This document shows, one piece after another, positions 1 to 64,000 of a stretch of 64,000 nucleotides of DNA. The notes below the pieces were generated by a model. The model did not search any database, was not told the origin of the DNA, and saw only the letters and a program-made list of their open reading frames with translations. This stretch comes from Trachipleistophora hominis (lineage: Eukaryota > Microsporidia > Pleistophoridae): NCBI GenBank assembly GCA_000316135.1, contig JH994045.1:28477-92476 (forward strand), written 5' to 3'. Position 1 is the stretch's first letter; each line of letters starts with the position of its first letter. The position numbers and the translations under genes are program-made.

Positions 1-624
1 ACAAGACTAAAAACAAACGTTTAGACACAAAAGGCAATATTGTGCGTTCACATGCAAAATTAGTTATTCGGTAAATACTGTGGTATGTAAGATAAGAATA
101 CTAAATATAACACTATATCAGATATTAGATCAATAAATATGGTGAAATGGTAGTGCTTTTGGCACAAACTCGTTTATAGGATTTCTTTTCTGTATAATGG
201 TTTTGTGTTTGTTATCGCAATAGATAGTTAATATTTTATGTCCTAGTAATGATTTTAACTTATAATGTTTTAATCTATAGTTTGAACATGAATAGCAATT
301 TCTTATATGCTTAGCAGATAGCATATTTAGTAACTAACACATGTCAGTATGCATTTAAGTATTCCTAGTGAGCAAATTTTTATTATTTTCTCTGGTTTGA
401 TGATAAAACACAACCTTCTATTCTCAACTTAACACGCCGTATGGATATAAAAACTTTGATTTATACGCCAACATAAAAATATTTCTCGCAGAAAATACTA
501 TCGTATTGAAAAGCATCGAATACTCCTCTCAGATCACTAAACAAACATCCCATCCCAATCGTTCCGCTTTAATACCGCTCCTTTTCTCACTTAATTTCAT
601 TAGGCACTATTCTCCTTTTATTCC
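1..624. other. intergenic, no gene seen
   Basis: AT-rich sequence with short random open frames only. No signal peptide, conserved motif or promoter pattern was seen on either strand before the TATA-like element of the next gene. Confidence 0.5.
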
Positions 625-651
625 TATTTATTGCATTCACACGTTCGCAAC

Positions 652-1326
652 ATGGCAGATGTTGAACCTGTATTCAGAATTCCAAATTATCTCAGTGAAG
701 TAGGCTATGGCAGTCCTTTCACACTCATAGGTTCTTTGTTCTTCGAGTTCATACTTCTAATAGCGCTGTACATCCCCATCCAAATGCTTGGCGGTTTCCA
801 GGAATTATTGCTGGCCGGTGGTGGTATGTACTACATGACACTGCATATTCTATCGTACATTCCCATACCGCTCTATTTCATATCAGCAAGCATTGCTTTC
901 CTGATCATGATAGCGGTAATGGTATTTTCAAAGAACGAAAAATTTTACAATTTATTTACTGCGATCGGATCGGCATATATCGTGACATACATGATTGTTA
1001 TACTTCTAAATATGCCGAGAATATTTGTGTTTTTGCCGCTTATGATCGTTGCATTTCTTGGATTCGTGGTGTTCAAAAAAACGAAAAGAGCAATGCACTA
1101 TGCAGTATGTAAAGCTATATTAACCGGCTTTATGCTAGACTTAATGATAGACCATCTTCTGCCCGTAGCATACATGACTAAGTCACATTTCTCGGGTACT
1201 GCTCTTATGTATGGCAACAATTTGCTAACCATCGTAACGTTTGTGCTGGCCGGTGTGATGAGCTTCATATGGACGTGTTATCGCGATGCTTTCATGAATA
1301 AGGTCAAGTCATTTCGGAAGAAGTAA
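652..1326 (+). CDS. polytopic membrane protein, 224 aa, function unknown
   Basis: I do not recognise the family. The ATG at 652 (MADVEPVF) is chosen over the upstream TTG at 631; a weak TATA-like TATTTATT begins at 625, 27 nt before this ATG, the spacing found at most other genes here. A short hydrophilic N-terminus is followed by about six hydrophobic segments at roughly residues 22-46, 60-92 (possibly two), 100-119, 123-141, 150-172 and 191-209, and a basic tail ending in RKK. There is no cleavable-looking signal peptide. The layout resembles small ER/Golgi membrane proteins, but no Yip1, DUP or transporter signature could be matched. A hexamer close to AATAAA follows the stop at 1326. It stands alone, more than 1.4 kb from the next gene. 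Confidence 0.75.
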   Translation: MADVEPVFRIPNYLSEVGYGSPFTLIGSLFFEFILLIALYIPIQMLGGFQELLLAGGGMYYMTLHILSYIPIPLYFISASIAFLIMIAVMVFSKNEKFYNLFTAIGSAYIVTYMIVILLNMPRIFVFLPLMIVAFLGFVVFKKTKRAMHYAVCKAILTGFMLDLMIDHLLPVAYMTKSHFSGTALMYGNNLLTIVTFVLAGVMSFIWTCYRDAFMNKVKSFRKK

Positions 1327-2747
1327 ATAAAGTTTTAGTATTCATTTATTGGCTCTGTACGTCGTATCGGCTATTTTTCACTATAAATTATCGGTGTTAG
1401 TGATTTATCCTCTTCATGGCTCATTAACACCATCATTTTGTTTAAAATTGAAAATTCGTTTAATTAACACCATCATTTCAACCACTGATAACATCGATAT
1501 AGTAAATATTTTCACTATTTTTTATTTAAATACTAGCTGCACTATTCGTTCTGTAAAATTAAAAGAAAAATTAATGTATTTTGTACATCTTCTCGTTCTT
1601 ACTTACTTTTATTCTAATTTATTTGTAGCATTCTCAATATTCGCACTTTTCTGTAGGAGTTAGAAGATTAATTTTAAGACGCTGTTCATGCTTTACCCAA
1701 ACATCGATTATAAATGGTTGCTGAGGATGTTTCAGAACATTAGAATTCCACAACAACATATAACTTTTTATTTTACAGTAAGAATACAATCAAATTTTTT
1801 AGTTTTTTCATTGAATTGCCTAAACACCTTTACGAGTTATCTTTTTATTATTACAAATAGCTGTGCTAGTACGTTTATTGAATGAAAACTAAAGTTAGCC
1901 TGTATTGGATAAAAATTTTTTACTCTTCTTTTTCATTTAAACATGCCATTTGTACGTTATTCGTGTTTCAACAGTGATTAAAAATCAATTCTCAGTTAGT
2001 GTAGCGCATTCACTAAATATCGCTGTGATTAGGGATTACAGAGTGAGTTCAAGAATACGATAATTTAACAAGAGTATATAAAATACCATTTATTATCAGA
2101 AATTAAACTATTTTGTGGAAATGATTAATTTACCACAAGTTGTTTTTCATTAATGTCGATTGATGACCACTCGACTTGTTTAAAAGTAATAACATCCAAA
2201 ATCTTAACTTAAATCGTTCTAAAGAATAAAAAAAGTGTCATTTACCAATAAATAATCCTTTATTGTTAGAGATATGCAATTATAAACTTTACGTATTAAT
2301 ACAATTGGTTCGGTAAAATAAAATTGATGGTTACAACAAAATTTTTCACTAGGCTTTGAAAGATTATTTGTTTTACTTTCCATTTATTGCCTCTTAGATG
2401 TTATTTTAAGTGAAGTGTTAAGTTGTACACAACTATATTGTAAAATATATTTTTTGATGGTGTAAATTACGATATTAATTGTATTTATTATTTACAACGC
2501 ATTCTTGGTGCATTTCACCTTTTGAGATTTGTTGCCGTATAATATACACAGTTTTACGAATAAATTATCAATAGAGAATCAAACGATGGTATTAACAACA
2601 CTTTATGGGTACTTTCGCCATGAAAAAAATATTTTTGAAAAATTGTGCAAATTAATATAACATTTATTAAAAACACAATATTATTTTACTGAAATAATCA
2701 ATTAAGAAATATTTTCGTACTAAATGTCTAAAATAAGTTTACTTTAT
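1327..2747. other. intergenic with repeat fragments
   Basis: No convincing gene. Positions about 1698-1742 match an internal part of the 330-bp dispersed repeat (compare 56015-56055), so the short open frames here are probably repeat-derived. Downstream of 1900 the sequence is very AT-rich and shows nothing else. Confidence 0.5.
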
Positions 2748-3392
2748 CTATGCTTCATCATCTGACAAAATAACTTCGATAATTACGTCGTTCCTTTGGT
2801 TTTTAGAGGACATAATGCCTACTGTATCATTTGACGGCTCAGCATCAGACTGCTGTTCTTGTAACAATAACACATATTGTTCCTCAGAACGTGTTTCTTC
2901 ATGGTCTCCCGACTCATCTATTGAATTTTTCGTAAGTACTACGAGTTTCTTCCTTTTTTTTGCATGGCATTGATAGTTACTATCCGGATTGGGAGTATCC
3001 TGCGTTGTTACTGTAAATTTGCTCAATTCTTCTTCATTCTTAGGTTGTTTTGATGCATCACTGGTACTAGCACCCTCATTAACAACATTATCACCATGAT
3101 TATCGTTATCAAATGACCGCTTTGGGCTTTGCCAATTCATATTAGTCATATATTCGTCTGTTGGACTACTTGTTTTTCGATCATACCTTGGGCCTGCATC
3201 ATGAAATACGTCTAGATATTTTCTGCGCGATGTACGATTAGTTTCATCGTTATTTGTTACATGGTATTCAGTACGCTCAGAAAAATAATAATCATACGAG
3301 GACATATGTGTACCAGTAATTATATTATTCAAACTATCGTCATAATTTGCGGCATTTACACGAGCAAGTATGATAAATATAATTGTTATCAT
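2748..3392 (-). CDS. secreted protein with NLS-like and SUMO-binding-like motifs, 214 aa
   Basis: No family recognised. The N-terminus MITIIFIILARVNA is a short, clear signal peptide, so the product should enter the secretory pathway. The mature part is hydrophilic and probably disordered, rich in Asn, Asp, Ser and Glu, with few hydrophobic stretches. Residues 145-149 are KKRKK, a nuclear-localisation-type cluster. The extreme C-terminus, residues 203-214, is VIIEVILSDDEA: a hydrophobic strand followed by Ser and acidic residues, the pattern of SUMO-interacting motifs. A TATA-like TATAAAT lies on the minus strand with its first base 28 nt before the ATG. Together this suggests an exported effector that could act in a host nucleus, which is inference. 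The next gene upstream is more than 1 kb away, so it is a single unit. Confidence 0.8.
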   Translation of the reverse strand: MITIIFIILARVNAANYDDSLNNIITGTHMSSYDYYFSERTEYHVTNNDETNRTSRRKYLDVFHDAGPRYDRKTSSPTDEYMTNMNWQSPKRSFDNDNHGDNVVNEGASTSDASKQPKNEEELSKFTVTTQDTPNPDSNYQCHAKKRKKLVVLTKNSIDESGDHEETRSEEQYVLLLQEQQSDAEPSNDTVGIMSSKNQRNDVIIEVILSDDEA

Positions 3393-3413
3393 GGATACGT
3401 TATCGGTAATACA

Positions 3414-3420
3414 ATTTATA
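3414..3420 (-). promoter_or_regulatory. TATA-like element for the secreted protein at 3392
   Basis: Minus strand TATAAAT; its first base is 28 nt upstream of the ATG, the spacing shared by the secreted genes of this window. Confidence 0.6.
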
Positions 3421-4601
3421 TTTTAAATGATTTGTGAATGCATTTTGGAACGTATAATGTGTATTTATGGTAAATTAATGATTTATTGCAAATTTAGATC
3501 GTGTGTAAATCAATAGTGTGGTATTAAACCTTTTTTAATCGGATTATAAGTTTAAAACAAATTTAAGCTACAGAAAAAATTTTAATATCTTTTTACGTAT
3601 CTTATCAAAACTGTTTCTTTAAATTACAGCATTATATTTATTAAAAAATTTTTATTTCTTTCACCCAAGAAGTAATTAGAGATACTTTTATGCCTATAAT
3701 ATATTTTTTAAGTAAAAACGTCCTTATTTATTTTTATTAATTTGCACCACACATAAACACTCCTTTTTTTAGCTCAGAACAATCACAGACACTGGCCTTT
3801 TATTTAAAAAATGTCCATAATATTCTCTTAAAGAAAAAATTGTGAAAAAATTACTAAGCTGATCAATTGTAGTGTGCGTAATTTTTTTAAATAAACTACA
3901 AAAAAGCAGAAGAGTTGGTTGACTGGTCTAACATACGAATGAAATAATTAAACTAATTTTTATTTTGAAAAAAACTACAAAAAAAGTAAATTTTTTTAAA
4001 AAATAAAAAATGTCTTAAAACGCGGTATTTTAACTAATAATTTATGGAAAAAGCTCTTTGAATTTGAAAACATCAATAACTTTGTTTTTTAAACGTGTCT
4101 CTATTTACAATCACCACATTACATTTTGTTACTAAAAGTCAGTTTAATTATCACCACATCCACGATATCCAATCAAACACACTTTTCTGGTCCGCTGGGA
4201 CTAACCATGGCCTTTTTTTTATTAAAAGTTAGTTTAATTATCACCTTATAACATATCATCTAACTAAACATACTCTTCTGGTCTGCTGGGACCAACCATG
4301 GCCACCGGCCTTTGGTTCATGGAGGAAATTGGTGCTTTGCTTCGCACAATGCCTTCGCGCGCACCCTCATAACAACAGAAAGGTATGCTGCTACCGCTGC
4401 AGTGACCTTAACACGCAAGTCATAGAAATATGTTTTTTGATAAAAAGTTGAGACCAGCCATGAATTCTAAACCGCTAGACACGGTCAGTCCTAGTAAATA
4501 GAAAAGGTGTTATAATAGATAATTATGTGTGGTGATATACTTAAAAAAGTTAAATAGATTCAGTTATTCATAATAAGACAATGAACTTAAATAACTAAAC
4601 T
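3421..4601. other. intergenic, repeat-bearing
   Basis: AT-rich to about 4100, then two tandem copies of the ~100-bp dispersed repeat (see next entry) and a GC-richer tail to about 4500 that also occurs, inverted, at 57740-57810. No gene seen. Confidence 0.5.
4125..4335. repeat. two direct copies of the ~100-bp dispersed repeat
   Basis: Copies at about 4130-4213 and 4226-4335. Shared parts are AGTTTAATTATCACC, then ACTCTTCTGGTC, GCTGGGAC and CCATGGCC, and in the second copy GGCCTTTGGTTCATGG. The same block recurs, in either orientation, near 10690, 12910, 13470, 21430, 21570, 25440, 33505, 38230, 57530 and 57830. Confidence 0.75.
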
Positions 4602-7600
4602 TTACTTAATTTGGTACGTTTTTTCATCAAGGCTTACCAACTTGCCAGATGCTTCCAATGCTAATTCTTCCAACTCATTAAAATTAATGTAATTTCGAAG
4701 AAGATTAAAAAGCTGATAATACTGGCTTATCATAGGGTTACTGTCGATCATCGTTAGTGGATAAGTATCAGGACCATCCAACAACACAGTTAACCGCCTG
4801 ACAACAATTTTCTGGTCGCTTTGGGCGCAGAAGTTAACAACATCAGGAAACTTCTTGATTTTTAGTGACTCGAGTTTGAGAGGTAGACAATCAAAAATAG
4901 GTCTGTATCTCATAATAGACTCATCGAGCACTATGTTTTTGATGCTTTTGTGTTTTTTCAATGATTGTACTGTTGTAAAATCAAGATTGTGTAAATTAAC
5001 ATGCAAGTTCTCATGAACTTTTCTGTCGATTATTTCAAGTGTTTCAAGCTGATCAGGTACGTTTATAAACAAAGAATTATCAATAAATGCGCAATCAATG
5101 ATTAGCGTGTGCAAACTGGTGAATTCTTTCAACACACTCACGTTTTCTTTGCTTAAGCTACACCCTACCAGATTTAAATACTCCAACTTATTCTTTAAAT
5201 TAATGGTAAAAAACTGATTCATAAAAATGTTCGTTTTGATGCTCAGAAAGTTCGTTTTGCTGTCGCTCAATGGCTGATAGGCTGGCATATACTTAAAAAT
5301 CTTTTGATATGACCATGTATTATGATCTATGGAATTAAGTATATAATACAAAGTGAACGATGATTGTAAATATGGGGTAGATTTGTCTAAATGATCAAGA
5401 GTTCGGACTGTCAAGCTTTGTAAGTTCACATACTTCATTGGACAATGATATGTTAGACATTCGTTGTTCAAGTTATAGGCGATGTCTAATTCTCGGAGTT
5501 TGTTTAGTGATGGAAGATTTACCATAAACCTTGATTTTTTTACTAGCTCTGGATGCAAACCAAAAACTTCTAAGTTTTCAATCTTCGAAAGATCGTACAC
5601 CCCGATGCAATGATGCAAACGAACTTCGTTACATTTTGGATTAAAAATGAAGTGTGCATTATTTGCAAGTATTGTTCGTCGTAAAATGATGATGCGTATT
5701 TGATAAGGAAGTTTTAAATCATTCTTTATATCAACATTCTCCAATACTAATATCTTAACTGTTGACAGCCTGGTCAGAAAGTCTTTTACATCAAGATCTG
5801 ACATATCTTTCAATGTCACCTTTTCTAAAAGTGCCGCTTGCGAAAGATCAATATTAACCGCAAGACTCTCCAATTTTAAGCGTTTACATCTTCTGCCAAG
5901 TGTTAATTTAGTCTTTTCAGCTGTTCGAACATTCTTCAAATGGATAGTTTCAATATCATCAAAAAATGCTACATTGTGTTCAAATGTATAATTTTCAATG
6001 TACAACAAACTATTTTCAGGCGTTCTAGTACATTTATCGCAATATAATGTGCATCCTTGATTAAATTTCATATTTTTTAGACCGGTGACTCGTGTCATAT
6101 CAATCGTACCGTCAAATCTGGAAATAGAAAGCAAAGAAATGCCTTCATTAACTTTTATAACTACATCCGGTACAAGAATGCAGTTTTTTAACAAAAATGT
6201 GCTTAAACTTGGTACAAGATCGAAACCAAAATCTATATTCATATCAGAAATGCTCAAATAGGATAAGGAGTGGTGTATTGCAGGATTGTAAGCGATTGAT
6301 ATTGTATTTATTAGCGTTATTGTTCTGAGATTCTTTGCATGCGTGGCATCAATGTCTATTTTAGATGAATCTAACCGGATACTATGTAAACCTTCGTTTA
6401 ACTGTAACACCGAATCATCAGTGGATGTAATTTTGATAAGGGACAGGAACCCGATATCCTTCTTAACTCGCCAAACACCACGAAAGTGGTGAGAGACAAG
6501 TTTCAATTCTGAAGGTTCTTGTTCATAAGAACTGATCAAATAGAATTCTGTGCCTGAGACAACACAAAACGAAGATTTATCAGCAACTGCATCTATCAAA
6601 ACGCCTATAACATTCACGGGAAAAGTACATTTTGATATGGAAATATTTACATCGTTATCACCACCTATAACGATTGGCATGGCAATATCTGTACAGGAAA
6701 GAGTCACGACCTGATTCGACTCTACGTTCACGGGTGTTTCTTGGGTAGATCGGATTTGCTTGCCTAAAGCAGGCAATTCAGACAACGTGTTTAGTCCTTG
6801 GAGATAGAACAGTTTAAGCGCTTTAAATGACGTAATATTAGGTACAAAGAGAGGACCTGTAAATTTATTCAGGATCAAACGTTTACATTGCGAGGTGGCA
6901 ATGTGTAACCATTTAACTACTTTTACTTGATCAAATTCAGCTGTATTAATATTTGTTCTGATGACCAACTTGTAGAATATCAAGTTTCTTACAAGAATAT
7001 CAAACGATTCTTCGTGTTGCCTAGTAACTTCTAAATGACCACAATAACCATTGTACACGTCAACTGTGCCGAATTTATCGTTAGAAACGAAGCCAGGGAT
7101 TTTAAACCTACCTTTACAGTTGGTAAGTTTGACTCTTTTAAAATTCTTGTCAACGGCTACGTAATTCGGTTTGATTACAATTACGTTATGAAACACGTAC
7201 TCGTCTATTTCAGGTCTGAAGTGTATCGTTTCTTGTATTTGAAAATTTGCTACATATAAATGAGAAGGTTGTCCATTACGGGCTTTCTTAAAATGCAATT
7301 TGTGGCACATCTTATCAAACATTCTCATCTCCTGGAATTCAAATCCTTTAAAGTGAGGAATAAATTCAAAGTTAACAGTTCCAATCGAATTGCTTATAGA
7401 CAATTCATTTATATTAGCACTGAGCTGTAAAACACCGATTTGTCTGATATCAACACGCGACATATAAATTGATGACACAATGGGAAGAAAATTCCTTAAT
7501 TCGAACAAAGTAGCACCCTCCATGTAAATATCGAGCATACTATCATTTTCTTTCGCTCTTTTAGAACGAAATCTACCTCGATTAAAACAAGCAAACATAG

Positions 7601-8018
7601 AAAGTTCGTTGGTAAAACCTTTGAACTGCGCGTAGCCATTAAATTCGTCCAGCGTAATCTCTTTAATATCAGTTGGAAATACTACCGATACTGAACTATC
7701 ATTCGTTGTTATATTTCTCAACGTAATCCTACGTATACTTGTTGGTATAATGGTTGTAGAACTCATAAGTTTTACACCGTCTATCACTAATTCCTCGATG
7801 ACATTTCTATATCGCAATAACTTGAACGACCAAATCCTTTGAAATTGGATGTTTAACGTTCTCCTAATATAGGGAATATGCACGGCACCAGTGACCAAAG
7901 TCATTGTTATCTTGTCACAGGCATCGTTAACATTCAACATATAATACTTCATTATCTCCGTTCTTTCTAAAGTAACAACCTCAAGATTGTCCGGTAAATA
8001 TAAATTGCAATAAAGCAT
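4602..8018 (-). CDS. giant leucine-rich-repeat protein, C-terminal part (1138 aa from the first ATG)
   Basis: Leucine-rich repeats run through the whole product with spacing typical of degenerate microsporidian LRR proteins, for example LEYLNLVGCSL and LHTLIIDCAFI near the C-terminus and LPDNLEVVTLERTEI near the start. LRR arrays form solenoid surfaces for protein binding; large LRR families are known in microsporidia and are often secreted. The same frame stays open upstream of the ATG at 8018 all the way to a TAG at 8208-8210, and that extra stretch also reads as LRR (LPPNIRLLSLVES just before the ATG). I therefore think this is the C-terminal three quarters of one protein whose N-terminus is the frame 8208-9179. 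No catalytic domain or membrane segment was seen. Ligand and location are unknown. Confidence 0.8.
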   Translation of the reverse strand: MLYCNLYLPDNLEVVTLERTEIMKYYMLNVNDACDKITMTLVTGAVHIPYIRRTLNIQFQRIWSFKLLRYRNVIEELVIDGVKLMSSTTIIPTSIRRITLRNITTNDSSVSVVFPTDIKEITLDEFNGYAQFKGFTNELSMFACFNRGRFRSKRAKENDSMLDIYMEGATLFELRNFLPIVSSIYMSRVDIRQIGVLQLSANINELSISNSIGTVNFEFIPHFKGFEFQEMRMFDKMCHKLHFKKARNGQPSHLYVANFQIQETIHFRPEIDEYVFHNVIVIKPNYVAVDKNFKRVKLTNCKGRFKIPGFVSNDKFGTVDVYNGYCGHLEVTRQHEESFDILVRNLIFYKLVIRTNINTAEFDQVKVVKWLHIATSQCKRLILNKFTGPLFVPNITSFKALKLFYLQGLNTLSELPALGKQIRSTQETPVNVESNQVVTLSCTDIAMPIVIGGDNDVNISISKCTFPVNVIGVLIDAVADKSSFCVVSGTEFYLISSYEQEPSELKLVSHHFRGVWRVKKDIGFLSLIKITSTDDSVLQLNEGLHSIRLDSSKIDIDATHAKNLRTITLINTISIAYNPAIHHSLSYLSISDMNIDFGFDLVPSLSTFLLKNCILVPDVVIKVNEGISLLSISRFDGTIDMTRVTGLKNMKFNQGCTLYCDKCTRTPENSLLYIENYTFEHNVAFFDDIETIHLKNVRTAEKTKLTLGRRCKRLKLESLAVNIDLSQAALLEKVTLKDMSDLDVKDFLTRLSTVKILVLENVDIKNDLKLPYQIRIIILRRTILANNAHFIFNPKCNEVRLHHCIGVYDLSKIENLEVFGLHPELVKKSRFMVNLPSLNKLRELDIAYNLNNECLTYHCPMKYVNLQSLTVRTLDHLDKSTPYLQSSFTLYYILNSIDHNTWSYQKIFKYMPAYQPLSDSKTNFLSIKTNIFMNQFFTINLKNKLEYLNLVGCSLSKENVSVLKEFTSLHTLIIDCAFIDNSLFINVPDQLETLEIIDRKVHENLHVNLHNLDFTTVQSLKKHKSIKNIVLDESIMRYRPIFDCLPLKLESLKIKKFPDVVNFCAQSDQKIVVRRLTVLLDGPDTYPLTMIDSNPMISQYYQLFNLLRNYINFNELEELALEASGKLVSLDEKTYQIK

Positions 8019-8207
8019 CGATTCAACAAGTGACAGTAATCGTATATTTGGAGGGAGCAGAGTATCACTGTTTAAAGTACATTCGCGGTAATAAATATGT
8101 AACTGCTTGGCAGATATAGTTGTAAAATCTAGGTTTGCATGGATTTCTATGAATCTAAATATGCATATCTCAAGGCAAGCAAGCCTGAAAAACTTACGCT
8201 CAAATGT

Positions 8208-9179
8208 CTAGCTGAGCTTCTCAACTATTCTTTCGTTTGAATAGCTTTCGTCCGCAAAAGTTCTTGCCATTTCGTAAAAAACATCAGAAAAATCGACATC
8301 TACGTTTAAACTAAAGGTTGGAGCAGCGCTTTCATACATCTTAGCTAGAATTTCATGATTATGGATCACAAAACGGCCATCCATACGTAAATAGCTTGGC
8401 TTGGAAAAACAATCTAAACAACGAAGGTTTGCACGAAGATGCGGTCTGACCGTACTATCGTTCGAAAATACTGCTGCAGCACCGAATCCATCCATAGAAT
8501 AAATACTAAAGGAATTTTGTATTGTGTATATTGCACTTTCTTGTTTCATATGATAAGATACGTTCTTTGGAAGTGTTCCTTCTTCTTTTTTAATTTGCTC
8601 TTTGCCAATGACACACAGTCTATCACATAATTTGGTATCAGCGATGAGCTGCTGAGCAAATATCCGTAAAAAAGGCAATTCATCATTTAAAAGATTCAAA
8701 AGACAATCGATGACTTTGTAAAGCTCATCATCAGAAAATTTTTCATCACTGTTCATTTTCAATTTAACAACCTTCATAAATAGAAATTTCGTGAGAGGAA
8801 TTTGAATGGTGCGATACCTGCATCGATATCCAATTGTATCAACCTCGTTGCTAACCTTAGTATTTCTTCTTTTTGCCAATTCATGTTCATCTACAACTTC
8901 CATATTATAATTCGAGATATTATAATTGGTGTGTGGTTGTACGTTTTGTTGAAAAATCCGCAAAGAGTCATTTTGTATATCGTAATCACGAATTTCCAGA
9001 TTAGCTATCGCTTCATCCTTCAGTATATGCTCAGAAAACGGATTAAAAATATTAACTATATTGTAATCTTCAAGATTATCACATAAAATGATATCAGTAT
9101 CAGCACTTTCTCTTTCGTTACAAAAACATAAAATCCACTTGATGATAATATTTGTGATATCTGGTAATGAATTGTTCAT
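8208..9179 (-). CDS. N-terminal part of the giant LRR protein, ending at an in-frame amber codon (323 aa)
   Basis: Same reading frame as the LRR gene at 4602-8018; only one TAG at 8208-8210 separates them. The combined frame from 9179 to 4602 would encode about 1525 residues. This part starts MNNSLPDITN, with a weak hydrophobic stretch IIIKWILCFC that could be a poor signal or anchor segment. It carries no clear LRR until the end, so it looks like the N-terminal cap domain. A TATA-like TATTTAA has its first base 27 nt before the ATG, which supports 9179 as the true start and argues that the promoter belongs to the whole frame. An in-frame stop at 9222-9224 excludes a longer N-terminus. The amber codon may be a sequencing error, a recent nonsense mutation or a readthrough site. 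Confidence 0.7.
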   Translation of the reverse strand: MNNSLPDITNIIIKWILCFCNERESADTDIILCDNLEDYNIVNIFNPFSEHILKDEAIANLEIRDYDIQNDSLRIFQQNVQPHTNYNISNYNMEVVDEHELAKRRNTKVSNEVDTIGYRCRYRTIQIPLTKFLFMKVVKLKMNSDEKFSDDELYKVIDCLLNLLNDELPFLRIFAQQLIADTKLCDRLCVIGKEQIKKEEGTLPKNVSYHMKQESAIYTIQNSFSIYSMDGFGAAAVFSNDSTVRPHLRANLRCLDCFSKPSYLRMDGRFVIHNHEILAKMYESAAPTFSLNVDVDFSDVFYEMARTFADESYSNERIVEKLS

Positions 9180-9199
9180 GATATGTGAATCTCTCGTGC

Positions 9200-9206
9200 T
9201 TAAATA
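9200..9206 (-). promoter_or_regulatory. TATA-like element of the LRR gene
   Basis: Minus strand TATTTAA with its first base 27 nt before the ATG at 9179. It deviates from TATAAA, so support comes mostly from position. Confidence 0.4.
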
Positions 9207-9489
9207 CCTTAGAAATTTCCGTCAAAAACATATTATGATAGCTTCCATAAAAATGTATAACCAAAATGGTAGGTGTCAAATCTTTATTTCCAAATTTTAC
9301 CTTTTTGTCCTTGTAAATCATTTTTACGTAAAGCATAGGTTGGTGGCTGCGGCCCGTCCTAACGAACTAGAGGAATGTTGATGTGATGATGAAAGTAAAT
9401 AAAATATTTTAAACAAAAAAGGAATCTTTTCTATGGAGGTAATTGATCAAGTAATGGCTTATCGTAGAGGTAATAATATTTGAAGCGTT

Positions 9490-9600
9490 TTTTCAGTAAA
9501 GTACGCTTATCGGAAGGTAACTCACCGGATTTTTTTAAATAAAGCTCTTCAGTCAAAAAAGTACGCTTATCCAGCGATCGTAACTCCTCATTATCTCTTC
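9490..9600. repeat. two-copy tandem repeat, also dispersed
   Basis: AAGTACGCTTATC occurs twice about 65 bp apart with similar flanks. The part GGAAGGTAACTCACCGG with the following T/A-rich stretch is seen again, slightly diverged, at about 51279-51332. Confidence 0.55.
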
Positions 9601-10206
9601 TACACGTTTTCAATAAGATTGATAACAAATAAACGAGTTAAATATGACGTGTTGATATTATATTAGACCAATTAAGGTAAAATCTATTGTATCATTTGAT
9701 AAGTCGAATTTATAACATAAGTATCGCATTGAATGTTGATATCACGAACACAATTTTAAATTGGTTAGTAGCCAAGTTTCTATTAACGAGTCAATTTCCT
9801 CAGAAACCGCAACAAACAATTTTAAAATAAATTTGTCGTATTTTTGTAAATCTACACATTGAAACATTTGACACTTAAAATTTTCAAAATGCATTGTTAT
9901 TCATTGTTTTACCAATAACACTGGTTAAATCTTCCAGGACCGGTAATTTATGATAAAGATCGTTCTTTCTCATCTATCTATTTATAACCTCTAAGCTTCA
10001 TTATACTTAGTTAATCTTATGACAGATTTAACTTGACATATATAGTACAGATTAATGCGTTTAATCTTCTCACGGGTTGTGTTTTACTGTAAGCTCATGG
10101 GCGTACATAATAATGTCAAAAAATCAAGGACTGGTTGTGCAGCTAATAGCATTACAATCCCTTCTATGTTTCTGAACAGACCGTAAATGTATAATTTAAA
10201 CTGTTA

Positions 10207-10256
10207 CTTAAAGAGGATACTTTATTTAATGTTGACATGAGGAGGTACTACTTTCA
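10207..10256 (+). repeat. dispersed repeat containing TTTATTTAATGTTGACATG
   Basis: About 50 bp, seen again at 23828-23885, 43921-43972 and 46025-46075, and as an inverted piece at 22484-22507. Contains AAGAGGATACTTTATTTAAT followed by a purine-rich GAGGAGGTACTACTTTCA. Confidence 0.65.
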
Positions 10257-10659
10257 GCATAACAATACCAGCAATGTAAGATATCATCATATAACATCAA
10301 TACTATCGACTATCAGAACAGGCCCTGCCGGAGACTTTCTTTACTTCACATGCATTATATTCTCGTTTAACCATTTTTTAATAAAAGCGTCGTTTATTGT
10401 CAGTCATTTTATAACGAACACCTTTATGATCTATTAGGCCCAACCACAACTATTGCACCTTTAACTCATCGCTCGTAGCTATTCTGTACGTATTTATTAA
10501 ATAAATAAAAGACACCAAAATTCTTTTTATCCTACTGGTTGCCAAGGCTATATGTTTACTTTTCAGCATATAACAAACCTTCTGGTACCAACATATGAAC
10601 GTTTTACCGAACCACGTGATCTATAATAATAAAACATAATTTACATACTATTTCAGTTA

Positions 10660-10900
10660 ACATTCACCTCATTACATCACACCATTCATAAGCAAATTCC
10701 AAGTGGGCTATCGCCTACCACAGCCTCGTCGGCCGTCGGTCCTCAGGACCAATTGATCTAAACTTTGAAGAAATATGCTGAGTGCAATGCAAATGGTTCG
10801 TACATGAACCAACAGTCGTCAAGGCCACGGTTAACGCTCAGCGCGCCGGGAGAGTCTGTTCGGTGTGTGAGGTGCTAATTCAACGGTCTTTTAAGCAAAA
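10660..10900. repeat. inverted pair of the ~100-bp dispersed repeat
   Basis: A left arm (about 10660-10735, ending in CCTCGTCGGCC) and a right arm (about 10803-10900, with GTCAAGGCCACGG and TTTTAAGCAAAA) face each other around about 65 bp. This is the shape of a small element with long terminal inverted repeats. A similar facing pair is at 25435-25625. Confidence 0.5.
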
Positions 10901-11010
10901 ATTGTAAATAATTCGTACCAAATTAACGTTTAATCAGCGAACATGATAAAGAAACGTTTCTCATAAGAACAGAAACTATACCTACCATGTCTTAAGTACT
11001 GAAATGATTA

Positions 11011-12018
11011 TCACCTTCTAGCAGTGTTTGACGAATTGGTATCTGTTAGGTTATCGAAATAACTTAAACTGTGCAGCGCTGTGAACCATTTGTAGCTGTC
11101 TGCAGGATCCGTCGGCATGTTCAACTTCTCTTTGTCGCCGTATTTCAACGAATTACACAAACTGCTTATATCGACCATCGTCCACGAATTCACATATTCA
11201 TTATACCACAGCCAAAATTGTTCTCGTCGCTCCGCGAAAGTATGCTGTACAGCTTGGATATTACGTTGTTCTTCCATCGATTGCGTAGACTTTTCGGCTC
11301 TTTGTGGATCGTCAGATTTCGTCTTAGGTGTTAATTTTGCAGTGGTTCCTCGTTTCGGTTTCAAACTCACCATGTCATACAAATATAGCGATCTGTAACT
11401 CATTCTACCTTTACTATGAGCATCAAAGCAAGTCTTCCTTGCTTTTTCGCACCTAACGTAAAACCAAAACTCTTTTTCATACTTTTCAAGCTCTTTTCTT
11501 ACTTTCACTGCCTGCTCACAGAACTTAATCAACTTTTCCATCCTTTCGTTGACTGACAGGTACTTTAACAGCACCTTCCTCACCGTTTCTATCAACCTTA
11601 TCAGTTCAACAATATCCTCCACAATCTCCATTTCCATTGCTTCCGGACTGCCAGGTATCGTCGCCTTGAAACTAGCGGACAGGCCAGAGAAAGGATCTTC
11701 AAGAAAGTTTTTGAATGCTGTGACATCGCGATTTGTGCCTATCTCAGGACAACCATCAATATAAAGAAATACGTACTCAAGCACAGAGAATGCGCAGTGC
11801 AGGCTCAGCACGCATTTCATAAGCCTCATAAGACTAAATTGGCAACTTGAAGAATTCTGTGCTTCGATAAGCTCCTCCTGTTCCTTCAGACAAACAAAAT
11901 ACTTAGGATCAAGTAAAGACATGATTGGTCCAAAAATGGTAACAAACTCTTCAAATGACAGTCTCGTCTTTACAGGCGTTGTTATATTTGATTTGTCACG
12001 TTCTGCCCGAAGGATCAT
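11011..12018 (-). CDS. main body of a secreted helical protein, frameshifted from its signal peptide (335 aa)
   Basis: No family recognised. The frame is rich in long amphipathic helices, for example around VELIRLIETVRKVL and KVRKELEKYEKEFW, and ends in a polar segment. It has no signal peptide and no promoter of its own: no TATA-like element lies at the usual position before the ATG at 12018. Its ATG sits inside the end of the upstream frame 11996-12295, which does begin with a signal peptide and a TATA element. The simplest reading is one secreted protein of about 430 residues broken by a single-base frameshift between 11996 and 12018. Whether the break is real or a sequence error cannot be decided here. 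Confidence 0.7.
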   Translation of the reverse strand: MILRAERDKSNITTPVKTRLSFEEFVTIFGPIMSLLDPKYFVCLKEQEELIEAQNSSSCQFSLMRLMKCVLSLHCAFSVLEYVFLYIDGCPEIGTNRDVTAFKNFLEDPFSGLSASFKATIPGSPEAMEMEIVEDIVELIRLIETVRKVLLKYLSVNERMEKLIKFCEQAVKVRKELEKYEKEFWFYVRCEKARKTCFDAHSKGRMSYRSLYLYDMVSLKPKRGTTAKLTPKTKSDDPQRAEKSTQSMEEQRNIQAVQHTFAERREQFWLWYNEYVNSWTMVDISSLCNSLKYGDKEKLNMPTDPADSYKWFTALHSLSYFDNLTDTNSSNTARR

Positions 12019-12295
12019 TCACCGCAGCACAGACATTCACACGCTTAAACAACAGATCAGCTTCCATCATTCTTAAACCAATCGCCCGATACGTAAATTC
12101 ACTTACGGTTGTTGATATTACATCCTTTGAACAATCCCAGAGCGGTAATTGTACCTTCTGATTCAAGCTATGCTTCGCATTCTCAGCTGTCACAAGCATG
12201 CTCATCTCCTTGCTTTTACATTCCTCCTCATTACTAGCACCCTTTATCATTCCCAGTGATAAAATGACAAGTCTGACAGCAAATTTTATGTTCAT
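11996..12295 (-). CDS. signal-peptide-bearing N-terminal part of the frameshifted secreted protein (99 aa)
   Basis: Starts MNIKFAVRLVILSLGMIKGAS, a clear signal peptide, then a Cys-containing mature region. The TATA-like TATAAATA starts 28 nt before the ATG. The frame stops at 11996-11998 and overlaps by 23 nt the ATG of the 335-aa frame (11011-12018), which lies in another phase. Neither half alone looks complete: this one has the export signal, the other has most of the protein. I treat them as one broken gene; overlapping separate genes on one strand is the alternative. Confidence 0.65.
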   Translation of the reverse strand: MNIKFAVRLVILSLGMIKGASNEEECKSKEMSMLVTAENAKHSLNQKVQLPLWDCSKDVISTTVSEFTYRAIGLRMMEADLLFKRVNVCAAVNDPSGRT

Positions 12296-12315
12296 AAGTT
12301 TTCCAAATATGTGCC

Positions 12316-12323
12316 TATTTATA
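12316..12323 (-). promoter_or_regulatory. TATA-like element of the frameshifted secreted gene
   Basis: Minus strand TATAAATA, first base 28 nt before the ATG at 12295. Confidence 0.65.
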
Positions 12324-12908
12324 CTTTAAAATGCGAGAGAAAGCGTCAAACTTTTTTGATATTTGTTTAATGATAAACCTGTCAATAAAACACTTCTTAG
12401 TTTGCATAGCTGCTGATAAAAAAGGAATAGCAACATTTAACTGAAAGACTGTGAATATTTGGCACGTATAACAGAATGACGCATAATTGGTCAGATAACT
12501 ATGACAATGCATCGCAGTTCATAGATGTTATTCCTGATATTAGCTTTACATAATCATATGGCAGCAACATTTATACGTTCAGAATTGATGAAAGAGTCGT
12601 GTTTATTCCTACTATATCGGTGTACGTTACGTATTTTTACATCAGTAAAATATTTTAATAACGTTTTACGTGATCTAAGGTATTTTAAAATAAGAAAGCC
12701 TAAATCAATTATAGATCCCATCATTTAATTGGAATGTTTACTGTTCATAATTCCAATTTAAAACTAAAATAAGTTTTATCTTTGCTTTTAGATCGTTCTG
12801 TTGATAGGAACAACAACGGCAGTAAAATAAACAATGGCAAATAGAATGGTTTAGTTACAACGATCATTTATTCTATCCTTTTTCGTGAATAACAGTATTT
12901 CTATTTTT

Positions 12909-13013
12909 TTTTTGAAAGTCATTTTAATTAAAACTTCTTACCATCTTACACTTTAAAAGACTCTCCTGGCGCGCTAGCGCCTACCATGGCCTTGTCGCCT
13001 TTGGTTCACGGAA
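12909..13013 (+). repeat. ~100-bp dispersed repeat copy
   Basis: Carries AAAGTCATTTTAATTA, then CTCCTGGCGCGCTAGCGCC, ACCATGGCC and CCTTTGGTTCACGG, in the same order as at 4226-4335 but more diverged. Confidence 0.65.
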
Positions 13014-13286
13014 CAGTATTTCTATTAAGGCTGTTCATAATGATCATGAATACTTTTTTAAAGTATAGGATCACGAGATTACACCCATTGTTGATACGGG
13101 ACATTTCCCATTTTGTACAAATTGCAAACTGACATGATAACACTTAAATTTCCAATACGGAGCAGTGCGTTGTATTTTTATATAAATTAACATCGTACCA
13201 GAATATACAACGCCACGAATAATTGTTAGAATTATTGCACCCTGACGATAAATGAAATATTCTCGTTAAACTGCAATTATTATTTA

Positions 13287-13745
13287 ACTAGCTGCGCTAT
13301 TTCATTTATAAAACGAAAGTTAGGATTGATGCACGTATGTTCTATTTATAACCAAAAGTAGGTTTAATTGTGGTTTGTTCTATATGTTCTTTAGTTATCC
13401 TTAATCTTTAATTTTTTGTTCATTTCTTCTAAACCAACGTTTTTCAATGGGGGTTAGAGAATTAATTTGCGTGATCAAAGGCCGATGGCCATGGTCAGTC
13501 CCAGCGGACCAGTGTGTTTGGTTGAATGTTGTTGTGTGAGGCAATGATTAAACTGACTCTTAGCAAAAAAATAGAAAATTAATTTTCTGCCGGTGTTAAC
13601 ATCTTCACTAAATATTTTTGGTTAAAGAACGCTGAGTGCGTTTTAAAACGTAAGAATTTCATAATAGCACGTATTACTTATTTCATGAACTGGTCAATCA
13701 GCTTGCAAGTTGTCTTTTTACTATTATGAATGAAATGATACGTTA
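13287..13745 (+). repeat. 330-bp dispersed element, interrupted by an insertion
   Basis: Begins CTAGCTGCGCTATTTCATTT and ends near TCAATCAGCTTGCAAGTTG with a T-rich end. Uninterrupted or less interrupted relatives are at 49836-50190, 55847-56180, 58443-58760 and 60552-60975. Shared landmarks in order: GCTGCGCTATTCC, a GTTAGAAAATTAATTTTC block, a GTTAAC-containing stretch, and the 3' end GAACTGACCAATCA...GAGTTGTC. No coding capacity seen, so it is non-autonomous. Confidence 0.7.
13456..13585 (-). mobile_element. ~104-bp repeat inserted in the 330-bp element with target duplication
   Basis: The insert (about 13469-13572) is a reverse-oriented copy of the ~100-bp repeat (TGGCCATGGTCAGTCCCAG). 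It is flanked by AGAGAATTAATTT at 13456-13468 and AGAAAATTAATTT at 13573-13585; intact copies of the host element have this block once. This is what a target-site duplication looks like, so the ~100-bp repeat has been mobile. Confidence 0.65.
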
Positions 13746-14251
13746 GTTAATGTTAACATGAGAGAGCAATAAAGTCTCTCTAATTCTACTGTAACACTAA
13801 ACAAGAGTATCTACTACTATTCCAACATGTAATACAATTATTACTTAATGGCAGTCACGTATTCCAATCCAATTTATTTGTTATACTTCTAAGAGTATAA
13901 AGCACTGCAGTCTTAATACGTTACCTAAACAATAACCAATAGAACATATTAACGTATGATAAGTATTTAAACATTCTATTCTAAGTAAGTAAACAATTAA
14001 TTTACCATACACCTACACCAAACCACGTACTATACGTAAAGATGTGTGATCATTGTCTCCTATCGTTACACTTATTATTTCTTTTACCACGTAAATCTTC
14101 TATTTCTTCTACAGTATTACTAAATGTGCATGTTATACGTGTTAAATATTCTTCTTCATTGTATGATATAATTTCTTTAGTACTGTTATTTTTTATTACC
14201 ATTTACTACATTTTATCTGCAATGGTTTATAATGGCACAGCTTTAAGATAA

Positions 14252-14370
14252 TATTCCTATACATTTCCTATACTCACTCTAACATATACTCTAACGTAGT
14301 ATTCTAATGTATTTCTTATACTTGCACTAACATATACTCTAACGTAGTATTCCTATACATTTCTTATACC
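14252..14370 (+). repeat. minisatellite, 48-bp period
   Basis: About 2.5 copies of a 48-bp unit containing CTAACATATACTCTAACG and TAGTATTC; degenerate pieces with CTCTAA continue to about 14450. Confidence 0.65.
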
Positions 14371-14845
14371 CATTATAACCCTCTACATTAACCCTCTTCT
14401 AACACCTACTCTAACCACTAACTAACACCTACTCTAATATATACTCTAATATAACATCCTTATATAGTACGTTCTATGTACGTATCAATACGTTAAACTA
14501 ACATTATGATCCTTTACAATACCTTTATACTACATTTCTATCTTTACTAATCTAATACGCATATCATTCTCTTATAGACCACAATTATCCTTCATAACAA
14601 CACGTGCTCTAAAACATATTTTCATTACGTTATAAACACTCCATCATAATTAATTCTACGTTTAAACGGTCCTATCAATTGTAATATTTTATAAACACGT
14701 CCATTATATAACAATACTATGCCAACGATGATCCTTACGTAATTGGGCAGATCATAGATTTAAAGCATTGGTAGTAAATAAGATACTCTGTTGTAACAGA
14801 AGGATAGCTAATCATATTATAAACAACATCAATAGATAAATAGAT

Positions 14846-14975
14846 CATTCCTTGTCAGTGAATCTATTCCTTATCAGTGAATCTATTCCCTGTCAATAAA
14901 TCTATTCCCTCTCAGTGAATCTATTCCCTATCTAACATTCCTTGTCAATAAATCTATTCCTTCTCAGTGAACCTA
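14846..14975 (+). repeat. minisatellite, 19-bp period, at the 3' end of HIRA
   Basis: About six units like TCTATTCCTTATCAGTGAA with small changes. It abuts the stop codon of the HIRA gene (14973), so it lies in its 3' flank or 3' UTR. Confidence 0.75.
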
Positions 14976-17900
14976 CTCCTTGTCTAAATACGCTATCTTT
15001 CCTAACACATCATAAACAAAAACAGGAAAAGTACATTTCATCTCTTCTAAAATACCAATCACATCTAATCTACACTCATTCATAACAAGGTTCATAAAAA
15101 TATTCTCCAACCTTATCTCTATTACCTCAGTCATACTCCTTAGATTACTTATAAACAATCTTAAACGTGATAATACTCTCGTTGATGATTGTTTCTTAAG
15201 TATGCTGTACTCTATCAGTTCTAACGATGAAAGATCATCGTTATCAAATAACTGTGAAATTGCTATGTTATCGACCGTAACAGCACTTTCTGATTCGTTA
15301 GCTATGCTAAGATTGTTGGTAGGAGAGTTGACATGAAGTACGTTCTTGTCAACCATTGCATTGCTGCCCGTGTTATTAGCAGTAGCACTCATCTCGTGTA
15401 TTATGCCGTCCCCATCTTCATTTGACAGACCAGCCCGTTCTTTACTCTTCTCTGCTACAATACCAAAGCCTTCGCTCTCTTCGTGATTAACCCTGCACCA
15501 TTCCCCAATCTCCTTCATAAAGAAGTATTTGTTGCCCTTGAGATCACATCCTAACACGAAGTACTCCTTAGAGAAACAAAGATTGTACGTATCAAACGGC
15601 ACACTCCCTGCCACTAACAATTTCTTTTTCCTAAGGTTTATTATTTTAAACGTATCCCCCATAAATAAAAGAAGGTTATCTCCCTTAATGTCCACGTATA
15701 ACACGTTCTGCTTGATGAACGGTAAGAGCAACTGTCCTGATATTACGTTTTTTACGATTAGTACGTTCGTATGAATGGCGATGTACTTATGGGAAAATGC
15801 GAGTAGACGTACATTCCTGTACCTTAGGGTGTATCTAAGCACATCGTTAATGCATACGTCTATGGTGTATAGACCAGCACGGCCCTTCTTTTCTTTTTTC
15901 TCGTTGTTGTTAAAGGAGCTATGACCATCGTGCTGTGCATTGTTTGTGAGATTAGGGTCACCGCACACTTTCTGTCCATCAATTTGTTCTACGTGCCGCG
16001 TGATAACATCACCGCACACTTTCTGCCCATCAATCTGCTCTACGCGCCGCGTGATAACATCACCGCACACTTTCTGTCCATCAATTTGTTCTACACTACC
16101 ACCACAGCTAACCCTCACTGTAATTTCTTTCATTTTCATCAGCACAGGCCTAATACACTCTCTCATTACCTTGTAGTCCTCGTTTCCCTTAAAAAGCACA
16201 TAAACGCTGTTCTTTACGCTTACAATTTTATCTTCGTAGTTTGTAAGCTGTGGTATTAAAACGGGGGTTATTCTACGCTTAGGCTTATCCCGTTGTGTAC
16301 CGCTGGTTGGTTGTTCCATCTTTACCACGCTGTCCTTGGGCTGAGGCGCAGTACCATCGGTTTGATTTGTCAATTCTTTAACCGTAGCCTTTTTACTGGT
16401 AGCATTTGAAACATCCGCATTTGAATCAACACCAACGTTCTGGCACAGCACCTTTCTCTTTCCGATCATCATCGATTCATCCAAAACAACCTGTTCCATC
16501 TCGACAGTACGGCACATCTTCGGCCTTCCCCTCTTTCTTTCAATATCAGATCTTATTTTAAAAAACTCATTATCACATTTACTGCTACTCGTGTCATCAA
16601 TGCCATCCTTAGGGCTACTCTTCATAAATGCACTGATGCGTTGATCAGTAATTGATAGCAATTCCTTGCCTATATTAACATCTGCCTTTTCTTCCTGTTT
16701 TATTTCGTCTATTTGTTCTTTATCAAACGTTACCATCACCACTTCACCGCTATAACTGCAGAATAAAACGTTTTTCTTGTACGTGGTTATGTCAAGGATT
16801 GGTGACGTAGTTAAGTTTTTAATGAGGCATAACGGCCGGGTGTACGAGCCCTGTCTTATTTTATTTACGGTTACTGTGCCTTTAGGAGATCCTCCCTTTG
16901 AAACGCTACCTTTTGCCGATACGTTCACGTTTTGCTTTTCATTCTTCCCATTTTCTTCTTTCTTCTCTTCATTGTTTACGTTATTATCTTTTAGGACGTC
17001 CTCCTTCTCCTTTACATTATTATCTTTATCCTTTACAATACTTTCATCAGCATTATCTTTTAGGACGTCCTCCTTCTCCTTTACAATATTTTCATCAGCA
17101 TTATCTTTTAGGACGTCCTCCTTCTCCTTTACATTATTCCCTTTATGCTTTACAATACTGTCCACACTCTTTACGCCAATTCCCTTACCAACATTCCCTT
17201 TATCAACCGTTCCATGTTCAGTTTCCACCGGTTTAACACCATTGCTCTTTTCATCTGCCTCATTCTGTGCAACAATATCAATCGTACCACAAGGATCTTT
17301 TCCTTTCCCTTCCTCCGCATTGTTCAAAGCCTTTCCTGCACCGCTATACTCAACAGCATTTTGAACGCACACTAAGGTACGTTTATCTTCATCTGCCGTG
17401 TTACTCACAGGCAGCTTGTCCTTCATACTCTTTTCAACACTCTCCTCTTTGCTGCCATCAATCTTAGCTCTCTTAGCAGTTTCTTCCTCATCTTCATACA
17501 AATTCTCTCTTAATTTGTAATTATGCTCATGCCGCCACAGAACAACGCTTTTATCCTGGCAGCCACATATCAAGATGTTCCCTAAAACATAAACAACCTC
17601 AACCGGGGCAACAAATCCAACTAGACTGAGTATTTCTTCATCACTCACCAGCATAACCACGTCTTCTCTGTTATTGAACATGGAGGGAACAACCATAAAC
17701 TTTCCAAAGCTTGTCATTCTTGCAAAGAACGACTCATTAAGTATTCCATCGCATACAATTCTGCTCACCAACGTTTTATCCTCATATATCAGAAGATGCG
17801 TGTCTGTTTTCACGAATGTTCTATTATCCTTCGTATACAATCCCTTGATCGGTGTTCGTATGTCCACGTAATTAAGCAGGGAGCCCGTAAAATCGTACAC

Positions 17901-18431
17901 GTAAATCAGACCATCAAGACCAGCCGTAAGAAAGGAATCGTCTTTTATGTGCAGGGATGTTATGTCTGCCTTGTGGTGTGCAATGACCTGCAGCTTCTTG
18001 TACTCGAGTATTGGCAGCGTATCATTTACCTGCTGAGCACCATTACTGCCGGTGTCATTTCCTGCAGGCTCACTCATTTTGGCAGCTTCATTCTCAATTC
18101 GTTCTCCATCCCGAGCACCACCTTCATTTCCATACCGAATTTGTTTGTACAATATACAAAGATTGTCATCCCCCGTTGTAATCAGGTACTCGCCATAAAA
18201 CCGGGCATTCAACACGGACGACTTATGATCGTAAATTTTCTGTAATACTGTAAACGATGGTAGCACGGGCCGTCTGCCGTGGTTACTACCGCTGCTGTCA
18301 TCAATCCTCCATATAATCACCTCTCCGTTGTAACTGCCGGTCACCACGAAGGTGTCCAAACTGTCGATCGTAAAAATGGGACACCGCCTTTTATTCTGTT
18401 TATGTTCTATGCATGTTCTGGAAATTATCAT
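14973..18431 (-). CDS. HIR1: HIRA/HIR1 histone chaperone subunit, 1152 aa
   Basis: HIRA/Hir1 is the WD40 scaffold of the replication-independent H3-H4 chaperone complex in the nucleus. The N-terminus (about residues 15-310) is a degenerate WD40 propeller: the opening PIFTIDSLDTFVVTGSYNG matches the HIRA start PIFSVD...ATGG, and residues near 260-305 (MVVPSMFNN, then LICGCQDKSVVLW) match the last Hir1 blades. Around residues 716-727, KRRITPVLIPQL is the B motif that binds Asf1. Residues from about 895 (SGQLLLPFIKQ, then a strand-rich stretch) fit the Hira domain. Between these are long charged low-complexity inserts: repeats of VKEKEDVLKDNADE at about 430-490 and three VEQIDGQKVCGD repeats at about 775-828. 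Six C residues sit directly against the ATG, the start signal of conserved microsporidian genes. Confidence 0.85.
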   Translation of the reverse strand: MIISRTCIEHKQNKRRCPIFTIDSLDTFVVTGSYNGEVIIWRIDDSSGSNHGRRPVLPSFTVLQKIYDHKSSVLNARFYGEYLITTGDDNLCILYKQIRYGNEGGARDGERIENEAAKMSEPAGNDTGSNGAQQVNDTLPILEYKKLQVIAHHKADITSLHIKDDSFLTAGLDGLIYVYDFTGSLLNYVDIRTPIKGLYTKDNRTFVKTDTHLLIYEDKTLVSRIVCDGILNESFFARMTSFGKFMVVPSMFNNREDVVMLVSDEEILSLVGFVAPVEVVYVLGNILICGCQDKSVVLWRHEHNYKLRENLYEDEEETAKRAKIDGSKEESVEKSMKDKLPVSNTADEDKRTLVCVQNAVEYSGAGKALNNAEEGKGKDPCGTIDIVAQNEADEKSNGVKPVETEHGTVDKGNVGKGIGVKSVDSIVKHKGNNVKEKEDVLKDNADENIVKEKEDVLKDNADESIVKDKDNNVKEKEDVLKDNNVNNEEKKEENGKNEKQNVNVSAKGSVSKGGSPKGTVTVNKIRQGSYTRPLCLIKNLTTSPILDITTYKKNVLFCSYSGEVVMVTFDKEQIDEIKQEEKADVNIGKELLSITDQRISAFMKSSPKDGIDDTSSSKCDNEFFKIRSDIERKRGRPKMCRTVEMEQVVLDESMMIGKRKVLCQNVGVDSNADVSNATSKKATVKELTNQTDGTAPQPKDSVVKMEQPTSGTQRDKPKRRITPVLIPQLTNYEDKIVSVKNSVYVLFKGNEDYKVMRECIRPVLMKMKEITVRVSCGGSVEQIDGQKVCGDVITRRVEQIDGQKVCGDVITRHVEQIDGQKVCGDPNLTNNAQHDGHSSFNNNEKKEKKGRAGLYTIDVCINDVLRYTLRYRNVRLLAFSHKYIAIHTNVLIVKNVISGQLLLPFIKQNVLYVDIKGDNLLLFMGDTFKIINLRKKKLLVAGSVPFDTYNLCFSKEYFVLGCDLKGNKYFFMKEIGEWCRVNHEESEGFGIVAEKSKERAGLSNEDGDGIIHEMSATANNTGSNAMVDKNVLHVNSPTNNLSIANESESAVTVDNIAISQLFDNDDLSSLELIEYSILKKQSSTRVLSRLRLFISNLRSMTEVIEIRLENIFMNLVMNECRLDVIGILEEMKCTFPVFVYDVLGKIAYLDKE

Positions 18432-18437
18432 GGGGGG
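18432..18437 (-). promoter_or_regulatory. C-run start signal of HIRA
   Basis: CCCCCC immediately before the ATG on the minus strand, as at Rpn3 (48685-48690). Matches the CCC-like start-proximal signal described for microsporidia. Confidence 0.65.
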
Positions 18438-20049
18438 TCGCTGTACAAATGAAAAAGAGTGTTGAACTGACGGGTGATCAATATTTTTATATACTTTTGT
18501 ATTCTTATTCGTTTATGCGGAAGCTTATTTAAGATTCTAATTAAGCATAAAAATACGAGGTTGCATAATTTTACCGCCTGGTTGCACGAGATTTGTTTGC
18601 AAAACAAAACGGGTGTGTCTCTGCCAAGATTATGGTAGATGAGAGCATGTCTGAAGAGTCTGTTTAGGTGTGAAGAAAGTGTAAATGTCAATTAAATGAA
18701 CTTGAAAAAAACAGAACAAGTGTGCTCAATTGTGCAACATCTCCAGAAGATGATCATTTGTTTTGTATTACAAATGTTTAACCTGTTTATGCGCATAATC
18801 ATATCTTTAACGCACAAAAATCATTTCATTAGATAAAGATAAATACGATAGAGTGATAAAGAATAGTTGTTAAAAATACGATTAAACGTTTGAACGACAG
18901 ACTGTTTAATCTATGCTTGATACACACGGTATCTATTCGTTTAGATGTATTCGAAGAGCAAGCGTTAATTATACTGTCGTTTTAAAAAGTACAGGTAAAC
19001 CACATAAACAAATCGTAGTAATAAAAAGACAAATCACAAGCTGATTGGACAGTTCAAAAAAATACAAAATTTGTATTTCATACTCGTATTTTGCATAAAA
19101 ATGCCAATAGAACGTTCGTTAAGAAAAAACCATTTTTATCTTTTATTGTGATAATATGCTTAAATAAGACCGTTTATGATGAAAACGCCCTTATTTCATC
19201 CCTTTTTCAGATTTTATTAATTGTCCATTTTTTGTATTACTGGTAGTCGTTCCTAAACAAAAATTTTTTTGTTTGAAAGTCTGTTCAATTAACAGCTCAC
19301 ACCAAACAAAAATTTATTAAAGCCGGAGTGTTTGTTAACGTACAACGAGAGATTTTCATAGTTTCTTCTGATAGCATGAAGTAGTAGATGAAAATAAAGT
19401 GTGTATGGTGAACTATAAGTCATCATCTCCTTTAATACATCCGTTTAGGTTTAAGAATTTATAATCGTATTTTTATTCAAATTCAAGCGGTTAATGCATA
19501 AGACCGGTAAAGATAAAAGGCATTATTTTTAAAAAATGCATAAATACTACGTATTGCATAATTTCTGATCTACGCTTCATTTAAATTTAATATTATTAAA
19601 CGTTTATTGACATTCATTATCTTTAAATTTAAATGTTATGGCATATAATTAAGATACGATTCCTAGAATGATAAAAATAAAATACTTGTATTATGCATTG
19701 ATACGATAAGTTTACTATTCTTTTGGCTCGATCGTTTTCTAAAATATATCTTAGTATCAACAATAAAATAACATTCATCCTATAAAGGAGCTTTAATTGA
19801 TGGGCATTTACTGATCTATAAAATCGTGTAATGCACATAAATTACTTACACATATAGTTTTAATAAAAAAGCGTTTTTATTTACCTCCAGTGTATCATAC
19901 ATAGACACTCTTCTGGTTCATTGGGATAGAACAGCTCCTTTGAAAAGCTGTTTAATTATTGTTTTCTCAATCACAGGATTGACCATAGCTACGAGGCTTA
20001 GTGTTCATACTTTTTCTATTAAACGTGTTTTTATTTACTCGTCTCTCAG
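18438..20049. other. intergenic, nothing coding seen
   Basis: AT-rich. Short open frames lack promoters and composition typical of genes. A weak copy of the ~100-bp repeat (ACACTCTTCTGGTTCATTGGGA) is near 19903-19930. Confidence 0.5.
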
Positions 20050-20213
20050 ATAACAAGCCGCTCATACTTTTCTCTTAAGTAAAAATCTGTTTAATTACCT
20101 CCTTCATACACACTACCTAACCAACCAGCCGCTCATACTTTTCTCTTAAATAAAAATCTGTTTAATTACCTCCTTCATACACACTACCTAACCAACCAGC
20201 CGTTCATACTTAA
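20050..20213 (+). repeat. tandem repeat, 70-bp unit, upstream of Sen34
   Basis: Two full units and a partial third, containing CCGCTCATACTTTTCTCTTA, AATCTGTTTAATTACC and TCCTTCATACACACTACC. The unit resembles the left half of the ~100-bp dispersed repeat. It ends about 45 bp before the endonuclease gene. Confidence 0.75.
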
Positions 20214-20235
20214 ATACAAATTTACGCTATTCTTG

Positions 20236-20239
20236 CCCC
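20236..20239 (+). promoter_or_regulatory. C-run before Sen34
   Basis: CCCC about 18 nt before the ATG at 20257, followed by CGGCACCGC and an A-run. Same type of start-proximal signal as at HIRA and Rpn3. Confidence 0.45.
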
Positions 20240-20256
20240 GGCACCGCTCAAAAAAA

Positions 20257-20568
20257 ATGATAAACCATCATAAAAAGATTATGCGCATAAAATCGCACCT
20301 GTTAGCGGCAGGCTATGAAGTTACTGATGGTATTAAATACGGTACAGATTTTCTGATCTACACGCACGACAGGAACAAGGTACATGCGAAGTACGCGTGC
20401 ATTGTGTACAACAAGCAAAGCTTCCTGAGTGTTATTGCCGTGCAGAGGGTTGTCAATGGAGTGGGGAAAGTACTTATTTTTGGGGATGTTAGGGATGGCA
20501 AGGTTATGTTTTGGCGTGTGGAACGATTATACAAACGAAATGATGGTGATGGTACGAATGGTGGGTGA
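20257..20568 (+). CDS. SEN34: tRNA-splicing endonuclease catalytic subunit, Sen34-like, 103 aa
   Basis: Cleaves introns from pre-tRNA. The product is little more than the C-terminal nuclease domain of the EndA/Sen2/Sen34 family. GYEVTDGIKYGTDFLIY (residues 19-35) matches the family block GYxxTDGxKFGxDFLxY; candidate catalytic residues are Tyr35, His43 (VHAKYACIV) and Lys71 (GVGKVLIF). TDG before the KYG block and DGKVMFWRV at the end point to Sen34 rather than Sen2. The ATG at 20257 is taken because the earlier TTG frame start lies in the C-run signal region. At 103 residues it is about one third the length of the fungal protein, normal for microsporidian reduction. A 70-bp tandem repeat is directly upstream. 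Confidence 0.8.
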   Translation: MINHHKKIMRIKSHLLAAGYEVTDGIKYGTDFLIYTHDRNKVHAKYACIVYNKQSFLSVIAVQRVVNGVGKVLIFGDVRDGKVMFWRVERLYKRNDGDGTNGG

Positions 20569-21088
20569 TCGTGGTGAAGTTTTTTACTTCTTGTCTAACT
20601 TTATGTTTAGTTATCTACTTCATCCAACAAACGTATTCTGAGATAACCATGGACACCTGCCTTTGTTTCATGGAGGATGAAGTTTTTATCGTTTGGCGGT
20701 GTTTTGGTCGTGATGAAGAAAATTAATGGACAGGGTGCGCTGTGACACGCATGATTGGTCAACGTCTGCCATATAATTTAATATGGGCCGTAAAATGTAC
20801 GAATAGCGAATTTGAGCAAAAACAGCGGTTAAAGGGCGTATAAAGAGCAACGCTTAAAACTATCATACGTAAAGCAGAAAGTACTTTATGCGCATAAACG
20901 AGTAGGATGTGATAGAAGAGCAGAATTGCACGGGGAGCTGCGTATCACATATTTCGCACAGAATGATATTATCAAGAACAAGACGCTATTATCACCCTGC
21001 CAAACACACACACGCCAATAAGAGAAAAATCGCGAAACAATGATAAGATGTTGATCAGCAACATAATACAAAAAAGTAACACCTAAAA
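20569..21088. other. intergenic with a ~100-bp repeat relic
   Basis: 20600-20690 contains GATAACCATGGACACC, then CCTTTGTTTCATGGAGG, a degenerate copy of the ~100-bp repeat. No gene seen. Confidence 0.5.
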
Positions 21089-21095
21089 TATAAAA
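21089..21095 (+). promoter_or_regulatory. TATA-like element of peptide-family member 1
   Basis: TATAAAA, first base 27 nt before the ATG at 21116. Confidence 0.7.
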
Positions 21096-21115
21096 GCAGA
21101 CGTAAATTGACGAGG

Positions 21116-21334
21116 ATGCATATTCTCTCACTTTTATTTTCTGTCATTGCAGCACGCGAAGGAGTAGCAAAAAAGAGTCAGCTGTTTAACCCCTTTAGTT
21201 CATGGAACCCTTTTGGCCTTAGAACACCATCACCGGCGGCAGAAATTGAAAAGGCTGCGATAAGACGAACGGCCGCTGCGAATGCAGCCGCGGCTGCCAA
21301 CGGATTTGGCAGCCCATTCACAGGGTATTTCTAA
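21116..21334 (+). CDS. small secreted Ala-rich protein, family member 1, 72 aa
   Basis: Member of a nine-gene family defined here; function unknown. The ATG at 21116 is preferred to the in-frame TTG at 21107 because it is 27 nt from a TATA-like element and opens a signal peptide, MHILSLLFSVIAAREGVA. The mature part has NPFGLRTPSP, the shared P-F then T/S-P turn, followed by the longest Ala-rich stretch of the family (AAEIEKAAIRRTAAANAAAA), which could form an amphipathic helix, and an aromatic/Gly tail GFGSPFTGYF. No Cys in the mature part. First of two plus-strand members; the next is 1.8 kb downstream. Confidence 0.75.
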   Translation: MHILSLLFSVIAAREGVAKKSQLFNPFSSWNPFGLRTPSPAAEIEKAAIRRTAAANAAAAANGFGSPFTGYF

Positions 21335-21429
21335 AATAAAGATTTGTAAATAAAAGTAATTTTGAATAAATTTTTTTGGATTACGCATTAATGCATAAAT
21401 TTTGTTTTTTACGAAGGAAAGGAGAGTTT

Positions 21430-21700
21430 GACGAACTTTTCATGTATTCATGAACCAACGGTCTATAAAGCCATATTGGGCGCTCAACGCACCAGGAGAG
21501 TTGATGTGGTGTGAGTGTAATTAACCAGACTTTCAAACGAGAAGAATATCTTCGTATGTTGTATGAAAGTGATACCATGAACCAACGATCGTCAAGGCCA
21601 CGGTCGGCGCTCAGCACGCCTGGAGAGTTTGTTTGGTGTGTAAGGAAATGTGAGGTGTTAATTAGACGGACTTTCAAGCAAAAAAAGATCTTCGTACGTA
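21430..21700 (-). repeat. two direct copies of the ~100-bp dispersed repeat, 130-bp spacing
   Basis: Reverse orientation copies at about 21430-21560 and 21565-21700, with ATGAACCAACGATCGTCAAG, GCTCAGCACGCCTGGAGAG and GGACTTTCAAGCAAAA. It begins about 95 bp after the stop codon of peptide-family member 1. Confidence 0.75.
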
Positions 21701-23155
21701 GTATTGAAGTGGTAATTTTGGTTTCTAGGCCTAAAATTACGCTGAAATATTAATTTAAAAATTAATACAACGCTGTACAGTACAGCCCCCATTTTATTTG
21801 AAGAAACATATTTAATTAATAATTCAACAATCCGTTCTTACGTGCATAGCTCATCATTCCAGTAAACAAGGATGCTAACAACCGATAAATCACTGCACGA
21901 CAATAAACACGTAAGAGTTAAGTTCCTTGCAAAATATAAATATTTTCATAATTTTTGGTTCGTTGTGCAGTAACCCGACATATTCCTTGTTATGTACATA
22001 GAAATCGTATTGTGATAGAAAATAATAAATGCATCAATCTGTCATGGTCATCTAGAATAAAATCGAGACTGCAAAAACAAATGCATTAACTTGGCAGGGT
22101 ATCACCTGTTACAAACACTAAGGCCATAGCAAGAAAGGCTAAAACGGCAGAGCACACACTATAATGCGTAACGCAAGCAAGAATTTGTGTGTAAACTCAC
22201 AGAACATTATTCCAACATAAGAACGTGGCAACACGAGATAAGGACAATCAATAGTAGCTACGATAGACTAAACAAGTCAAGCTATCAAAGAGCAGGTTGT
22301 AACCAACAAAGCTGGTATAACAGATAATCAAGTGAGATACTGCAAAATAATTTTCTTGGAAAGGAGCAGGCAACCACAATACAAAGGTCTTTTACTCAAT
22401 CCTTTTTATCAAGCGCACTTAGCGCCCGGTCATCGCAATCAAAAGCATAATTCATAAAATTATAGCTCCTTCATGTCACCATTAAATAAAGTATCCTCTT
22501 TAAACAACATAAAAGAAACCATTTAATACGTACTTTGTAACGTTTCCTTCATTTACTGCGCGTCAACGTCATTGATTGTCCATGCTAAGAAATGTAAGGT
22601 TACAATATTTTTAAGTTTGTCTTGTTGGATAGCGTTCTTATCACATTATGACTCGTATATTTAATACTTTGTGATATGTTACTTAGTAATACACACATAA
22701 AAATGTTTCAATATCAATCGCATTGAAGTGTTATAGCACCAATTTTACTGATACGAGAGAATGGAGCCATCAACATCTTAATTCACGTGTGTTGTCTTTT
22801 TGCCCGTTTTTATCGTATACAGCCAAAACATACAATGGGCATGCTGCAAAATAGATCACCAACAATCGTTAGAAAGTTAAAACATGGTAGTTCAAACAAC
22901 ATGCTGATTATATCGTACTTAAACGAACCGCATCTACAGTTGTTAACACTTGATACATGTTACAGGATATAAATAGATCAATAACTAACCGGTTCTGATA
23001 ACCACATTCATATGAAATGATACAGACAGTTATTTCGTGTAAACATTTTCATTTGTTTATTGTATTCCATGTCTTTTAACGTTTTGTTTTGGCCCAATGC
23101 CTTTTTTTTGTTACGGTGCGTGTATTGATTGATACTAAAACACGGGAAAATAAAG
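21701..23155. other. intergenic with possible coding relics
   Basis: GC is higher at about 22080-22460 and codons look less random there and at about 22745-22970 (plus strand), but frames are broken and no motif is recognisable. An inverted piece of the TTTATTTAATG repeat is at 22484-22507. No intact gene seen. Confidence 0.4.
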
Positions 23156-23164
23156 TATATAAAG
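23156..23164 (+). promoter_or_regulatory. TATA element of peptide-family member 2
   Basis: TATATAAAG; the TATA start is 25-27 nt before the ATG at 23183. Confidence 0.7.
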
Positions 23165-23182
23165 AGATGCATACGTATTTTT

Positions 23183-23362
23183 ATGCTAGGAAAAATAATT
23201 ACCATAGGCTTTGCTTTATTCACAGGTGTTTTCGCTGAACAGGAAATAAATAAGAAGGATAATTTGTATGGATATGGTGGTTATCCATTCATTGGATCGC
23301 CAGCTGCTTTGGGAACAGCTGCTGCTAGAAATGCAGCTATTGCGGCGGCCACGGGATTATAA
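23183..23362 (+). CDS. small secreted Ala-rich protein, family member 2, 59 aa
   Basis: Signal peptide MLGKIITIGFALFTGVFA, then a charged spacer (EQEINKKDN), GYGGYPFIGSPAALG, and an Ala-rich end AAARNAAIAAATGL. The turn P-F-x-G-S-P corresponds to the P-F/L...S/T-P element of the family. The ATG at 23183 is chosen over the upstream TTG frame start (23129) because the TATATAAAG lies between them and 25 nt before this ATG. It is one of the shortest members and has almost no tail after the Ala stretch. Function unknown. Confidence 0.75.
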   Translation: MLGKIITIGFALFTGVFAEQEINKKDNLYGYGGYPFIGSPAALGTAAARNAAIAAATGL

Positions 23363-23620
23363 GTAAAAATGTTTTGAAGCTGAACGTGTTCTTACACTTT
23401 TTGTAATGTTTAAGTGTTTTATTAACTTAACATTTTGTAGGTTTAATTTAAACTGCTCAGCATATTTTTAAATCATTGAGATATGCTTTTAATTCTACAC
23501 GTTTTTTCAATCGTTCATTCTACGGCAAAAGATCAACACGGTACATTTGCTTTATCATCTTATTGTGTTAATTTTACAGTAATTATCTTTTTATAGAACG
23601 TAGCTAAGATTTATTTAATG

Positions 23621-23668
23621 TAAGACTTGTCAGTCATAAGGAGTCGATCTTTAATCAATATATAACAT
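23621..23668 (+). repeat. dispersed repeat containing AAGACTTGTCAGTCATAAGG
   Basis: About 48 bp; other copies at 46113-46163 and 53457-53507. Shared core AAGACTTGTC, TCATAAGGAGTC and TTTAATTAATATATAACAT. In the first two places it lies within 200 bp of a TTTATTTAATG repeat, so both may be parts of one element. Confidence 0.65.
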
Positions 23669-23827
23669 CATTATAATAAAAAGTTTTTTAGAATTGGTCA
23701 ATTGAATGCGCATTTCAACAATTTCTTTTTAAGAAATGGTCAAGAAACTGTAAAGCATCTGTTCCACAGCATAAAAGAAATAGTTATAACGATTGTGATA
23801 TAAAACGTTAAATAACTGCTCTTATCG

Positions 23828-23885
23828 TTGTTTAAAGAGTATATTTTATTTGGTTATGACATGAGGGAGTAATAATTTTAGCATT
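23828..23885 (+). repeat. dispersed TTTATTTAATG repeat copy
   Basis: Diverged copy: TTTAAAGAGTATATTTTATT, then GACATGAGGGAGTAATAATT. Compare 10207-10256 and 43921-43972. Confidence 0.55.
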
Positions 23886-25434
23886 TGTGATTCAAGAGAG
23901 TTACGTTAAATGCTAGGATATATTTATAAAGGGCCACTTTCGGCACTCAGTGCACCTAAATATTGTGTCAATGTATATAAAAGAATGTAGTGATAATTAA
24001 ATGGGTTTTTGTGCAAAAAGTAGGTCAATAATATGTTTAAAACAATTCTACCAAAGCATGGTGAATACAACACTATAAAATGTTTTTCTCTCAATAGCAT
24101 AGCGCTAAATTCGTTTTTTACAATTGTTTGTCTTAGTATACTTATTATTCATAAATAATTATTTGCAAAAAGCGATAAAATAGCGTATGTAAATTAGTGG
24201 ACTAACCCTGTAAAAAAAAACAAAGTACCATTTATTATAAATTTTAAAGTAATAACGACGTATGTAAAAATTTTAATTCAAAACTATCAACTCTTACATA
24301 ATCATCTGATTCAGCCAAAAACATAATTTACAAATATTTTCTTTTAAATCAACAGCTCTTAGTTGATAATGTGGCGATTTTTCAGCCAACCACGCGAATT
24401 ATAAAAACCATTTACAAATTTTTCACCAATTCTTGTTATGGAAACGAAATTATGATGTATTAATTATTTGTTTGTAGTGATTGAATGCACGGCTGCTTTA
24501 GAATACTTCTTTAAAGCTTATATTATAAGTTTAAAGTCATAAAGAAACGCATTCCATCGTGAATGCACCCATTTTTATTCCTAGACAATATATAATTGTG
24601 TATAGGATGGAATCGCCGAGTTGACTAACAAGATATTGTGAACCAGAAGAGTATGTAAGAGATAATGTGGCGAATAAATGAAAATACTTTCTGTAAAGCA
24701 TGATATTCTAATGGTCTTTTATCAATGAAAATTGCTACTCGATTGATTAATGGCTATAAAATGTTATAACTAAGCTATGAAATCAATCAAGATGCAATAT
24801 AAAAGATAGATAACGTCAATGAAAAACTAATAGTTAGAAAACAAAATTAATGACGATAATAAGTACCAATCATGAGATGTATCTCGTGTAATTACCGATG
24901 TGTGCGAATGTTAGGCTCAATGAACCGATCTTTGCAGCACTTTCGTAAAGGAATCATGGATAAGTAACCAAAGAATATTGACCAAGTTAACGGAAGAGTT
25001 GTAATATTTTAATAACTCACTTTCTAAAAACATACACATCACGAGTTTATTCTTCATCCTGCTTTCATTAAGGCTATAATACTGTACACTGTGCCAATAA
25101 GTATCCCTATTATAGGTCGGTATGGCATTATAATGTTTGTTATTTATCGCCATAGGAGTAGCACAATAGTTGTTTTGTGTTAATTAATGATCAGCTTTCC
25201 TAATACTAAAGACTTGTTATTTATGTCAGTGGTAATTTATAGTATGATTATTTAGTTTTAAAGATTGATGTCACTGGTCTGCCACCATAATGTTGTGCCA
25301 GACTTATAGAATATAGGTTTATAAGTGAAAGAAATTTATTTAGCGAAGTATATCGTTCATCATTTACCTTAAATACTCTATTTCCCATTCATGCTGATCG
25401 CCTCAAAGTATCATTAAAAAACCATAAATCACTC

Positions 25435-25625
25435 TCCAGTGCGCTAGCAAATACCATTGCTTTGCCAATCTTTGGTTCAAGGAGATACATCAACATTTTC
25501 TATTGGCGTAGCGGTCGATACATGGCGCTCGGGTAAATCTTCTCGAAATGCAACGCAAGACCATGAACCAAAGGCTGAACAGGGCATGGTAGGTGCTAAC
25601 ATACCAGGAGAAGCATATTACCCAG
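25435..25625. repeat. inverted pair of the ~100-bp repeat around unique DNA
   Basis: Left arm CTCTCCAGTGCGCTAGC...CTTTGGTTCAAGG, right arm ATGAACCAAAGGC...GGTAGGTGCTAACATACC, facing inward around about 70 bp. Same arrangement as 10660-10900. The plus-strand open frame 25457-25648 is this structure, not a gene. Confidence 0.55.
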
Positions 25626-26277
25626 GTATTAGGTGGAATGCTGAATAATTAATTAAATATGTTTCTTAAAAAAAGCTGCAACGTGAGAAAAACACCTCAG
25701 ATACTGCGCTGACACGTTTTTGTGCGTTGCCTTTTGTTTAGAAGCAAATACGAGCTTTCGAACGAAATTAAATTCAGTTTTTTAGTTACTATCATGTTTT
25801 GATAAACCGACTAGCTCTGAGCGATTGTAATCGAGTTTCAATTTAATACGTTAATATATAAAAAGCTTAATGTGATTATAACAAAATTGAATTTGTTGTA
25901 CTCGTGCAATGCACGCTACGCATATTCATTCAGTTTGCTACTGAGAACGATTTTCTTAAAAAGCGTTCTTATTTATTCGTCTCTCACTATATAGATTCTT
26001 TTGATCCGCTGTGACTAACCTCATAGCTATTAGCCTTTGGCTTGTGCATCATCGAGAATCGATGATCGACACGGCTATGGTGTATGGTAATCCGCCAAAG
26101 ATTTACGTATGAAAGGTTTGATGTAGCGATGTGAGGTGTAACTGAAGTAGTAAATAAACTTAACTCAGTTGAAAAAATTAATACACCTAGAAATGTTAAC
26201 CACAACAACCAGAATCAGTAAAAATTGTTTGAGAACTAAAAATTTACTTCATTTCAAACAAACTATCGATGAAACAT

Positions 26278-26514
26278 CTAAGCTAGATATTTTGACGATA
26301 CATATGAGTACCTTGAAGCAGATGATACTGCTGAGTTTCTAGCTGCCTTTTCGGCCGCAACCTCGGCAGGACTAAAAGTAGAGGGCAAAAATGGGCTAAA
26401 AGGCGTAATAAGTTCGTTGCTTTTCATAGGCATTTTGTCTGTACCATCAATAGCACATACAACACACGAAAGTACGGTTGTTAGAGAACATAAAACTAAG
26501 TGTTTTACACGCAT
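26278..26514 (-). CDS. small secreted Ala-rich protein, family member 3, 78 aa
   Basis: Signal peptide MRVKHLVLCSLTTVLSCVVCA, then a polar spacer with Lys and Met, ITPFSPFLPSTFSPAEVAAE with two P-F turns and the conserved S-P-A-E, an Ala/Lys/Arg stretch AAEKAARNSAVSSA and an aromatic/Ser tail ending YVSSKYLA. TATAAATA begins 27 nt before the ATG. Longest family member. S-P-A-E-V-A-A is nearly identical to T-P-A-E-V-A-A of member 4 and T-P-A-E-A-A-A of member 5, the neighbouring genes on the same strand, suggesting these three arose by local duplication. Function unknown. Confidence 0.75.
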   Translation of the reverse strand: MRVKHLVLCSLTTVLSCVVCAIDGTDKMPMKSNELITPFSPFLPSTFSPAEVAAEKAARNSAVSSASRYSYVSSKYLA

Positions 26515-26533
26515 GTGGATGGAATGATGGTTC

Positions 26534-26541
26534 TATTTATA
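26534..26541 (-). promoter_or_regulatory. TATA element of peptide-family member 3
   Basis: Minus strand TATAAATA, first base 27 nt before the ATG at 26514. Confidence 0.7.
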
Positions 26542-28762
26542 TCCAGAATGATACATTTTTTGTTTTAATAGTAATCTATTATCTAAGTTATAGATTTTAA
26601 ACTATTGGTTTGTCGTATATGATATTTCTGCGTGCTTAGTTGTGGTCGCGATAATCGATGTTAGGACTATGATTCAATCGTTAATGCGTTTATGATACGA
26701 TGTGGAATGTTGATTCGTGGCATTTCGAAAATATCTTTTGAATTAAGAGAGCAGTATACAGCTTAATAAATGTTATTTAATAATATGTACGGAGCCATCA
26801 TCATATGTTACAATATTTTAATTAGTAATACATGCAAAAAGTAGCTAAGAATATAAAATGTTTCTATTTATTTTCTCAGATGGAGAACAACAATTTTGTT
26901 AAATGTGCCGTAGTAGTGTGGAAGTGTGGGAAATGAATTTAATTTGATTAATAATAACAAATTTGTTAAATTTTGTATTTTTATCAGGCGCTATGTTTCA
27001 ATACGTGCTTGTATTTTCCTGAAAACCCATAAAAATCTTAAATAGTGACGAGAATGGATCTTTTATTTGTGTTTCAACCCAACGTAAATATTATCCACCT
27101 CGATGGTTTTATTCCCGAGAAGTGCTCAAAAATAATGATGCTGCGCACGACTACAAAACGATAGATTAAAATTATAGTTTTTTGGGCTTACAAGTAGCCA
27201 GCGATCTATTTTTTTAAATCTGATAACTAAACCGATGTTGTATTTATAATAAATTTCATTAAACGGTACTTTCAGTCAGTTATATTTTCGAACAGATATA
27301 CGTGAGAATGCTACCCACTCTATCATTTAGGTATTAGTTGAGCGGGATCTGTTTTTAAATAAAGTAAACGTTTTACTGTTGTTGCTATTGAAGTGCTGTT
27401 TATTGTAAATCAAAAAAATGTTGTGAAAAATAAAAGAGTTTGAGTCAAAAAAAAATTAAAATACTATTTTTGAAAAAATCTCGCTAGTTTTAAGATGGAT
27501 GTCGTGAAAACCATAGATAAAAAGTAGATGGTGATAAAATTATATGATTTTCTCATAATATTCAAATATATTGTAGTATAAGCGCTATTTTAATTCTGTT
27601 CGTGAAAAGAAAATATTTCATTAAATATTTGAAGTAAAAAGCGCAGAAATACACTTTATTGAGATGAGTAAATTAATTATAACAATATAACATGCAAATC
27701 ATCTAAATTACGAAAGTATTATTTAATTATATAAAATAACATGCTATTTAGTGGATAAAATGGACAAGTTGCATGTATTAACAATTATTCGACCGATACA
27801 ACTCGTTATTTAGCATTACCTCGTATTTCATTTAAGATTGTGTTTATCGTACGATAGAAGACGCTTCTTATTATGACATAGATGAAAAATTATTAAGCGA
27901 TATGCAAGTTGATCATTTATTTGATTACTTGTATAGGTAATAGAAAGATTTGTATGGTAATCTTTAGGACAGTGGTTACTTTTATTTTTTATAGTTTTGT
28001 TCAGGAAACTATTCAATAGTACCAACGCACGGGAATAACTTATGATTTATGTTTTTCTTAACAAAAAATCAACTAATACTAAAGTTTAATAAACTAAACA
28101 GTCGACTATGTTTACTTGATTGAATGTCTGTTATATTGTAGTAACATAAGTATATGATGGACTGAACACTATTTAAACGCAATAATACGTTGAGACTGAA
28201 TAATACGGTTCAGAAACACTTTCAAGTAGATGCAAAAATAAATTAAATGCCTATTAAAGCTTATACTAAAGAATATTATGCCGTTTTTAGTAATTAACGA
28301 ATAGTATTGCTGCTGGTGCACTATTTAGTCTGTAAAATAGAAAACTGGGTTGATTTCTATCCGATAAGATAAATCTTTCGTTGTTTTTCATTTCGTTTCA
28401 TGTCGATCACTCCTTCGAAATCAATACTCTTCATTAAAGATTAAAAATTAATCTTTGAGCCGCATTGGTGTTGTTACTAAATATTTTTGATAAAAGATTG
28501 CTGAGAGGATTTAGGGATATGAAGAGCGAATAACAATATAAAATTTTTTATTTGCGCTTAAAATACAATACTAAGATATGTCCTATATTTATGGAGTAGC
28601 GGAAGTGAATAAAGATACTTTTAGTTAAGAAAACAAGCAATAACATTTAGTATTTTTTTGGAGTTATCCAATCGAGTACGAATTGTTTTTATAAATACCG
28701 AAATAATATGACATTACAAGCACAACCATCCCACAGGAAATCATTCATACAAATTCATTTAA
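26542..28762. other. intergenic, no gene
   Basis: AT-rich. Nothing with a promoter and a signal peptide or known motif. A diverged relative of the 330-bp element may occupy about 28290-28590 (CACTATTTAGTCTGT, AAAAATTAATCTTTGAG, GTTGTTACTAAATATTTTTG). Confidence 0.45.
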
Positions 28763-28990
28763 TTACGCACCATAACTAGTGGACATTCGCCTTGAAAATC
28801 GATAACTAGCAGCCCGACTGCCAGCGGCAGCCGCAGCTACTTCGGCAGGTGTCGGTTCAACACTTGGTGTCGATGGAACACCTCCCCAAAAGCCATCAAA
28901 GAACAAATTGCTATTTTTCACGTCATTGGCTGCCTCTTTATTGCAGAATACATATGTAAATACCAAGAAAATAGAAGTTAACAAATTCAT
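28763..28990 (-). CDS. small secreted Ala-rich protein, family member 4, 75 aa
   Basis: Signal peptide MNLLTSIFLVFTYVFC, a spacer NKEAANDVKN, FFDGFWGGVPSTPS, then EPTPAEVAAAAAGSRAAS, and a basic/aromatic tail with RFSRR. The four N-terminal residues MNLL are identical in member 5. TATAAAA starts 28 nt before the ATG. The pattern G-G-x-P-S-T-P then T-P-A-E plus Ala run fits the family consensus. Mature part has no Cys. Function unknown; an amphipathic Ala-rich helix is a reasonable guess. Confidence 0.75.
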   Translation of the reverse strand: MNLLTSIFLVFTYVFCNKEAANDVKNSNLFFDGFWGGVPSTPSVEPTPAEVAAAAAGSRAASYRFSRRMSTSYGA

Positions 28991-29011
28991 AGGACGATTT
29001 TACTCCTCTCA

Positions 29012-29018
29012 TTTTATA
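29012..29018 (-). promoter_or_regulatory. TATA element of peptide-family member 4
   Basis: Minus strand TATAAAA, first base 28 nt before the ATG at 28990. Confidence 0.7.
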
Positions 29019-32000
29019 GTTTTTTCAAAAACTAGAGTTTCATAGTTATGTGATTAGATATTCTAATGAATGTGTGATTTGAAACGCAGAGTCTAAGCTT
29101 AATTGGAAAATGAACAATGATATGTTATAAAATCAATAGATAAATGGTTGATGAGAAGATGGGGCTATGACGATATGATTGAATGATATAAGTGGTGAAC
29201 TGCTAATTGATAAATAATATAGAATGAGAAACAAATTCAAGAAACTTGATTCGAGGAAATAAATAGTAAAAAATTGGAAATTTGATTATTTCCAAACTAC
29301 AATCATTGATACGATGATATCGAAGAAGTATCTTTATAAATACCATTGGCGAGCTTAATTATGGCGCCATTTCATTTATGGCACATGACCAAACAGAAAA
29401 TTAAGCTCAGATAAATTTATAGAAATAAAAAATCTTTATTGTTCAATATTGTAGACTAGTAAAAATATATTTATGAGGTGATAATTGGTGTTGGTTTGAA
29501 ACACAGAATATACGAAAGTATTCTGTACAAAATATCACAAATTTTCGGGAAATATAGCATTTACAGAGAATTGTATCGCACCATAATAGATTTTATACAT
29601 CCAATAATGATGGTAAACGATGACATCAACTTTATATAATCACAGCCGGTATTAGGTTAATATACAAATATAAATTATGATAATTATTTACGAAAAAGTC
29701 TTGTTTGGGAATAATCAGAGCACACAAATGTAATCAAAGATGAGTCGAATAAACATCATAGATAATCAACATTGACTAAAATATGATGTTTCATAGTATC
29801 AATTTAGTAGAATGCCTACCGCCTTTGTCAATAAAAAAATAAATTTTCGTAGTTTCAATATTACTTTTTTCCTTCATTGAATTCATGTTTTGTTATTATC
29901 ACTTTAGAACAGTTTGTATTTGCCAGTAGAGGTTAAAAAATCAATTCTTAGTACGCATCAGTAACTTCTCAAAACATTAAACGTAGAAGATAATTGAGAA
30001 CACATCGCAACATAGAATTACATAACCAAACGATATTTTATATTCGTCACCAAAATAAAAGAATTTTTTAAAACAACTATTGAGTTTGCAGATTGTCTTC
30101 TTATTAACATAACAAGCTGTTCTATTACATTTTTCAAATAAAAATTACAATTTGTATGCATTCAAGAAACGTATTCTTTCTTTGTTTTCAATTTTACTTT
30201 ATATCAGCCATTTTTAGGTTGTTTACTTTTCGATAAGGGTACAAAAATAAAAATCCATTCTGAATTAACTTTGCGTTCCTTTGTTATATGTTAAGTAAAA
30301 GACCATTGAATGTGCCTCTAAACACAAGAATTGCGCAAAATAGTATAATTTTTCGTTCATTATAAGCATATGATATTTTTTGATTCTTCGATAGAACTGA
30401 CCAATCAACTTTTGAGTTATCTTTCTTTTAATACTGATGAATATTGATGACAAAGTATATAAATTTACCATTCAATTCAATTAATCATCTAATCGACCAT
30501 ATAATACAGCACATTATCCTCGATAATTACTGAAAACCTCGTGATGCAGTAATTTATAAAATATGCAATCCTGCCACACAGAAAATCATTTGACGCCAAT
30601 TCCGAGGCTAAACTCACGAATAATTTTGATTATTGTGAAGTAGCCTGAACATAATTCTAACAGAAGAGTTGAAAACAAAAATACTAAAGGACAATAAATA
30701 ATTTATAGACATACGAACAGGCATACAAACACCTGTTTAACAGGAATATAAAGCCTAGTCATGGATTCAAACAACTTATGGGCCTAATCAACCTCACTTA
30801 GTGTATTAATGAAGCATTACACCATTGCTATCTAACATGGACGACAACAATATTGTCAATCATTTTAATGAATTAAAGAAGTCCTTAGTCAATCTTATAA
30901 AAACTAATAGGCATTAGTTGTTGAGAAGTGTTTTAAATAACAGTGAGCACAAACTTTCGAATAACGATATTAGTATGATGTCCCAGGAATATATGGAATG
31001 TGTATGATGTAAAACTGTCAATGAGTATATAGAACAACTGAAAGAAGTTGTGGTTAAATATCTCTTTCTAAATTAAAAAGCAAATTTAAAATTGATTTCA
31101 TATTGAATAGACATTGATACATGCCACTGGTTATTTGAACTCAAAAAATGTAGATGAAGTTAGTATCGTAAACAATTAATATTTTTTTCGGCATATTCAA
31201 AGTATTTCGTTTGAAATTATTGTGAATATGATTATAAATACCATCTTAAAGGAAACCTAATGAATTTTACCTAATAATTTGCTTTGCATTCTTTTAGAAA
31301 CATGAATTCCGAAAAATACAAAATATCAATGTTTTTATTTGAGAGATTGCCTAGTAGTATACCTTAATTCAAACATAGAAGAATCGCGCTTTAATTGATT
31401 TTATCGTATACTTTACCAGTTGAATAGAAAATGCCTTCTCACAAATTCATAGCTTTGAATAATGAAATTATCGTATCAAAAAACAGCCATAAGCTAGTTT
31501 TTATCGATCGTTTGTTGGAGATGTCTGATTGAAGAATCTTTTTTTTGTGTTTCATATCGTAAATCAGCATATATATGTACATATTCCTTTCACTGTCTAA
31601 ATACATTTATGTAGATATTGTTATTTAAAAATATTCTTTTTACAATAATAAGGAACTAAAAATCATAATATTTATTTTTACATTTTCAAATTTTTGTCGT
31701 CGATTTTCTTTTTCAGAGGATTGGTGATAAAGACATAGAACTGAAACATTGATTCAACAGCGTAAGTACCAATAAGATTGTTATTAAAACTATGCTTCAT
31801 TGAACAAGTTTATTTAAATGTGAACCAGGAGAAAGTATTGAGTGAATTTCCAATCATGAAACATTTAAAACTTTCCGAAATTATGTAAAATAAATCATAC
31901 ATGTACCCATTGATAAGTTAAATGAGAGCCATCCATGTCTCACGGTGTTTAAAGCGCATGCTATTTTTGACTTAAAATACATGTACGAAATTTCATTTTA

Positions 32001-32984
32001 CCATTTTGTTTCATAACTTCGAGAAACTTTACTCTATGAACAGCTTCATTAACTTTTAATGAATAGACGCACGATATCAGATGGTCTACTATCGTTAATA
32101 TATTATGCTTTGAAATCCAATGGATGATAACAAACTTATTGTAGCATAGTGGAAACAATGTAGCAAATAAAATAGTACATATGCCAACAAGCATCAAACA
32201 TCAATAATATCACTTTTGTGGCAGCATTAAATCCTCTAAATAATTTTCTCTCATGTTTAAATTACATCACACCTATTATTTAAAAGTATTTTCTACAAAG
32301 TTAACACTCCCATAATAAGTTAGAATTTTCATAACATACGAAATATTCTAAGTTGGTGTTAGGAATGATTAAGTGTATGTGACCTATTTGCAGACGTATT
32401 GTATTGATAGATGCGTAAACTTTTAATTACTTGCCCATCGAAGTTGATAAGATGTAAATCTTATAGAAATAAAATTCTGATAAGATATTACGCTATTTAT
32501 AGACCGTTAAAACCATGCATGTTGTTAAAGATTGTTATAGATGTTTATTTGCACCACAAATTTATTTTTAACGTTGTTCATTCAAAATAAAATAACGACT
32601 TGTGACAGTTTATTTTTAATAAAGAAATCTTGAACTTACAACTATTTTAACCTACGGTGGAGAACAGTGTAGTAAGAAAATATTTTATCGTTTTTAGTTT
32701 AAAATTTAATATTGTTGAAGTAGAATGATAAAAATAGAAAACAAAAAAAGGAACTAACGGCCTGTAAACGTGCAGGTTGAACACTTTACCACAAAACTCA
32801 TATGAAATTATCACGTATACATAATTATACTATGTTTAGAAATTTCACCCTAAAAATGTTTTACCATCTATACACCGTCATATTAGATGACACAATCACT
32901 TTTACAGCAAAAATATATTTAATGTCAAAAATAGCATCATCTTCATAATTTGCTGCTTTGTTAAATAATTAGTTTTAATTTATC
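29019..32984. other. 4-kb gene desert
   Basis: No gene seen. AT-rich with repeat fragments: GAACTGACCAATCAAC and following at about 30378-30425 is the 3' end of the 330-bp element, and 29900-29960 resembles its middle. The minus-strand frame 31961-32194 starts with a hydrophobic stretch but lacks a TATA element and family motifs. Confidence 0.45.
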
Positions 32985-33191
32985 TCACAATCCGACTCCA
33001 TATCCAAACCTACCACCCATAGGATAGAATGGGCTTCTAGTGGCAGCTACTGCAGCAGCCTCAGCGGGCGTTTGTGGATCTAAGGGATTACCATGAGTAC
33101 CAGCACCATACAACAACTTATTGATTTTGGCATTCTCGCCCACACACAATATTACTGGAGTACCTAAAATAAAAAAACGTAATAAATTCAT
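32985..33191 (-). CDS. small secreted Ala-rich protein, family member 5, 68 aa
   Basis: Signal peptide MNLLRFFILGTPVILCVG, spacer ENAKINKLLYGAG, then GNPLDPQTPAEAAAVAATRS with the P-L turn, T-P-A-E and Ala run, and a tail rich in Gly, Phe and Tyr ending FGYGVGL. TATATAAA starts 29 nt before the ATG. Shares MNLL with member 4. Downstream neighbour on the left is member 4, same strand, 4 kb away. Function unknown. Confidence 0.75.
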   Translation of the reverse strand: MNLLRFFILGTPVILCVGENAKINKLLYGAGTHGNPLDPQTPAEAAAVAATRSPFYPMGGRFGYGVGL

Positions 33192-33212
33192 AATAAGTCA
33201 GACAATTATTTG

Positions 33213-33220
33213 TTTATATA
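33213..33220 (-). promoter_or_regulatory. TATA element of peptide-family member 5
   Basis: Minus strand TATATAAA, first base 27-29 nt before the ATG at 33191. Confidence 0.7.
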
Positions 33221-33504
33221 CTTTTTTAACAAACGATTGTTACGCGTGAGTGAGATGTAACATGTATGAGACGAATGGCTTGTGTGATGATCTAGATTGT
33301 GTGTTAATGATGATTTGTGCAGCAAGAAAATAGCATAACACTGGACAAAAGAGATGACGGGATTGGCAGCCGCGTTTCACGTCGTTTTGATGCGAAACAC
33401 ATGAAGGGCGGTTATTGGTAACATACATCCTCAAGGTAAAATGAGATGCTATATATAATGTGTTTAGAATGTTATTCCCTCGTAAATTTTTACTCTTTTT
33501 AATA

Positions 33505-33575
33505 AAAATATATTTATTTATCACCACTGCACACTTTAACACACTCTTCTGGTCAGCCGGGACAGACCATGCCCG
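33505..33575 (+). repeat. ~100-bp dispersed repeat copy
   Basis: TTATTTATCACCACTGCACAC, then ACACTCTTCTGGTC, GGGAC and CCATGCC, lacking the CCTTTGGTTCATG end. Confidence 0.6.
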
Positions 33576-36500
33576 CCGTAAGTTTTACTTATTATGTCAA
33601 TATATTTGCATTTAATTATCGTATTATAAGGAAATTCAATTTAATTATAAAAAGATTTATGGCATATTTTGATTTGACAGGTACAATAAAACAAACCCTT
33701 ACAATTTAGTAGGGTGATTAATACGAATAATTGCAGATTACGAAAAACCACGGTTATTAATAATTACTAGTAACAGTGACTACAAGAATGAATCTATCAA
33801 GATATTGTTACCGCAGCTTATGCCTCGACCATGAGTGGAAATAAACACTTAAATGGTTATTACGTAATAATAACGAAAGCTGTTGGTTAAATAATTAAAT
33901 AGAATAGATCATAACAGTGTTAAAATGTTTAATATGCTGATTAGAAATTATTTTGTAAATTACAGCTAGTAATAATAAAATATTGTTAGATTTATGTTGT
34001 GTATTGCTGATGGTAAAATATATACACATGTCAAAAAATCAATATTATTAACTTCTACGTATAAGCAAAATTCTTTTGTTCTAAAACCTGAACAATTTGA
34101 TCATAAATAAGTATTTTAGCAGGACTAACGGGGTAAAAATACAAAAATCAATTTTATCTTGTATTATACTTTTGTTTATACTCAACATATGAATAACAAT
34201 ATTTATTATATTAGCACAGAATACAGTAATATATTACAGGTCAACTACTAAACTGCTGATATTGGCCATAAATCTGAGCTGCTTGCATTTTACGTTCCAA
34301 GCCAATTAAAAAGGTTTAATTACAATGTTATTAGTTTCAATTCAAGTATTTAAAAGTTTAATATCTTAATTTTTGTGTATAAGTATAAATACACCTGGTT
34401 CTGCTAAGAATATCGATATTTTACACGTTATTTGCGTGAAATAATTGGCTGTTTATTTATATTTTTCACATATTAAAATTCACCTGAAATTTCTTTTCCA
34501 ACAGTTTCATCACATCCAATCATCAATACAAATACGTTATTTGCTCCTGTCAAGATTACTACTAATTTCTTTTTCACTGATCGTATTGAATGCATAGTAA
34601 GAAAATATATAAAGACACTTACCTCGAACTCATTGAATATTACGGGTTAGGAGGCCATTACAATATTTTCAATCGTAATATTCAATGGCCCGCATCTATT
34701 ATTATTGTAATTTATCATTTTTCCCAATTTTAAATAATATACAGCCCAAATTTTCTAATATACACCTATTTAAAGCCGTACAAACGTATTACTGTTCAGC
34801 AAACAGTCGTTATGTAGGAATAGTTACAGCTTGCCTAAAGAAATTTACAAACCCATAATAAATATATTTTTATCAACAAGATGTCTAAAATTCACCACGG
34901 TATCTACGGTAAGATTTGTCTATCATGAAGGAAAAGTTTTACTTAATATATAAAATCTATTAAATACACCAACACGTAAAAAATGTTCTATAAAATGTTT
35001 CATCAATGATGAAAATTCTTAGATAGAATAGAAAAATTTTTCATTGCTGTCTTATTTTTTACCAATTTATTACAATCAAAGAAGTTGTACGCAAAAATCA
35101 AATAATAATCCATCTATTACTTTAAGTGCTGACAACTCAAAATATAAATAATTATTAAGTAATAACTGTTTACTGTTAGGATTGTATTCTCTTATAAATT
35201 ATCCGATAAAGTACCTCATGATAGTAATTACGACGAATATTGGAAGATGTTCACTTTTTTGCTATCAGCATAGGAACATAATTGTTATAAAATAATAGTA
35301 CACACTGTAATTAAATTATTTTCAATTACCTTTGATTTAATACACCGTTACTGACTTATTCCAGCATTACCTTTCCTTCCCTAAATCTACTTGGCATGTC
35401 ATCATGAGGACAATGTACGATATATTTATTGTTTATAAGCACTACTTCTGTTCCGTATTAAAATAGAGCAGTTTGAATTTTAAAGACCAGCCCAAGCCAA
35501 ATAACAGATACGCACCGTAAAACCTAAATGTGCCACACAAGGTAGATAAATAGAAAAGGAACAATAACATTAACATAGTATCGTATCATACAACAACATT
35601 ATTGATCATTATGGTAACTAAAGATATATTTCAAAAATTTATCATCGACATATTCACACGGCATTTAAAAAGAACGATCGTGTTTTTTTCCCGGTTTTAA
35701 GTTACTTTTACTCCGATGTTGTTAATGTAGTGATGTTTATAACTAAACATCACCAACTTTTTTCCAACTAAAAGCATCTTTACTCATTTTCTACAATGTC
35801 ATGACACATACAGACACTCTTCTGGTTTATTGATACTAATTGTAGCTGCTGGCCTCTGGTCCATAATATTTCATCGCCAAAAACCGCAACACATTTCTAT
35901 TTTTTGTTGCTCAAAAACATAAATAAGTAAAAAAATTTTGCCCCTGCGACGTCTGTACTTATCAGAATCATTTGTACAGTTCTTTCGCATTCCAAGTTCG
36001 TCTGAACTTGTACCCGACAGGGCCGGGATGACGAAAAGTGGTATACTGCAGCACGGACGATGACAGATGAATTGTCTTTTGCGGTATCTTTCTGACTGGT
36101 CTTGTAAATAAACTGTTTAGTTATTTATTTTTAAATTCTTGCTTTTTTACCTGTTTCTATGTGATTGGCGGTTATATTTCCAGTTTTATCATTTATTCAA
36201 ATGCGTTACCAGTCGATGGCAGACCTTCTGTAGAATCGACATTAATCGCTGCAAATTTTTGTGGTACCAATTTTCTTTTAACGGTTATTTTGTTGCAAAT
36301 CAATTTGTTTGCTTTACTGCGTTGCTTTCCTTCACAATGAGTTCTTCTGGGCATACCGCGCACATTGGCATCTAAGTTCTTGTAGCCCAGATTAATACGA
36401 AGACTTTTAGCTTAATTACGAATGGTTCATACGTTATACGTGTATCCACAATTTAGACAGTTACATGTTATTTAGTTTTATGTATTTTCTATTGGTTGTA

Positions 36501-38756
36501 AAATAATGAAATATAAAAACAAAGATTTTTTAGGCTTAGCATACGTTGTACATCCATTTAAAAATCATTTACTCGTTCAAATGTTTCCCCAACAAACTAT
36601 TAATCGTTTCTTTAAATCATTCTTCGCTAGTGATGTTAACATTAAATCATATATTTCCGTCGAGCGTTAACTAAATTATTTAATATGCATATGTTTTAAA
36701 CAAAGCTCTTTCAATACGAACGAATATGCACGTGTGATTGCCTTTTAATTAGTAGCATCACCATAACTCCTAATGTTATTGATATTCCAGCATAAGCACA
36801 ATGAGTATCAGGTGTTCATGTTAAAAGTAAAACTACGATCTGAAACAAGATACTTCAAAGAATAATTCAAAACAAATTCACAGTAAAAACTGCTGATTTC
36901 ATGCGCTTGATCTTCAAAATACAGGTAATAAAACACGTTGATTCATATTTTCACTTCATATATGAATGCTATTAATCAAATATACACAGTAATTTCATTT
37001 ATTAATATAAAAATTATTAAATTACTAACAATCGCGAAATTCGTGTATCCTGTCATCGGCTCAAACAATATTAACAAACATTACATCAGAACACCAACAT
37101 ACTCTACCACATCATGACTACCTCCGTTAAAATCGAATACATAGTGTCTAACAGGCCATTCGTAAAAAAATGATAATATTTACATCATATAATCACCATT
37201 ATAAAACATATTTTGTGACACTACCACTATATTTTGAAGTGTAGATGAAAATGTATGTTAATTTATTTTGTGATATTTCTTGTTTGTATCCGATCGATAA
37301 TAGATCTGCAGAAATACGGGTTAGGACATACAGAGGAAGGTGAAATAACGAATAAACTGAAGGGCGATAAAAATGTTACCATGAAATCGTTTGAATTTTG
37401 AATAAAAAATGATGAATAACACGCTTTCTGGATAATTAACGTATTTTTGTTGATAAATATTATACTTTTGTCTTAATATTAATTTAATTATTAAATTAAT
37501 ACAGGGTATTATATAGCCGTTACATTCGTTATATGATTATCGATCAGCTAATATTAATTCAGCTATTAATTTTAAGGTTAATTACATTTTTCATTATACC
37601 ATGCTGTTTCATTTTCTTACTTCTTTTTCCCTCGTTTATTTGTAAATCATATTTTACGTTGACGTTTCATCTGTATTATTTTTGCAACGATAACCGGTAA
37701 TTAAAATGCCCAATGAACAAAAATTTTACCTTTTCAATATGAGTTACTGGATGATAAAGGACTAGTGGTTCGTTAATGTTACAATTGTTGATAAACAATA
37801 CAGTTTTCTACGAGTTGTATATTTCAGTAAAAAATTATATTTTGGTTAATGAACAGTTGTTATTAATACTAATAAAAACGCTTATGTCGGTTAGTAGCGC
37901 ACAAAATTTAACTTTGCAAGCTATTGCTAATTAAATAACCAGCGTTATCAGCAACATTATTAATTTGCTACCATATTTGATTACATATGTTAAACATATT
38001 ACTAATTCTATTTCTACTGATATTTTCAATACATTAATAATTGTAACTTTTATCTTTACCAATGCATTTATTAACATTTTTTAATACTATGTACACTAAT
38101 AAAAAATCTTTTGTGTATACGGCAGTATCAATACAATATTAATCACGTATTATCAATTAAGAGATATTAAGCCCCATTGTTATGATTTGATACTCCATAA
38201 AAACGTTTTATTTATTCCTGTACACCTTATTTTTTTGAAGAAACATGTTTAATCAATAATTCAACCTTCTACAGAACACCTATTTAACATACTTTTCCTG
38301 GTATATTAGCACGTATCATGGCCCGTTCAACCTTTTGTTCATGATGTACACCTTACAACTTATACTTTTTTGGTCTACCAGGATCGGCTATAATCATCGT
38401 TTTCTAATTCATGAACTATGTTATTTATTAAAAAAAGTACAGATGAGGTAATTCTTGCCATTCTGATATAACACAGGGCACACGCTATTATTTAAAAAAT
38501 ATTGATAACGTATCTTAACCATTATCAGTACAATATTACGTTTTTATACTTCAAAAATGATGTAATACTGTGTAATAAGATATGAAAACTCCGAATCTAA
38601 TACTCATTCAAATCTTCTCTTCAACCAAAACCGCTGTTTTATTCTACACCGCACCAAAAACACTAACTGGTAATTTATGTAAATTTGGCTATATCATCAT
38701 ACTATCATTTTAGAAAAAAGTCTATTTATGTAACAAATACCAAAATTTACGTGTTA
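33576..38756. other. 5-kb gene desert with a few structures
   Basis: No intact gene. It contains an imperfect hairpin at about 34653-34690, a ~100-bp repeat relic near 35800-35870, a GC-richer minus-strand coding relic at about 35940-36415, a 23-nt palindrome at 37478-37500, and a diverged ~100-bp repeat near 38235-38400. The rest is very AT-rich. Confidence 0.45.
36196..36410 (-). pseudogene. possible coding relic, unidentified
   Basis: A minus-strand frame is open for about 70 codons with basic, Cys- and His-containing sequence (LGYKNLDANVRGMPRRTHC, then KLICNKITVKRKLVPQKF). It has no start codon in a credible position, no promoter, and ends at a stop near 36196. A second open piece upstream in the DNA (about 35990-36110, minus) contains HPGPVGYKFRRTWNAKELYK. 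Both differ from the AT-rich surroundings and could be leftovers of a transposase or host gene. I cannot name the family. Confidence 0.3.
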
Positions 38757-38984
38757 ATGAGCTTTTATAGCATGTTAAGGACCGGCTATGATCTTGATTG
38801 CCTTTTTCTTCAAAAGAATAATTTGATGTTCAGAGTTGCTTGGATAGTATTCGAGTATTTCAGATATTATAACGACTACAAATGCAAAAACGCGTTATAT
38901 GAGATCCTTCTCTATTATTTAATGGCACATTTCATACTCTCTAAAATATACAACAATAATAATAGCAAGTCTATGATCCAATAA
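38757..38984 (+). CDS. doubtful small ORF, 75 aa
   Basis: ATG at 38757 (MSFYSMLRTGYDLDCL) with a 75-codon frame rich in Tyr, Phe, Leu and Asn. No TATA element at the usual spacing, no C-run, no signal peptide. The composition is what AT-rich DNA gives by chance, but the frame lies directly before the gene at 39087 and has Cys, Asp and Trp in places, so it is kept as a weak candidate. Confidence 0.2.
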   Translation: MSFYSMLRTGYDLDCLFLQKNNLMFRVAWIVFEYFRYYNDYKCKNALYEILLYYLMAHFILSKIYNNNNSKSMIQ

Positions 38985-39058
38985 CAAAGTATGTTTTCTT
39001 GCCATTTAAACTTTAAAACGCGTTTAAAACGTAATCAAGCCTAAAACACAGGTAAACG

Positions 39059-39066
39059 TATAAAAG
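39059..39066 (+). promoter_or_regulatory. TATA element of the 211-aa protein
   Basis: TATAAAAG, first base 28 nt before the ATG at 39087. Confidence 0.7.
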
Positions 39067-39086
39067 AATCGGCGACGGTAAACAAA

Positions 39087-39722
39087 ATGTGGTCTACATT
39101 TTTCACTCTGGCGTTTGAGCGCTTGCTCAGTACGCAAGAACTAACTGTTTATGGAGAAAATAACAATTCATCTCACAACTGGGATGATGTTCTCACGATG
39201 ATTATAAGGCGGTTAATTCAATCAGGATTAAACGGCGCAGATGTTGAAAACGATAATGGAAAAAACAGCCATGTAGATAATAATGATGGTAATGATACTA
39301 CCATGGTTACTAACGACGATCATACTAATGTTGAGAGTCGAAAAAACAGTAACGACGATGAAAGTCACAATACTTCAACTAATACTTTCATTGATTTATA
39401 CCCGTACGATACAAAACAGCGAGGATTAAAATGTAAAAACTTTGAATGGTTCAATGTTCGTAATAATATGCACATTACAACGCTGGTTGATTCCAGTGCT
39501 GCACTTAACGCAACATCTTTACGAAACTGTGATGAAATCGTTGTTGTTAACACACCTGTTAGTACATGCAACGAAAGTTCATTACAGAACAGCAATGAAA
39601 TTACCAGTGTTAAAGCATTAAAAATAGCGAAAAATAAATACTCATCTGATGAAGGTACCACAAAAGATTGCCATCAGGAATATTTTACGTTATCAGATTT
39701 TACATTGCTATACGATTATTAA
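39087..39722 (+). CDS. Asn/Asp-rich hypothetical protein, 211 aa
   Basis: No family recognised. The start MWSTFFTLAFERLL is weakly hydrophobic and might be a poor signal peptide. Residues about 50-100 are a low-complexity tract of Asn, Asp, His, Ser and Thr (for example HVDNNDGNDTTMVTNDDH). The second half has short hydrophobic strands such as NCDEIVVVNTPVS and ends TLSDFTLLYDY. TATAAAAG starts 28 nt before the ATG, the signal of the secreted set. It sits between member 5 and member 6 of the small-peptide family but has no Ala-rich module. Probably a lineage-specific, fast-evolving protein, perhaps exported. Confidence 0.65.
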   Translation: MWSTFFTLAFERLLSTQELTVYGENNNSSHNWDDVLTMIIRRLIQSGLNGADVENDNGKNSHVDNNDGNDTTMVTNDDHTNVESRKNSNDDESHNTSTNTFIDLYPYDTKQRGLKCKNFEWFNVRNNMHITTLVDSSAALNATSLRNCDEIVVVNTPVSTCNESSLQNSNEITSVKALKIAKNKYSSDEGTTKDCHQEYFTLSDFTLLYDY

Positions 39723-40836
39723 CAATTAACGAGATAAATATTTTAGCATCAAATATTTCATTACAGTAAATAATTATGTTATCTTCAATAGATTTCATGA
39801 TCTATTCAACAATATTTGGCCTATTTTCTGCATATAACCCTATTCAAAGAAACGCCTTACCATTTACTATGCTTCAGTTCCCGTGTTCAAAACATCATTT
39901 TAACCACCAGATTGTTTCATGTTAAAAATCGACAGCCCATTATCTCCACTAAAAAATCAAAAAGTTAAATGTCTTAAATCACAAACGCACAGAGAATTGT
40001 CGTCAAATTACTGATGTTTTACACTGTTTATCGTCATAAACTCACGTCTTATTATCATAATGGCAAACAACGCGTTCAAGAACACTACGCATTGTCCATG
40101 AAACATAGATTTATAAAAAAAAAGAATGTGCCGCTCTTATAGATTGTAGCGTGAATAAGTAGCCAAAAAATACTACCTATATCTACTACTTGTTTCATGA
40201 AACTCTTTAAATGTGTTAATTACTTATTTTAAACATTATAAGATAAAATTTTTCTTTATGTATTGTGTACAAAACATAACTTACATTTAAAACTTCTTTT
40301 ATTTAAGATCACATTTGTTTCGTTCGTTTAGGTTTCCTATTCTTTGTTATTAATTAATCTCTCTACATTAAGCACAAGATATAAACGATTAATGGTTAAC
40401 AAAATTATCGAATGGTAATGGTTTATCAGAATATTACATAGCAAGTATTTTATGTAAGAGTTTTATATCATAAGGATTCAATGTTTAGTTAATATATAAC
40501 ATTCATTGGTAGATGTACAATAATTTGTTTGCAATTGCTATGAAACAATAAGTTTACTTCAACAAACTTTTATAAAAAGGCAAATTATCAACAGAATATC
40601 GACCGTTGAGTTATATATCACACATAAAATACGCTCAAGCTACTAATGTTACAAGATAATGCGGATAATATGCCAGATATGCTATGTTTACGATGTTTAT
40701 GATACAATAACGTTCCAAACTTTGTACCATTGTAACAAAGCGTTATAATGATATGTTATCATTGTAAAACGTTCCTTGTTACACCATCAACCTGTTATGC
40801 CATACTATGTTGCCACTTAACATGCCTCAGCCAAGG
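39723..40836. other. intergenic, no gene
   Basis: AT-rich; nothing recognisable on either strand. Confidence 0.5.
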
Positions 40837-40843
40837 TATAAAA
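40837..40843 (+). promoter_or_regulatory. TATA element of peptide-family member 6
   Basis: TATAAAA, first base 27 nt before the ATG at 40864. It lies inside the longer frame that starts at 40807, which argues against that upstream start. Confidence 0.7.
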
Positions 40844-40863
40844 ATACTCTATTTACGCATCCA

Positions 40864-41064
40864 ATGTATTTCATATCAATAGTTCTTACAATCATACTAG
40901 TCCTTAAAACAGTACTTTGTGCTCTCAGCAACGTTTTATCAGAACCTAACGACGTTATGAAAAACCCCATGTTTGAGCGAGCAGCTGGATTGAACGGAAA
41001 CCTTCCTTTTACACCTGTTCAAGAAGCTGCTAATGCAACTGCAGCAAATGCAGGCATGTTTTGA
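40864..41064 (+). CDS. small secreted Ala-rich protein, family member 6, 66 aa
   Basis: The frame is open from an ATG at 40807, but the TATA element at 40837 and the strong signal peptide MYFISIVLTIILVLKTVLCA point to 40864 as the real start. After a spacer (LSNVLSEPNDVMKN) comes GLNGNLPFTPVQEAA with the P-F-T-P turn, then NATAANAGMF at the C-terminus. The last five residues NAGMF recur near the end of member 9. First of four plus-strand members clustered within 2.6 kb (40864-43411). Function unknown. Confidence 0.75.
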   Translation: MYFISIVLTIILVLKTVLCALSNVLSEPNDVMKNPMFERAAGLNGNLPFTPVQEAANATAANAGMF

Positions 41065-41470
41065 CAATTCGTTAGCATATTTTACACTAAAACGTTTATA
41101 TTCTATTTTTATATTGGAAAATTTACCATGGTATGTTATTGTAATACATAATTTTAGTGTTTATAAAGAACATTTTGTTAAGTGTTGATCTGAGAGGATA
41201 ATAACTTAACAGTTCTAATCTCATATTAACTCTTCAAGGCAAAAATAATTACACATCAAAACGATATATTACACTGGTTGGTACCATTTTATATGATTAT
41301 ACTATAAACCATAATTAATTCTATTTATATCGTCATCAACGATCATCGTTCTACATCAGAATAATCAATTTCATATCAGCATGTGCGTCAAATATCACCA
41401 TTTAATACACCAATCCTGGGCTTACAAGCGGACTTAAGTCCATTTCCCTAACCATATCGTTTCACCATCC
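41065..41470. other. intergenic, no gene
   Basis: AT-rich spacer between family members 6 and 7; a weak GATCTGAGAGGATAATAACTT resembles the TTTATTTAATG dispersed repeat. Confidence 0.45.
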
Positions 41471-41479
41471 TATATAAAA
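41471..41479 (+). promoter_or_regulatory. TATA element of peptide-family member 7
   Basis: TATATAAAA; TATAAAA begins 27 nt before the ATG at 41500. Confidence 0.75.
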
Positions 41480-41499
41480 CATAGACAGCCTCTGTAAAA

Positions 41500-41697
41500 A
41501 TGCACATCTTTCAAATTCTAATCTACGCCTTATTCCTAATCACTTGTGAACTGGCACAAGAATTGAAGCGATACTCAGATATGAAGAACAGTTTTATGCT
41601 TGGATCGGCGATAGGATTGGATAATGTTTGTCCTACAACACCTATACAAGCAGCAACTGCGATTAGAACGTGGCCGTCAGGGATACGTGGTATATAA
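41500..41697 (+). CDS. small secreted protein, family member 7, 65 aa
   Basis: Signal peptide MHIFQILIYALFLITCELA, spacer QELKRYSDMKNSFMLG, then SAIGLDNVCPTTPIQAATAI and a short basic tail RTWPSGIRGI. The Gly-Leu plus P-T-T-P turn and following Ala pairs match the family, but the Ala stretch is the shortest and the mature part contains one Cys, so this is the most diverged member. TATA start is 27 nt before the ATG. Function unknown. Confidence 0.7.
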   Translation: MHIFQILIYALFLITCELAQELKRYSDMKNSFMLGSAIGLDNVCPTTPIQAATAIRTWPSGIRGI

Positions 41698-42267
41698 AGA
41701 ACATAAGTTATATGGCTATGTGGAGTATATTATTATGTTTTAATACATCGTTCATGTGGTATTTTCTAGTATTATTCCTTTAAACAATCCTTTCCTACTC
41801 GTATTAAATCTCATTCTTTCATTGAAATATATTAAATTGCCTTAATTGAACAGATAAATGCTATAATACGAGGGATATTTTAAAATGACCATGTATTTAA
41901 TAATTGAATAGGGAATGCTCGTCCGGTCTAAAAGCCTTTAAAATCTTTATTTTTTACTCAACCGGATATTACGGATCGTCTACCACCTGCATATTTCTTC
42001 CAGAGCACATTATCTAAGATATGCACCGTTCTTTTGCGTAACATTTCTACATCCCATAATCAATTAAATGCTGTTGAAATTGACGTACCAATCCGATATT
42101 GCCCTACAATCCTTCCACACGATACCAATCTTTTAGTCCATTTCACAGCAATCTATTAGAGCATTTCCAACCGAATTTACAACCACATACTATACTATAC
42201 TATACACTATTCTATTAGCACATTCTATATTATGCTCCAATACACTGCCATCACGTTTCACGTTCCT
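41698..42267. other. intergenic, no gene
   Basis: AT-rich spacer. A short CTATA tandem (ACTATACTATACTATACACT) is at about 42188-42210. Confidence 0.5.
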
Positions 42268-42274
42268 TATAAAA
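42268..42274 (+). promoter_or_regulatory. TATA element of peptide-family member 8
   Basis: TATAAAA, first base 27 nt before the ATG at 42295; it lies inside the longer frame from 42232. Confidence 0.7.
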
Positions 42275-42294
42275 TTCTGCAATACCTCACAGGC

Positions 42295-42474
42295 ATGCAA
42301 ATATTTCCATCTATACGTATTCTTGTCATTTTTACATATACATACGCATTACGACATCCCAAGGGCGAACATGTGTATGAAACGTTGCCGGGATTGGGCG
42401 GACCTTTTCCGATGTCGCCTGCTGATGCGGTTGCGAGTGCTGTTGAAAATAATGATGATGTGTTTGGGATGTAA
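42295..42474 (+). CDS. small secreted Ala-rich protein, family member 8, 59 aa
   Basis: The frame opens at an ATG at 42232, but the TATA element at 42268 and the signal peptide MQIFPSIRILVIFTYTYA favour 42295. The spacer LRHPKGEHVYETL leads to PGLGGPFPMSPADAVASAV, with G-L-G-G, P-F and S-P-A-D in the family order, then an acidic tail ENNDDVFGM. The acidic tail is unusual: other members end basic, aromatic or Gly-rich. Function unknown. Confidence 0.75.
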   Translation: MQIFPSIRILVIFTYTYALRHPKGEHVYETLPGLGGPFPMSPADAVASAVENNDDVFGM

Positions 42475-43176
42475 ATGATTGTTTTACAAGAATAAAAGTA
42501 TAAATTGTGATGAAAGTATAAAATAAAACAAAATATTGATTGTAATAAAAGTATGAATTGTAATAAAAGTATAAAATAAATTAAAATATAAACTGATATA
42601 GAAATCTAAACTGTTGTAAAACTTAAAACAATGATAACCAGTATGACAAAACAATATGAGAACATTAGATATACCTTATTCATTTGTGAAAGAAATTTAC
42701 TCTTTAAACATATTCTTTCAGATAGAATGTTTCGTATAATATATGGTGATTATCCGTTTATTTGTAATTTTCTAAAAATATGTATATGTTGTAATTAATT
42801 AAATTTATTTATCACACCTCCACACTACTACAGCACATGAAGTATATGTTGTAATATAGCATGCACAATCATGCAATGCATAAGTAAAACAAGTATATTT
42901 CTTGATCAGTTGTACAGCACATACTCACGAAACAGCAAGTTGTACTAAGCAATATACTGTTAAAAGAAATAAAAATATAGTAAAACATGATATTACCATG
43001 TTATAGCATATCAAACAAATATGTAACTTAAAATAATCGTACCAGCACTATTTTACAATACGTCATATATGCACCATATTGATACACAAATATAAACTAT
43101 GCATTATATACTGCCTATTACGAAACTTACATTCTAACCATTTCACATTTTAAAACATGTTTCACACCACGCCAAC
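42475..43176. other. intergenic with A-rich tandem
   Basis: About 42490-42620 repeats AATAAAAGTATAAATTGTA-like units directly after member 8; otherwise AT-rich without genes. Confidence 0.5.
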
Positions 43177-43184
43177 CATAAAAG
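43177..43184 (+). promoter_or_regulatory. TATA-like element of peptide-family member 9
   Basis: CATAAAAG, first base 28 nt before the ATG at 43205; inside the longer frame from 43157. Confidence 0.55.
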
Positions 43185-43204
43185 AACAACGAACCATTAG
43201 AACA

Positions 43205-43411
43205 ATGAAAGTATTATCAATAGCAACAATAATAATAAAAATAGCATTTGTGCACTGCAGATTTAGCAATCCTGGCAGCGAGTTAAGCGATTTAAGAAGG
43301 AGCGGGCTTGTGCATGGATTACAGGGACTAACGAGCGATCAGCCCTTGTCACCCTCAATGATTATGGCTAAAGCGGCAGCTGTCAATGCAGGTATGTTCG
43401 GTGTTAGGTAA
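43205..43411 (+). CDS. small secreted Ala-rich protein, family member 9, 68 aa
   Basis: Start at 43205 is chosen over ATG 43157 because of the CATAAAAG at the usual spacing and the signal peptide MKVLSIATIIIKIAFVHC. Spacer RFSNPGSELSDLRRSGLV, then GLTSDQPLSPSMIMAKAAAV with the P-L-S-P turn and Ala stretch, and tail NAGMFGVR. NAGMF is identical to the end of member 6. Last member of the cluster; the next gene is the histone H3 variant 1.5 kb downstream. Function unknown. Confidence 0.75.
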   Translation: MKVLSIATIIIKIAFVHCRFSNPGSELSDLRRSGLVHGLQGLTSDQPLSPSMIMAKAAAVNAGMFGVR

Positions 43412-44454
43412 TTATTAAAGAATAATAATTTAGAACGTTTGTAATGTGATTAAAGGAACGATTCTATGCGCTATTCTAAATGATCCCTTTGGCACCGTGT
43501 CTAATATTTTTTTATCGTAGAATTATTAGCTTAGCATATTTTTATACTGAAGTATTTTATTTTACAACCATTTATTACGTTCTCAAGTTAAATTTTTACT
43601 AAAAACAAGATTATCAGATCAATATATTCCCAGATTAGTATAATTAATATTGACGTATATTACTATCAATCTCTGCCAACGTATTTTAATATCCTCGCAG
43701 TTCCCGAATTATTGCAGCTTTCCGGGCATTGTAAAAAATAAATAATCACTCTTTTGTACAATAATCATTGTCTGTTTGATATCAAAGATCTATGGTGTTC
43801 AAATCTCTTGTTACGAAAACTAAAAGATAATCGACTGTTTATCTTCAATTGAGAAACGAGAGATGCTAAGAAAAGGTTAAAAATACTAATGTATCTTTAT
43901 AAATGAATATGATTGTTACTTGAAGAGGACACTTTATTTAATGTTGATATGGGGGGTACTACTTTCAATAATGATATATCATTTATTATACAATTCAACT
44001 ATTTAATATTATTTTCATGAAGAGTTGTGCTGAACATTAGTGTTTAATGAACGAAAAGTTGTACTAAGAAAAAATGAATTTATCAAGTGAGAAGGAGTAA
44101 ACAAACACGGAGATGTACTAAGAAGGAACAATATTTACAAATATAAACATACTAATCGTTAATTAATAAATATGTTATTATTTTAGATGAATATCTATTG
44201 CTGATATGAGAGAATAATATTTTATAGGTTTAGTTGAAGGTTTATATTGATAGAAAGGAAAATTAAATTGATGTGCTTATATACAGTGTAAATCATAATT
44301 TATTATAAATTATAACGAACCATAAGTTAATAATATACAATTATAAATCAAATCGTTTCATAGAAACTATCAACCAAAGCTCATTCTTACTTTACCATCG
44401 CATATAATTTGAAAGTTAAATAATACTTCTCACAACTCTTAGTATTTTAAGGTA
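43412..44454. other. intergenic, repeat-bearing
   Basis: AT-rich; a TTTATTTAATG dispersed repeat copy is at 43921-43972. No gene. Confidence 0.5.
43921..43972 (+). repeat. dispersed TTTATTTAATG repeat copy
   Basis: GAAGAGGACACTTTATTTAA, TGTTGATATG and GGGGTACTACTTTCA; closest to the copy at 10207-10256. Confidence 0.65.
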
Positions 44455-44605
44455 AACGTTGCCTCTCTCTCAAAAATCACAATTCTTCAAAAATAAACGT
44501 TGCCTCTCTCTGATAAATCATAATTCTTCAAAAATAAACGTTGCCTCTCTTTCATATATCACAATTCTTCAGAGGTAAACATTGCCTCTCTCACAGCTCT
44601 TAACG
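44455..44605 (+). repeat. minisatellite, 41-bp period, upstream of the H3 variant
   Basis: About 3.5 units with AACGTTGCCTCTCTCT and CACAATTCTTCAAAAATA. Lies 300-470 bp before the histone gene. Confidence 0.8.
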
Positions 44606-44904
44606 TTTATAAAGCAAATAGTCATCACTCCTCATAACAACATTATATGATCCCTGTTAATAACCCCATTCTCATATTCATAATACTACAAAAAACGTAA
44701 TAAACGTGCAAATAAATATCTTATAAGTACAAATAATTACCAAAAACTATAAATAACACTTAAATGTTGTATCAATCTATTTGTCCACAGTTATTAACTA
44801 TAATTTATTTACTACTTCTATTTCTCTTATTTATCTAAAATAATCCACAAAATAGCCCTTACCCTTAAAATAATCAAAAGACCCAAAATAAACAAAATAT
44901 TTTA

Positions 44905-44913
44905 CCCCTACCC
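44905..44913 (+). promoter_or_regulatory. C-runs before the histone H3 variant
   Basis: CCCCTACCC ending 8 nt before the ATG at 44921; the CCC-type start signal. Confidence 0.6.
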
Positions 44914-44920
44914 TGAGAGA

Positions 44921-45355
44921 ATGGCACGAACCGTACGACCATCCCGTCCAAAATTGCAGAGCCCCACCAAACGCACCCGCCAGCCCGTGATAAGCAAAGT
45001 AGCACGCAAAAAATCGCTAAGCATAAAAACACCAACAGTAAAGCAACTGCCCATCAAAAAGCCGACCAAGCTACGCTACCACGTAGAAAAGGAGATAAAA
45101 TATTACCGGCAGTCAATAACACATTTGGTGCCCAAGGCATGTTTTATCAGAATGCTAAAGGGCATGGTGCTTAAGATGGACACCCCGATGCGATTTACGA
45201 AGGATGCACTTGATATGCTGCAGGACGCGTATGAGAGTTACATTGTTGCCAATATGGAGACGTCTTACCTTGCGACTGTGCATGCCAAGCGTGTAACGCT
45301 TAAGCCGATTGATATCAATTTGATTAGGAAGATTAAGGATAGACAGCTGTTTTAG
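44921..45355 (+). CDS. divergent histone H3, centromeric (CenH3/CENP-A) candidate, 144 aa
   Basis: The C-terminal ~92 residues are a histone H3 fold: alpha-N/alpha-1 EIKYYRQSITHLVPKACFIR (compare H3 [20 protein letters not shown]), then MRFTKDALDMLQDAYESYIV, and HAKRVTLKPIDINLIRKI (H3 HAKRVTIMPKDIQLARRI). The tail of about 50 residues starts MART like H3 but lacks Lys4 and has no conserved ARKS context apart from a loose ARKKS. The F-Q-S-S loop of canonical H3 is F-T-K-D here, and there is no loop-1 insertion. Tail and core divergence suggest a CenH3 that marks centromeric nucleosomes; a fast-evolving canonical H3 is the alternative, since no second H3 is in the window. CCCC/CCC runs precede the ATG. 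Confidence 0.85.
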   Translation: MARTVRPSRPKLQSPTKRTRQPVISKVARKKSLSIKTPTVKQLPIKKPTKLRYHVEKEIKYYRQSITHLVPKACFIRMLKGMVLKMDTPMRFTKDALDMLQDAYESYIVANMETSYLATVHAKRVTLKPIDINLIRKIKDRQLF

Positions 45356-46452
45356 GAGAGCAATAAAATTAAATGGTTTGTAGCATAGAGCGGCGTTCTT
45401 CAGATTGAACGATGGAAGCGGCATCATATTCTGTTACGTTGTGATTTATGTGTTAAGGTAATGTGATCAGGCATGCATCTGATGCAAGGCAGTGCCACAC
45501 TGCAGCACATGATTACCCCTTCATTCTTTTAAATCTTCTTTCTTCTCAATCGTTTAAATCCTCATTATTCTCAATGTTCATTATTCTCATTCATCATTAT
45601 TCTCAATCCTTCTCAGTTAGTCTTGAGAGTCACTCTAAATATTTATCAATTCAATAAATTAAAGACCGTTGTGACAGACGAGTCTTTCATCATCATAAAA
45701 CAACTAAATTTAATTACCACCCTTAATTACATCCTTTTCACGTCGTTACGCCGTTTAATTTTTAATTAAATTTAAGAACTGTAACTGATCCTTACGTACG
45801 TAATAATTAGATTATAAATACTTATGATCAAGAATAGAAGGTCATACGTTAGATTAAGTACAGTTGTTAAAAGAGGATCTAAACACCTTGCTAATACAAT
45901 ACAACCTTCCCATTCTATCCACCACTAAATAACTATTTTACTATCATAGAGTGTATAATTACTCTAATCATACATGAAACGTTAAATTTATTATTTTTTA
46001 TTTTCTTTAATCTTTATCGTTATCTAAAGAGAATATTTTATCTAATGTTTAGGTTAAGACAACCATTAAGAACTAATACCTAAAGAATTACAAACCATTG
46101 CTTGTAATCACATTAAGACTTGTCTATCATAAGGGGTCAATCTCTAATTAATTATAACATTCTATAACGTTGTTTAATCCTTTGTTGAGTAAAAGGTGAT
46201 TATATCCTTCATACACTCAGTTTAATGTTAATAAAAAGAATAATAACACTAATGATGTATCTAATCAGATCGATATCATGTTAGTTAAGAGATTCTTGTG
46301 AAAGGTAAGTCTTACCTTAAACAACGTTTTAATTATTTAATATTCTTATCTTAGTATTCTTATCTCAGTATTCTTATCATAGTATTTTTATCTTAATATC
46401 ATAGATCTATTAACGTTTTACAACGAGTATTAACCTTTATGGATTGTCTACC
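45356..46452. other. intergenic, dispersed repeats
   Basis: Holds a TTTATTTAATG-type copy near 46025-46075 and an AAGACTTGTC-type repeat at 46113-46163. No gene seen. Confidence 0.5.
46113..46163 (+). repeat. dispersed AAGACTTGTC repeat copy
   Basis: AAGACTTGTCTATCATAAGG, then GTCAATCTCTAATTAATTAT; compare 23621-23668 and 53457-53507. Confidence 0.6.
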
Positions 46453-47145
46453 ATGCAATCTCTAATTAATATAAAACACTTTTTAATATTTTTAATTACA
46501 ATGGTACGTATCATGCAGGGAGATAATCCTATAAAGGAGGAAATTAGGGTTATTAAGAGAATGACGTACCAATTAAATGTAAAGAATTTTCAAGACCATC
46601 GTTTCTTCTTTGATGTCCTACTCGTCATGACTGTCATTTCCTCTTCAACGTCCTACTCTTCAAAACGACCATATTTTCCTCTTCAAGATCATAACTTCCT
46701 CGTCAAGATCATCATTTCCTCTTCAACGTCCTACTCTTCAAAACGACCATATTTTCCTCTTCAACGTCCTACTCGTCAAAAACATCACTTCCTCTTCAAC
46801 GTATCTTCTCCTATCCTGGCCCTAAACTCTTCAAGACCGGCCGCCTTCAAATCAAACATAAGCGCCTGCTGCAAAACGTACAACGGATCAGAAATGATTT
46901 TCTTAGGAATGGCAAGTATAAAATCAAAATCTCTTTTAGAATTGAAAGAACGTCCTACACTGAACGTAATGAAAAGTTCGCCCTGTTCATTCGCCTTTAC
47001 AAAGTCAAGAAACGTCTTCAAGGACTTAACAAAATCACCAATGATCGGCTTATCAGTGGAAGGAATGATTTTCACGAGTGCACGCGGGAAGAAAAAGGCG
47101 AACTGTGCAGGCAGGAATGCAACGATGTACGCACACATAAAGTAG
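46453..47145 (+). CDS. doubtful plus-strand ORF with signal-like start, overlapping a gene antisense
   Basis: ATG at 46453 opens MQSLINIKHFLIFLITMVRI, which looks like a signal peptide, followed by about 40 residues of plausible sequence. From 46630 it runs through a minisatellite and from 46785 it is antisense to the better-supported gene 46785-47558. No TATA element at the usual spacing. It may be a truncated secreted gene whose original end was lost, with the frame staying open by chance. Confidence 0.2.
   Translation: MQSLINIKHFLIFLITMVRIMQGDNPIKEEIRVIKRMTYQLNVKNFQDHRFFFDVLLVMTVISSSTSYSSKRPYFPLQDHNFLVKIIISSSTSYSSKRPYFPLQRPTRQKHHFLFNVSSPILALNSSRPAAFKSNISACCKTYNGSEMIFLGMASIKSKSLLELKERPTLNVMKSSPCSFAFTKSRNVFKDLTKSPMIGLSVEGMIFTSARGKKKANCAGRNATMYAHIK
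46635..46803 (+). repeat. minisatellite between convergent frames
   Basis: Units such as TCTTCAACGTCCTACTCTTC and AAAACGACCATATTTTCC repeated three to four times, running into the 3' end of the minus-strand gene. Confidence 0.75.
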
Positions 47146-47558
47146 CGTATCTCCAGGCTGATGGCTATCCGGCCGTTGAGTGCCAGATCATCAAAGTGCA
47201 GCATCAACCAGTCGTACAGCCGTTTGAATGCCTTCTTGTTGTTTATACTGGGGACGGCGTCCTTCGGCAGTCCGAGCTGGTCATTGATGTAATCTGCCAT
47301 GCTGTTCAGATCGGTATGCATGCGTTCAGTCTCCTCGCTTATTGCACACTTAGGAAGAGGCTGCCTTTGTTCCTGCGATGGCAGGTTGAGCAGGTGATCG
47401 AACGCCGGGTCTTTAGGATCGCTCATTGCTGTGTACGTCCTTAATTCCTGGTCTGATGCGTTGAATTTCTCCAGTTCTTGGTCCGTCAGGTCCATAGACA
47501 CCATGAAAGCGTTGCGTGCACCGCACTGGGCAAGCAGAACGAACGTTATGAGAAGCAT
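46785..47558 (-). CDS. secreted protein, 257 aa, family unknown
   Basis: Start at the ATG 47558 rather than the TTG-initiated longer frame: it opens the signal peptide MLLITFVLLAQCGARNA and has AATAAAAA about 26 nt upstream, with a GGGGG run between. The mature part is globular-looking, mostly helical, with an N-terminal acidic segment (LTDQELEKFNASDQELRTY) and a hydrophobic stretch YFMCAYIVAFLPAQFAFFF near the middle that could be a membrane segment or buried helix. It ends in the charged TLKRK. Its GC content and codon use are richer than those of the small secreted proteins, more like the housekeeping genes. No homology recognised. Confidence 0.75.
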   Translation of the reverse strand: MLLITFVLLAQCGARNAFMVSMDLTDQELEKFNASDQELRTYTAMSDPKDPAFDHLLNLPSQEQRQPLPKCAISEETERMHTDLNSMADYINDQLGLPKDAVPSINNKKAFKRLYDWLMLHFDDLALNGRIAISLEIRYFMCAYIVAFLPAQFAFFFPRALVKIIPSTDKPIIGDFVKSLKTFLDFVKANEQGELFITFSVGRSFNSKRDFDFILAIPKKIISDPLYVLQQALMFDLKAAGLEEFRARIGEDTLKRK

Positions 47559-47577
47559 TTCATGCAATGATCCCCCG

Positions 47578-47584
47578 TTTTTAT
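47578..47584 (-). promoter_or_regulatory. TATA-like and G-run upstream of the 257-aa secreted gene
   Basis: Minus strand ATAAAAA about 26 nt before the ATG, followed by GGGGG; the gene carries both signal types. Confidence 0.45.
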
Positions 47585-48275
47585 TGCAGCCGCAATGAAA
47601 CACGGCGTGTGACAGCAGGCATGGGAATGAAACAGCACCGTTTTCTTTTCTACTAAAAGAGCTTCGTTTAAAATGAAACAGCACCAATTAATTTTAAAAT
47701 ACTAATTTTAGAATGAAATCCTTTCAATTCAAAGGATTTACCAATCAAGCATCGTTTACGGTCCTAAACAGGGCAGACCCTGCGTTTAAAGTACCAACGA
47801 GTCGTACGATGAACGAAAGGAACAGTCACTGATAAGCTGTGTTACGCGATAGAACACGTTATTATCCCCGAGTGCAGGGCCTTTCACATCTTTTCAATCG
47901 TAATGACCACTAACCATTCTTACACATCCTTTCATTCGTATAACGCGTAGTAACAGAGAAATGAACCACCAACTATTCCTACGCATGCTAAGCTTAGCCT
48001 TTCAACCAATCACGTGCACCTCAACAATGAATACGTCATTAAACGCGTATTATACGGCAGTAATTCCTTAAAGTCCTTTTTATGCATTAATTCTATTCTC
48101 TTAGTCTATTCTCAGCATTTGTTATTTTCATTAATGTTTTTATTGCCTATCCCTTCTGATTAACCGTTTGGTTATTGTTCATTAAGATTAGCATTCATTA
48201 GTAAATCACATTCAGTATCAACATTTGTTAGAGGGTCTCTTTAAAAGACTTGTTTTAGCACTCCTTCTAGAATAG
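47585..48275. other. intergenic, no gene
   Basis: Shared upstream region between a minus-strand secreted gene and plus-strand Rpn3. Nothing coding recognised. Confidence 0.5.
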
Positions 48276-48345
48276 TTCGTAAGTTAGTCTTAGAGTAGTT
48301 CTTAGAGTAGTTCTTAGAGTAGTTCTTATAATAGTCCTTACATTA
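48276..48345 (+). repeat. microsatellite-like array, 12-bp period
   Basis: About four units of GAGTAGTTCTTA with flanking degenerate copies. Confidence 0.75.
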
Positions 48346-48493
48346 GTTTTATCACCTATTCATAACAACTGTCCTTAACATCTATCAATAACAACTGTCC
48401 TTAGCATTTATAAATAAAAATCCTGCCTAACATTCATCCCTGACCCTATCCATAACAACTGTCCTTAACATTCATCCACAAAAACAGTTTCTA

Positions 48494-48620
48494 ATCCTAT
48501 CCTCCTAACCCTACCCTCTAATCCTAACCTACCCTCTAACCCTAACCTACCCTCTAATCCTAACCTACCCTCTAATCCTAACCTATCCTCTAATCATAAC
48601 CTATCCTCCTAACCACAACT
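48494..48620 (+). repeat. telomere-like minisatellite, 18-bp period, upstream of Rpn3
   Basis: About six units of CCTAACCTACCCTCTAAT with variants containing CCCTAACC. The CCTAA content resembles telomeric repeats but the period is 18 and it is internal. It ends about 70 bp before the Rpn3 ATG. Confidence 0.8.
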
Positions 48621-48684
48621 ATCCCTACATCCAATCAACCCGTCCTATAAACAAACCCTTCCCTTTTATTTCTTTTATTTCTTA

Positions 48685-48690
48685 CCCCCC
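48685..48690 (+). promoter_or_regulatory. C-run start signal of Rpn3
   Basis: CCCCCC directly before the ATG at 48691, identical in form and position to the one at HIRA. Confidence 0.65.
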
Positions 48691-49752
48691 ATGGATACGC
48701 TCACTCAGATCTTAAAGGCGCCCGATCAGCAGACCAAGTGCAATCTGCTATCGCAGCACTTGCCTGCCCTGCTCACGGCAGACATAAAGGGCGACAGTCT
48801 AATCGCATTCCTCCTAAAAATACTGAAAATGCAGCAGAGAGAAGAACACGCAGAATGTATAAAAAAAATAACGAAGAACCAGAACAACCTGTCGGGTGTA
48901 CGACGGGAGAACGACTGGGTGGTAAGTTACATCGTACGCGCGTGTTTCATCTCGATGAAGAAACTGAACGACTACGATCTGCGTCTGTTCTGCAACCTCC
49001 TGATAACGAACCGCAAGTACGGCAATGCCAAGACGAGCCTTGCACTGAACAACATCGTTCTAAAGATCCTGATTGAGAAGAAAATGTTTTGGTACGCGCG
49101 TAATTACCTGAACGACGAGTACTGCGATGACAGCAAGTACAACCTGTACAAGGGGATAGTACGGTGCGTGTCGATGGAGTACGAGGATGCGTTGCGCTCG
49201 TTCCGGCTGGCGATGGCGCTGTCTGACCGGTACACGAGCAAAGTGCGGAAATACGAGTGTGTAACGCTGATGCTGCTGGGCAGGATGGACAAGTCGTACA
49301 GGTGGTGCAAGAGCCTGTGCGCGTACAAGGAGGCATGCGATGCCGTGAAGATGGGCGACAGGAAGAAGCTTGGGCGCGTGATTGAGGAGTACAAGAGCGC
49401 GTTCTGGGAGGACAAGACGTTCTTCCTGGTGTGTAGGCTTCACCATCTCATCGTGCAGGAGGGCATACGTAAGATATCGCTGGTGTACACGCGCATATCA
49501 CTGCAGGACGTGCAGGAGAAGTACGGGATAGCCGAGGAGCTGTTCACCAGGTACGTAAAGGACAGGAAGATACGGGGGATAGTGCAGAACGGCGTGTACA
49601 TCTCGGGCAGCGTGCCCCCGCTGCGTAGAACGCTCCGGCTGCTGGACACCCTGCGGCTGAACGAGAAGTGCAGCGAAAGGATGCGGTACCCGCGAATTAA
49701 AAAGATAAACTACGAGAACTACGTGAAGAACGGAGAGGGGCGGTCTAAGTAA
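48691..49752 (+). CDS. RPN3: 26S proteasome regulatory subunit Rpn3 (PSMD3), 353 aa
   Basis: Rpn3 is a PCI-domain lid subunit of the 26S proteasome. The C-terminal half carries the family features in order: YKGIVRCVSMEYEDALRSF (family YLGRI...EYSEA), the helical segment YKSAFWEDKTFFLVCRL, then LVYTRISLQDVQEKYGI, matching the Rpn3 PCI winged-helix block LSYSRISLADIAxKL, followed by the IRGIVQNGVYISG hairpin. At 353 residues it is far shorter than yeast or human Rpn3 (over 500), with the loss at the N-terminus. The gene is strikingly GC-rich compared with its surroundings, and six C residues abut the ATG. Two tandem arrays lie upstream. Confidence 0.85.
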   Translation: MDTLTQILKAPDQQTKCNLLSQHLPALLTADIKGDSLIAFLLKILKMQQREEHAECIKKITKNQNNLSGVRRENDWVVSYIVRACFISMKKLNDYDLRLFCNLLITNRKYGNAKTSLALNNIVLKILIEKKMFWYARNYLNDEYCDDSKYNLYKGIVRCVSMEYEDALRSFRLAMALSDRYTSKVRKYECVTLMLLGRMDKSYRWCKSLCAYKEACDAVKMGDRKKLGRVIEEYKSAFWEDKTFFLVCRLHHLIVQEGIRKISLVYTRISLQDVQEKYGIAEELFTRYVKDRKIRGIVQNGVYISGSVPPLRRTLRLLDTLRLNEKCSERMRYPRIKKINYENYVKNGEGRSK

Positions 49753-49835
49753 ACGTGTTCTGTAGTTTTTGGTGCGTTGAGCAGGAGAGGGGCATTTTCT
49801 TGTTTATGCGGAGCAGTGCCTTTTTATTCTTTTAC

Positions 49836-50190
49836 TAGCTGCGNNNNNNNNNNNNNNNNNNNNNNNNNNNNNNNNNNNNNNNNNNNNNNNNNNNNNNNNN
49901 NNNNNNNNNNNNNNNNNNNNNNNNNNNNNNNNNNNNNNNNNNNNNNNNNNNNNNNNNNNNNNNNNNNNNNNNNNNNNNNNNNNNNNNNNNNNNNNNNNNN
50001 NNNNNNNNNNNNNNNNNNNNNNNNNNNNNNNNNNNNNNNNNNNNNNNNNNNNNNNNNNNNNNNNNNNNNNNNNATGAGGATTTCATAACAACATGTAACT
50101 TATAAATATTAACGTAAAGACGAAATAATATTTTTTGAATTTTTTCTTGAACTGACCAATCAGCTTGTGAGTTGTTTTTTTATTATAATG
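49836..50190 (+). repeat. 330-bp dispersed element containing the assembly gap
   Basis: The left edge ACTAGCTGCG is the first ten bases of the 330-bp element and the right side (from 50074 to TGAACTGACCAATCAGC and GAGTTG) is its last third. The copy at 55847-56180 predicts about 200 bp for the missing middle. Confidence 0.7.
49844..50073. other. assembly gap, 230 Ns
   Basis: Run of N. It lies wholly inside a copy of the 330-bp dispersed element, so the gap is most likely a repeat the assembly could not resolve rather than missing gene content. Confidence 0.95.
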
Positions 50191-51583
50191 ATTTAATTAA
50201 TGACGTAGATGAAATATTTAATGTAAGTAATGTAAGGAGATGTAAATAGTTTAAGATGTAAAGGATGTAAATATTTTAAATGGTGTATTCAACATATTTA
50301 ATGTATTTAATGTAATACCTACCTATTTAATGTATTACATCCTATTTACTGTAATACTACCTATTTAATGTAACAATAATTTTATGTTTTATACGAATAA
50401 AGACGTAGTTTAAGACAATAATACATTACAGATTGAATAAATGATGCATTATAATCCTTTTCAGGATCTTTTACTTATCTTTTACTATGGTCTTGTAGTA
50501 AAACATTAAGTATGTATTAGTACGTCCTTATTATTCTTCTATATTAAAATTCTTATCTTATTAATGATAATTGTGATAAAGACACACCAAGAGAGTATAG
50601 AATACACTGAACATGTTTAAATTAACGTTCATACACGGAATGTTAAAACGTGTTGTGCTATTTCTTAGTTAATTATATTCATCATGTCTTGATAACAAAT
50701 GAAATGTTGCACTCTAAAGCGGAGGTAATCCTACGGTTGTTTAGCACTCTATGTTTCTACGATTACTCGTACTGCAAGGCGTAAATATTAAAGTACGTTC
50801 TTATCTTTTTAATTATTTTTACTACGAATACAAAACATGGACGGTGTATGCCAACGTACGAATTTCTTTCTTTTTTTAAAGTCTGTCTGATTGTTCTCTT
50901 TAATCTTTAAAAATACAATGGTTCTGTTCTATGACCGCCTTTTCTTTGGTGATTACACGTGAATGGCCATTAAATTAATTAAATATTCCGTTTTGGTATT
51001 TTTACAATTTTAGATAATTAAGAGTACGTGCAATGAGGATGTATAATATGAAGAGTATGAGGAGTATGAGAAGTAACGTACGTGCAATGAGGATGTATAA
51101 TATGAAGAGTATGACAACTAACGTACGTGCAATGACGACTATAGTACGTGTTGGTTGAATAGGTGGGAATGAATTTAATAATCTTAATTTACTGTACGAT
51201 AACATTTTTAATTTGTAGGAAATATTGGACGACCTTGTTACGGTCATCGTGTGTGAATTTAATGATGATGATAAAGTGGAAGGTTAGTCACCGGATTTTA
51301 ATAAATAAAACACCTTCAATCAAAAGAAAATGTTACGGTCATTGTGTGTGAATGTGCTTCACTGCAGTTAAACATCAATGTGTAATAAAAAATTGGTTAA
51401 TATACGCAGGACTGGTCCATTTTATAGTATAAATAGATTGTTTGGATGTTAAAGATAAATAAATAAATTATTTACTGTTTTTACAATTAAATATTATGTT
51501 TTACAGCATATCTTATCATTCAAGTATGTGTTATCATCATTTGCTATTTTAATGAAAATGTTGTATCTGGTAAATTAACGTGT
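50191..51583. other. intergenic with tandem repeats
   Basis: 50210-50400 is built of short ATTTAATGTAA-like units. 51020-51150 is a minisatellite and 51279-51332 is a second copy of the repeat at 9510-9570. No gene seen. Confidence 0.5.
51020..51150 (+). repeat. minisatellite with GTACGTGCAATGAGGATG units
   Basis: Two long units (GTACGTGCAATGAGGATG, TATAATATGAAGAGTATG) and two truncated ones. Confidence 0.75.
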
Positions 51584-51589
51584 TATAAG
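51584..51589 (+). promoter_or_regulatory. TATA-like element of the 492-aa secreted gene
   Basis: TATAAG, first base 27 nt before the ATG at 51611. Confidence 0.6.
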
Positions 51590-51610
51590 AATGGTTGAGC
51601 CTGATGAGGT

Positions 51611-53089
51611 ATGTGCGTGCTTTGGTTTGCGATTTTATTGTCGTTAAACGCTACTCTAAACGAACAAGAATTTGAGAGTGAACAATTTGCCGGTGGTGTA
51701 ACGCACACGAAAGAGTTTAAAGAACAAGATGAAGAAATTGCCGGTGCTGTAACGCTCATGAAAGAGTTTAAAGAACAAGATGAGGAGATTGCCGGTGCTG
51801 TAACGCTCATGAAAGAGTTTAAAGAACAAGATGAGGAAATTGCCGGTGTTGTAACGCACATAAAAGAGTTTAAAGAAGAGGATGAGGAGATTGCCGGTGC
51901 TGTAGCGCACATAAAAGAGCTTAAAGAAGAAGATGAGGAGAGTGATAGGTATATGTGTGCACAGGCACTCATGGAATTAGACTGGAAATACGTGTTTGAT
52001 AATGACCTGTTGGACGATTTTGACAACAAACCATTGATTAACCTATTACAGTGCAGTTATACGTCCTACACAATGATGAAAAACGTTTTCATAGGCTATT
52101 GCAACGAGTTGCAAGGGAACAGGAAGGCGTTCACGAAGATGTTAGATTGCCTAGAGCAGGACACACAAGACGTTCTCGTTAGAAGGTTTAATCAGCAGTT
52201 GCAGGGACCGGCATCGGGGCGGTACCGGGTATTTTTGAATGATAGGGAAAGTACCAAAAGGAGAAGAGAATGGTTTAGTGATGACAATCCACGAGGAAAG
52301 ACACGTAAAGTGACGGAACGTATAGTAACGGGCAAAATTATCAGCGCTTTAGCACGGGAGGAGACGGCAATACGTGAGAAGACGTATGAACTAGTGCAGA
52401 AGAACCTGCTAATTGCGTTGATGCCGGTCTTTATGAATGAGGAGTTAACATGGACGGATGTAACCATGGAAATGCTGTTCTTGCGAATTGAACGATTGGT
52501 AAAATTACCGCTTGCCTGGGATGAGCTGAACAAAATTATGTGTACTACGGTGAGTGCAGTGCTTAATTCCCATTTTCTCAAGAATGCGCTCTTCGGGTTG
52601 AACGCAAGCAATAACTTTCTAGAGCCTGGCAGTGTACTCAGCCGTTTTCACTTTCAAGTCCCCAAGATGAACAGCACGAACCGCATGCCATCACGCTCAT
52701 CGTCCACACTGCAAACGAGAACGGTAGAAGAGCCTGACGAACAAATGATGGAAATTGAACCATCCTTTGTAAAGAAGACTATGTTTTATACGAGCCATAA
52801 TGTTTCCTACCACAGCTCTGAGCAGGACGATAATGTAGCATTGCTGAAAAAAGAGTGTGAGCTGAAGCACAGCCTAACGAAATTAAATTTGCTTGAATGC
52901 CTGATGGACCGTTGGCACGTAGTTCAGACGAAGACAATTGACGAATTTAAGGAACAAATAGGCATGCCATCAAGTAATAAGCCGAGCCATGAACATCATG
53001 AACGTGAAAACAAGCCTAAAGAAGAAACGAAAGAGTCGGACGAGTACAACCAAGCAATTGATGCTTTAGCATCATTACTTAATGATTAA
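51611..53089 (+). CDS. secreted protein with 17-residue acidic repeats, 492 aa
   Basis: No family recognised. Signal peptide MCVLWFAILLSLNATLN, then five nearly identical 17-residue repeats at residues 27-110 built on KEFKEQDEEIAGAVTLM, strongly acidic and probably helical or coiled coil. A globular helical region follows (about 115-345) with a basic cluster ESTKRRREWF near residue 213. The last part (about 345-492) is polar and Ser/Glu/Lys-rich. The repeats are almost identical at DNA level too, so copy number probably varies between strains. The TATA element at -27 puts it with the secreted gene class. Long minus-strand frames in the repeat are shadows. Confidence 0.75.
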   Translation: MCVLWFAILLSLNATLNEQEFESEQFAGGVTHTKEFKEQDEEIAGAVTLMKEFKEQDEEIAGAVTLMKEFKEQDEEIAGVVTHIKEFKEEDEEIAGAVAHIKELKEEDEESDRYMCAQALMELDWKYVFDNDLLDDFDNKPLINLLQCSYTSYTMMKNVFIGYCNELQGNRKAFTKMLDCLEQDTQDVLVRRFNQQLQGPASGRYRVFLNDRESTKRRREWFSDDNPRGKTRKVTERIVTGKIISALAREETAIREKTYELVQKNLLIALMPVFMNEELTWTDVTMEMLFLRIERLVKLPLAWDELNKIMCTTVSAVLNSHFLKNALFGLNASNNFLEPGSVLSRFHFQVPKMNSTNRMPSRSSSTLQTRTVEEPDEQMMEIEPSFVKKTMFYTSHNVSYHSSEQDDNVALLKKECELKHSLTKLNLLECLMDRWHVVQTKTIDEFKEQIGMPSSNKPSHEHHERENKPKEETKESDEYNQAIDALASLLND

Positions 53090-53456
53090 ATTGGGTTATC
53101 ATTAAAGATTTTTACATTTCTTATGAAAAGAAAGTCTTTTTAATTATAATATCATCGTTTATTCTTAATTCAAACGCTTTTTGATCGATGCTCTAAATCT
53201 TTTCTAATACGCACGTAGCGTGCAATGTATTAATAGTTCATTAATCTAACTAAGCCGTAATGGCACGTATTGTAATATTTTATGATATATTTCTTAGGAT
53301 TAGTGTAATTATAGATGATGTTTATGTTGCACACTCATCAATCGTTGATAAAACAATAATTGGTGAATATTATTAAATATAACGTACATTGCCTATGATA
53401 CACGTCGTACTATATCGTTCTTTTATTAAAAAGTTTTTATTTAATAATTATCTTTT

Positions 53457-53507
53457 GCAAGACTTATCTGTCATAAGGAGTCTTTCCTTAATTAATACAT
53501 AACATTT
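53457..53507 (+). repeat. dispersed AAGACTTRTC repeat copy
   Basis: CAAGACTTATCTGTCATAAGG, GAGTCTTTCC and TTAATTAATACATAACAT; compare 23621-23668. Confidence 0.65.
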
Positions 53508-53674
53508 AATATTACTTACATACCATTATAATTCTGTTTTTCTTGCCAATGAAGGATACAATTAATGTTATAATTGCTTAATGTTATATATTAATTAAAG
53601 ATTGACTACTTATAATAACAAGTCGTACAATAGACAAGGAATAATCATTGATTGCAAGGTAAAGAACGTATAAA

Positions 53675-53796
53675 TGTACATAAGCAGAGATAAATGAACA
53701 ACCTTAATCAGTACTACGTGATAAAAAAGGATAACTGCACATAAGCAGAGATAAATGAACAATTTTAATCGGCATTACGTGATAAAAAAGGATTAC
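53675..53796 (+). repeat. tandem duplication, 60-bp unit
   Basis: Two copies of a unit with ACATAAGCAGAGATAAATGA and TTACGTGATAAAAAAGGAT, downstream of the SRP-receptor-like gene. Confidence 0.8.
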
Positions 53797-53958
53797 AAAT
53801 ATTGAAATGCTTTGCATGTTGACCATGAAAAGTATATTTTGGGTAACTGAGCATATACGACTAGAGAAGACGTTCGTCGGCTGGAGAGTAGATAGAAATG
53901 CACATGTCTTTTTAACTAAATAAACGAAGTACGTGCCATTACACACTCTAAACAAATT

Positions 53959-54459
53959 TTACACTCTTGCACTGATGATACTCTTTATCTTCGATAAATC
54001 ATCGTTCAAATAAAAAACATTTCCTCGTTTTACAAAATATTTTTTGTCCTTATCTGTTACTAAGTCAGCAAGGCTTTTACCTTCCTTACCTAAAGAAACA
54101 TAAATAACATTCTTTCCTGGTAGCACCGTCTCTATCTCATCCCGAAATACGAACACTATAAGATCATAGCCGTTGCGCAGTTTTACCCCCTTTTTGATCC
54201 GCTGGTCTGTCAATTCATACTCAGGGGTAACGACCGTGTAATCACATAAGCTTGGCACGGTCGGAAACGTTCTGTTCATAAGTTGATTTGTAAGAACTGT
54301 TTTTCCGACACCTTTTGTACCGGTTATAAGAATTCTTTTACGTTTCTTGCATCGTATTAACAGTGCTAGGGCGATCAAAAGGCCCAGAATTAGCGTTGCT
54401 ACGATCAAAAGCATCGGAAGGGCAGTGAAAATAAAAAAGTAAAAACGGGAAGTACGCAT
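53959..54459 (-). CDS. SRP receptor beta-like membrane GTPase, 166 aa
   Basis: SRP receptor beta anchors the SRP receptor in the ER membrane. A single N-terminal transmembrane segment (about residues 8-36) is followed by a basic stop CKKRKR and a P-loop GTKGVGKT at residues 47-54, with the strand ILIT before it, as in SR-beta. A Thr-Phe-Pro-Thr switch-I-like segment follows. The usual G3 (DxPG) and G4 (NKxD) motifs cannot be found, and the length is well below the 240-270 of other eukaryotes. So this is a reduced SR-beta or another membrane-tethered P-loop protein; topology and P-loop context favour SR-beta. A CCC lies about 28 nt before the ATG. The gene is tail-to-tail with the 492-aa secreted gene. 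Confidence 0.6.
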   Translation of the reverse strand: MRTSRFYFFIFTALPMLLIVATLILGLLIALALLIRCKKRKRILITGTKGVGKTVLTNQLMNRTFPTVPSLCDYTVVTPEYELTDQRIKKGVKLRNGYDLIVFVFRDEIETVLPGKNVIYVSLGKEGKSLADLVTDKDKKYFVKRGNVFYLNDDLSKIKSIISARV

Positions 54460-56484
54460 TTACTGTAATACTCAAGTGATGATGCGGGTACGCCTGTGAC
54501 CAAGTTTTTAACGTTGAACTGTATGTAAATGTAGGGATGTACAGTTTTTAATCTAAGTTGATCCTATAATATCTCGTAGTAACTACGTCTCACCATGAGG
54601 TAATGCAAGACAAGGACTGCCATTAACAGCTGTAAAATAAACATGTCTCACCATATATAAAACATAATGCTTATTCATTGTGGGCTGTACGTCTCAAGAA
54701 TTAAATACGTGTCAATGTTCCTTCTTAGAAATGACCAGTCAGTACTAAATAGACTATCATCATAACGTACTTTTAACAAATAATTATTGATGATCAAATA
54801 TACGGAAAGGCTAACAGACATGGTCAATCTCAAAGGATAAGAAAAATATTTGTGCTGTGAAACGATAAAGACACAAATTAAAGCTTTTTTAAAAAAACCT
54901 GATAATGATTAACAAATTAATTATTTAAAAAAAATGCACTGAATGTAAATTTTTTATTGTGTAATATCGTATATGGTACGTCAATATAGATGAATAGCAC
55001 TGAGCTGGTGTTTTTCATAAAAACGTTTCTTCAGTTTCTGCGTTTTAAATACATTGCAATATTCTGTGACTTAAGATGTTATGATGATTAAGAACAAATT
55101 CAATAAATTTTTAACAAGGAAATACCGGTTAAACAATAAAATAAAAATTATATAATGAGAAACGTATTACTTGGTCAGTGATGCTCTAAGATAATAAGTA
55201 TTTACTCGTAGCGTGTAAAGAATTTGATAATGGTCATACAGTTATTAGTAATTGGTAAAAAACAAAATTTTTACGATGGAATATACATTTTAAGGTAATG
55301 GTTACACTTACCATTTAAATTTTTTCAGGTTGCATTTTTAATCCAGCAAGTTAAGCTAAAATGTTCTAAGACAACGATTTATGATATTTCATTCAAATAA
55401 AGGTGAGAATTAAACTGTTTGGATGTAAATAGTGTTTAACAGAGAATGAAAAAAAATGATAATATTGTTAGATGAGAAAGAACTGTTTATGTATAAAGAG
55501 AGCAAAATACGAGCAGTAAGATAGCTGATAAATATCTAAATAAGTGATCTGCTAGCTTAATTTACTATATTAATAACACATATGAATCGTAGATGTACCG
55601 TTACCTATTCGGGTATCGATCATAACTATTAACAAATAAAAGATATTTTTATATGAGCTTAACACACTAAGATAATAAATTATATGTTAGATTTGAAATG
55701 TTTTATTTAGTATAAAACTACCGTGCTGTACTCGTAAATAGCATTGTAACTGATATTTGTTCTATCAGTTATATATATAAACATTAGGTGTATGCGTTTG
55801 TAAAATATTAACAGCTCTTAAAAACTAACATTTTACCTATAAAGTAGCTGCGCTATTCCGTTTATGAAACGGAAGATAGAATTGATCTAAGTACGTTTAT
55901 ATATTCGTTAATTATCCTAAAATTTTATCTTGTTTATTCATTCATTCCATGTTGATCAATATTTTTTGACACGGGTTAGAAAATTAATTTTCCGTCGGTG
56001 ATAACCATTAGTCCAAACATCGATTGTAAATTACTGCTGAGTGTGTTTCAGAAGATGAAATTTCGTAAAAAGATTCGACTTATCAATATTACGTAAAGAT
56101 GAAATAATATTTTTTTATTTTTTTCTAGAACTGACCAATCATCTTGCAAGTTGTCTTTTTGATAATATGATGATGATAAGACGACTAATAATACAATAAA
56201 CAAAGATCACATTGTTCATTAACTACACGTTCTATTCAAATTCTATCAAAAATAAAATTTCTATTAAGTTAACACTCGTGCATTCTATTCAATTCTAGGT
56301 TTGTAATTAAAAATAAAACAAAGTTATATTTATTAAATGATCTTCACGATCGATTGGTCGTTCACTTCATTCGTAAAAAATTATTTATGGCAGTTTTCCT
56401 CAACTATGGTCAACATAAAAGGAAACTTGGTCACAACGGGAATCTGCTATAAACATGAATATCAGTTTAAGATATCACTGAATA
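54460..56484. other. intergenic, no gene
   Basis: 2 kb of AT-rich DNA; from 55847 occupied by a 330-bp element. No gene or RNA recognised. Confidence 0.5.
55847..56180 (+). repeat. 330-bp dispersed element, most complete copy
   Basis: From GCTGCGCTATTCCGTTTATG through GGGTTAGAAAATTAATTTTC and AACATCGATTGTAAATTACT to GAACTGACCAATCATC and AAGTTGTC. No open reading frame of note, no clear terminal inverted repeats. Confidence 0.75.
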
Positions 56485-56491
56485 TATAAAT
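56485..56491 (+). promoter_or_regulatory. TATA element of the 268-aa secreted gene
   Basis: TATAAAT, first base 27 nt before the ATG at 56512. Confidence 0.7.
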
Positions 56492-56511
56492 AGTAGTAAT
56501 AAATTGAGGGG

Positions 56512-57318
56512 ATGCTATTTCTTGGTGCAATTTTACATTGCGTACTTTGCGTCATGGCGTCGAATAGGGATGCTGATCAAAGTTTAAAAGAGCCGCTCAT
56601 AAAATCGGATAAAGATGGTAATAAAAGCAACACCGAAATTGTAAAAGTAGACATGCATCATGCTAAAGGGGAAAATCAGGGTGCTAAACCACATTGGTCA
56701 AAAACTCTCAAGCGAGAACCTGCTCGAAAACATTTTTCGGTAACGCCAGTTGCCGATCCATCAGGATTAAAGACGAATAAGCAGCAGGATACGACTAGCC
56801 AAGACGTAGTTGATGGATCGTCAAGTACACCGCGCACAACAGATGCTGAAAACCAGGAACAATCATCATCTACGGCACCTTCCGCCAACCCCGATACCTT
56901 CGATTCTCCGACAAATGAAAAAGAAGCACCTGTGACTAGTACCAACGATGACAGCAATTCCGATAATCCACAGTATAAACACCGTAATAGCAGTGATGAA
57001 GGGTCCAACGCTGGTTGTTTTGGTTGTTTCGGACGTATTTTTACCTCAAAGTCATCAAAAAAAGGACCAGGAAAAATATCGAATGGGTATGTTCCAGTAG
57101 ATAGAGAAGAACAAAAACTGAACAACCAACGAGATTCAGAATCTACTGTTAATAAGGAAACCTCTACTTCAAGATCGCCTGAGGAACCGCATGAATTGCA
57201 ACCATCAACATCACAATCATTATCCCCAACGTCTTCCGAAAATACGGATTTTGTGGATGTAAACCTGGCAAAAAAGCCATTAATTGAATCAAAATCGAAG
57301 GAAGGAGAAAAAAAATAA
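56512..57318 (+). CDS. secreted disordered protein, Ser/Asp/Lys-rich, 268 aa
   Basis: No family recognised. Start MLFLGAILHCVLCVMA is a signal peptide. Nearly all the rest is low-complexity polar sequence (Ser, Thr, Asp, Glu, Asn, Lys, Gln), expected to be disordered. Two features stand out: GCFGCFGRIF at residues 168-177, a Cys-Phe pair that could be lipid-modified or membrane-contacting, followed by a basic SSKKGPGK; and similar phrases near both ends, KEPLIKSDKDGNK and KKPLIESKSKEGEKK, suggesting an internal duplication or a short binding motif. The TATA element is 27 nt before the ATG and a GGGG run is beside it. A long antisense frame over residues 55-205 is a shadow. Confidence 0.75.
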   Translation: MLFLGAILHCVLCVMASNRDADQSLKEPLIKSDKDGNKSNTEIVKVDMHHAKGENQGAKPHWSKTLKREPARKHFSVTPVADPSGLKTNKQQDTTSQDVVDGSSSTPRTTDAENQEQSSSTAPSANPDTFDSPTNEKEAPVTSTNDDSNSDNPQYKHRNSSDEGSNAGCFGCFGRIFTSKSSKKGPGKISNGYVPVDREEQKLNNQRDSESTVNKETSTSRSPEEPHELQPSTSQSLSPTSSENTDFVDVNLAKKPLIESKSKEGEKK

Positions 57319-57524
57319 AAGTATCGTCGTTGAAAGTTTTATGTTCTGTTGGTGTAAGTGAATTGTACTGACAATTAATTTTACACTTTATTCTGATGAA
57401 CTAAAATAGTTTAACACAGAATAATAACATCTTGTTAAAGAAACAAGTTTTTCATGTATAGACATCATTACTAAAGTATAATTGAACAGATTCATGTTTT
57501 AAATCAAAGAACATTGCATACCTG

Positions 57525-57920
57525 TTCATGAACCAAATGCTGGTGGCCATGGCCAGTCCCAGAAGAGTGTGGTTGGTTGGGTGATATATATGAAAGAGAC
57601 AATTAAACTAATTTTTAGTTAAAACATTGCATATCTAAGCTACAGAAATGCTTCGGTTTTATACCAAAATTTTTGCTGCCAAAATAACACTGCACATTGC
57701 ATTGTTCTTAATAGACGGTACTCCTGAAAGAAGGCTCTCACGCAGGTTATAATTTACGTGTTAAGGTCACTCCTGTAGTTGCATCATACTTTTCTATTGT
57801 TGTGAGGGTGCGTACTAATTTCCTTCATGAACTACAGGCTAGTGGTCATGGTCGGACCTAGCGGACCAGAAGAGCGCGTTTGATTAAGTAATGTTTAAGA
57901 AGAAGATCAGTAAACAGACT
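57525..57920 (-). repeat. two direct ~100-bp repeats with a linking segment also found at 4340-4450
   Basis: Copies at about 57528-57622 and 57828-57920 in reverse orientation (ATGGCCAGTCCCAG; ATGGTCGGACCTAGCGGACC). Between them 57744-57810, with CGTGTTAAGGTCACTCC and TTGTTGTGAGGGTGCG, matches the inverted sequence at about 4363-4425, so the full repeat unit is longer than 100 bp. Confidence 0.7.
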
Positions 57921-58442
57921 TTTAACCATAAAATTTAATAGATAGTGAAGCACTTTATAACTTTTCAAAACCAAAATAAATCAACGCTACATGGAAACAA
58001 AGATAAATAGCTTAGATTAGTCAAAAAGAAGTAAAAAATACTTTGCATCTGTTTCGTTGAAGCTAACATTTATCGCCGAATCAAATTTGTTTATCATAAT
58101 TTTCCTGTGGTAAATTACATTTTTTAGAGATTTTTTTATAAATTACCACATTGTCTTATGATATATTACATTTTTTTGGGACGGCCTTAGTAATCCACCA
58201 TATTCTCTTGCATTACATCATATATCACGAAAAAACTGTTGTGAATACTCCTATCCACTAAACACCACCAGTTCATTGGCTTCACTGTTATAGTGTAATT
58301 AAGCCATAAATAAATAGCCAACACATTCAACGGTGTATTTTACTCTACTCATTGGATTGACTTAGATCACAGATTTAGACACGTTAAATTGTTACATCCA
58401 CAGGAACAATCGGAATTATAATAATATTGCCTTTTATTATTT

Positions 58443-58760
58443 ACTAGCCGCGCTATTCCATTTATAAAATGAAAATATAAACTAGTAGGTCCATGGTAGA
58501 AGTTATTCTCCTTTATTCATTTTATGTTGACCATTTACCAGTTGTTCGCGTTTCTCATCAGGATTAGAAAATTAATTTTCAGTCGATGTTAACGATTAAT
58601 CTAAACATCGATCGTAAATGACCGCTAAATGAGAATAGAAACTTAGAAATCAAATAACAATACATAACTTATCAATAGCAACGAAAATATAAAATAATAT
58701 TTTTATCCTTGTCTCAAACTAACAATCAACTTACAATTGTTTTATTGATGTTGATATTAA
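58443..58760 (+). repeat. 330-bp dispersed element copy
   Basis: Starts ACTAGCCGCGCTATTCCATT, has GGATTAGAAAATTAATTTTC and AAACATCGATCGTAAATGAC; the end (ACTAACAATCAACTTACAATTG) is diverged. Confidence 0.7.
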
Positions 58761-60551
58761 GCCCCTGTGATAAACAAGCCGCCGATTTAATTACAAGGTT
58801 ATTTTTAAATGGGAATTTTCGAGTTAACTATAACATTCAATGTCACGGACGCACCTGTATATGGTAGAAGAAGCACATATTAGTATGTTTTAAAGGGTAT
58901 TTGCTAGTTTTTTCATAAATTACGTGCCTCTTATGGTCAATACTTGCTAACATTAGAGTGTTTAATGTGATTAGAGACCACATAACATATTTTACAAAAA
59001 ATTACCATATAAGGAACACCACTGAATAGAAACACGCTTCAAACATTAACGTGAGATGCACATTGATCATATAATTACTGATATGTATTATTTGCACACG
59101 ATGGGATTAATCACAAAATTGTGAAGGAACCAACATTTAAATACTTTGACCGTGACAGTAGTGTTATTGTGTAGAAATGAACCATCAATGGTCTTGAAAG
59201 ATGTTATTTATAGTATTTTACGCAAAATAGAAATCCCTGCAAGTTACATTTGAAATATGAAGAATATTTCTCGTTATGAAGGTTTGTTGTTTTATTTCAC
59301 ACTGTGCCATAAGCTAAAAGGTATAAGAAGCTGTAAATAATATACGAAGATGTGGTTTTTATTCAAACTCATGCCATTTCACATGTTAATAAAATGTTCT
59401 ATTCAACAGGGGATGTGAAGAGGGATTGACTTAGTATTTAGTGTATAAAGTAATGCAAACAAACAAAACATTCCGTATGATTGCTCAGTTATTTTTCTAT
59501 GACCTAACATTTCATCGATCCTTACGATCAGATTACTTAGGATGTTATCAATCAGAGATTTTATACACCAAAAATAATATTCGATGGTAAATCGTATATC
59601 GGCCTCTGTATTGATATTTTATTACAATTTTGGTCTCGTATTATGTATTTTGATTACCGAGTAGTGACAGCTGTGATTTGTATTTGCATGGCGAAGATAC
59701 GTTGGCTAGTGTATACGATATTGTACACAAAACAAGAACAAATAACATTTTTGATTATAAAGTGCAAATTGAGCTGCCATAGCGTCTTTTTCATACAAAG
59801 TTTAAATAGTATTGAAGATGTTTTGAGTATAATATGATCCTTTTACTAACAATACAAGAAGAATTAAAATAGATGAAACACTTCGCGTAACTTGAAAATC
59901 TATTTAGTCCTTCTGAATAAGAGAACAGTTATGAATAATTTAAAAACGTTTGTAAATGAATGTCAGAAATGATCGTCAGGATAAGCTTATCAAAATATTT
60001 AGATAAAGTATGAAAAATGATGTTGGATAGACGATCATGGCAAAACATAACGAAACCAAATACCCGAATCTTAATCATAAAAATAGAATGATATATAGGG
60101 GTTTTCTGCCAATACTGATATAGCTTGCATTATTACCGTATCTGTTAGCAATGATAACAAAATAGAGCATAATTTATAGTGTTAGTGAATGTAACGAGTA
60201 TAATAAGTACTAGTTTAGATAAAAATTATATGTTGAGTATAGCATAGGTTGTTGATGCCATATATTTTATTTAGTATCTTGTCAAATCTTGGTCTAAATT
60301 AACGTAAATACATAGTAACACTCTAAATCCTTTGTTGTTACGTGAAAAATCAAGAAAATGCACTGATTGAGAAAAACCTTGGCCACACCGATTAATCACT
60401 TTTGTGACTGAAATCAAAGGGAAATCTTAACCCAAAATAACTAAATGTTTCAAAGAAATATGTCCCTGCTTTACATGCGACCAATTTTTATACTCACAGC
60501 ATTGATTACCAGAGGATAAAATCATTCAAAGAGCATTCTATTAATTTTGTT

Positions 60552-60975
60552 CAGAACTAGCCGTGCTATATATCATTTAGAAAAGAAGGCTTAACTTGTG
60601 TGTGAGTAATAAGATCTTTTTATCTTTATTCATCCTTTTTACATTTGTTATTTCAACGTAGTTTAAATTTCTCAGTGGACGTTAAAGGATTAATTTTTAG
60701 CCATTGTAATTTCTCGAAATATCAACCATAGATGTAGGAAAATATAAAAATTAAAGATAACTAAAGAATATATTAAAAACACACTCCAATTCAAGTTTTC
60801 ATTTCATAAAGGAGTAGTTTAGCTAGTCGATCATAAACGTTCATTGAGTAAATCTTGGCACATGTGAATTGAATTATGACAAAAATTTTGCTTCTTTACA
60901 AATTGTACGTAATAAAATTTTCAACTTTTCGCGAACTGACCAATCACATTGTGAGTTGCCTTTTTATTAGCATTG
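60552..60975 (+). repeat. 330-bp dispersed element copy, diverged
   Basis: Starts GAACTAGCCGTGCTATATATC, has GTTAAAGGATTAATTTTTAG and ends GAACTGACCAATCACATTGT with GAGTTGCC; extra DNA near 60780-60900 makes it longer. Confidence 0.6.
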
Positions 60976-61606
60976 ACAATGATCTAACACGATTTATTTG
61001 TATTACTGCATTATTTCCCTATACAACGTGATAAAAAATTTTATTATATTTACCGTAAATGTAATCCGTAATTAGATGGTCCTTTTCCAGAAAAGACCAA
61101 ATTTTTGGTAAATGTGCTATGCACCATGATTAACTGACAAAAGGTAGTATTACTATCTATACTTATATAAAAGTGTTAATTATGCACAAATATTTGTATT
61201 TAAATGCTGAGTCAGTAGTTTAAATATATGATTTTGAATATATTGATAAACATTTATATTAAAGTATGCATTCAGAATATTATGTCCACTCAGAAAAACA
61301 ACGAAGTATTCAAAAACGTGTCTCACCAACCTCTAAATTAAGTATTCTTATCCTTCAAAACTATCACATCTAAAATTGTATGATGAAACTACAAGTTTAT
61401 ACGGTAAGACCATTGTTCCTCGTAACCATATCTAAATAACGTATTTAGTTCTATCATTTCATAATGTTGTTGGAAATTTACGTATATTTTTTAAAGATCG
61501 TTCTGCTTTAAACGATGTGAAAATATTATAAAATTTTTTTCAAATTTAGAAATCGGGTAAAATTGGGAAAAAATAAAAAATTGCACACATATGGAATAAT
61601 TTGACG

Positions 61607-61614
61607 TATAAAAG
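61607..61614 (+). promoter_or_regulatory. TATA element of the 246-aa secreted gene
   Basis: TATAAAAG, first base 36 nt before the ATG at 61643; the only clear exception to the 25-29 nt spacing. Confidence 0.55.
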
Positions 61615-61642
61615 CAAAAGAGCATGAGATATTTTTTATAAC

Positions 61643-62383
61643 ATGATTTTATATATCATATTGTTGCTGGCTACGTCCCCCGAACAGGTCAAGGACCATT
61701 CCATAGTTAAGTTGCAAAGGCGTTGTATGACAGCACAAGATGAAGGCAACGTAAGTAATCCATTAGTTACTAATAATAATGTCTATTCACCCAAAACATG
61801 CGAGGATCAGGGGGTGCACGGTGAGATTTTACACAATAATTTGTCTGAAGATGGTGATGTGCAACTAACCTCTGTTATGAATGGAATGAGTCTTGCAGAA
61901 AAGAGTTTGTCAAAAGAAGATGGTGAATCAGCACCGTGTGACCTCACCACTCCTAAAAAAACAGAAAATAAACAATTAGGAATCAGAACAAGTACTAAAA
62001 AATCGAAGAGTTTGGGATGTATTTCCAAAATCGATCCCGTGTGCAAGAATATGTGTGACAATATTAGTTCGAATGGGGCTATGTCTTCGTTAGACACAGC
62101 ATCTACTAGTAGGAGTTACATGAATGAAAAGAATCGATATTCACAAGCGAATCCAGTTAATGAAATTTGTTATGATAGTGATGTAGATAGCATTGATACT
62201 TCAGGTGTTTTTTCTAATGATGGTGCAACAAACGAGGATGGTTGGGATGAGATAGCGAGAAAGCTTGACGCAATATTTAGTGATCCAGAAACACTTAGTT
62301 TGATTCTAGAAAATGGTTTCATTGATGCTCATGGTAATCCATCAGGCGCTGAGGATGCCGGTCCCTCTAGGGAGACTTCATAA
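61643..62383 (+). CDS. secreted disordered protein, 246 aa
   Basis: No family recognised. A short hydrophobic start MILYIILLLATSP serves as signal peptide. The remainder is polar, rich in Ser, Asn, Asp and Glu, with several Cys (including CISKIDPVCKNMC) and two Lys clusters (TPKKTENK, TSTKKSKS). Near the C-terminus is a better-ordered amphipathic segment, GWDEIARKLDAIFSDPETLS, then LILENGFID. The TATA element is farther from the ATG (36 nt) than in the other secreted genes. Style of composition resembles the 268-aa protein at 56512, 4.3 kb upstream on the same strand, but no alignable identity was seen. Confidence 0.7.
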   Translation: MILYIILLLATSPEQVKDHSIVKLQRRCMTAQDEGNVSNPLVTNNNVYSPKTCEDQGVHGEILHNNLSEDGDVQLTSVMNGMSLAEKSLSKEDGESAPCDLTTPKKTENKQLGIRTSTKKSKSLGCISKIDPVCKNMCDNISSNGAMSSLDTASTSRSYMNEKNRYSQANPVNEICYDSDVDSIDTSGVFSNDGATNEDGWDEIARKLDAIFSDPETLSLILENGFIDAHGNPSGAEDAGPSRETS

Positions 62384-63373
62384 ACCACCATATCAAATAA
62401 CATTAAAACAAGGATATTGAATACATTATAGGATGCTTTTATAAAGTTTTCAGATGGTTTGCCTTAATCACCATTACTTTGATTATTATCATTAATTACC
62501 ATCATCAGATTCTCATTTGTTGGTTGCAAATATATGGTTATATGAGTAAATATTGATTTTTCAAAAGACAATAACACCCGTATTAGTGTTCATAAAGCAC
62601 AACGAAGTTAAATTAGTATTCTCGTAGTGTTCATACAACACTCCTATCATCGTGCTAAATATTATAATTATTCCGACCCTTATGTTGGGCATGATAAATA
62701 AAGACTTAGTTTACAACAATTATAAATTCTTTTTTTATCTAATAATCGTTTCGTTTAGTCTACGACTATTTCTTGGGAAAAGCATTCATTATTTATTGGA
62801 TTGTTAACCAACTCGTTTCTTGTGGACAAAGTAGATAAAGTTAGAAGATTTTTACCCATATTCTTAAATTTATCATTGGTACCCGATTTCCTATTCTATC
62901 TTTTATTGATATTGTTGTTAAGTCCAGTACATGTTTCATGTATTGATCATGTTATTGCCGAATAGCGACATGGAATAATTTAATGTATCCATGATGAAAG
63001 GAATTAGAAATATCTGTATTAAACAGAGAGAAAAAATGTTTATTGTTACGTCAAATAAACTGTCATATTGAATAACGATATCTGTAATTTTATCATGATG
63101 AACTGCTAATTTAGAGGAATAAAATGACATACCAATGAAATATGTATCTGTAAAAACTCGATGATTTATTACTTCGTCATGAAAGATATATTCAATTACC
63201 TGCTAGAAATTCAGTGCAACGTCTCATAAGACTCGGCAATCAATACTGGTAAGTTCAACGTTGCTAATAATGCGGTTTTTCTACTTGTTTGCTTTCTTTG
63301 CATGTAAACTTGGATTATGAAATTCGGCATTTGTTCTTTTCTAATCAGTTTGTTGTTGACCCACAGAAAATAA
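62384..63373. other. intergenic, no gene
   Basis: AT-rich; short minus-strand frames have no promoter or motif. From 63374 the plus strand may hold the first codons of the Ski2 gene. Confidence 0.5.
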
Positions 63374-63416
63374 ATGATTGAAGAAGCAACAAAACGAATA
63401 TATTCCAAGGAAGTAA

Positions 63417-64000
63417 AAGCTGAATGATTATAATACAATAGAAACACCCGATTTTTCTTTTGAATTAGATATTTTCCAGAAGCAAGGATGTTATTTGCTG
63501 GACAAGCACAACTCACTCTTCGTGGCAGCTCATACTAGCTCAGGAAAAACTCTTTTGGCTCATTTTTGTATTTGGAAAGCGCTTAAAAATGGAACTAAGG
63601 TGATTTATACATCACCGATCAAGGCTTTATCTAACCAAAAGTACTATGAGTTTAGACAGCGCTATGGAGACAAGAATAAAACGGTTGGTATTATTACGGG
63701 AGACGTGCAAATTAATGAGGATGCTCCAATATTGATAATGACAACCGAAATATTGAGAAATAGATTGTATGGCGGTGGTATAGAAGGACTTGAATACGTA
63801 ATATTTGATGAAGTGCATTATATGAATGACAAAGAGAGAGGTGTTGTTTGGGAGGAATGTATTATACAATTACAGCACGGTGTTACACTTCTTTTTCTTA
63901 GTGCGACCGTTAGCAATGCGCTAGACTTCTCAGAATGGGTCGGCAGAATCAAAGATAAAACGATTTATGTGATCAAGACTGAAAAGCGAGTGGTTCCACA
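63417..64000 (+). CDS. SKI2: Ski2-family RNA helicase, 5' part, runs off the window
   Basis: Ski2 is the DExH helicase that feeds mRNA to the cytoplasmic exosome. The frame shows [10 protein letters not shown], motif [10 protein letters not shown] (63525-63551), motif Ia [21 protein letters not shown], motif Ib [11 protein letters not shown], motif [10 protein letters not shown] (63807), ERGVVWEE, motif [16 protein letters not shown] (63900) and [11 protein letters not shown], which matches Ski2 (ISTPKRPVP) better than Mtr4. The frame is open only from 63417 and has no ATG before motif I. An ATG at 63374 in another phase gives [17 protein letters not shown], a plausible N-terminus, so a frameshift or small intron near 63413-63441 is likely. 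If this is right the protein lacks the long N-terminal region of yeast Ski2. The 3' part lies beyond 64000. Confidence 0.85.

Follow-up and report, generated by a model that had tools for sequence, protein, structure and literature searches.

A candidate family of nine small, apparently secreted Ala-rich proteins with TATA-like boxes in gene-poor DNA of Trachipleistophora hominis

Nine small frames of 59-78 aa, all lying within the 64,000-nt stretch of T. hominis DNA that we analysed (the window), appeared to form a single family of secreted proteins. With a probability of about one half, we propose that this is a lineage-restricted family that arose by old local duplication, is expressed from TATA promoters of its own and supplies host-exposed peptides to the intracellular stages of the parasite.

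The initial annotation had listed nine frames, and all of them were recovered with the same positions and lengths. Namely, members 1 (21116..21334, 72 aa) and 2 (23183..23362, 59 aa) were located on the forward strand, members 3 (26278..26514, 78 aa), 4 (28763..28990, 75 aa) and 5 (32985..33191, 68 aa) on the reverse strand, and members 6 (40864..41064, 66 aa), 7 (41500..41697, 65 aa), 8 (42295..42474, 59 aa) and 9 (43205..43411, 68 aa) again on the forward strand. The peptide pieces said to be shared between members (SPAEVAAE, TPAEVAAA, TPAEAAA, NAGMF and MNLL) had been quoted correctly as well. The frames totalled 1857 bases in about 22 kb, where the sole other ATG frame longer than 100 aa was a 211-aa ORF at 39087, so that they did make up the bulk of the coding content of this stretch. 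Their coding sequences were GC-richer than the flanking DNA; the G+C content of the window ranged from 28 to 42% per 2 kb and was thereby mostly lower than that published for Vavraia culicis (39.7%, PMC4435813). No Rfam families or tRNAs were found within the window. Two TLC-type ATP/ADP transporters were identified and CCC preceded some of the housekeeping-type ATGs, both of which fit a microsporidian. Judged from the sequence, it was nearly certain that the nine frames exist as real genes, and their expression is predicted.

A TATA-like box started 27-29 bases upstream of the ATG in all nine members, compared to 37 of the 2685 ATGs across the window. On the forward strand, the boxes were found at 21089..21094 (member 1, -27), 23156..23163 (member 2, -27/-25), 40837..40842 (member 6, -27), 41471..41478 (member 7, -29/-27), 42268..42273 (member 8, -27) and 43177..43182 (member 9, -28, with the sequence CATAAA), and on the reverse strand at 26536..26541 (member 3, -27), 29013..29018 (member 4, -28) and 33213..33220 (member 5, -29/-27). 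The frames at 40864, 42295 and 43205 had an additional in-frame ATG upstream, and it was the inner ATG that carried the box at -27/-28. A yeast-like TATA box whose spacing to the ATG is conserved has previously been reported for 194 T. hominis genes, and CCC for 977 (PMC3486916). The boxes described here were alike in type and position, and the part of that report dealing with the TATA-box genes did not name a small secreted family among them. With such a box standing about 27 bases upstream of every member, the mRNAs would be expected to start at or beside the ATG. A further upstream element common to the members was not found, the best 6-mers being present in four of nine and thus equal to random regions. 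Conservation of the box among relatives could be inferred for one protein, P0012.

Among ORFs of at least 55 aa, 14 had a box at -29 to -27, and 12 of these scored as secreted, namely the nine members and three of the five others. Among the 53 ORFs of at least 100 aa, the box was associated with a hydrophobic N-terminus merely as a trend (P 0.09), so the TATA box was rejected as a general mark of secreted genes; the association of CCC with the absence of a hydrophobic N-terminus in the same 53 ORFs had a P of 0.10.

The initial annotation had proposed that the nine members belong together, and several comparisons supported this, although the support for members 1 and 8 was weak. When the box, a hydrophobic N-terminus and the [ST]P..A motif were combined, precisely the nine members passed out of 185 small ATG frames. 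In 40 Markov shuffles of the window, 0.025 frames per window had all three features (maximum 1, observed 9), although the shuffled windows held fewer small frames (mean 108 versus 185 in the real one). Leave-one-out profiles were searched against 2862 frames, and the left-out member was the next-best match in seven of nine cases with full-length sequences and in eight of nine with the mature part, at E-values from 6e-6 to 0.76 for the members that were found, several of them weak. Members 1 and 8 were borderline in these runs. The weakest was member 1, which ranked tenth at full length and was missed with the mature part, and its membership was the least certain of all. The best non-member frames reached merely E 0.12-3.2 in the same searches, which gave no sign of decayed copies. 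Finally, hhalign matched members 6-9 with their relatives to members 1-5 with theirs at a probability of 88.9 (E 2.4e-6).

The suggested common architecture stood in part: [ST]P..A was present in all nine members, and the preceding P-[FL] in seven, being missing from members 4 and 7 (28990 on the reverse strand and 41500). The presence of a signal peptide was assessed from hydrophobicity with a crude score, which was 2.3-3.6 in nine of nine members, while 15 of the 53 ORFs of at least 100 aa scored 2.2 or more; this agreed with the earlier claim of export, at least as an apparent property. Downstream of the putative signal peptide we identified a second motif, [KR]-x(2,3)-[LMV]-hydrophobic, again in all nine members (shuffle mean 1.6). 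It was rejected as a general export motif, since it was not enriched in further ORFs with a putative signal peptide: four of 15 had it (shuffle mean 2.9, P 0.31), as did five of 18 in a widened set (mean 3.5, P 0.27). The predicted mature peptides had 41-59 residues and no Cys in eight members and one Cys in member 7, unlike small secreted effectors of the Cys-rich kind. The cap S/T-P-x-[E/D/Q] was complete in six of nine members. In a structure model of member 4, a helix (residues 48-68) began directly after Thr47, at the T-P-A-E motif, with a pLDDT of 51-62 over the block; the whole model had a pLDDT of 59 and a pTM of 0.24, and no tertiary fold was predicted. At this low confidence, the motif resembles an Ala helix with a cap, followed by tails that are specific to each member.

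The claim that the family lacked described relatives held in the sources that we searched. Pfam gave one weak match (E 0.67) in one of 17 sequences and nothing convincing, the PDB gave no matches, and no published description of such a family was found in the literature searched. In a database of 5.8 billion proteins, the matches consisted only of the window's own proteins and of relatives from other contigs. Seven single-protein searches of the accessible part of the genome matched this cluster alone, and five of the seven missed even the other members; since such searches were insensitive, further family members are possible. A DNA pattern for the motif had no match in the genome, the cluster itself included, and was hence uninformative. 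A microsporidian SSU rRNA model had no match in the accessible part of the genome. The family would be lineage-restricted as far as the protein searches reach.

The public proteins from other contigs matched seven of nine members: P0009 and P0010 were related to member 1, P0012 to member 2, P0007 to member 3, P0008 to member 4, P0004 to member 6, P0005 to member 8 and P0003 to member 9, and no relatives of members 5 and 7 were found among the 5.8 billion proteins. The initial annotation had named a lack of conservation in related species as a refutation; a check of this, run in part, spoke against such a lack, with relatives of these seven on other contigs. All eight pairs of member and relative ended at the homologous residue, and the relatives of members 1 and 3, 2 and 4, and 8 and 9 were located pairwise on contigs of equal reported size. 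Identity over six pairs was 64/110 in the signal peptide, 90/130 in the spacer and 137/161 in the core and tail (Fisher P 1e-6 for core and tail versus signal peptide). The two pairs of member 1 were omitted from this count because its last S-P is near the C-terminus and the boundary that sets off its core and tail was misplaced; with all eight pairs, the C-terminal part reached 155/183 versus 90/136 for the signal peptide (P 1.5e-4). The core and tail of member 8 and P0005 were identical (23/23). The C-terminal part was thus conserved relative to the signal peptide, suggesting that the copies with relatives were each kept under a constraint of their own.

In the proposed mechanism, the nine genes would have arisen by old local duplication, and each would be transcribed from a separate TATA-like box near -27, with the mRNA beginning at or near the ATG. 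The signal peptide would direct the product into the secretory pathway, and the exported peptide would consist of four parts: the motif basic-x(2,3)-[LMV]-hydrophobic, then a spacer, a short, capped Ala-rich helix and finally a tail, which is Gly/aromatic/basic or acidic depending on the member. The helix might be a scaffold or docking element shared by all members, and different contacts might be made by the tails, with the peptides being host-exposed during intracellular stages. As to function, we infer that they probably act at the parasite-host interface.

It is also possible, if doubtful, that the peptides are structural, self-associating blocks of an intracellular-stage coat (e.g., the plaque matrix of T. 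hominis) or of the spore wall, where Ala-rich helices and Gly/aromatic/Ser tails would pack into an amorphous matrix. Apparent secretion, the near-absence of Cys, the low-complexity Ala stretch and the Gly/aromatic tails would suit such a role, and conservation of the C-terminal part among relatives would be expected of assembly. The amorphous coat of T. hominis meronts extends into the host cytoplasm, and secreted hexokinases were its only protein constituents named in the portion of the report that describes it (PMC6460350). However, the tails and the charge (-4 to +4) varied strongly by member, which would be odd for a single polymer, and the location is itself conjectural. Host-exposed families have been reported to evolve fast (PMC5423893), unlike the conserved tails seen here, and a structural role would suit these tails equally. 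A combination in which TATA-controlled peptides were building blocks of a host-facing coat, with a shared capped Ala-helix scaffold and a partner for each conserved tail, seemed rather unlikely to us. We know of no modular peptide coat in microsporidia, and none was found in the literature searched.

The climb in identity from signal peptide through spacer to core and tail would also be seen in prepropeptides, where a divergent signal peptide and pro-spacer precede a conserved C-terminal peptide signal freed by proteolysis. We considered this improbable, given that inspection of the alignment by eye revealed no dibasic or other processing site common to all members and that the spacer had a conserved motif of its own. 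Small size, apparent secretion and richness in Ala could point to antimicrobial or membrane-disrupting peptides, and an amphipathic, membrane-acting Ala helix had indeed been suggested in the initial annotation. This idea found no backing in the helical moments of the Ala segments, which were inside the range of shuffles of the same residues in all nine members (no fraction below 0.05, the lowest being 0.08 in member 7 and that of member 5 being 0.79). With estimated cleavage sites, the mature net charge was negative in two of nine members and neutral in one, and so not clearly positive throughout. Because of these moments and charges, we regard the antimicrobial role as highly unlikely. Ala codons are GC-rich, and the frames were short and GC-richer than their flanks, as would be the case if they were chance frames or if patches of higher G+C in AT-rich intergenic DNA had produced them as an artefact of composition. 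The position of the boxes, the shuffle counts and the relatives that end at the homologous residue left this explanation next to no probability.

The favoured interpretation, a secreted family exposed to the host, has parallels in other microsporidia. Host-exposed proteins of Nematocida belong to the class of lineage-restricted secreted families. Large microsporidian gene families with signal peptides were defined by 10 or more homologues within a single genome and by an at least two-fold enrichment in signal-peptide prediction; 59 of 68 such families were absent or scarcely represented beyond their genus or species (PMC5423893). To the extent that this source describes them, NemLGF1 and NemLGF5 shared with the family reported here the apparent secretion, the lineage restriction (here as far as the searches reach) and the lack of a domain of known function, and the NemLGF families were likewise locally clustered, suggesting duplication. 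Nine members are known here against the published cut-off of ten per genome, and the proteins differed in being tiny and Ala-rich with a capped-helix motif, a likeness and difference drawn from descriptions and database searches. Furthermore, seven of nine members had relatives with conserved tails, whereas only 5-39% of the N. parisii members of the NemLGF families had orthologues in N. sp. 1, the distances between the species compared being different. In size class, the nine genes were similar to the small CDSs of 25-84 aa that had been missed by annotation in Encephalitozoon, all 32 of which were transcribed (PMC4589312). Those CDSs were found by promoter signals and conservation, and in the account given there they had CCC-like motifs and a predicted signal peptide in one of 32. 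Here, all nine scored as secreted, carried a TATA-like box and formed one family; the small ORF with its box was seen in nine of nine members and protein conservation in seven.

Microsporidian annotation readily misses small genes (PMC4589312), and the present case suggests that an entire secreted family can hide in DNA regarded as gene-poor and be findable through promoter position and signal peptide. A box at about -27 combined with a signal peptide may offer a route to more hidden secreted genes, although among the 53 longer ORFs the association was a trend only. If the peptides are made, they would provide a compact set for localisation, and their conserved tails would make partner searches feasible.

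All nine small frames of the initial annotation were present in the sequence (21116, 23183, 26514-, 28990-, 33191-, 40864, 41500, 42295 and 43205, members 1 to 9). Their total length was 1857 bases within a 22.3-kb stretch, where the single further ATG frame longer than 100 aa was a 211-aa ORF at 39087. G+C was higher in each member frame (0.39-0.48) than in the 200 bases on either side (0.18-0.38). This part of the window also contained repeats. Namely, two neighbouring 71-base copies, 97% identical, were located immediately 5' of the gene-poor stretch (20052-20193 +), and a 36-40-base dispersed repeat had three copies inside it, 88-92% alike and one inverted (21793-21833, 25635-25674 and 38230-38265). 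Diverged copies of a short element at 21447-21640 (65 bases, 75% identical, spacing 127), with a third, shorter copy at 25560-25597, were possibly a transposon relic.

When the 70 bases 5' of each member ATG were read, a TATA-like box was found at one common position in all nine. The pattern [TC]ATA[AT]A, with its first base at -29 to -27, preceded 37 of the 2685 ATGs in the window (1.4%), and nine of these 37 were the members. At 40864, 42295 and 43205 there was an extra in-frame ATG farther upstream; the box belonged to the inner ATG, in agreement with the earlier choice of start. By the usual TATA spacing, a box at about -27 implies transcription starting at or near the ATG. With every ATG counted and the box allowed in the wider range of -36 to -18, 15 of the 185 ATG frames of 45-130 aa had the box, 11 had it with a hydrophobic N-terminus, and the nine that also carried the [ST]P..A motif were exactly the members. 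The corresponding means in 40 Markov shuffles, which held fewer small frames than the real window (108 vs 185), were 1.6 for box and hydrophobic N-terminus (real 11) and 0.025 with the motif as well (real 9). No frame combined all three in 24 control stretches (123,108 readable bases; six stretches contributed none).

The members also resembled each other in protein sequence. The [ST]P..A motif, as previously claimed, was present in 9/9, and the alignment placed it C-terminal to a basic residue, x(2,3) and [LMV]-hydrophobic, found after the signal peptide in all nine (KKSQLF, KKDNLY, KSNELI, KNSNLF, KINKLL, MKNPMF, MKNSFML, KGEHVY and RRSGLV). Region-wise residue shuffles gave means of 1.6 for this basic motif, a pattern picked after inspection of the members, and 2.2 for [ST]P..A, and nine was reached in 0/5000 for either. 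In leave-one-out profiles the omitted member was the next-best of 2862 frames (window and controls) in 7/9 cases with full-length sequences and 8/9 with mature parts only, and the omitted members had E-values between 6e-6 and 0.76. In the full-length version, members 1 and 8 ranked 10, and member 1 was not recovered among the 2862 frames by the mature-part profile. Moreover, hhalign matched members 6-9 and relatives to members 1-5 and relatives (probability 88.9, E 2.4e-6), a match to which the signal peptides and the Ala content contribute.

In three profile searches covering 5.8 billion proteins, with E up to 10, every match was either one of the window's own proteins or one of eight others, relatives of members 1 (two), 2, 3, 4, 6, 8 and 9; none was found for members 5 and 7. 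The relatives of members 1 and 3 appeared to share one contig, as did those of 2 and 4 and of 8 and 9. All eight ended at the homologous residue. Across six member-relative pairs (member 1 left out), split at estimated cleavage sites, identical residues numbered 64/110 for the signal peptide, 90/130 for the spacer and 137/161 for core plus tail (signal peptide vs core and tail, P 1e-6; P 1.5e-4 for all eight pairs). The relative of member 2, P0012, had its predicted start 14 codons upstream. Since Tyr-Ile-Lys fell at -27 to -19, these residues would fit a TATATAAA box placed as in member 2. Seven single-protein searches of the readable genome (members 1, 2, 4, 5 and 9 and the relatives of 3 and 6) gave no match outside the cluster. 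These searches were insensitive, five recovering just the query or its counterpart and two one additional member each; therefore, further members may exist elsewhere in the genome.

An S/T-P-x-[E/D/Q] opening of an Ala-rich run has the look of a capped helix start. It was complete in members 3-8 and departed at the fourth letter in members 1 (SPAAE), 2 (SPAA) and 9 (SPSM). A low-confidence model of member 4 (pLDDT 59, pTM 0.24; no fold predicted) had a second helix from Pro48 to 68, directly after Thr47. The amphipathic Ala helix proposed earlier was not supported, as the helical moment did not show amphipathy. In seven of the nine, the last residues were Gly and then one or two others, mostly hydrophobic (GYF, GL, GA, GL, GMF, GI and GM).

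The box was also found outside the family. Of the 14 ORFs that were 55 aa or longer and had the box at -29 to -27, 12 scored as secreted by a crude N-terminal hydrophobicity score, namely the nine members and 3/5 others; the exceptions were 39087 (1.5) and 33428- (-0.4). Four box-bearing proteins of no assigned function (2748-3392 -, 11996-12295 -, 39087-39722 + and 56512-57318 +), three with a hydrophobic N-terminus, were further candidates for secreted genes. Among 53 ORFs of at least 100 aa (window and control stretches), the link between box and hydrophobic N-terminus was only a trend (7/15 vs 8/38, P 0.09).

CCCCCC stood immediately 5' of the ATG in the WD40 gene (18431-) and the PCI gene (48691); for histone H3 (44921), CCC lay within the 15 bases upstream of the ATG. 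PMC3486916 describes CCC upstream of the ATG as a microsporidian motif. The genome encoded two TLC-type ATP/ADP transporters, found in 0/14 control genomes (those named were bacteria and archaea), and a microsporidian SSU rRNA model had no match in the genome parts searched. The transporters, the CCC before some ATGs and the divergent H3 fit a microsporidian. This H3 (44921-45355 +; PF00125 E 1.2e-18, PDB H3 chains) adjoined the cluster, had an altered N-terminal tail and may represent a centromeric or variant form. Elsewhere, the 1152-aa WD40 protein (14973-18431 -) had long charged stretches and a VEQIDGQKVCGD segment repeated three times, and a putatively secreted 492-aa protein (51611-53089 +) had a short acidic EFKEQDEEIAGAVTLMK-like repeat, in roughly five tandem copies, C-terminal to its signal peptide. 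A membrane-anchored protein (53959-54459 -) with only weak P-loop matches presumably resembles the SRP receptor beta subunit.

No described family of this kind was found in the open-licence papers searched. Lineage-restricted secreted families of microsporidia are already known (68 families in 23 genomes, as given in PMC5423893), and the nine members are a new family within this class, unusual in its size, its motif and the uniformity of its promoters. Small genes that annotation had missed were transcribed in Encephalitozoon (32/32, PMC4589312), and PMC4654818 gives 292 T. hominis transcripts that ORF prediction had not called, 97 of the 292 without an ORF. Judging from sequence, the products are likely secreted; we infer their place and partner. 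Tails were conserved between relatives and different between paralogues, which argues that each gene copy has its own job. Signal peptides, clade-specific genes and members of expanded families were over-represented among the host-exposed proteins of Nematocida (PMC5423893), and T. hominis has an amorphous coat reaching into the host cytoplasm (PMC6460350). An own job for each copy would suit host-exposed peptides with differing partners, or coat components.
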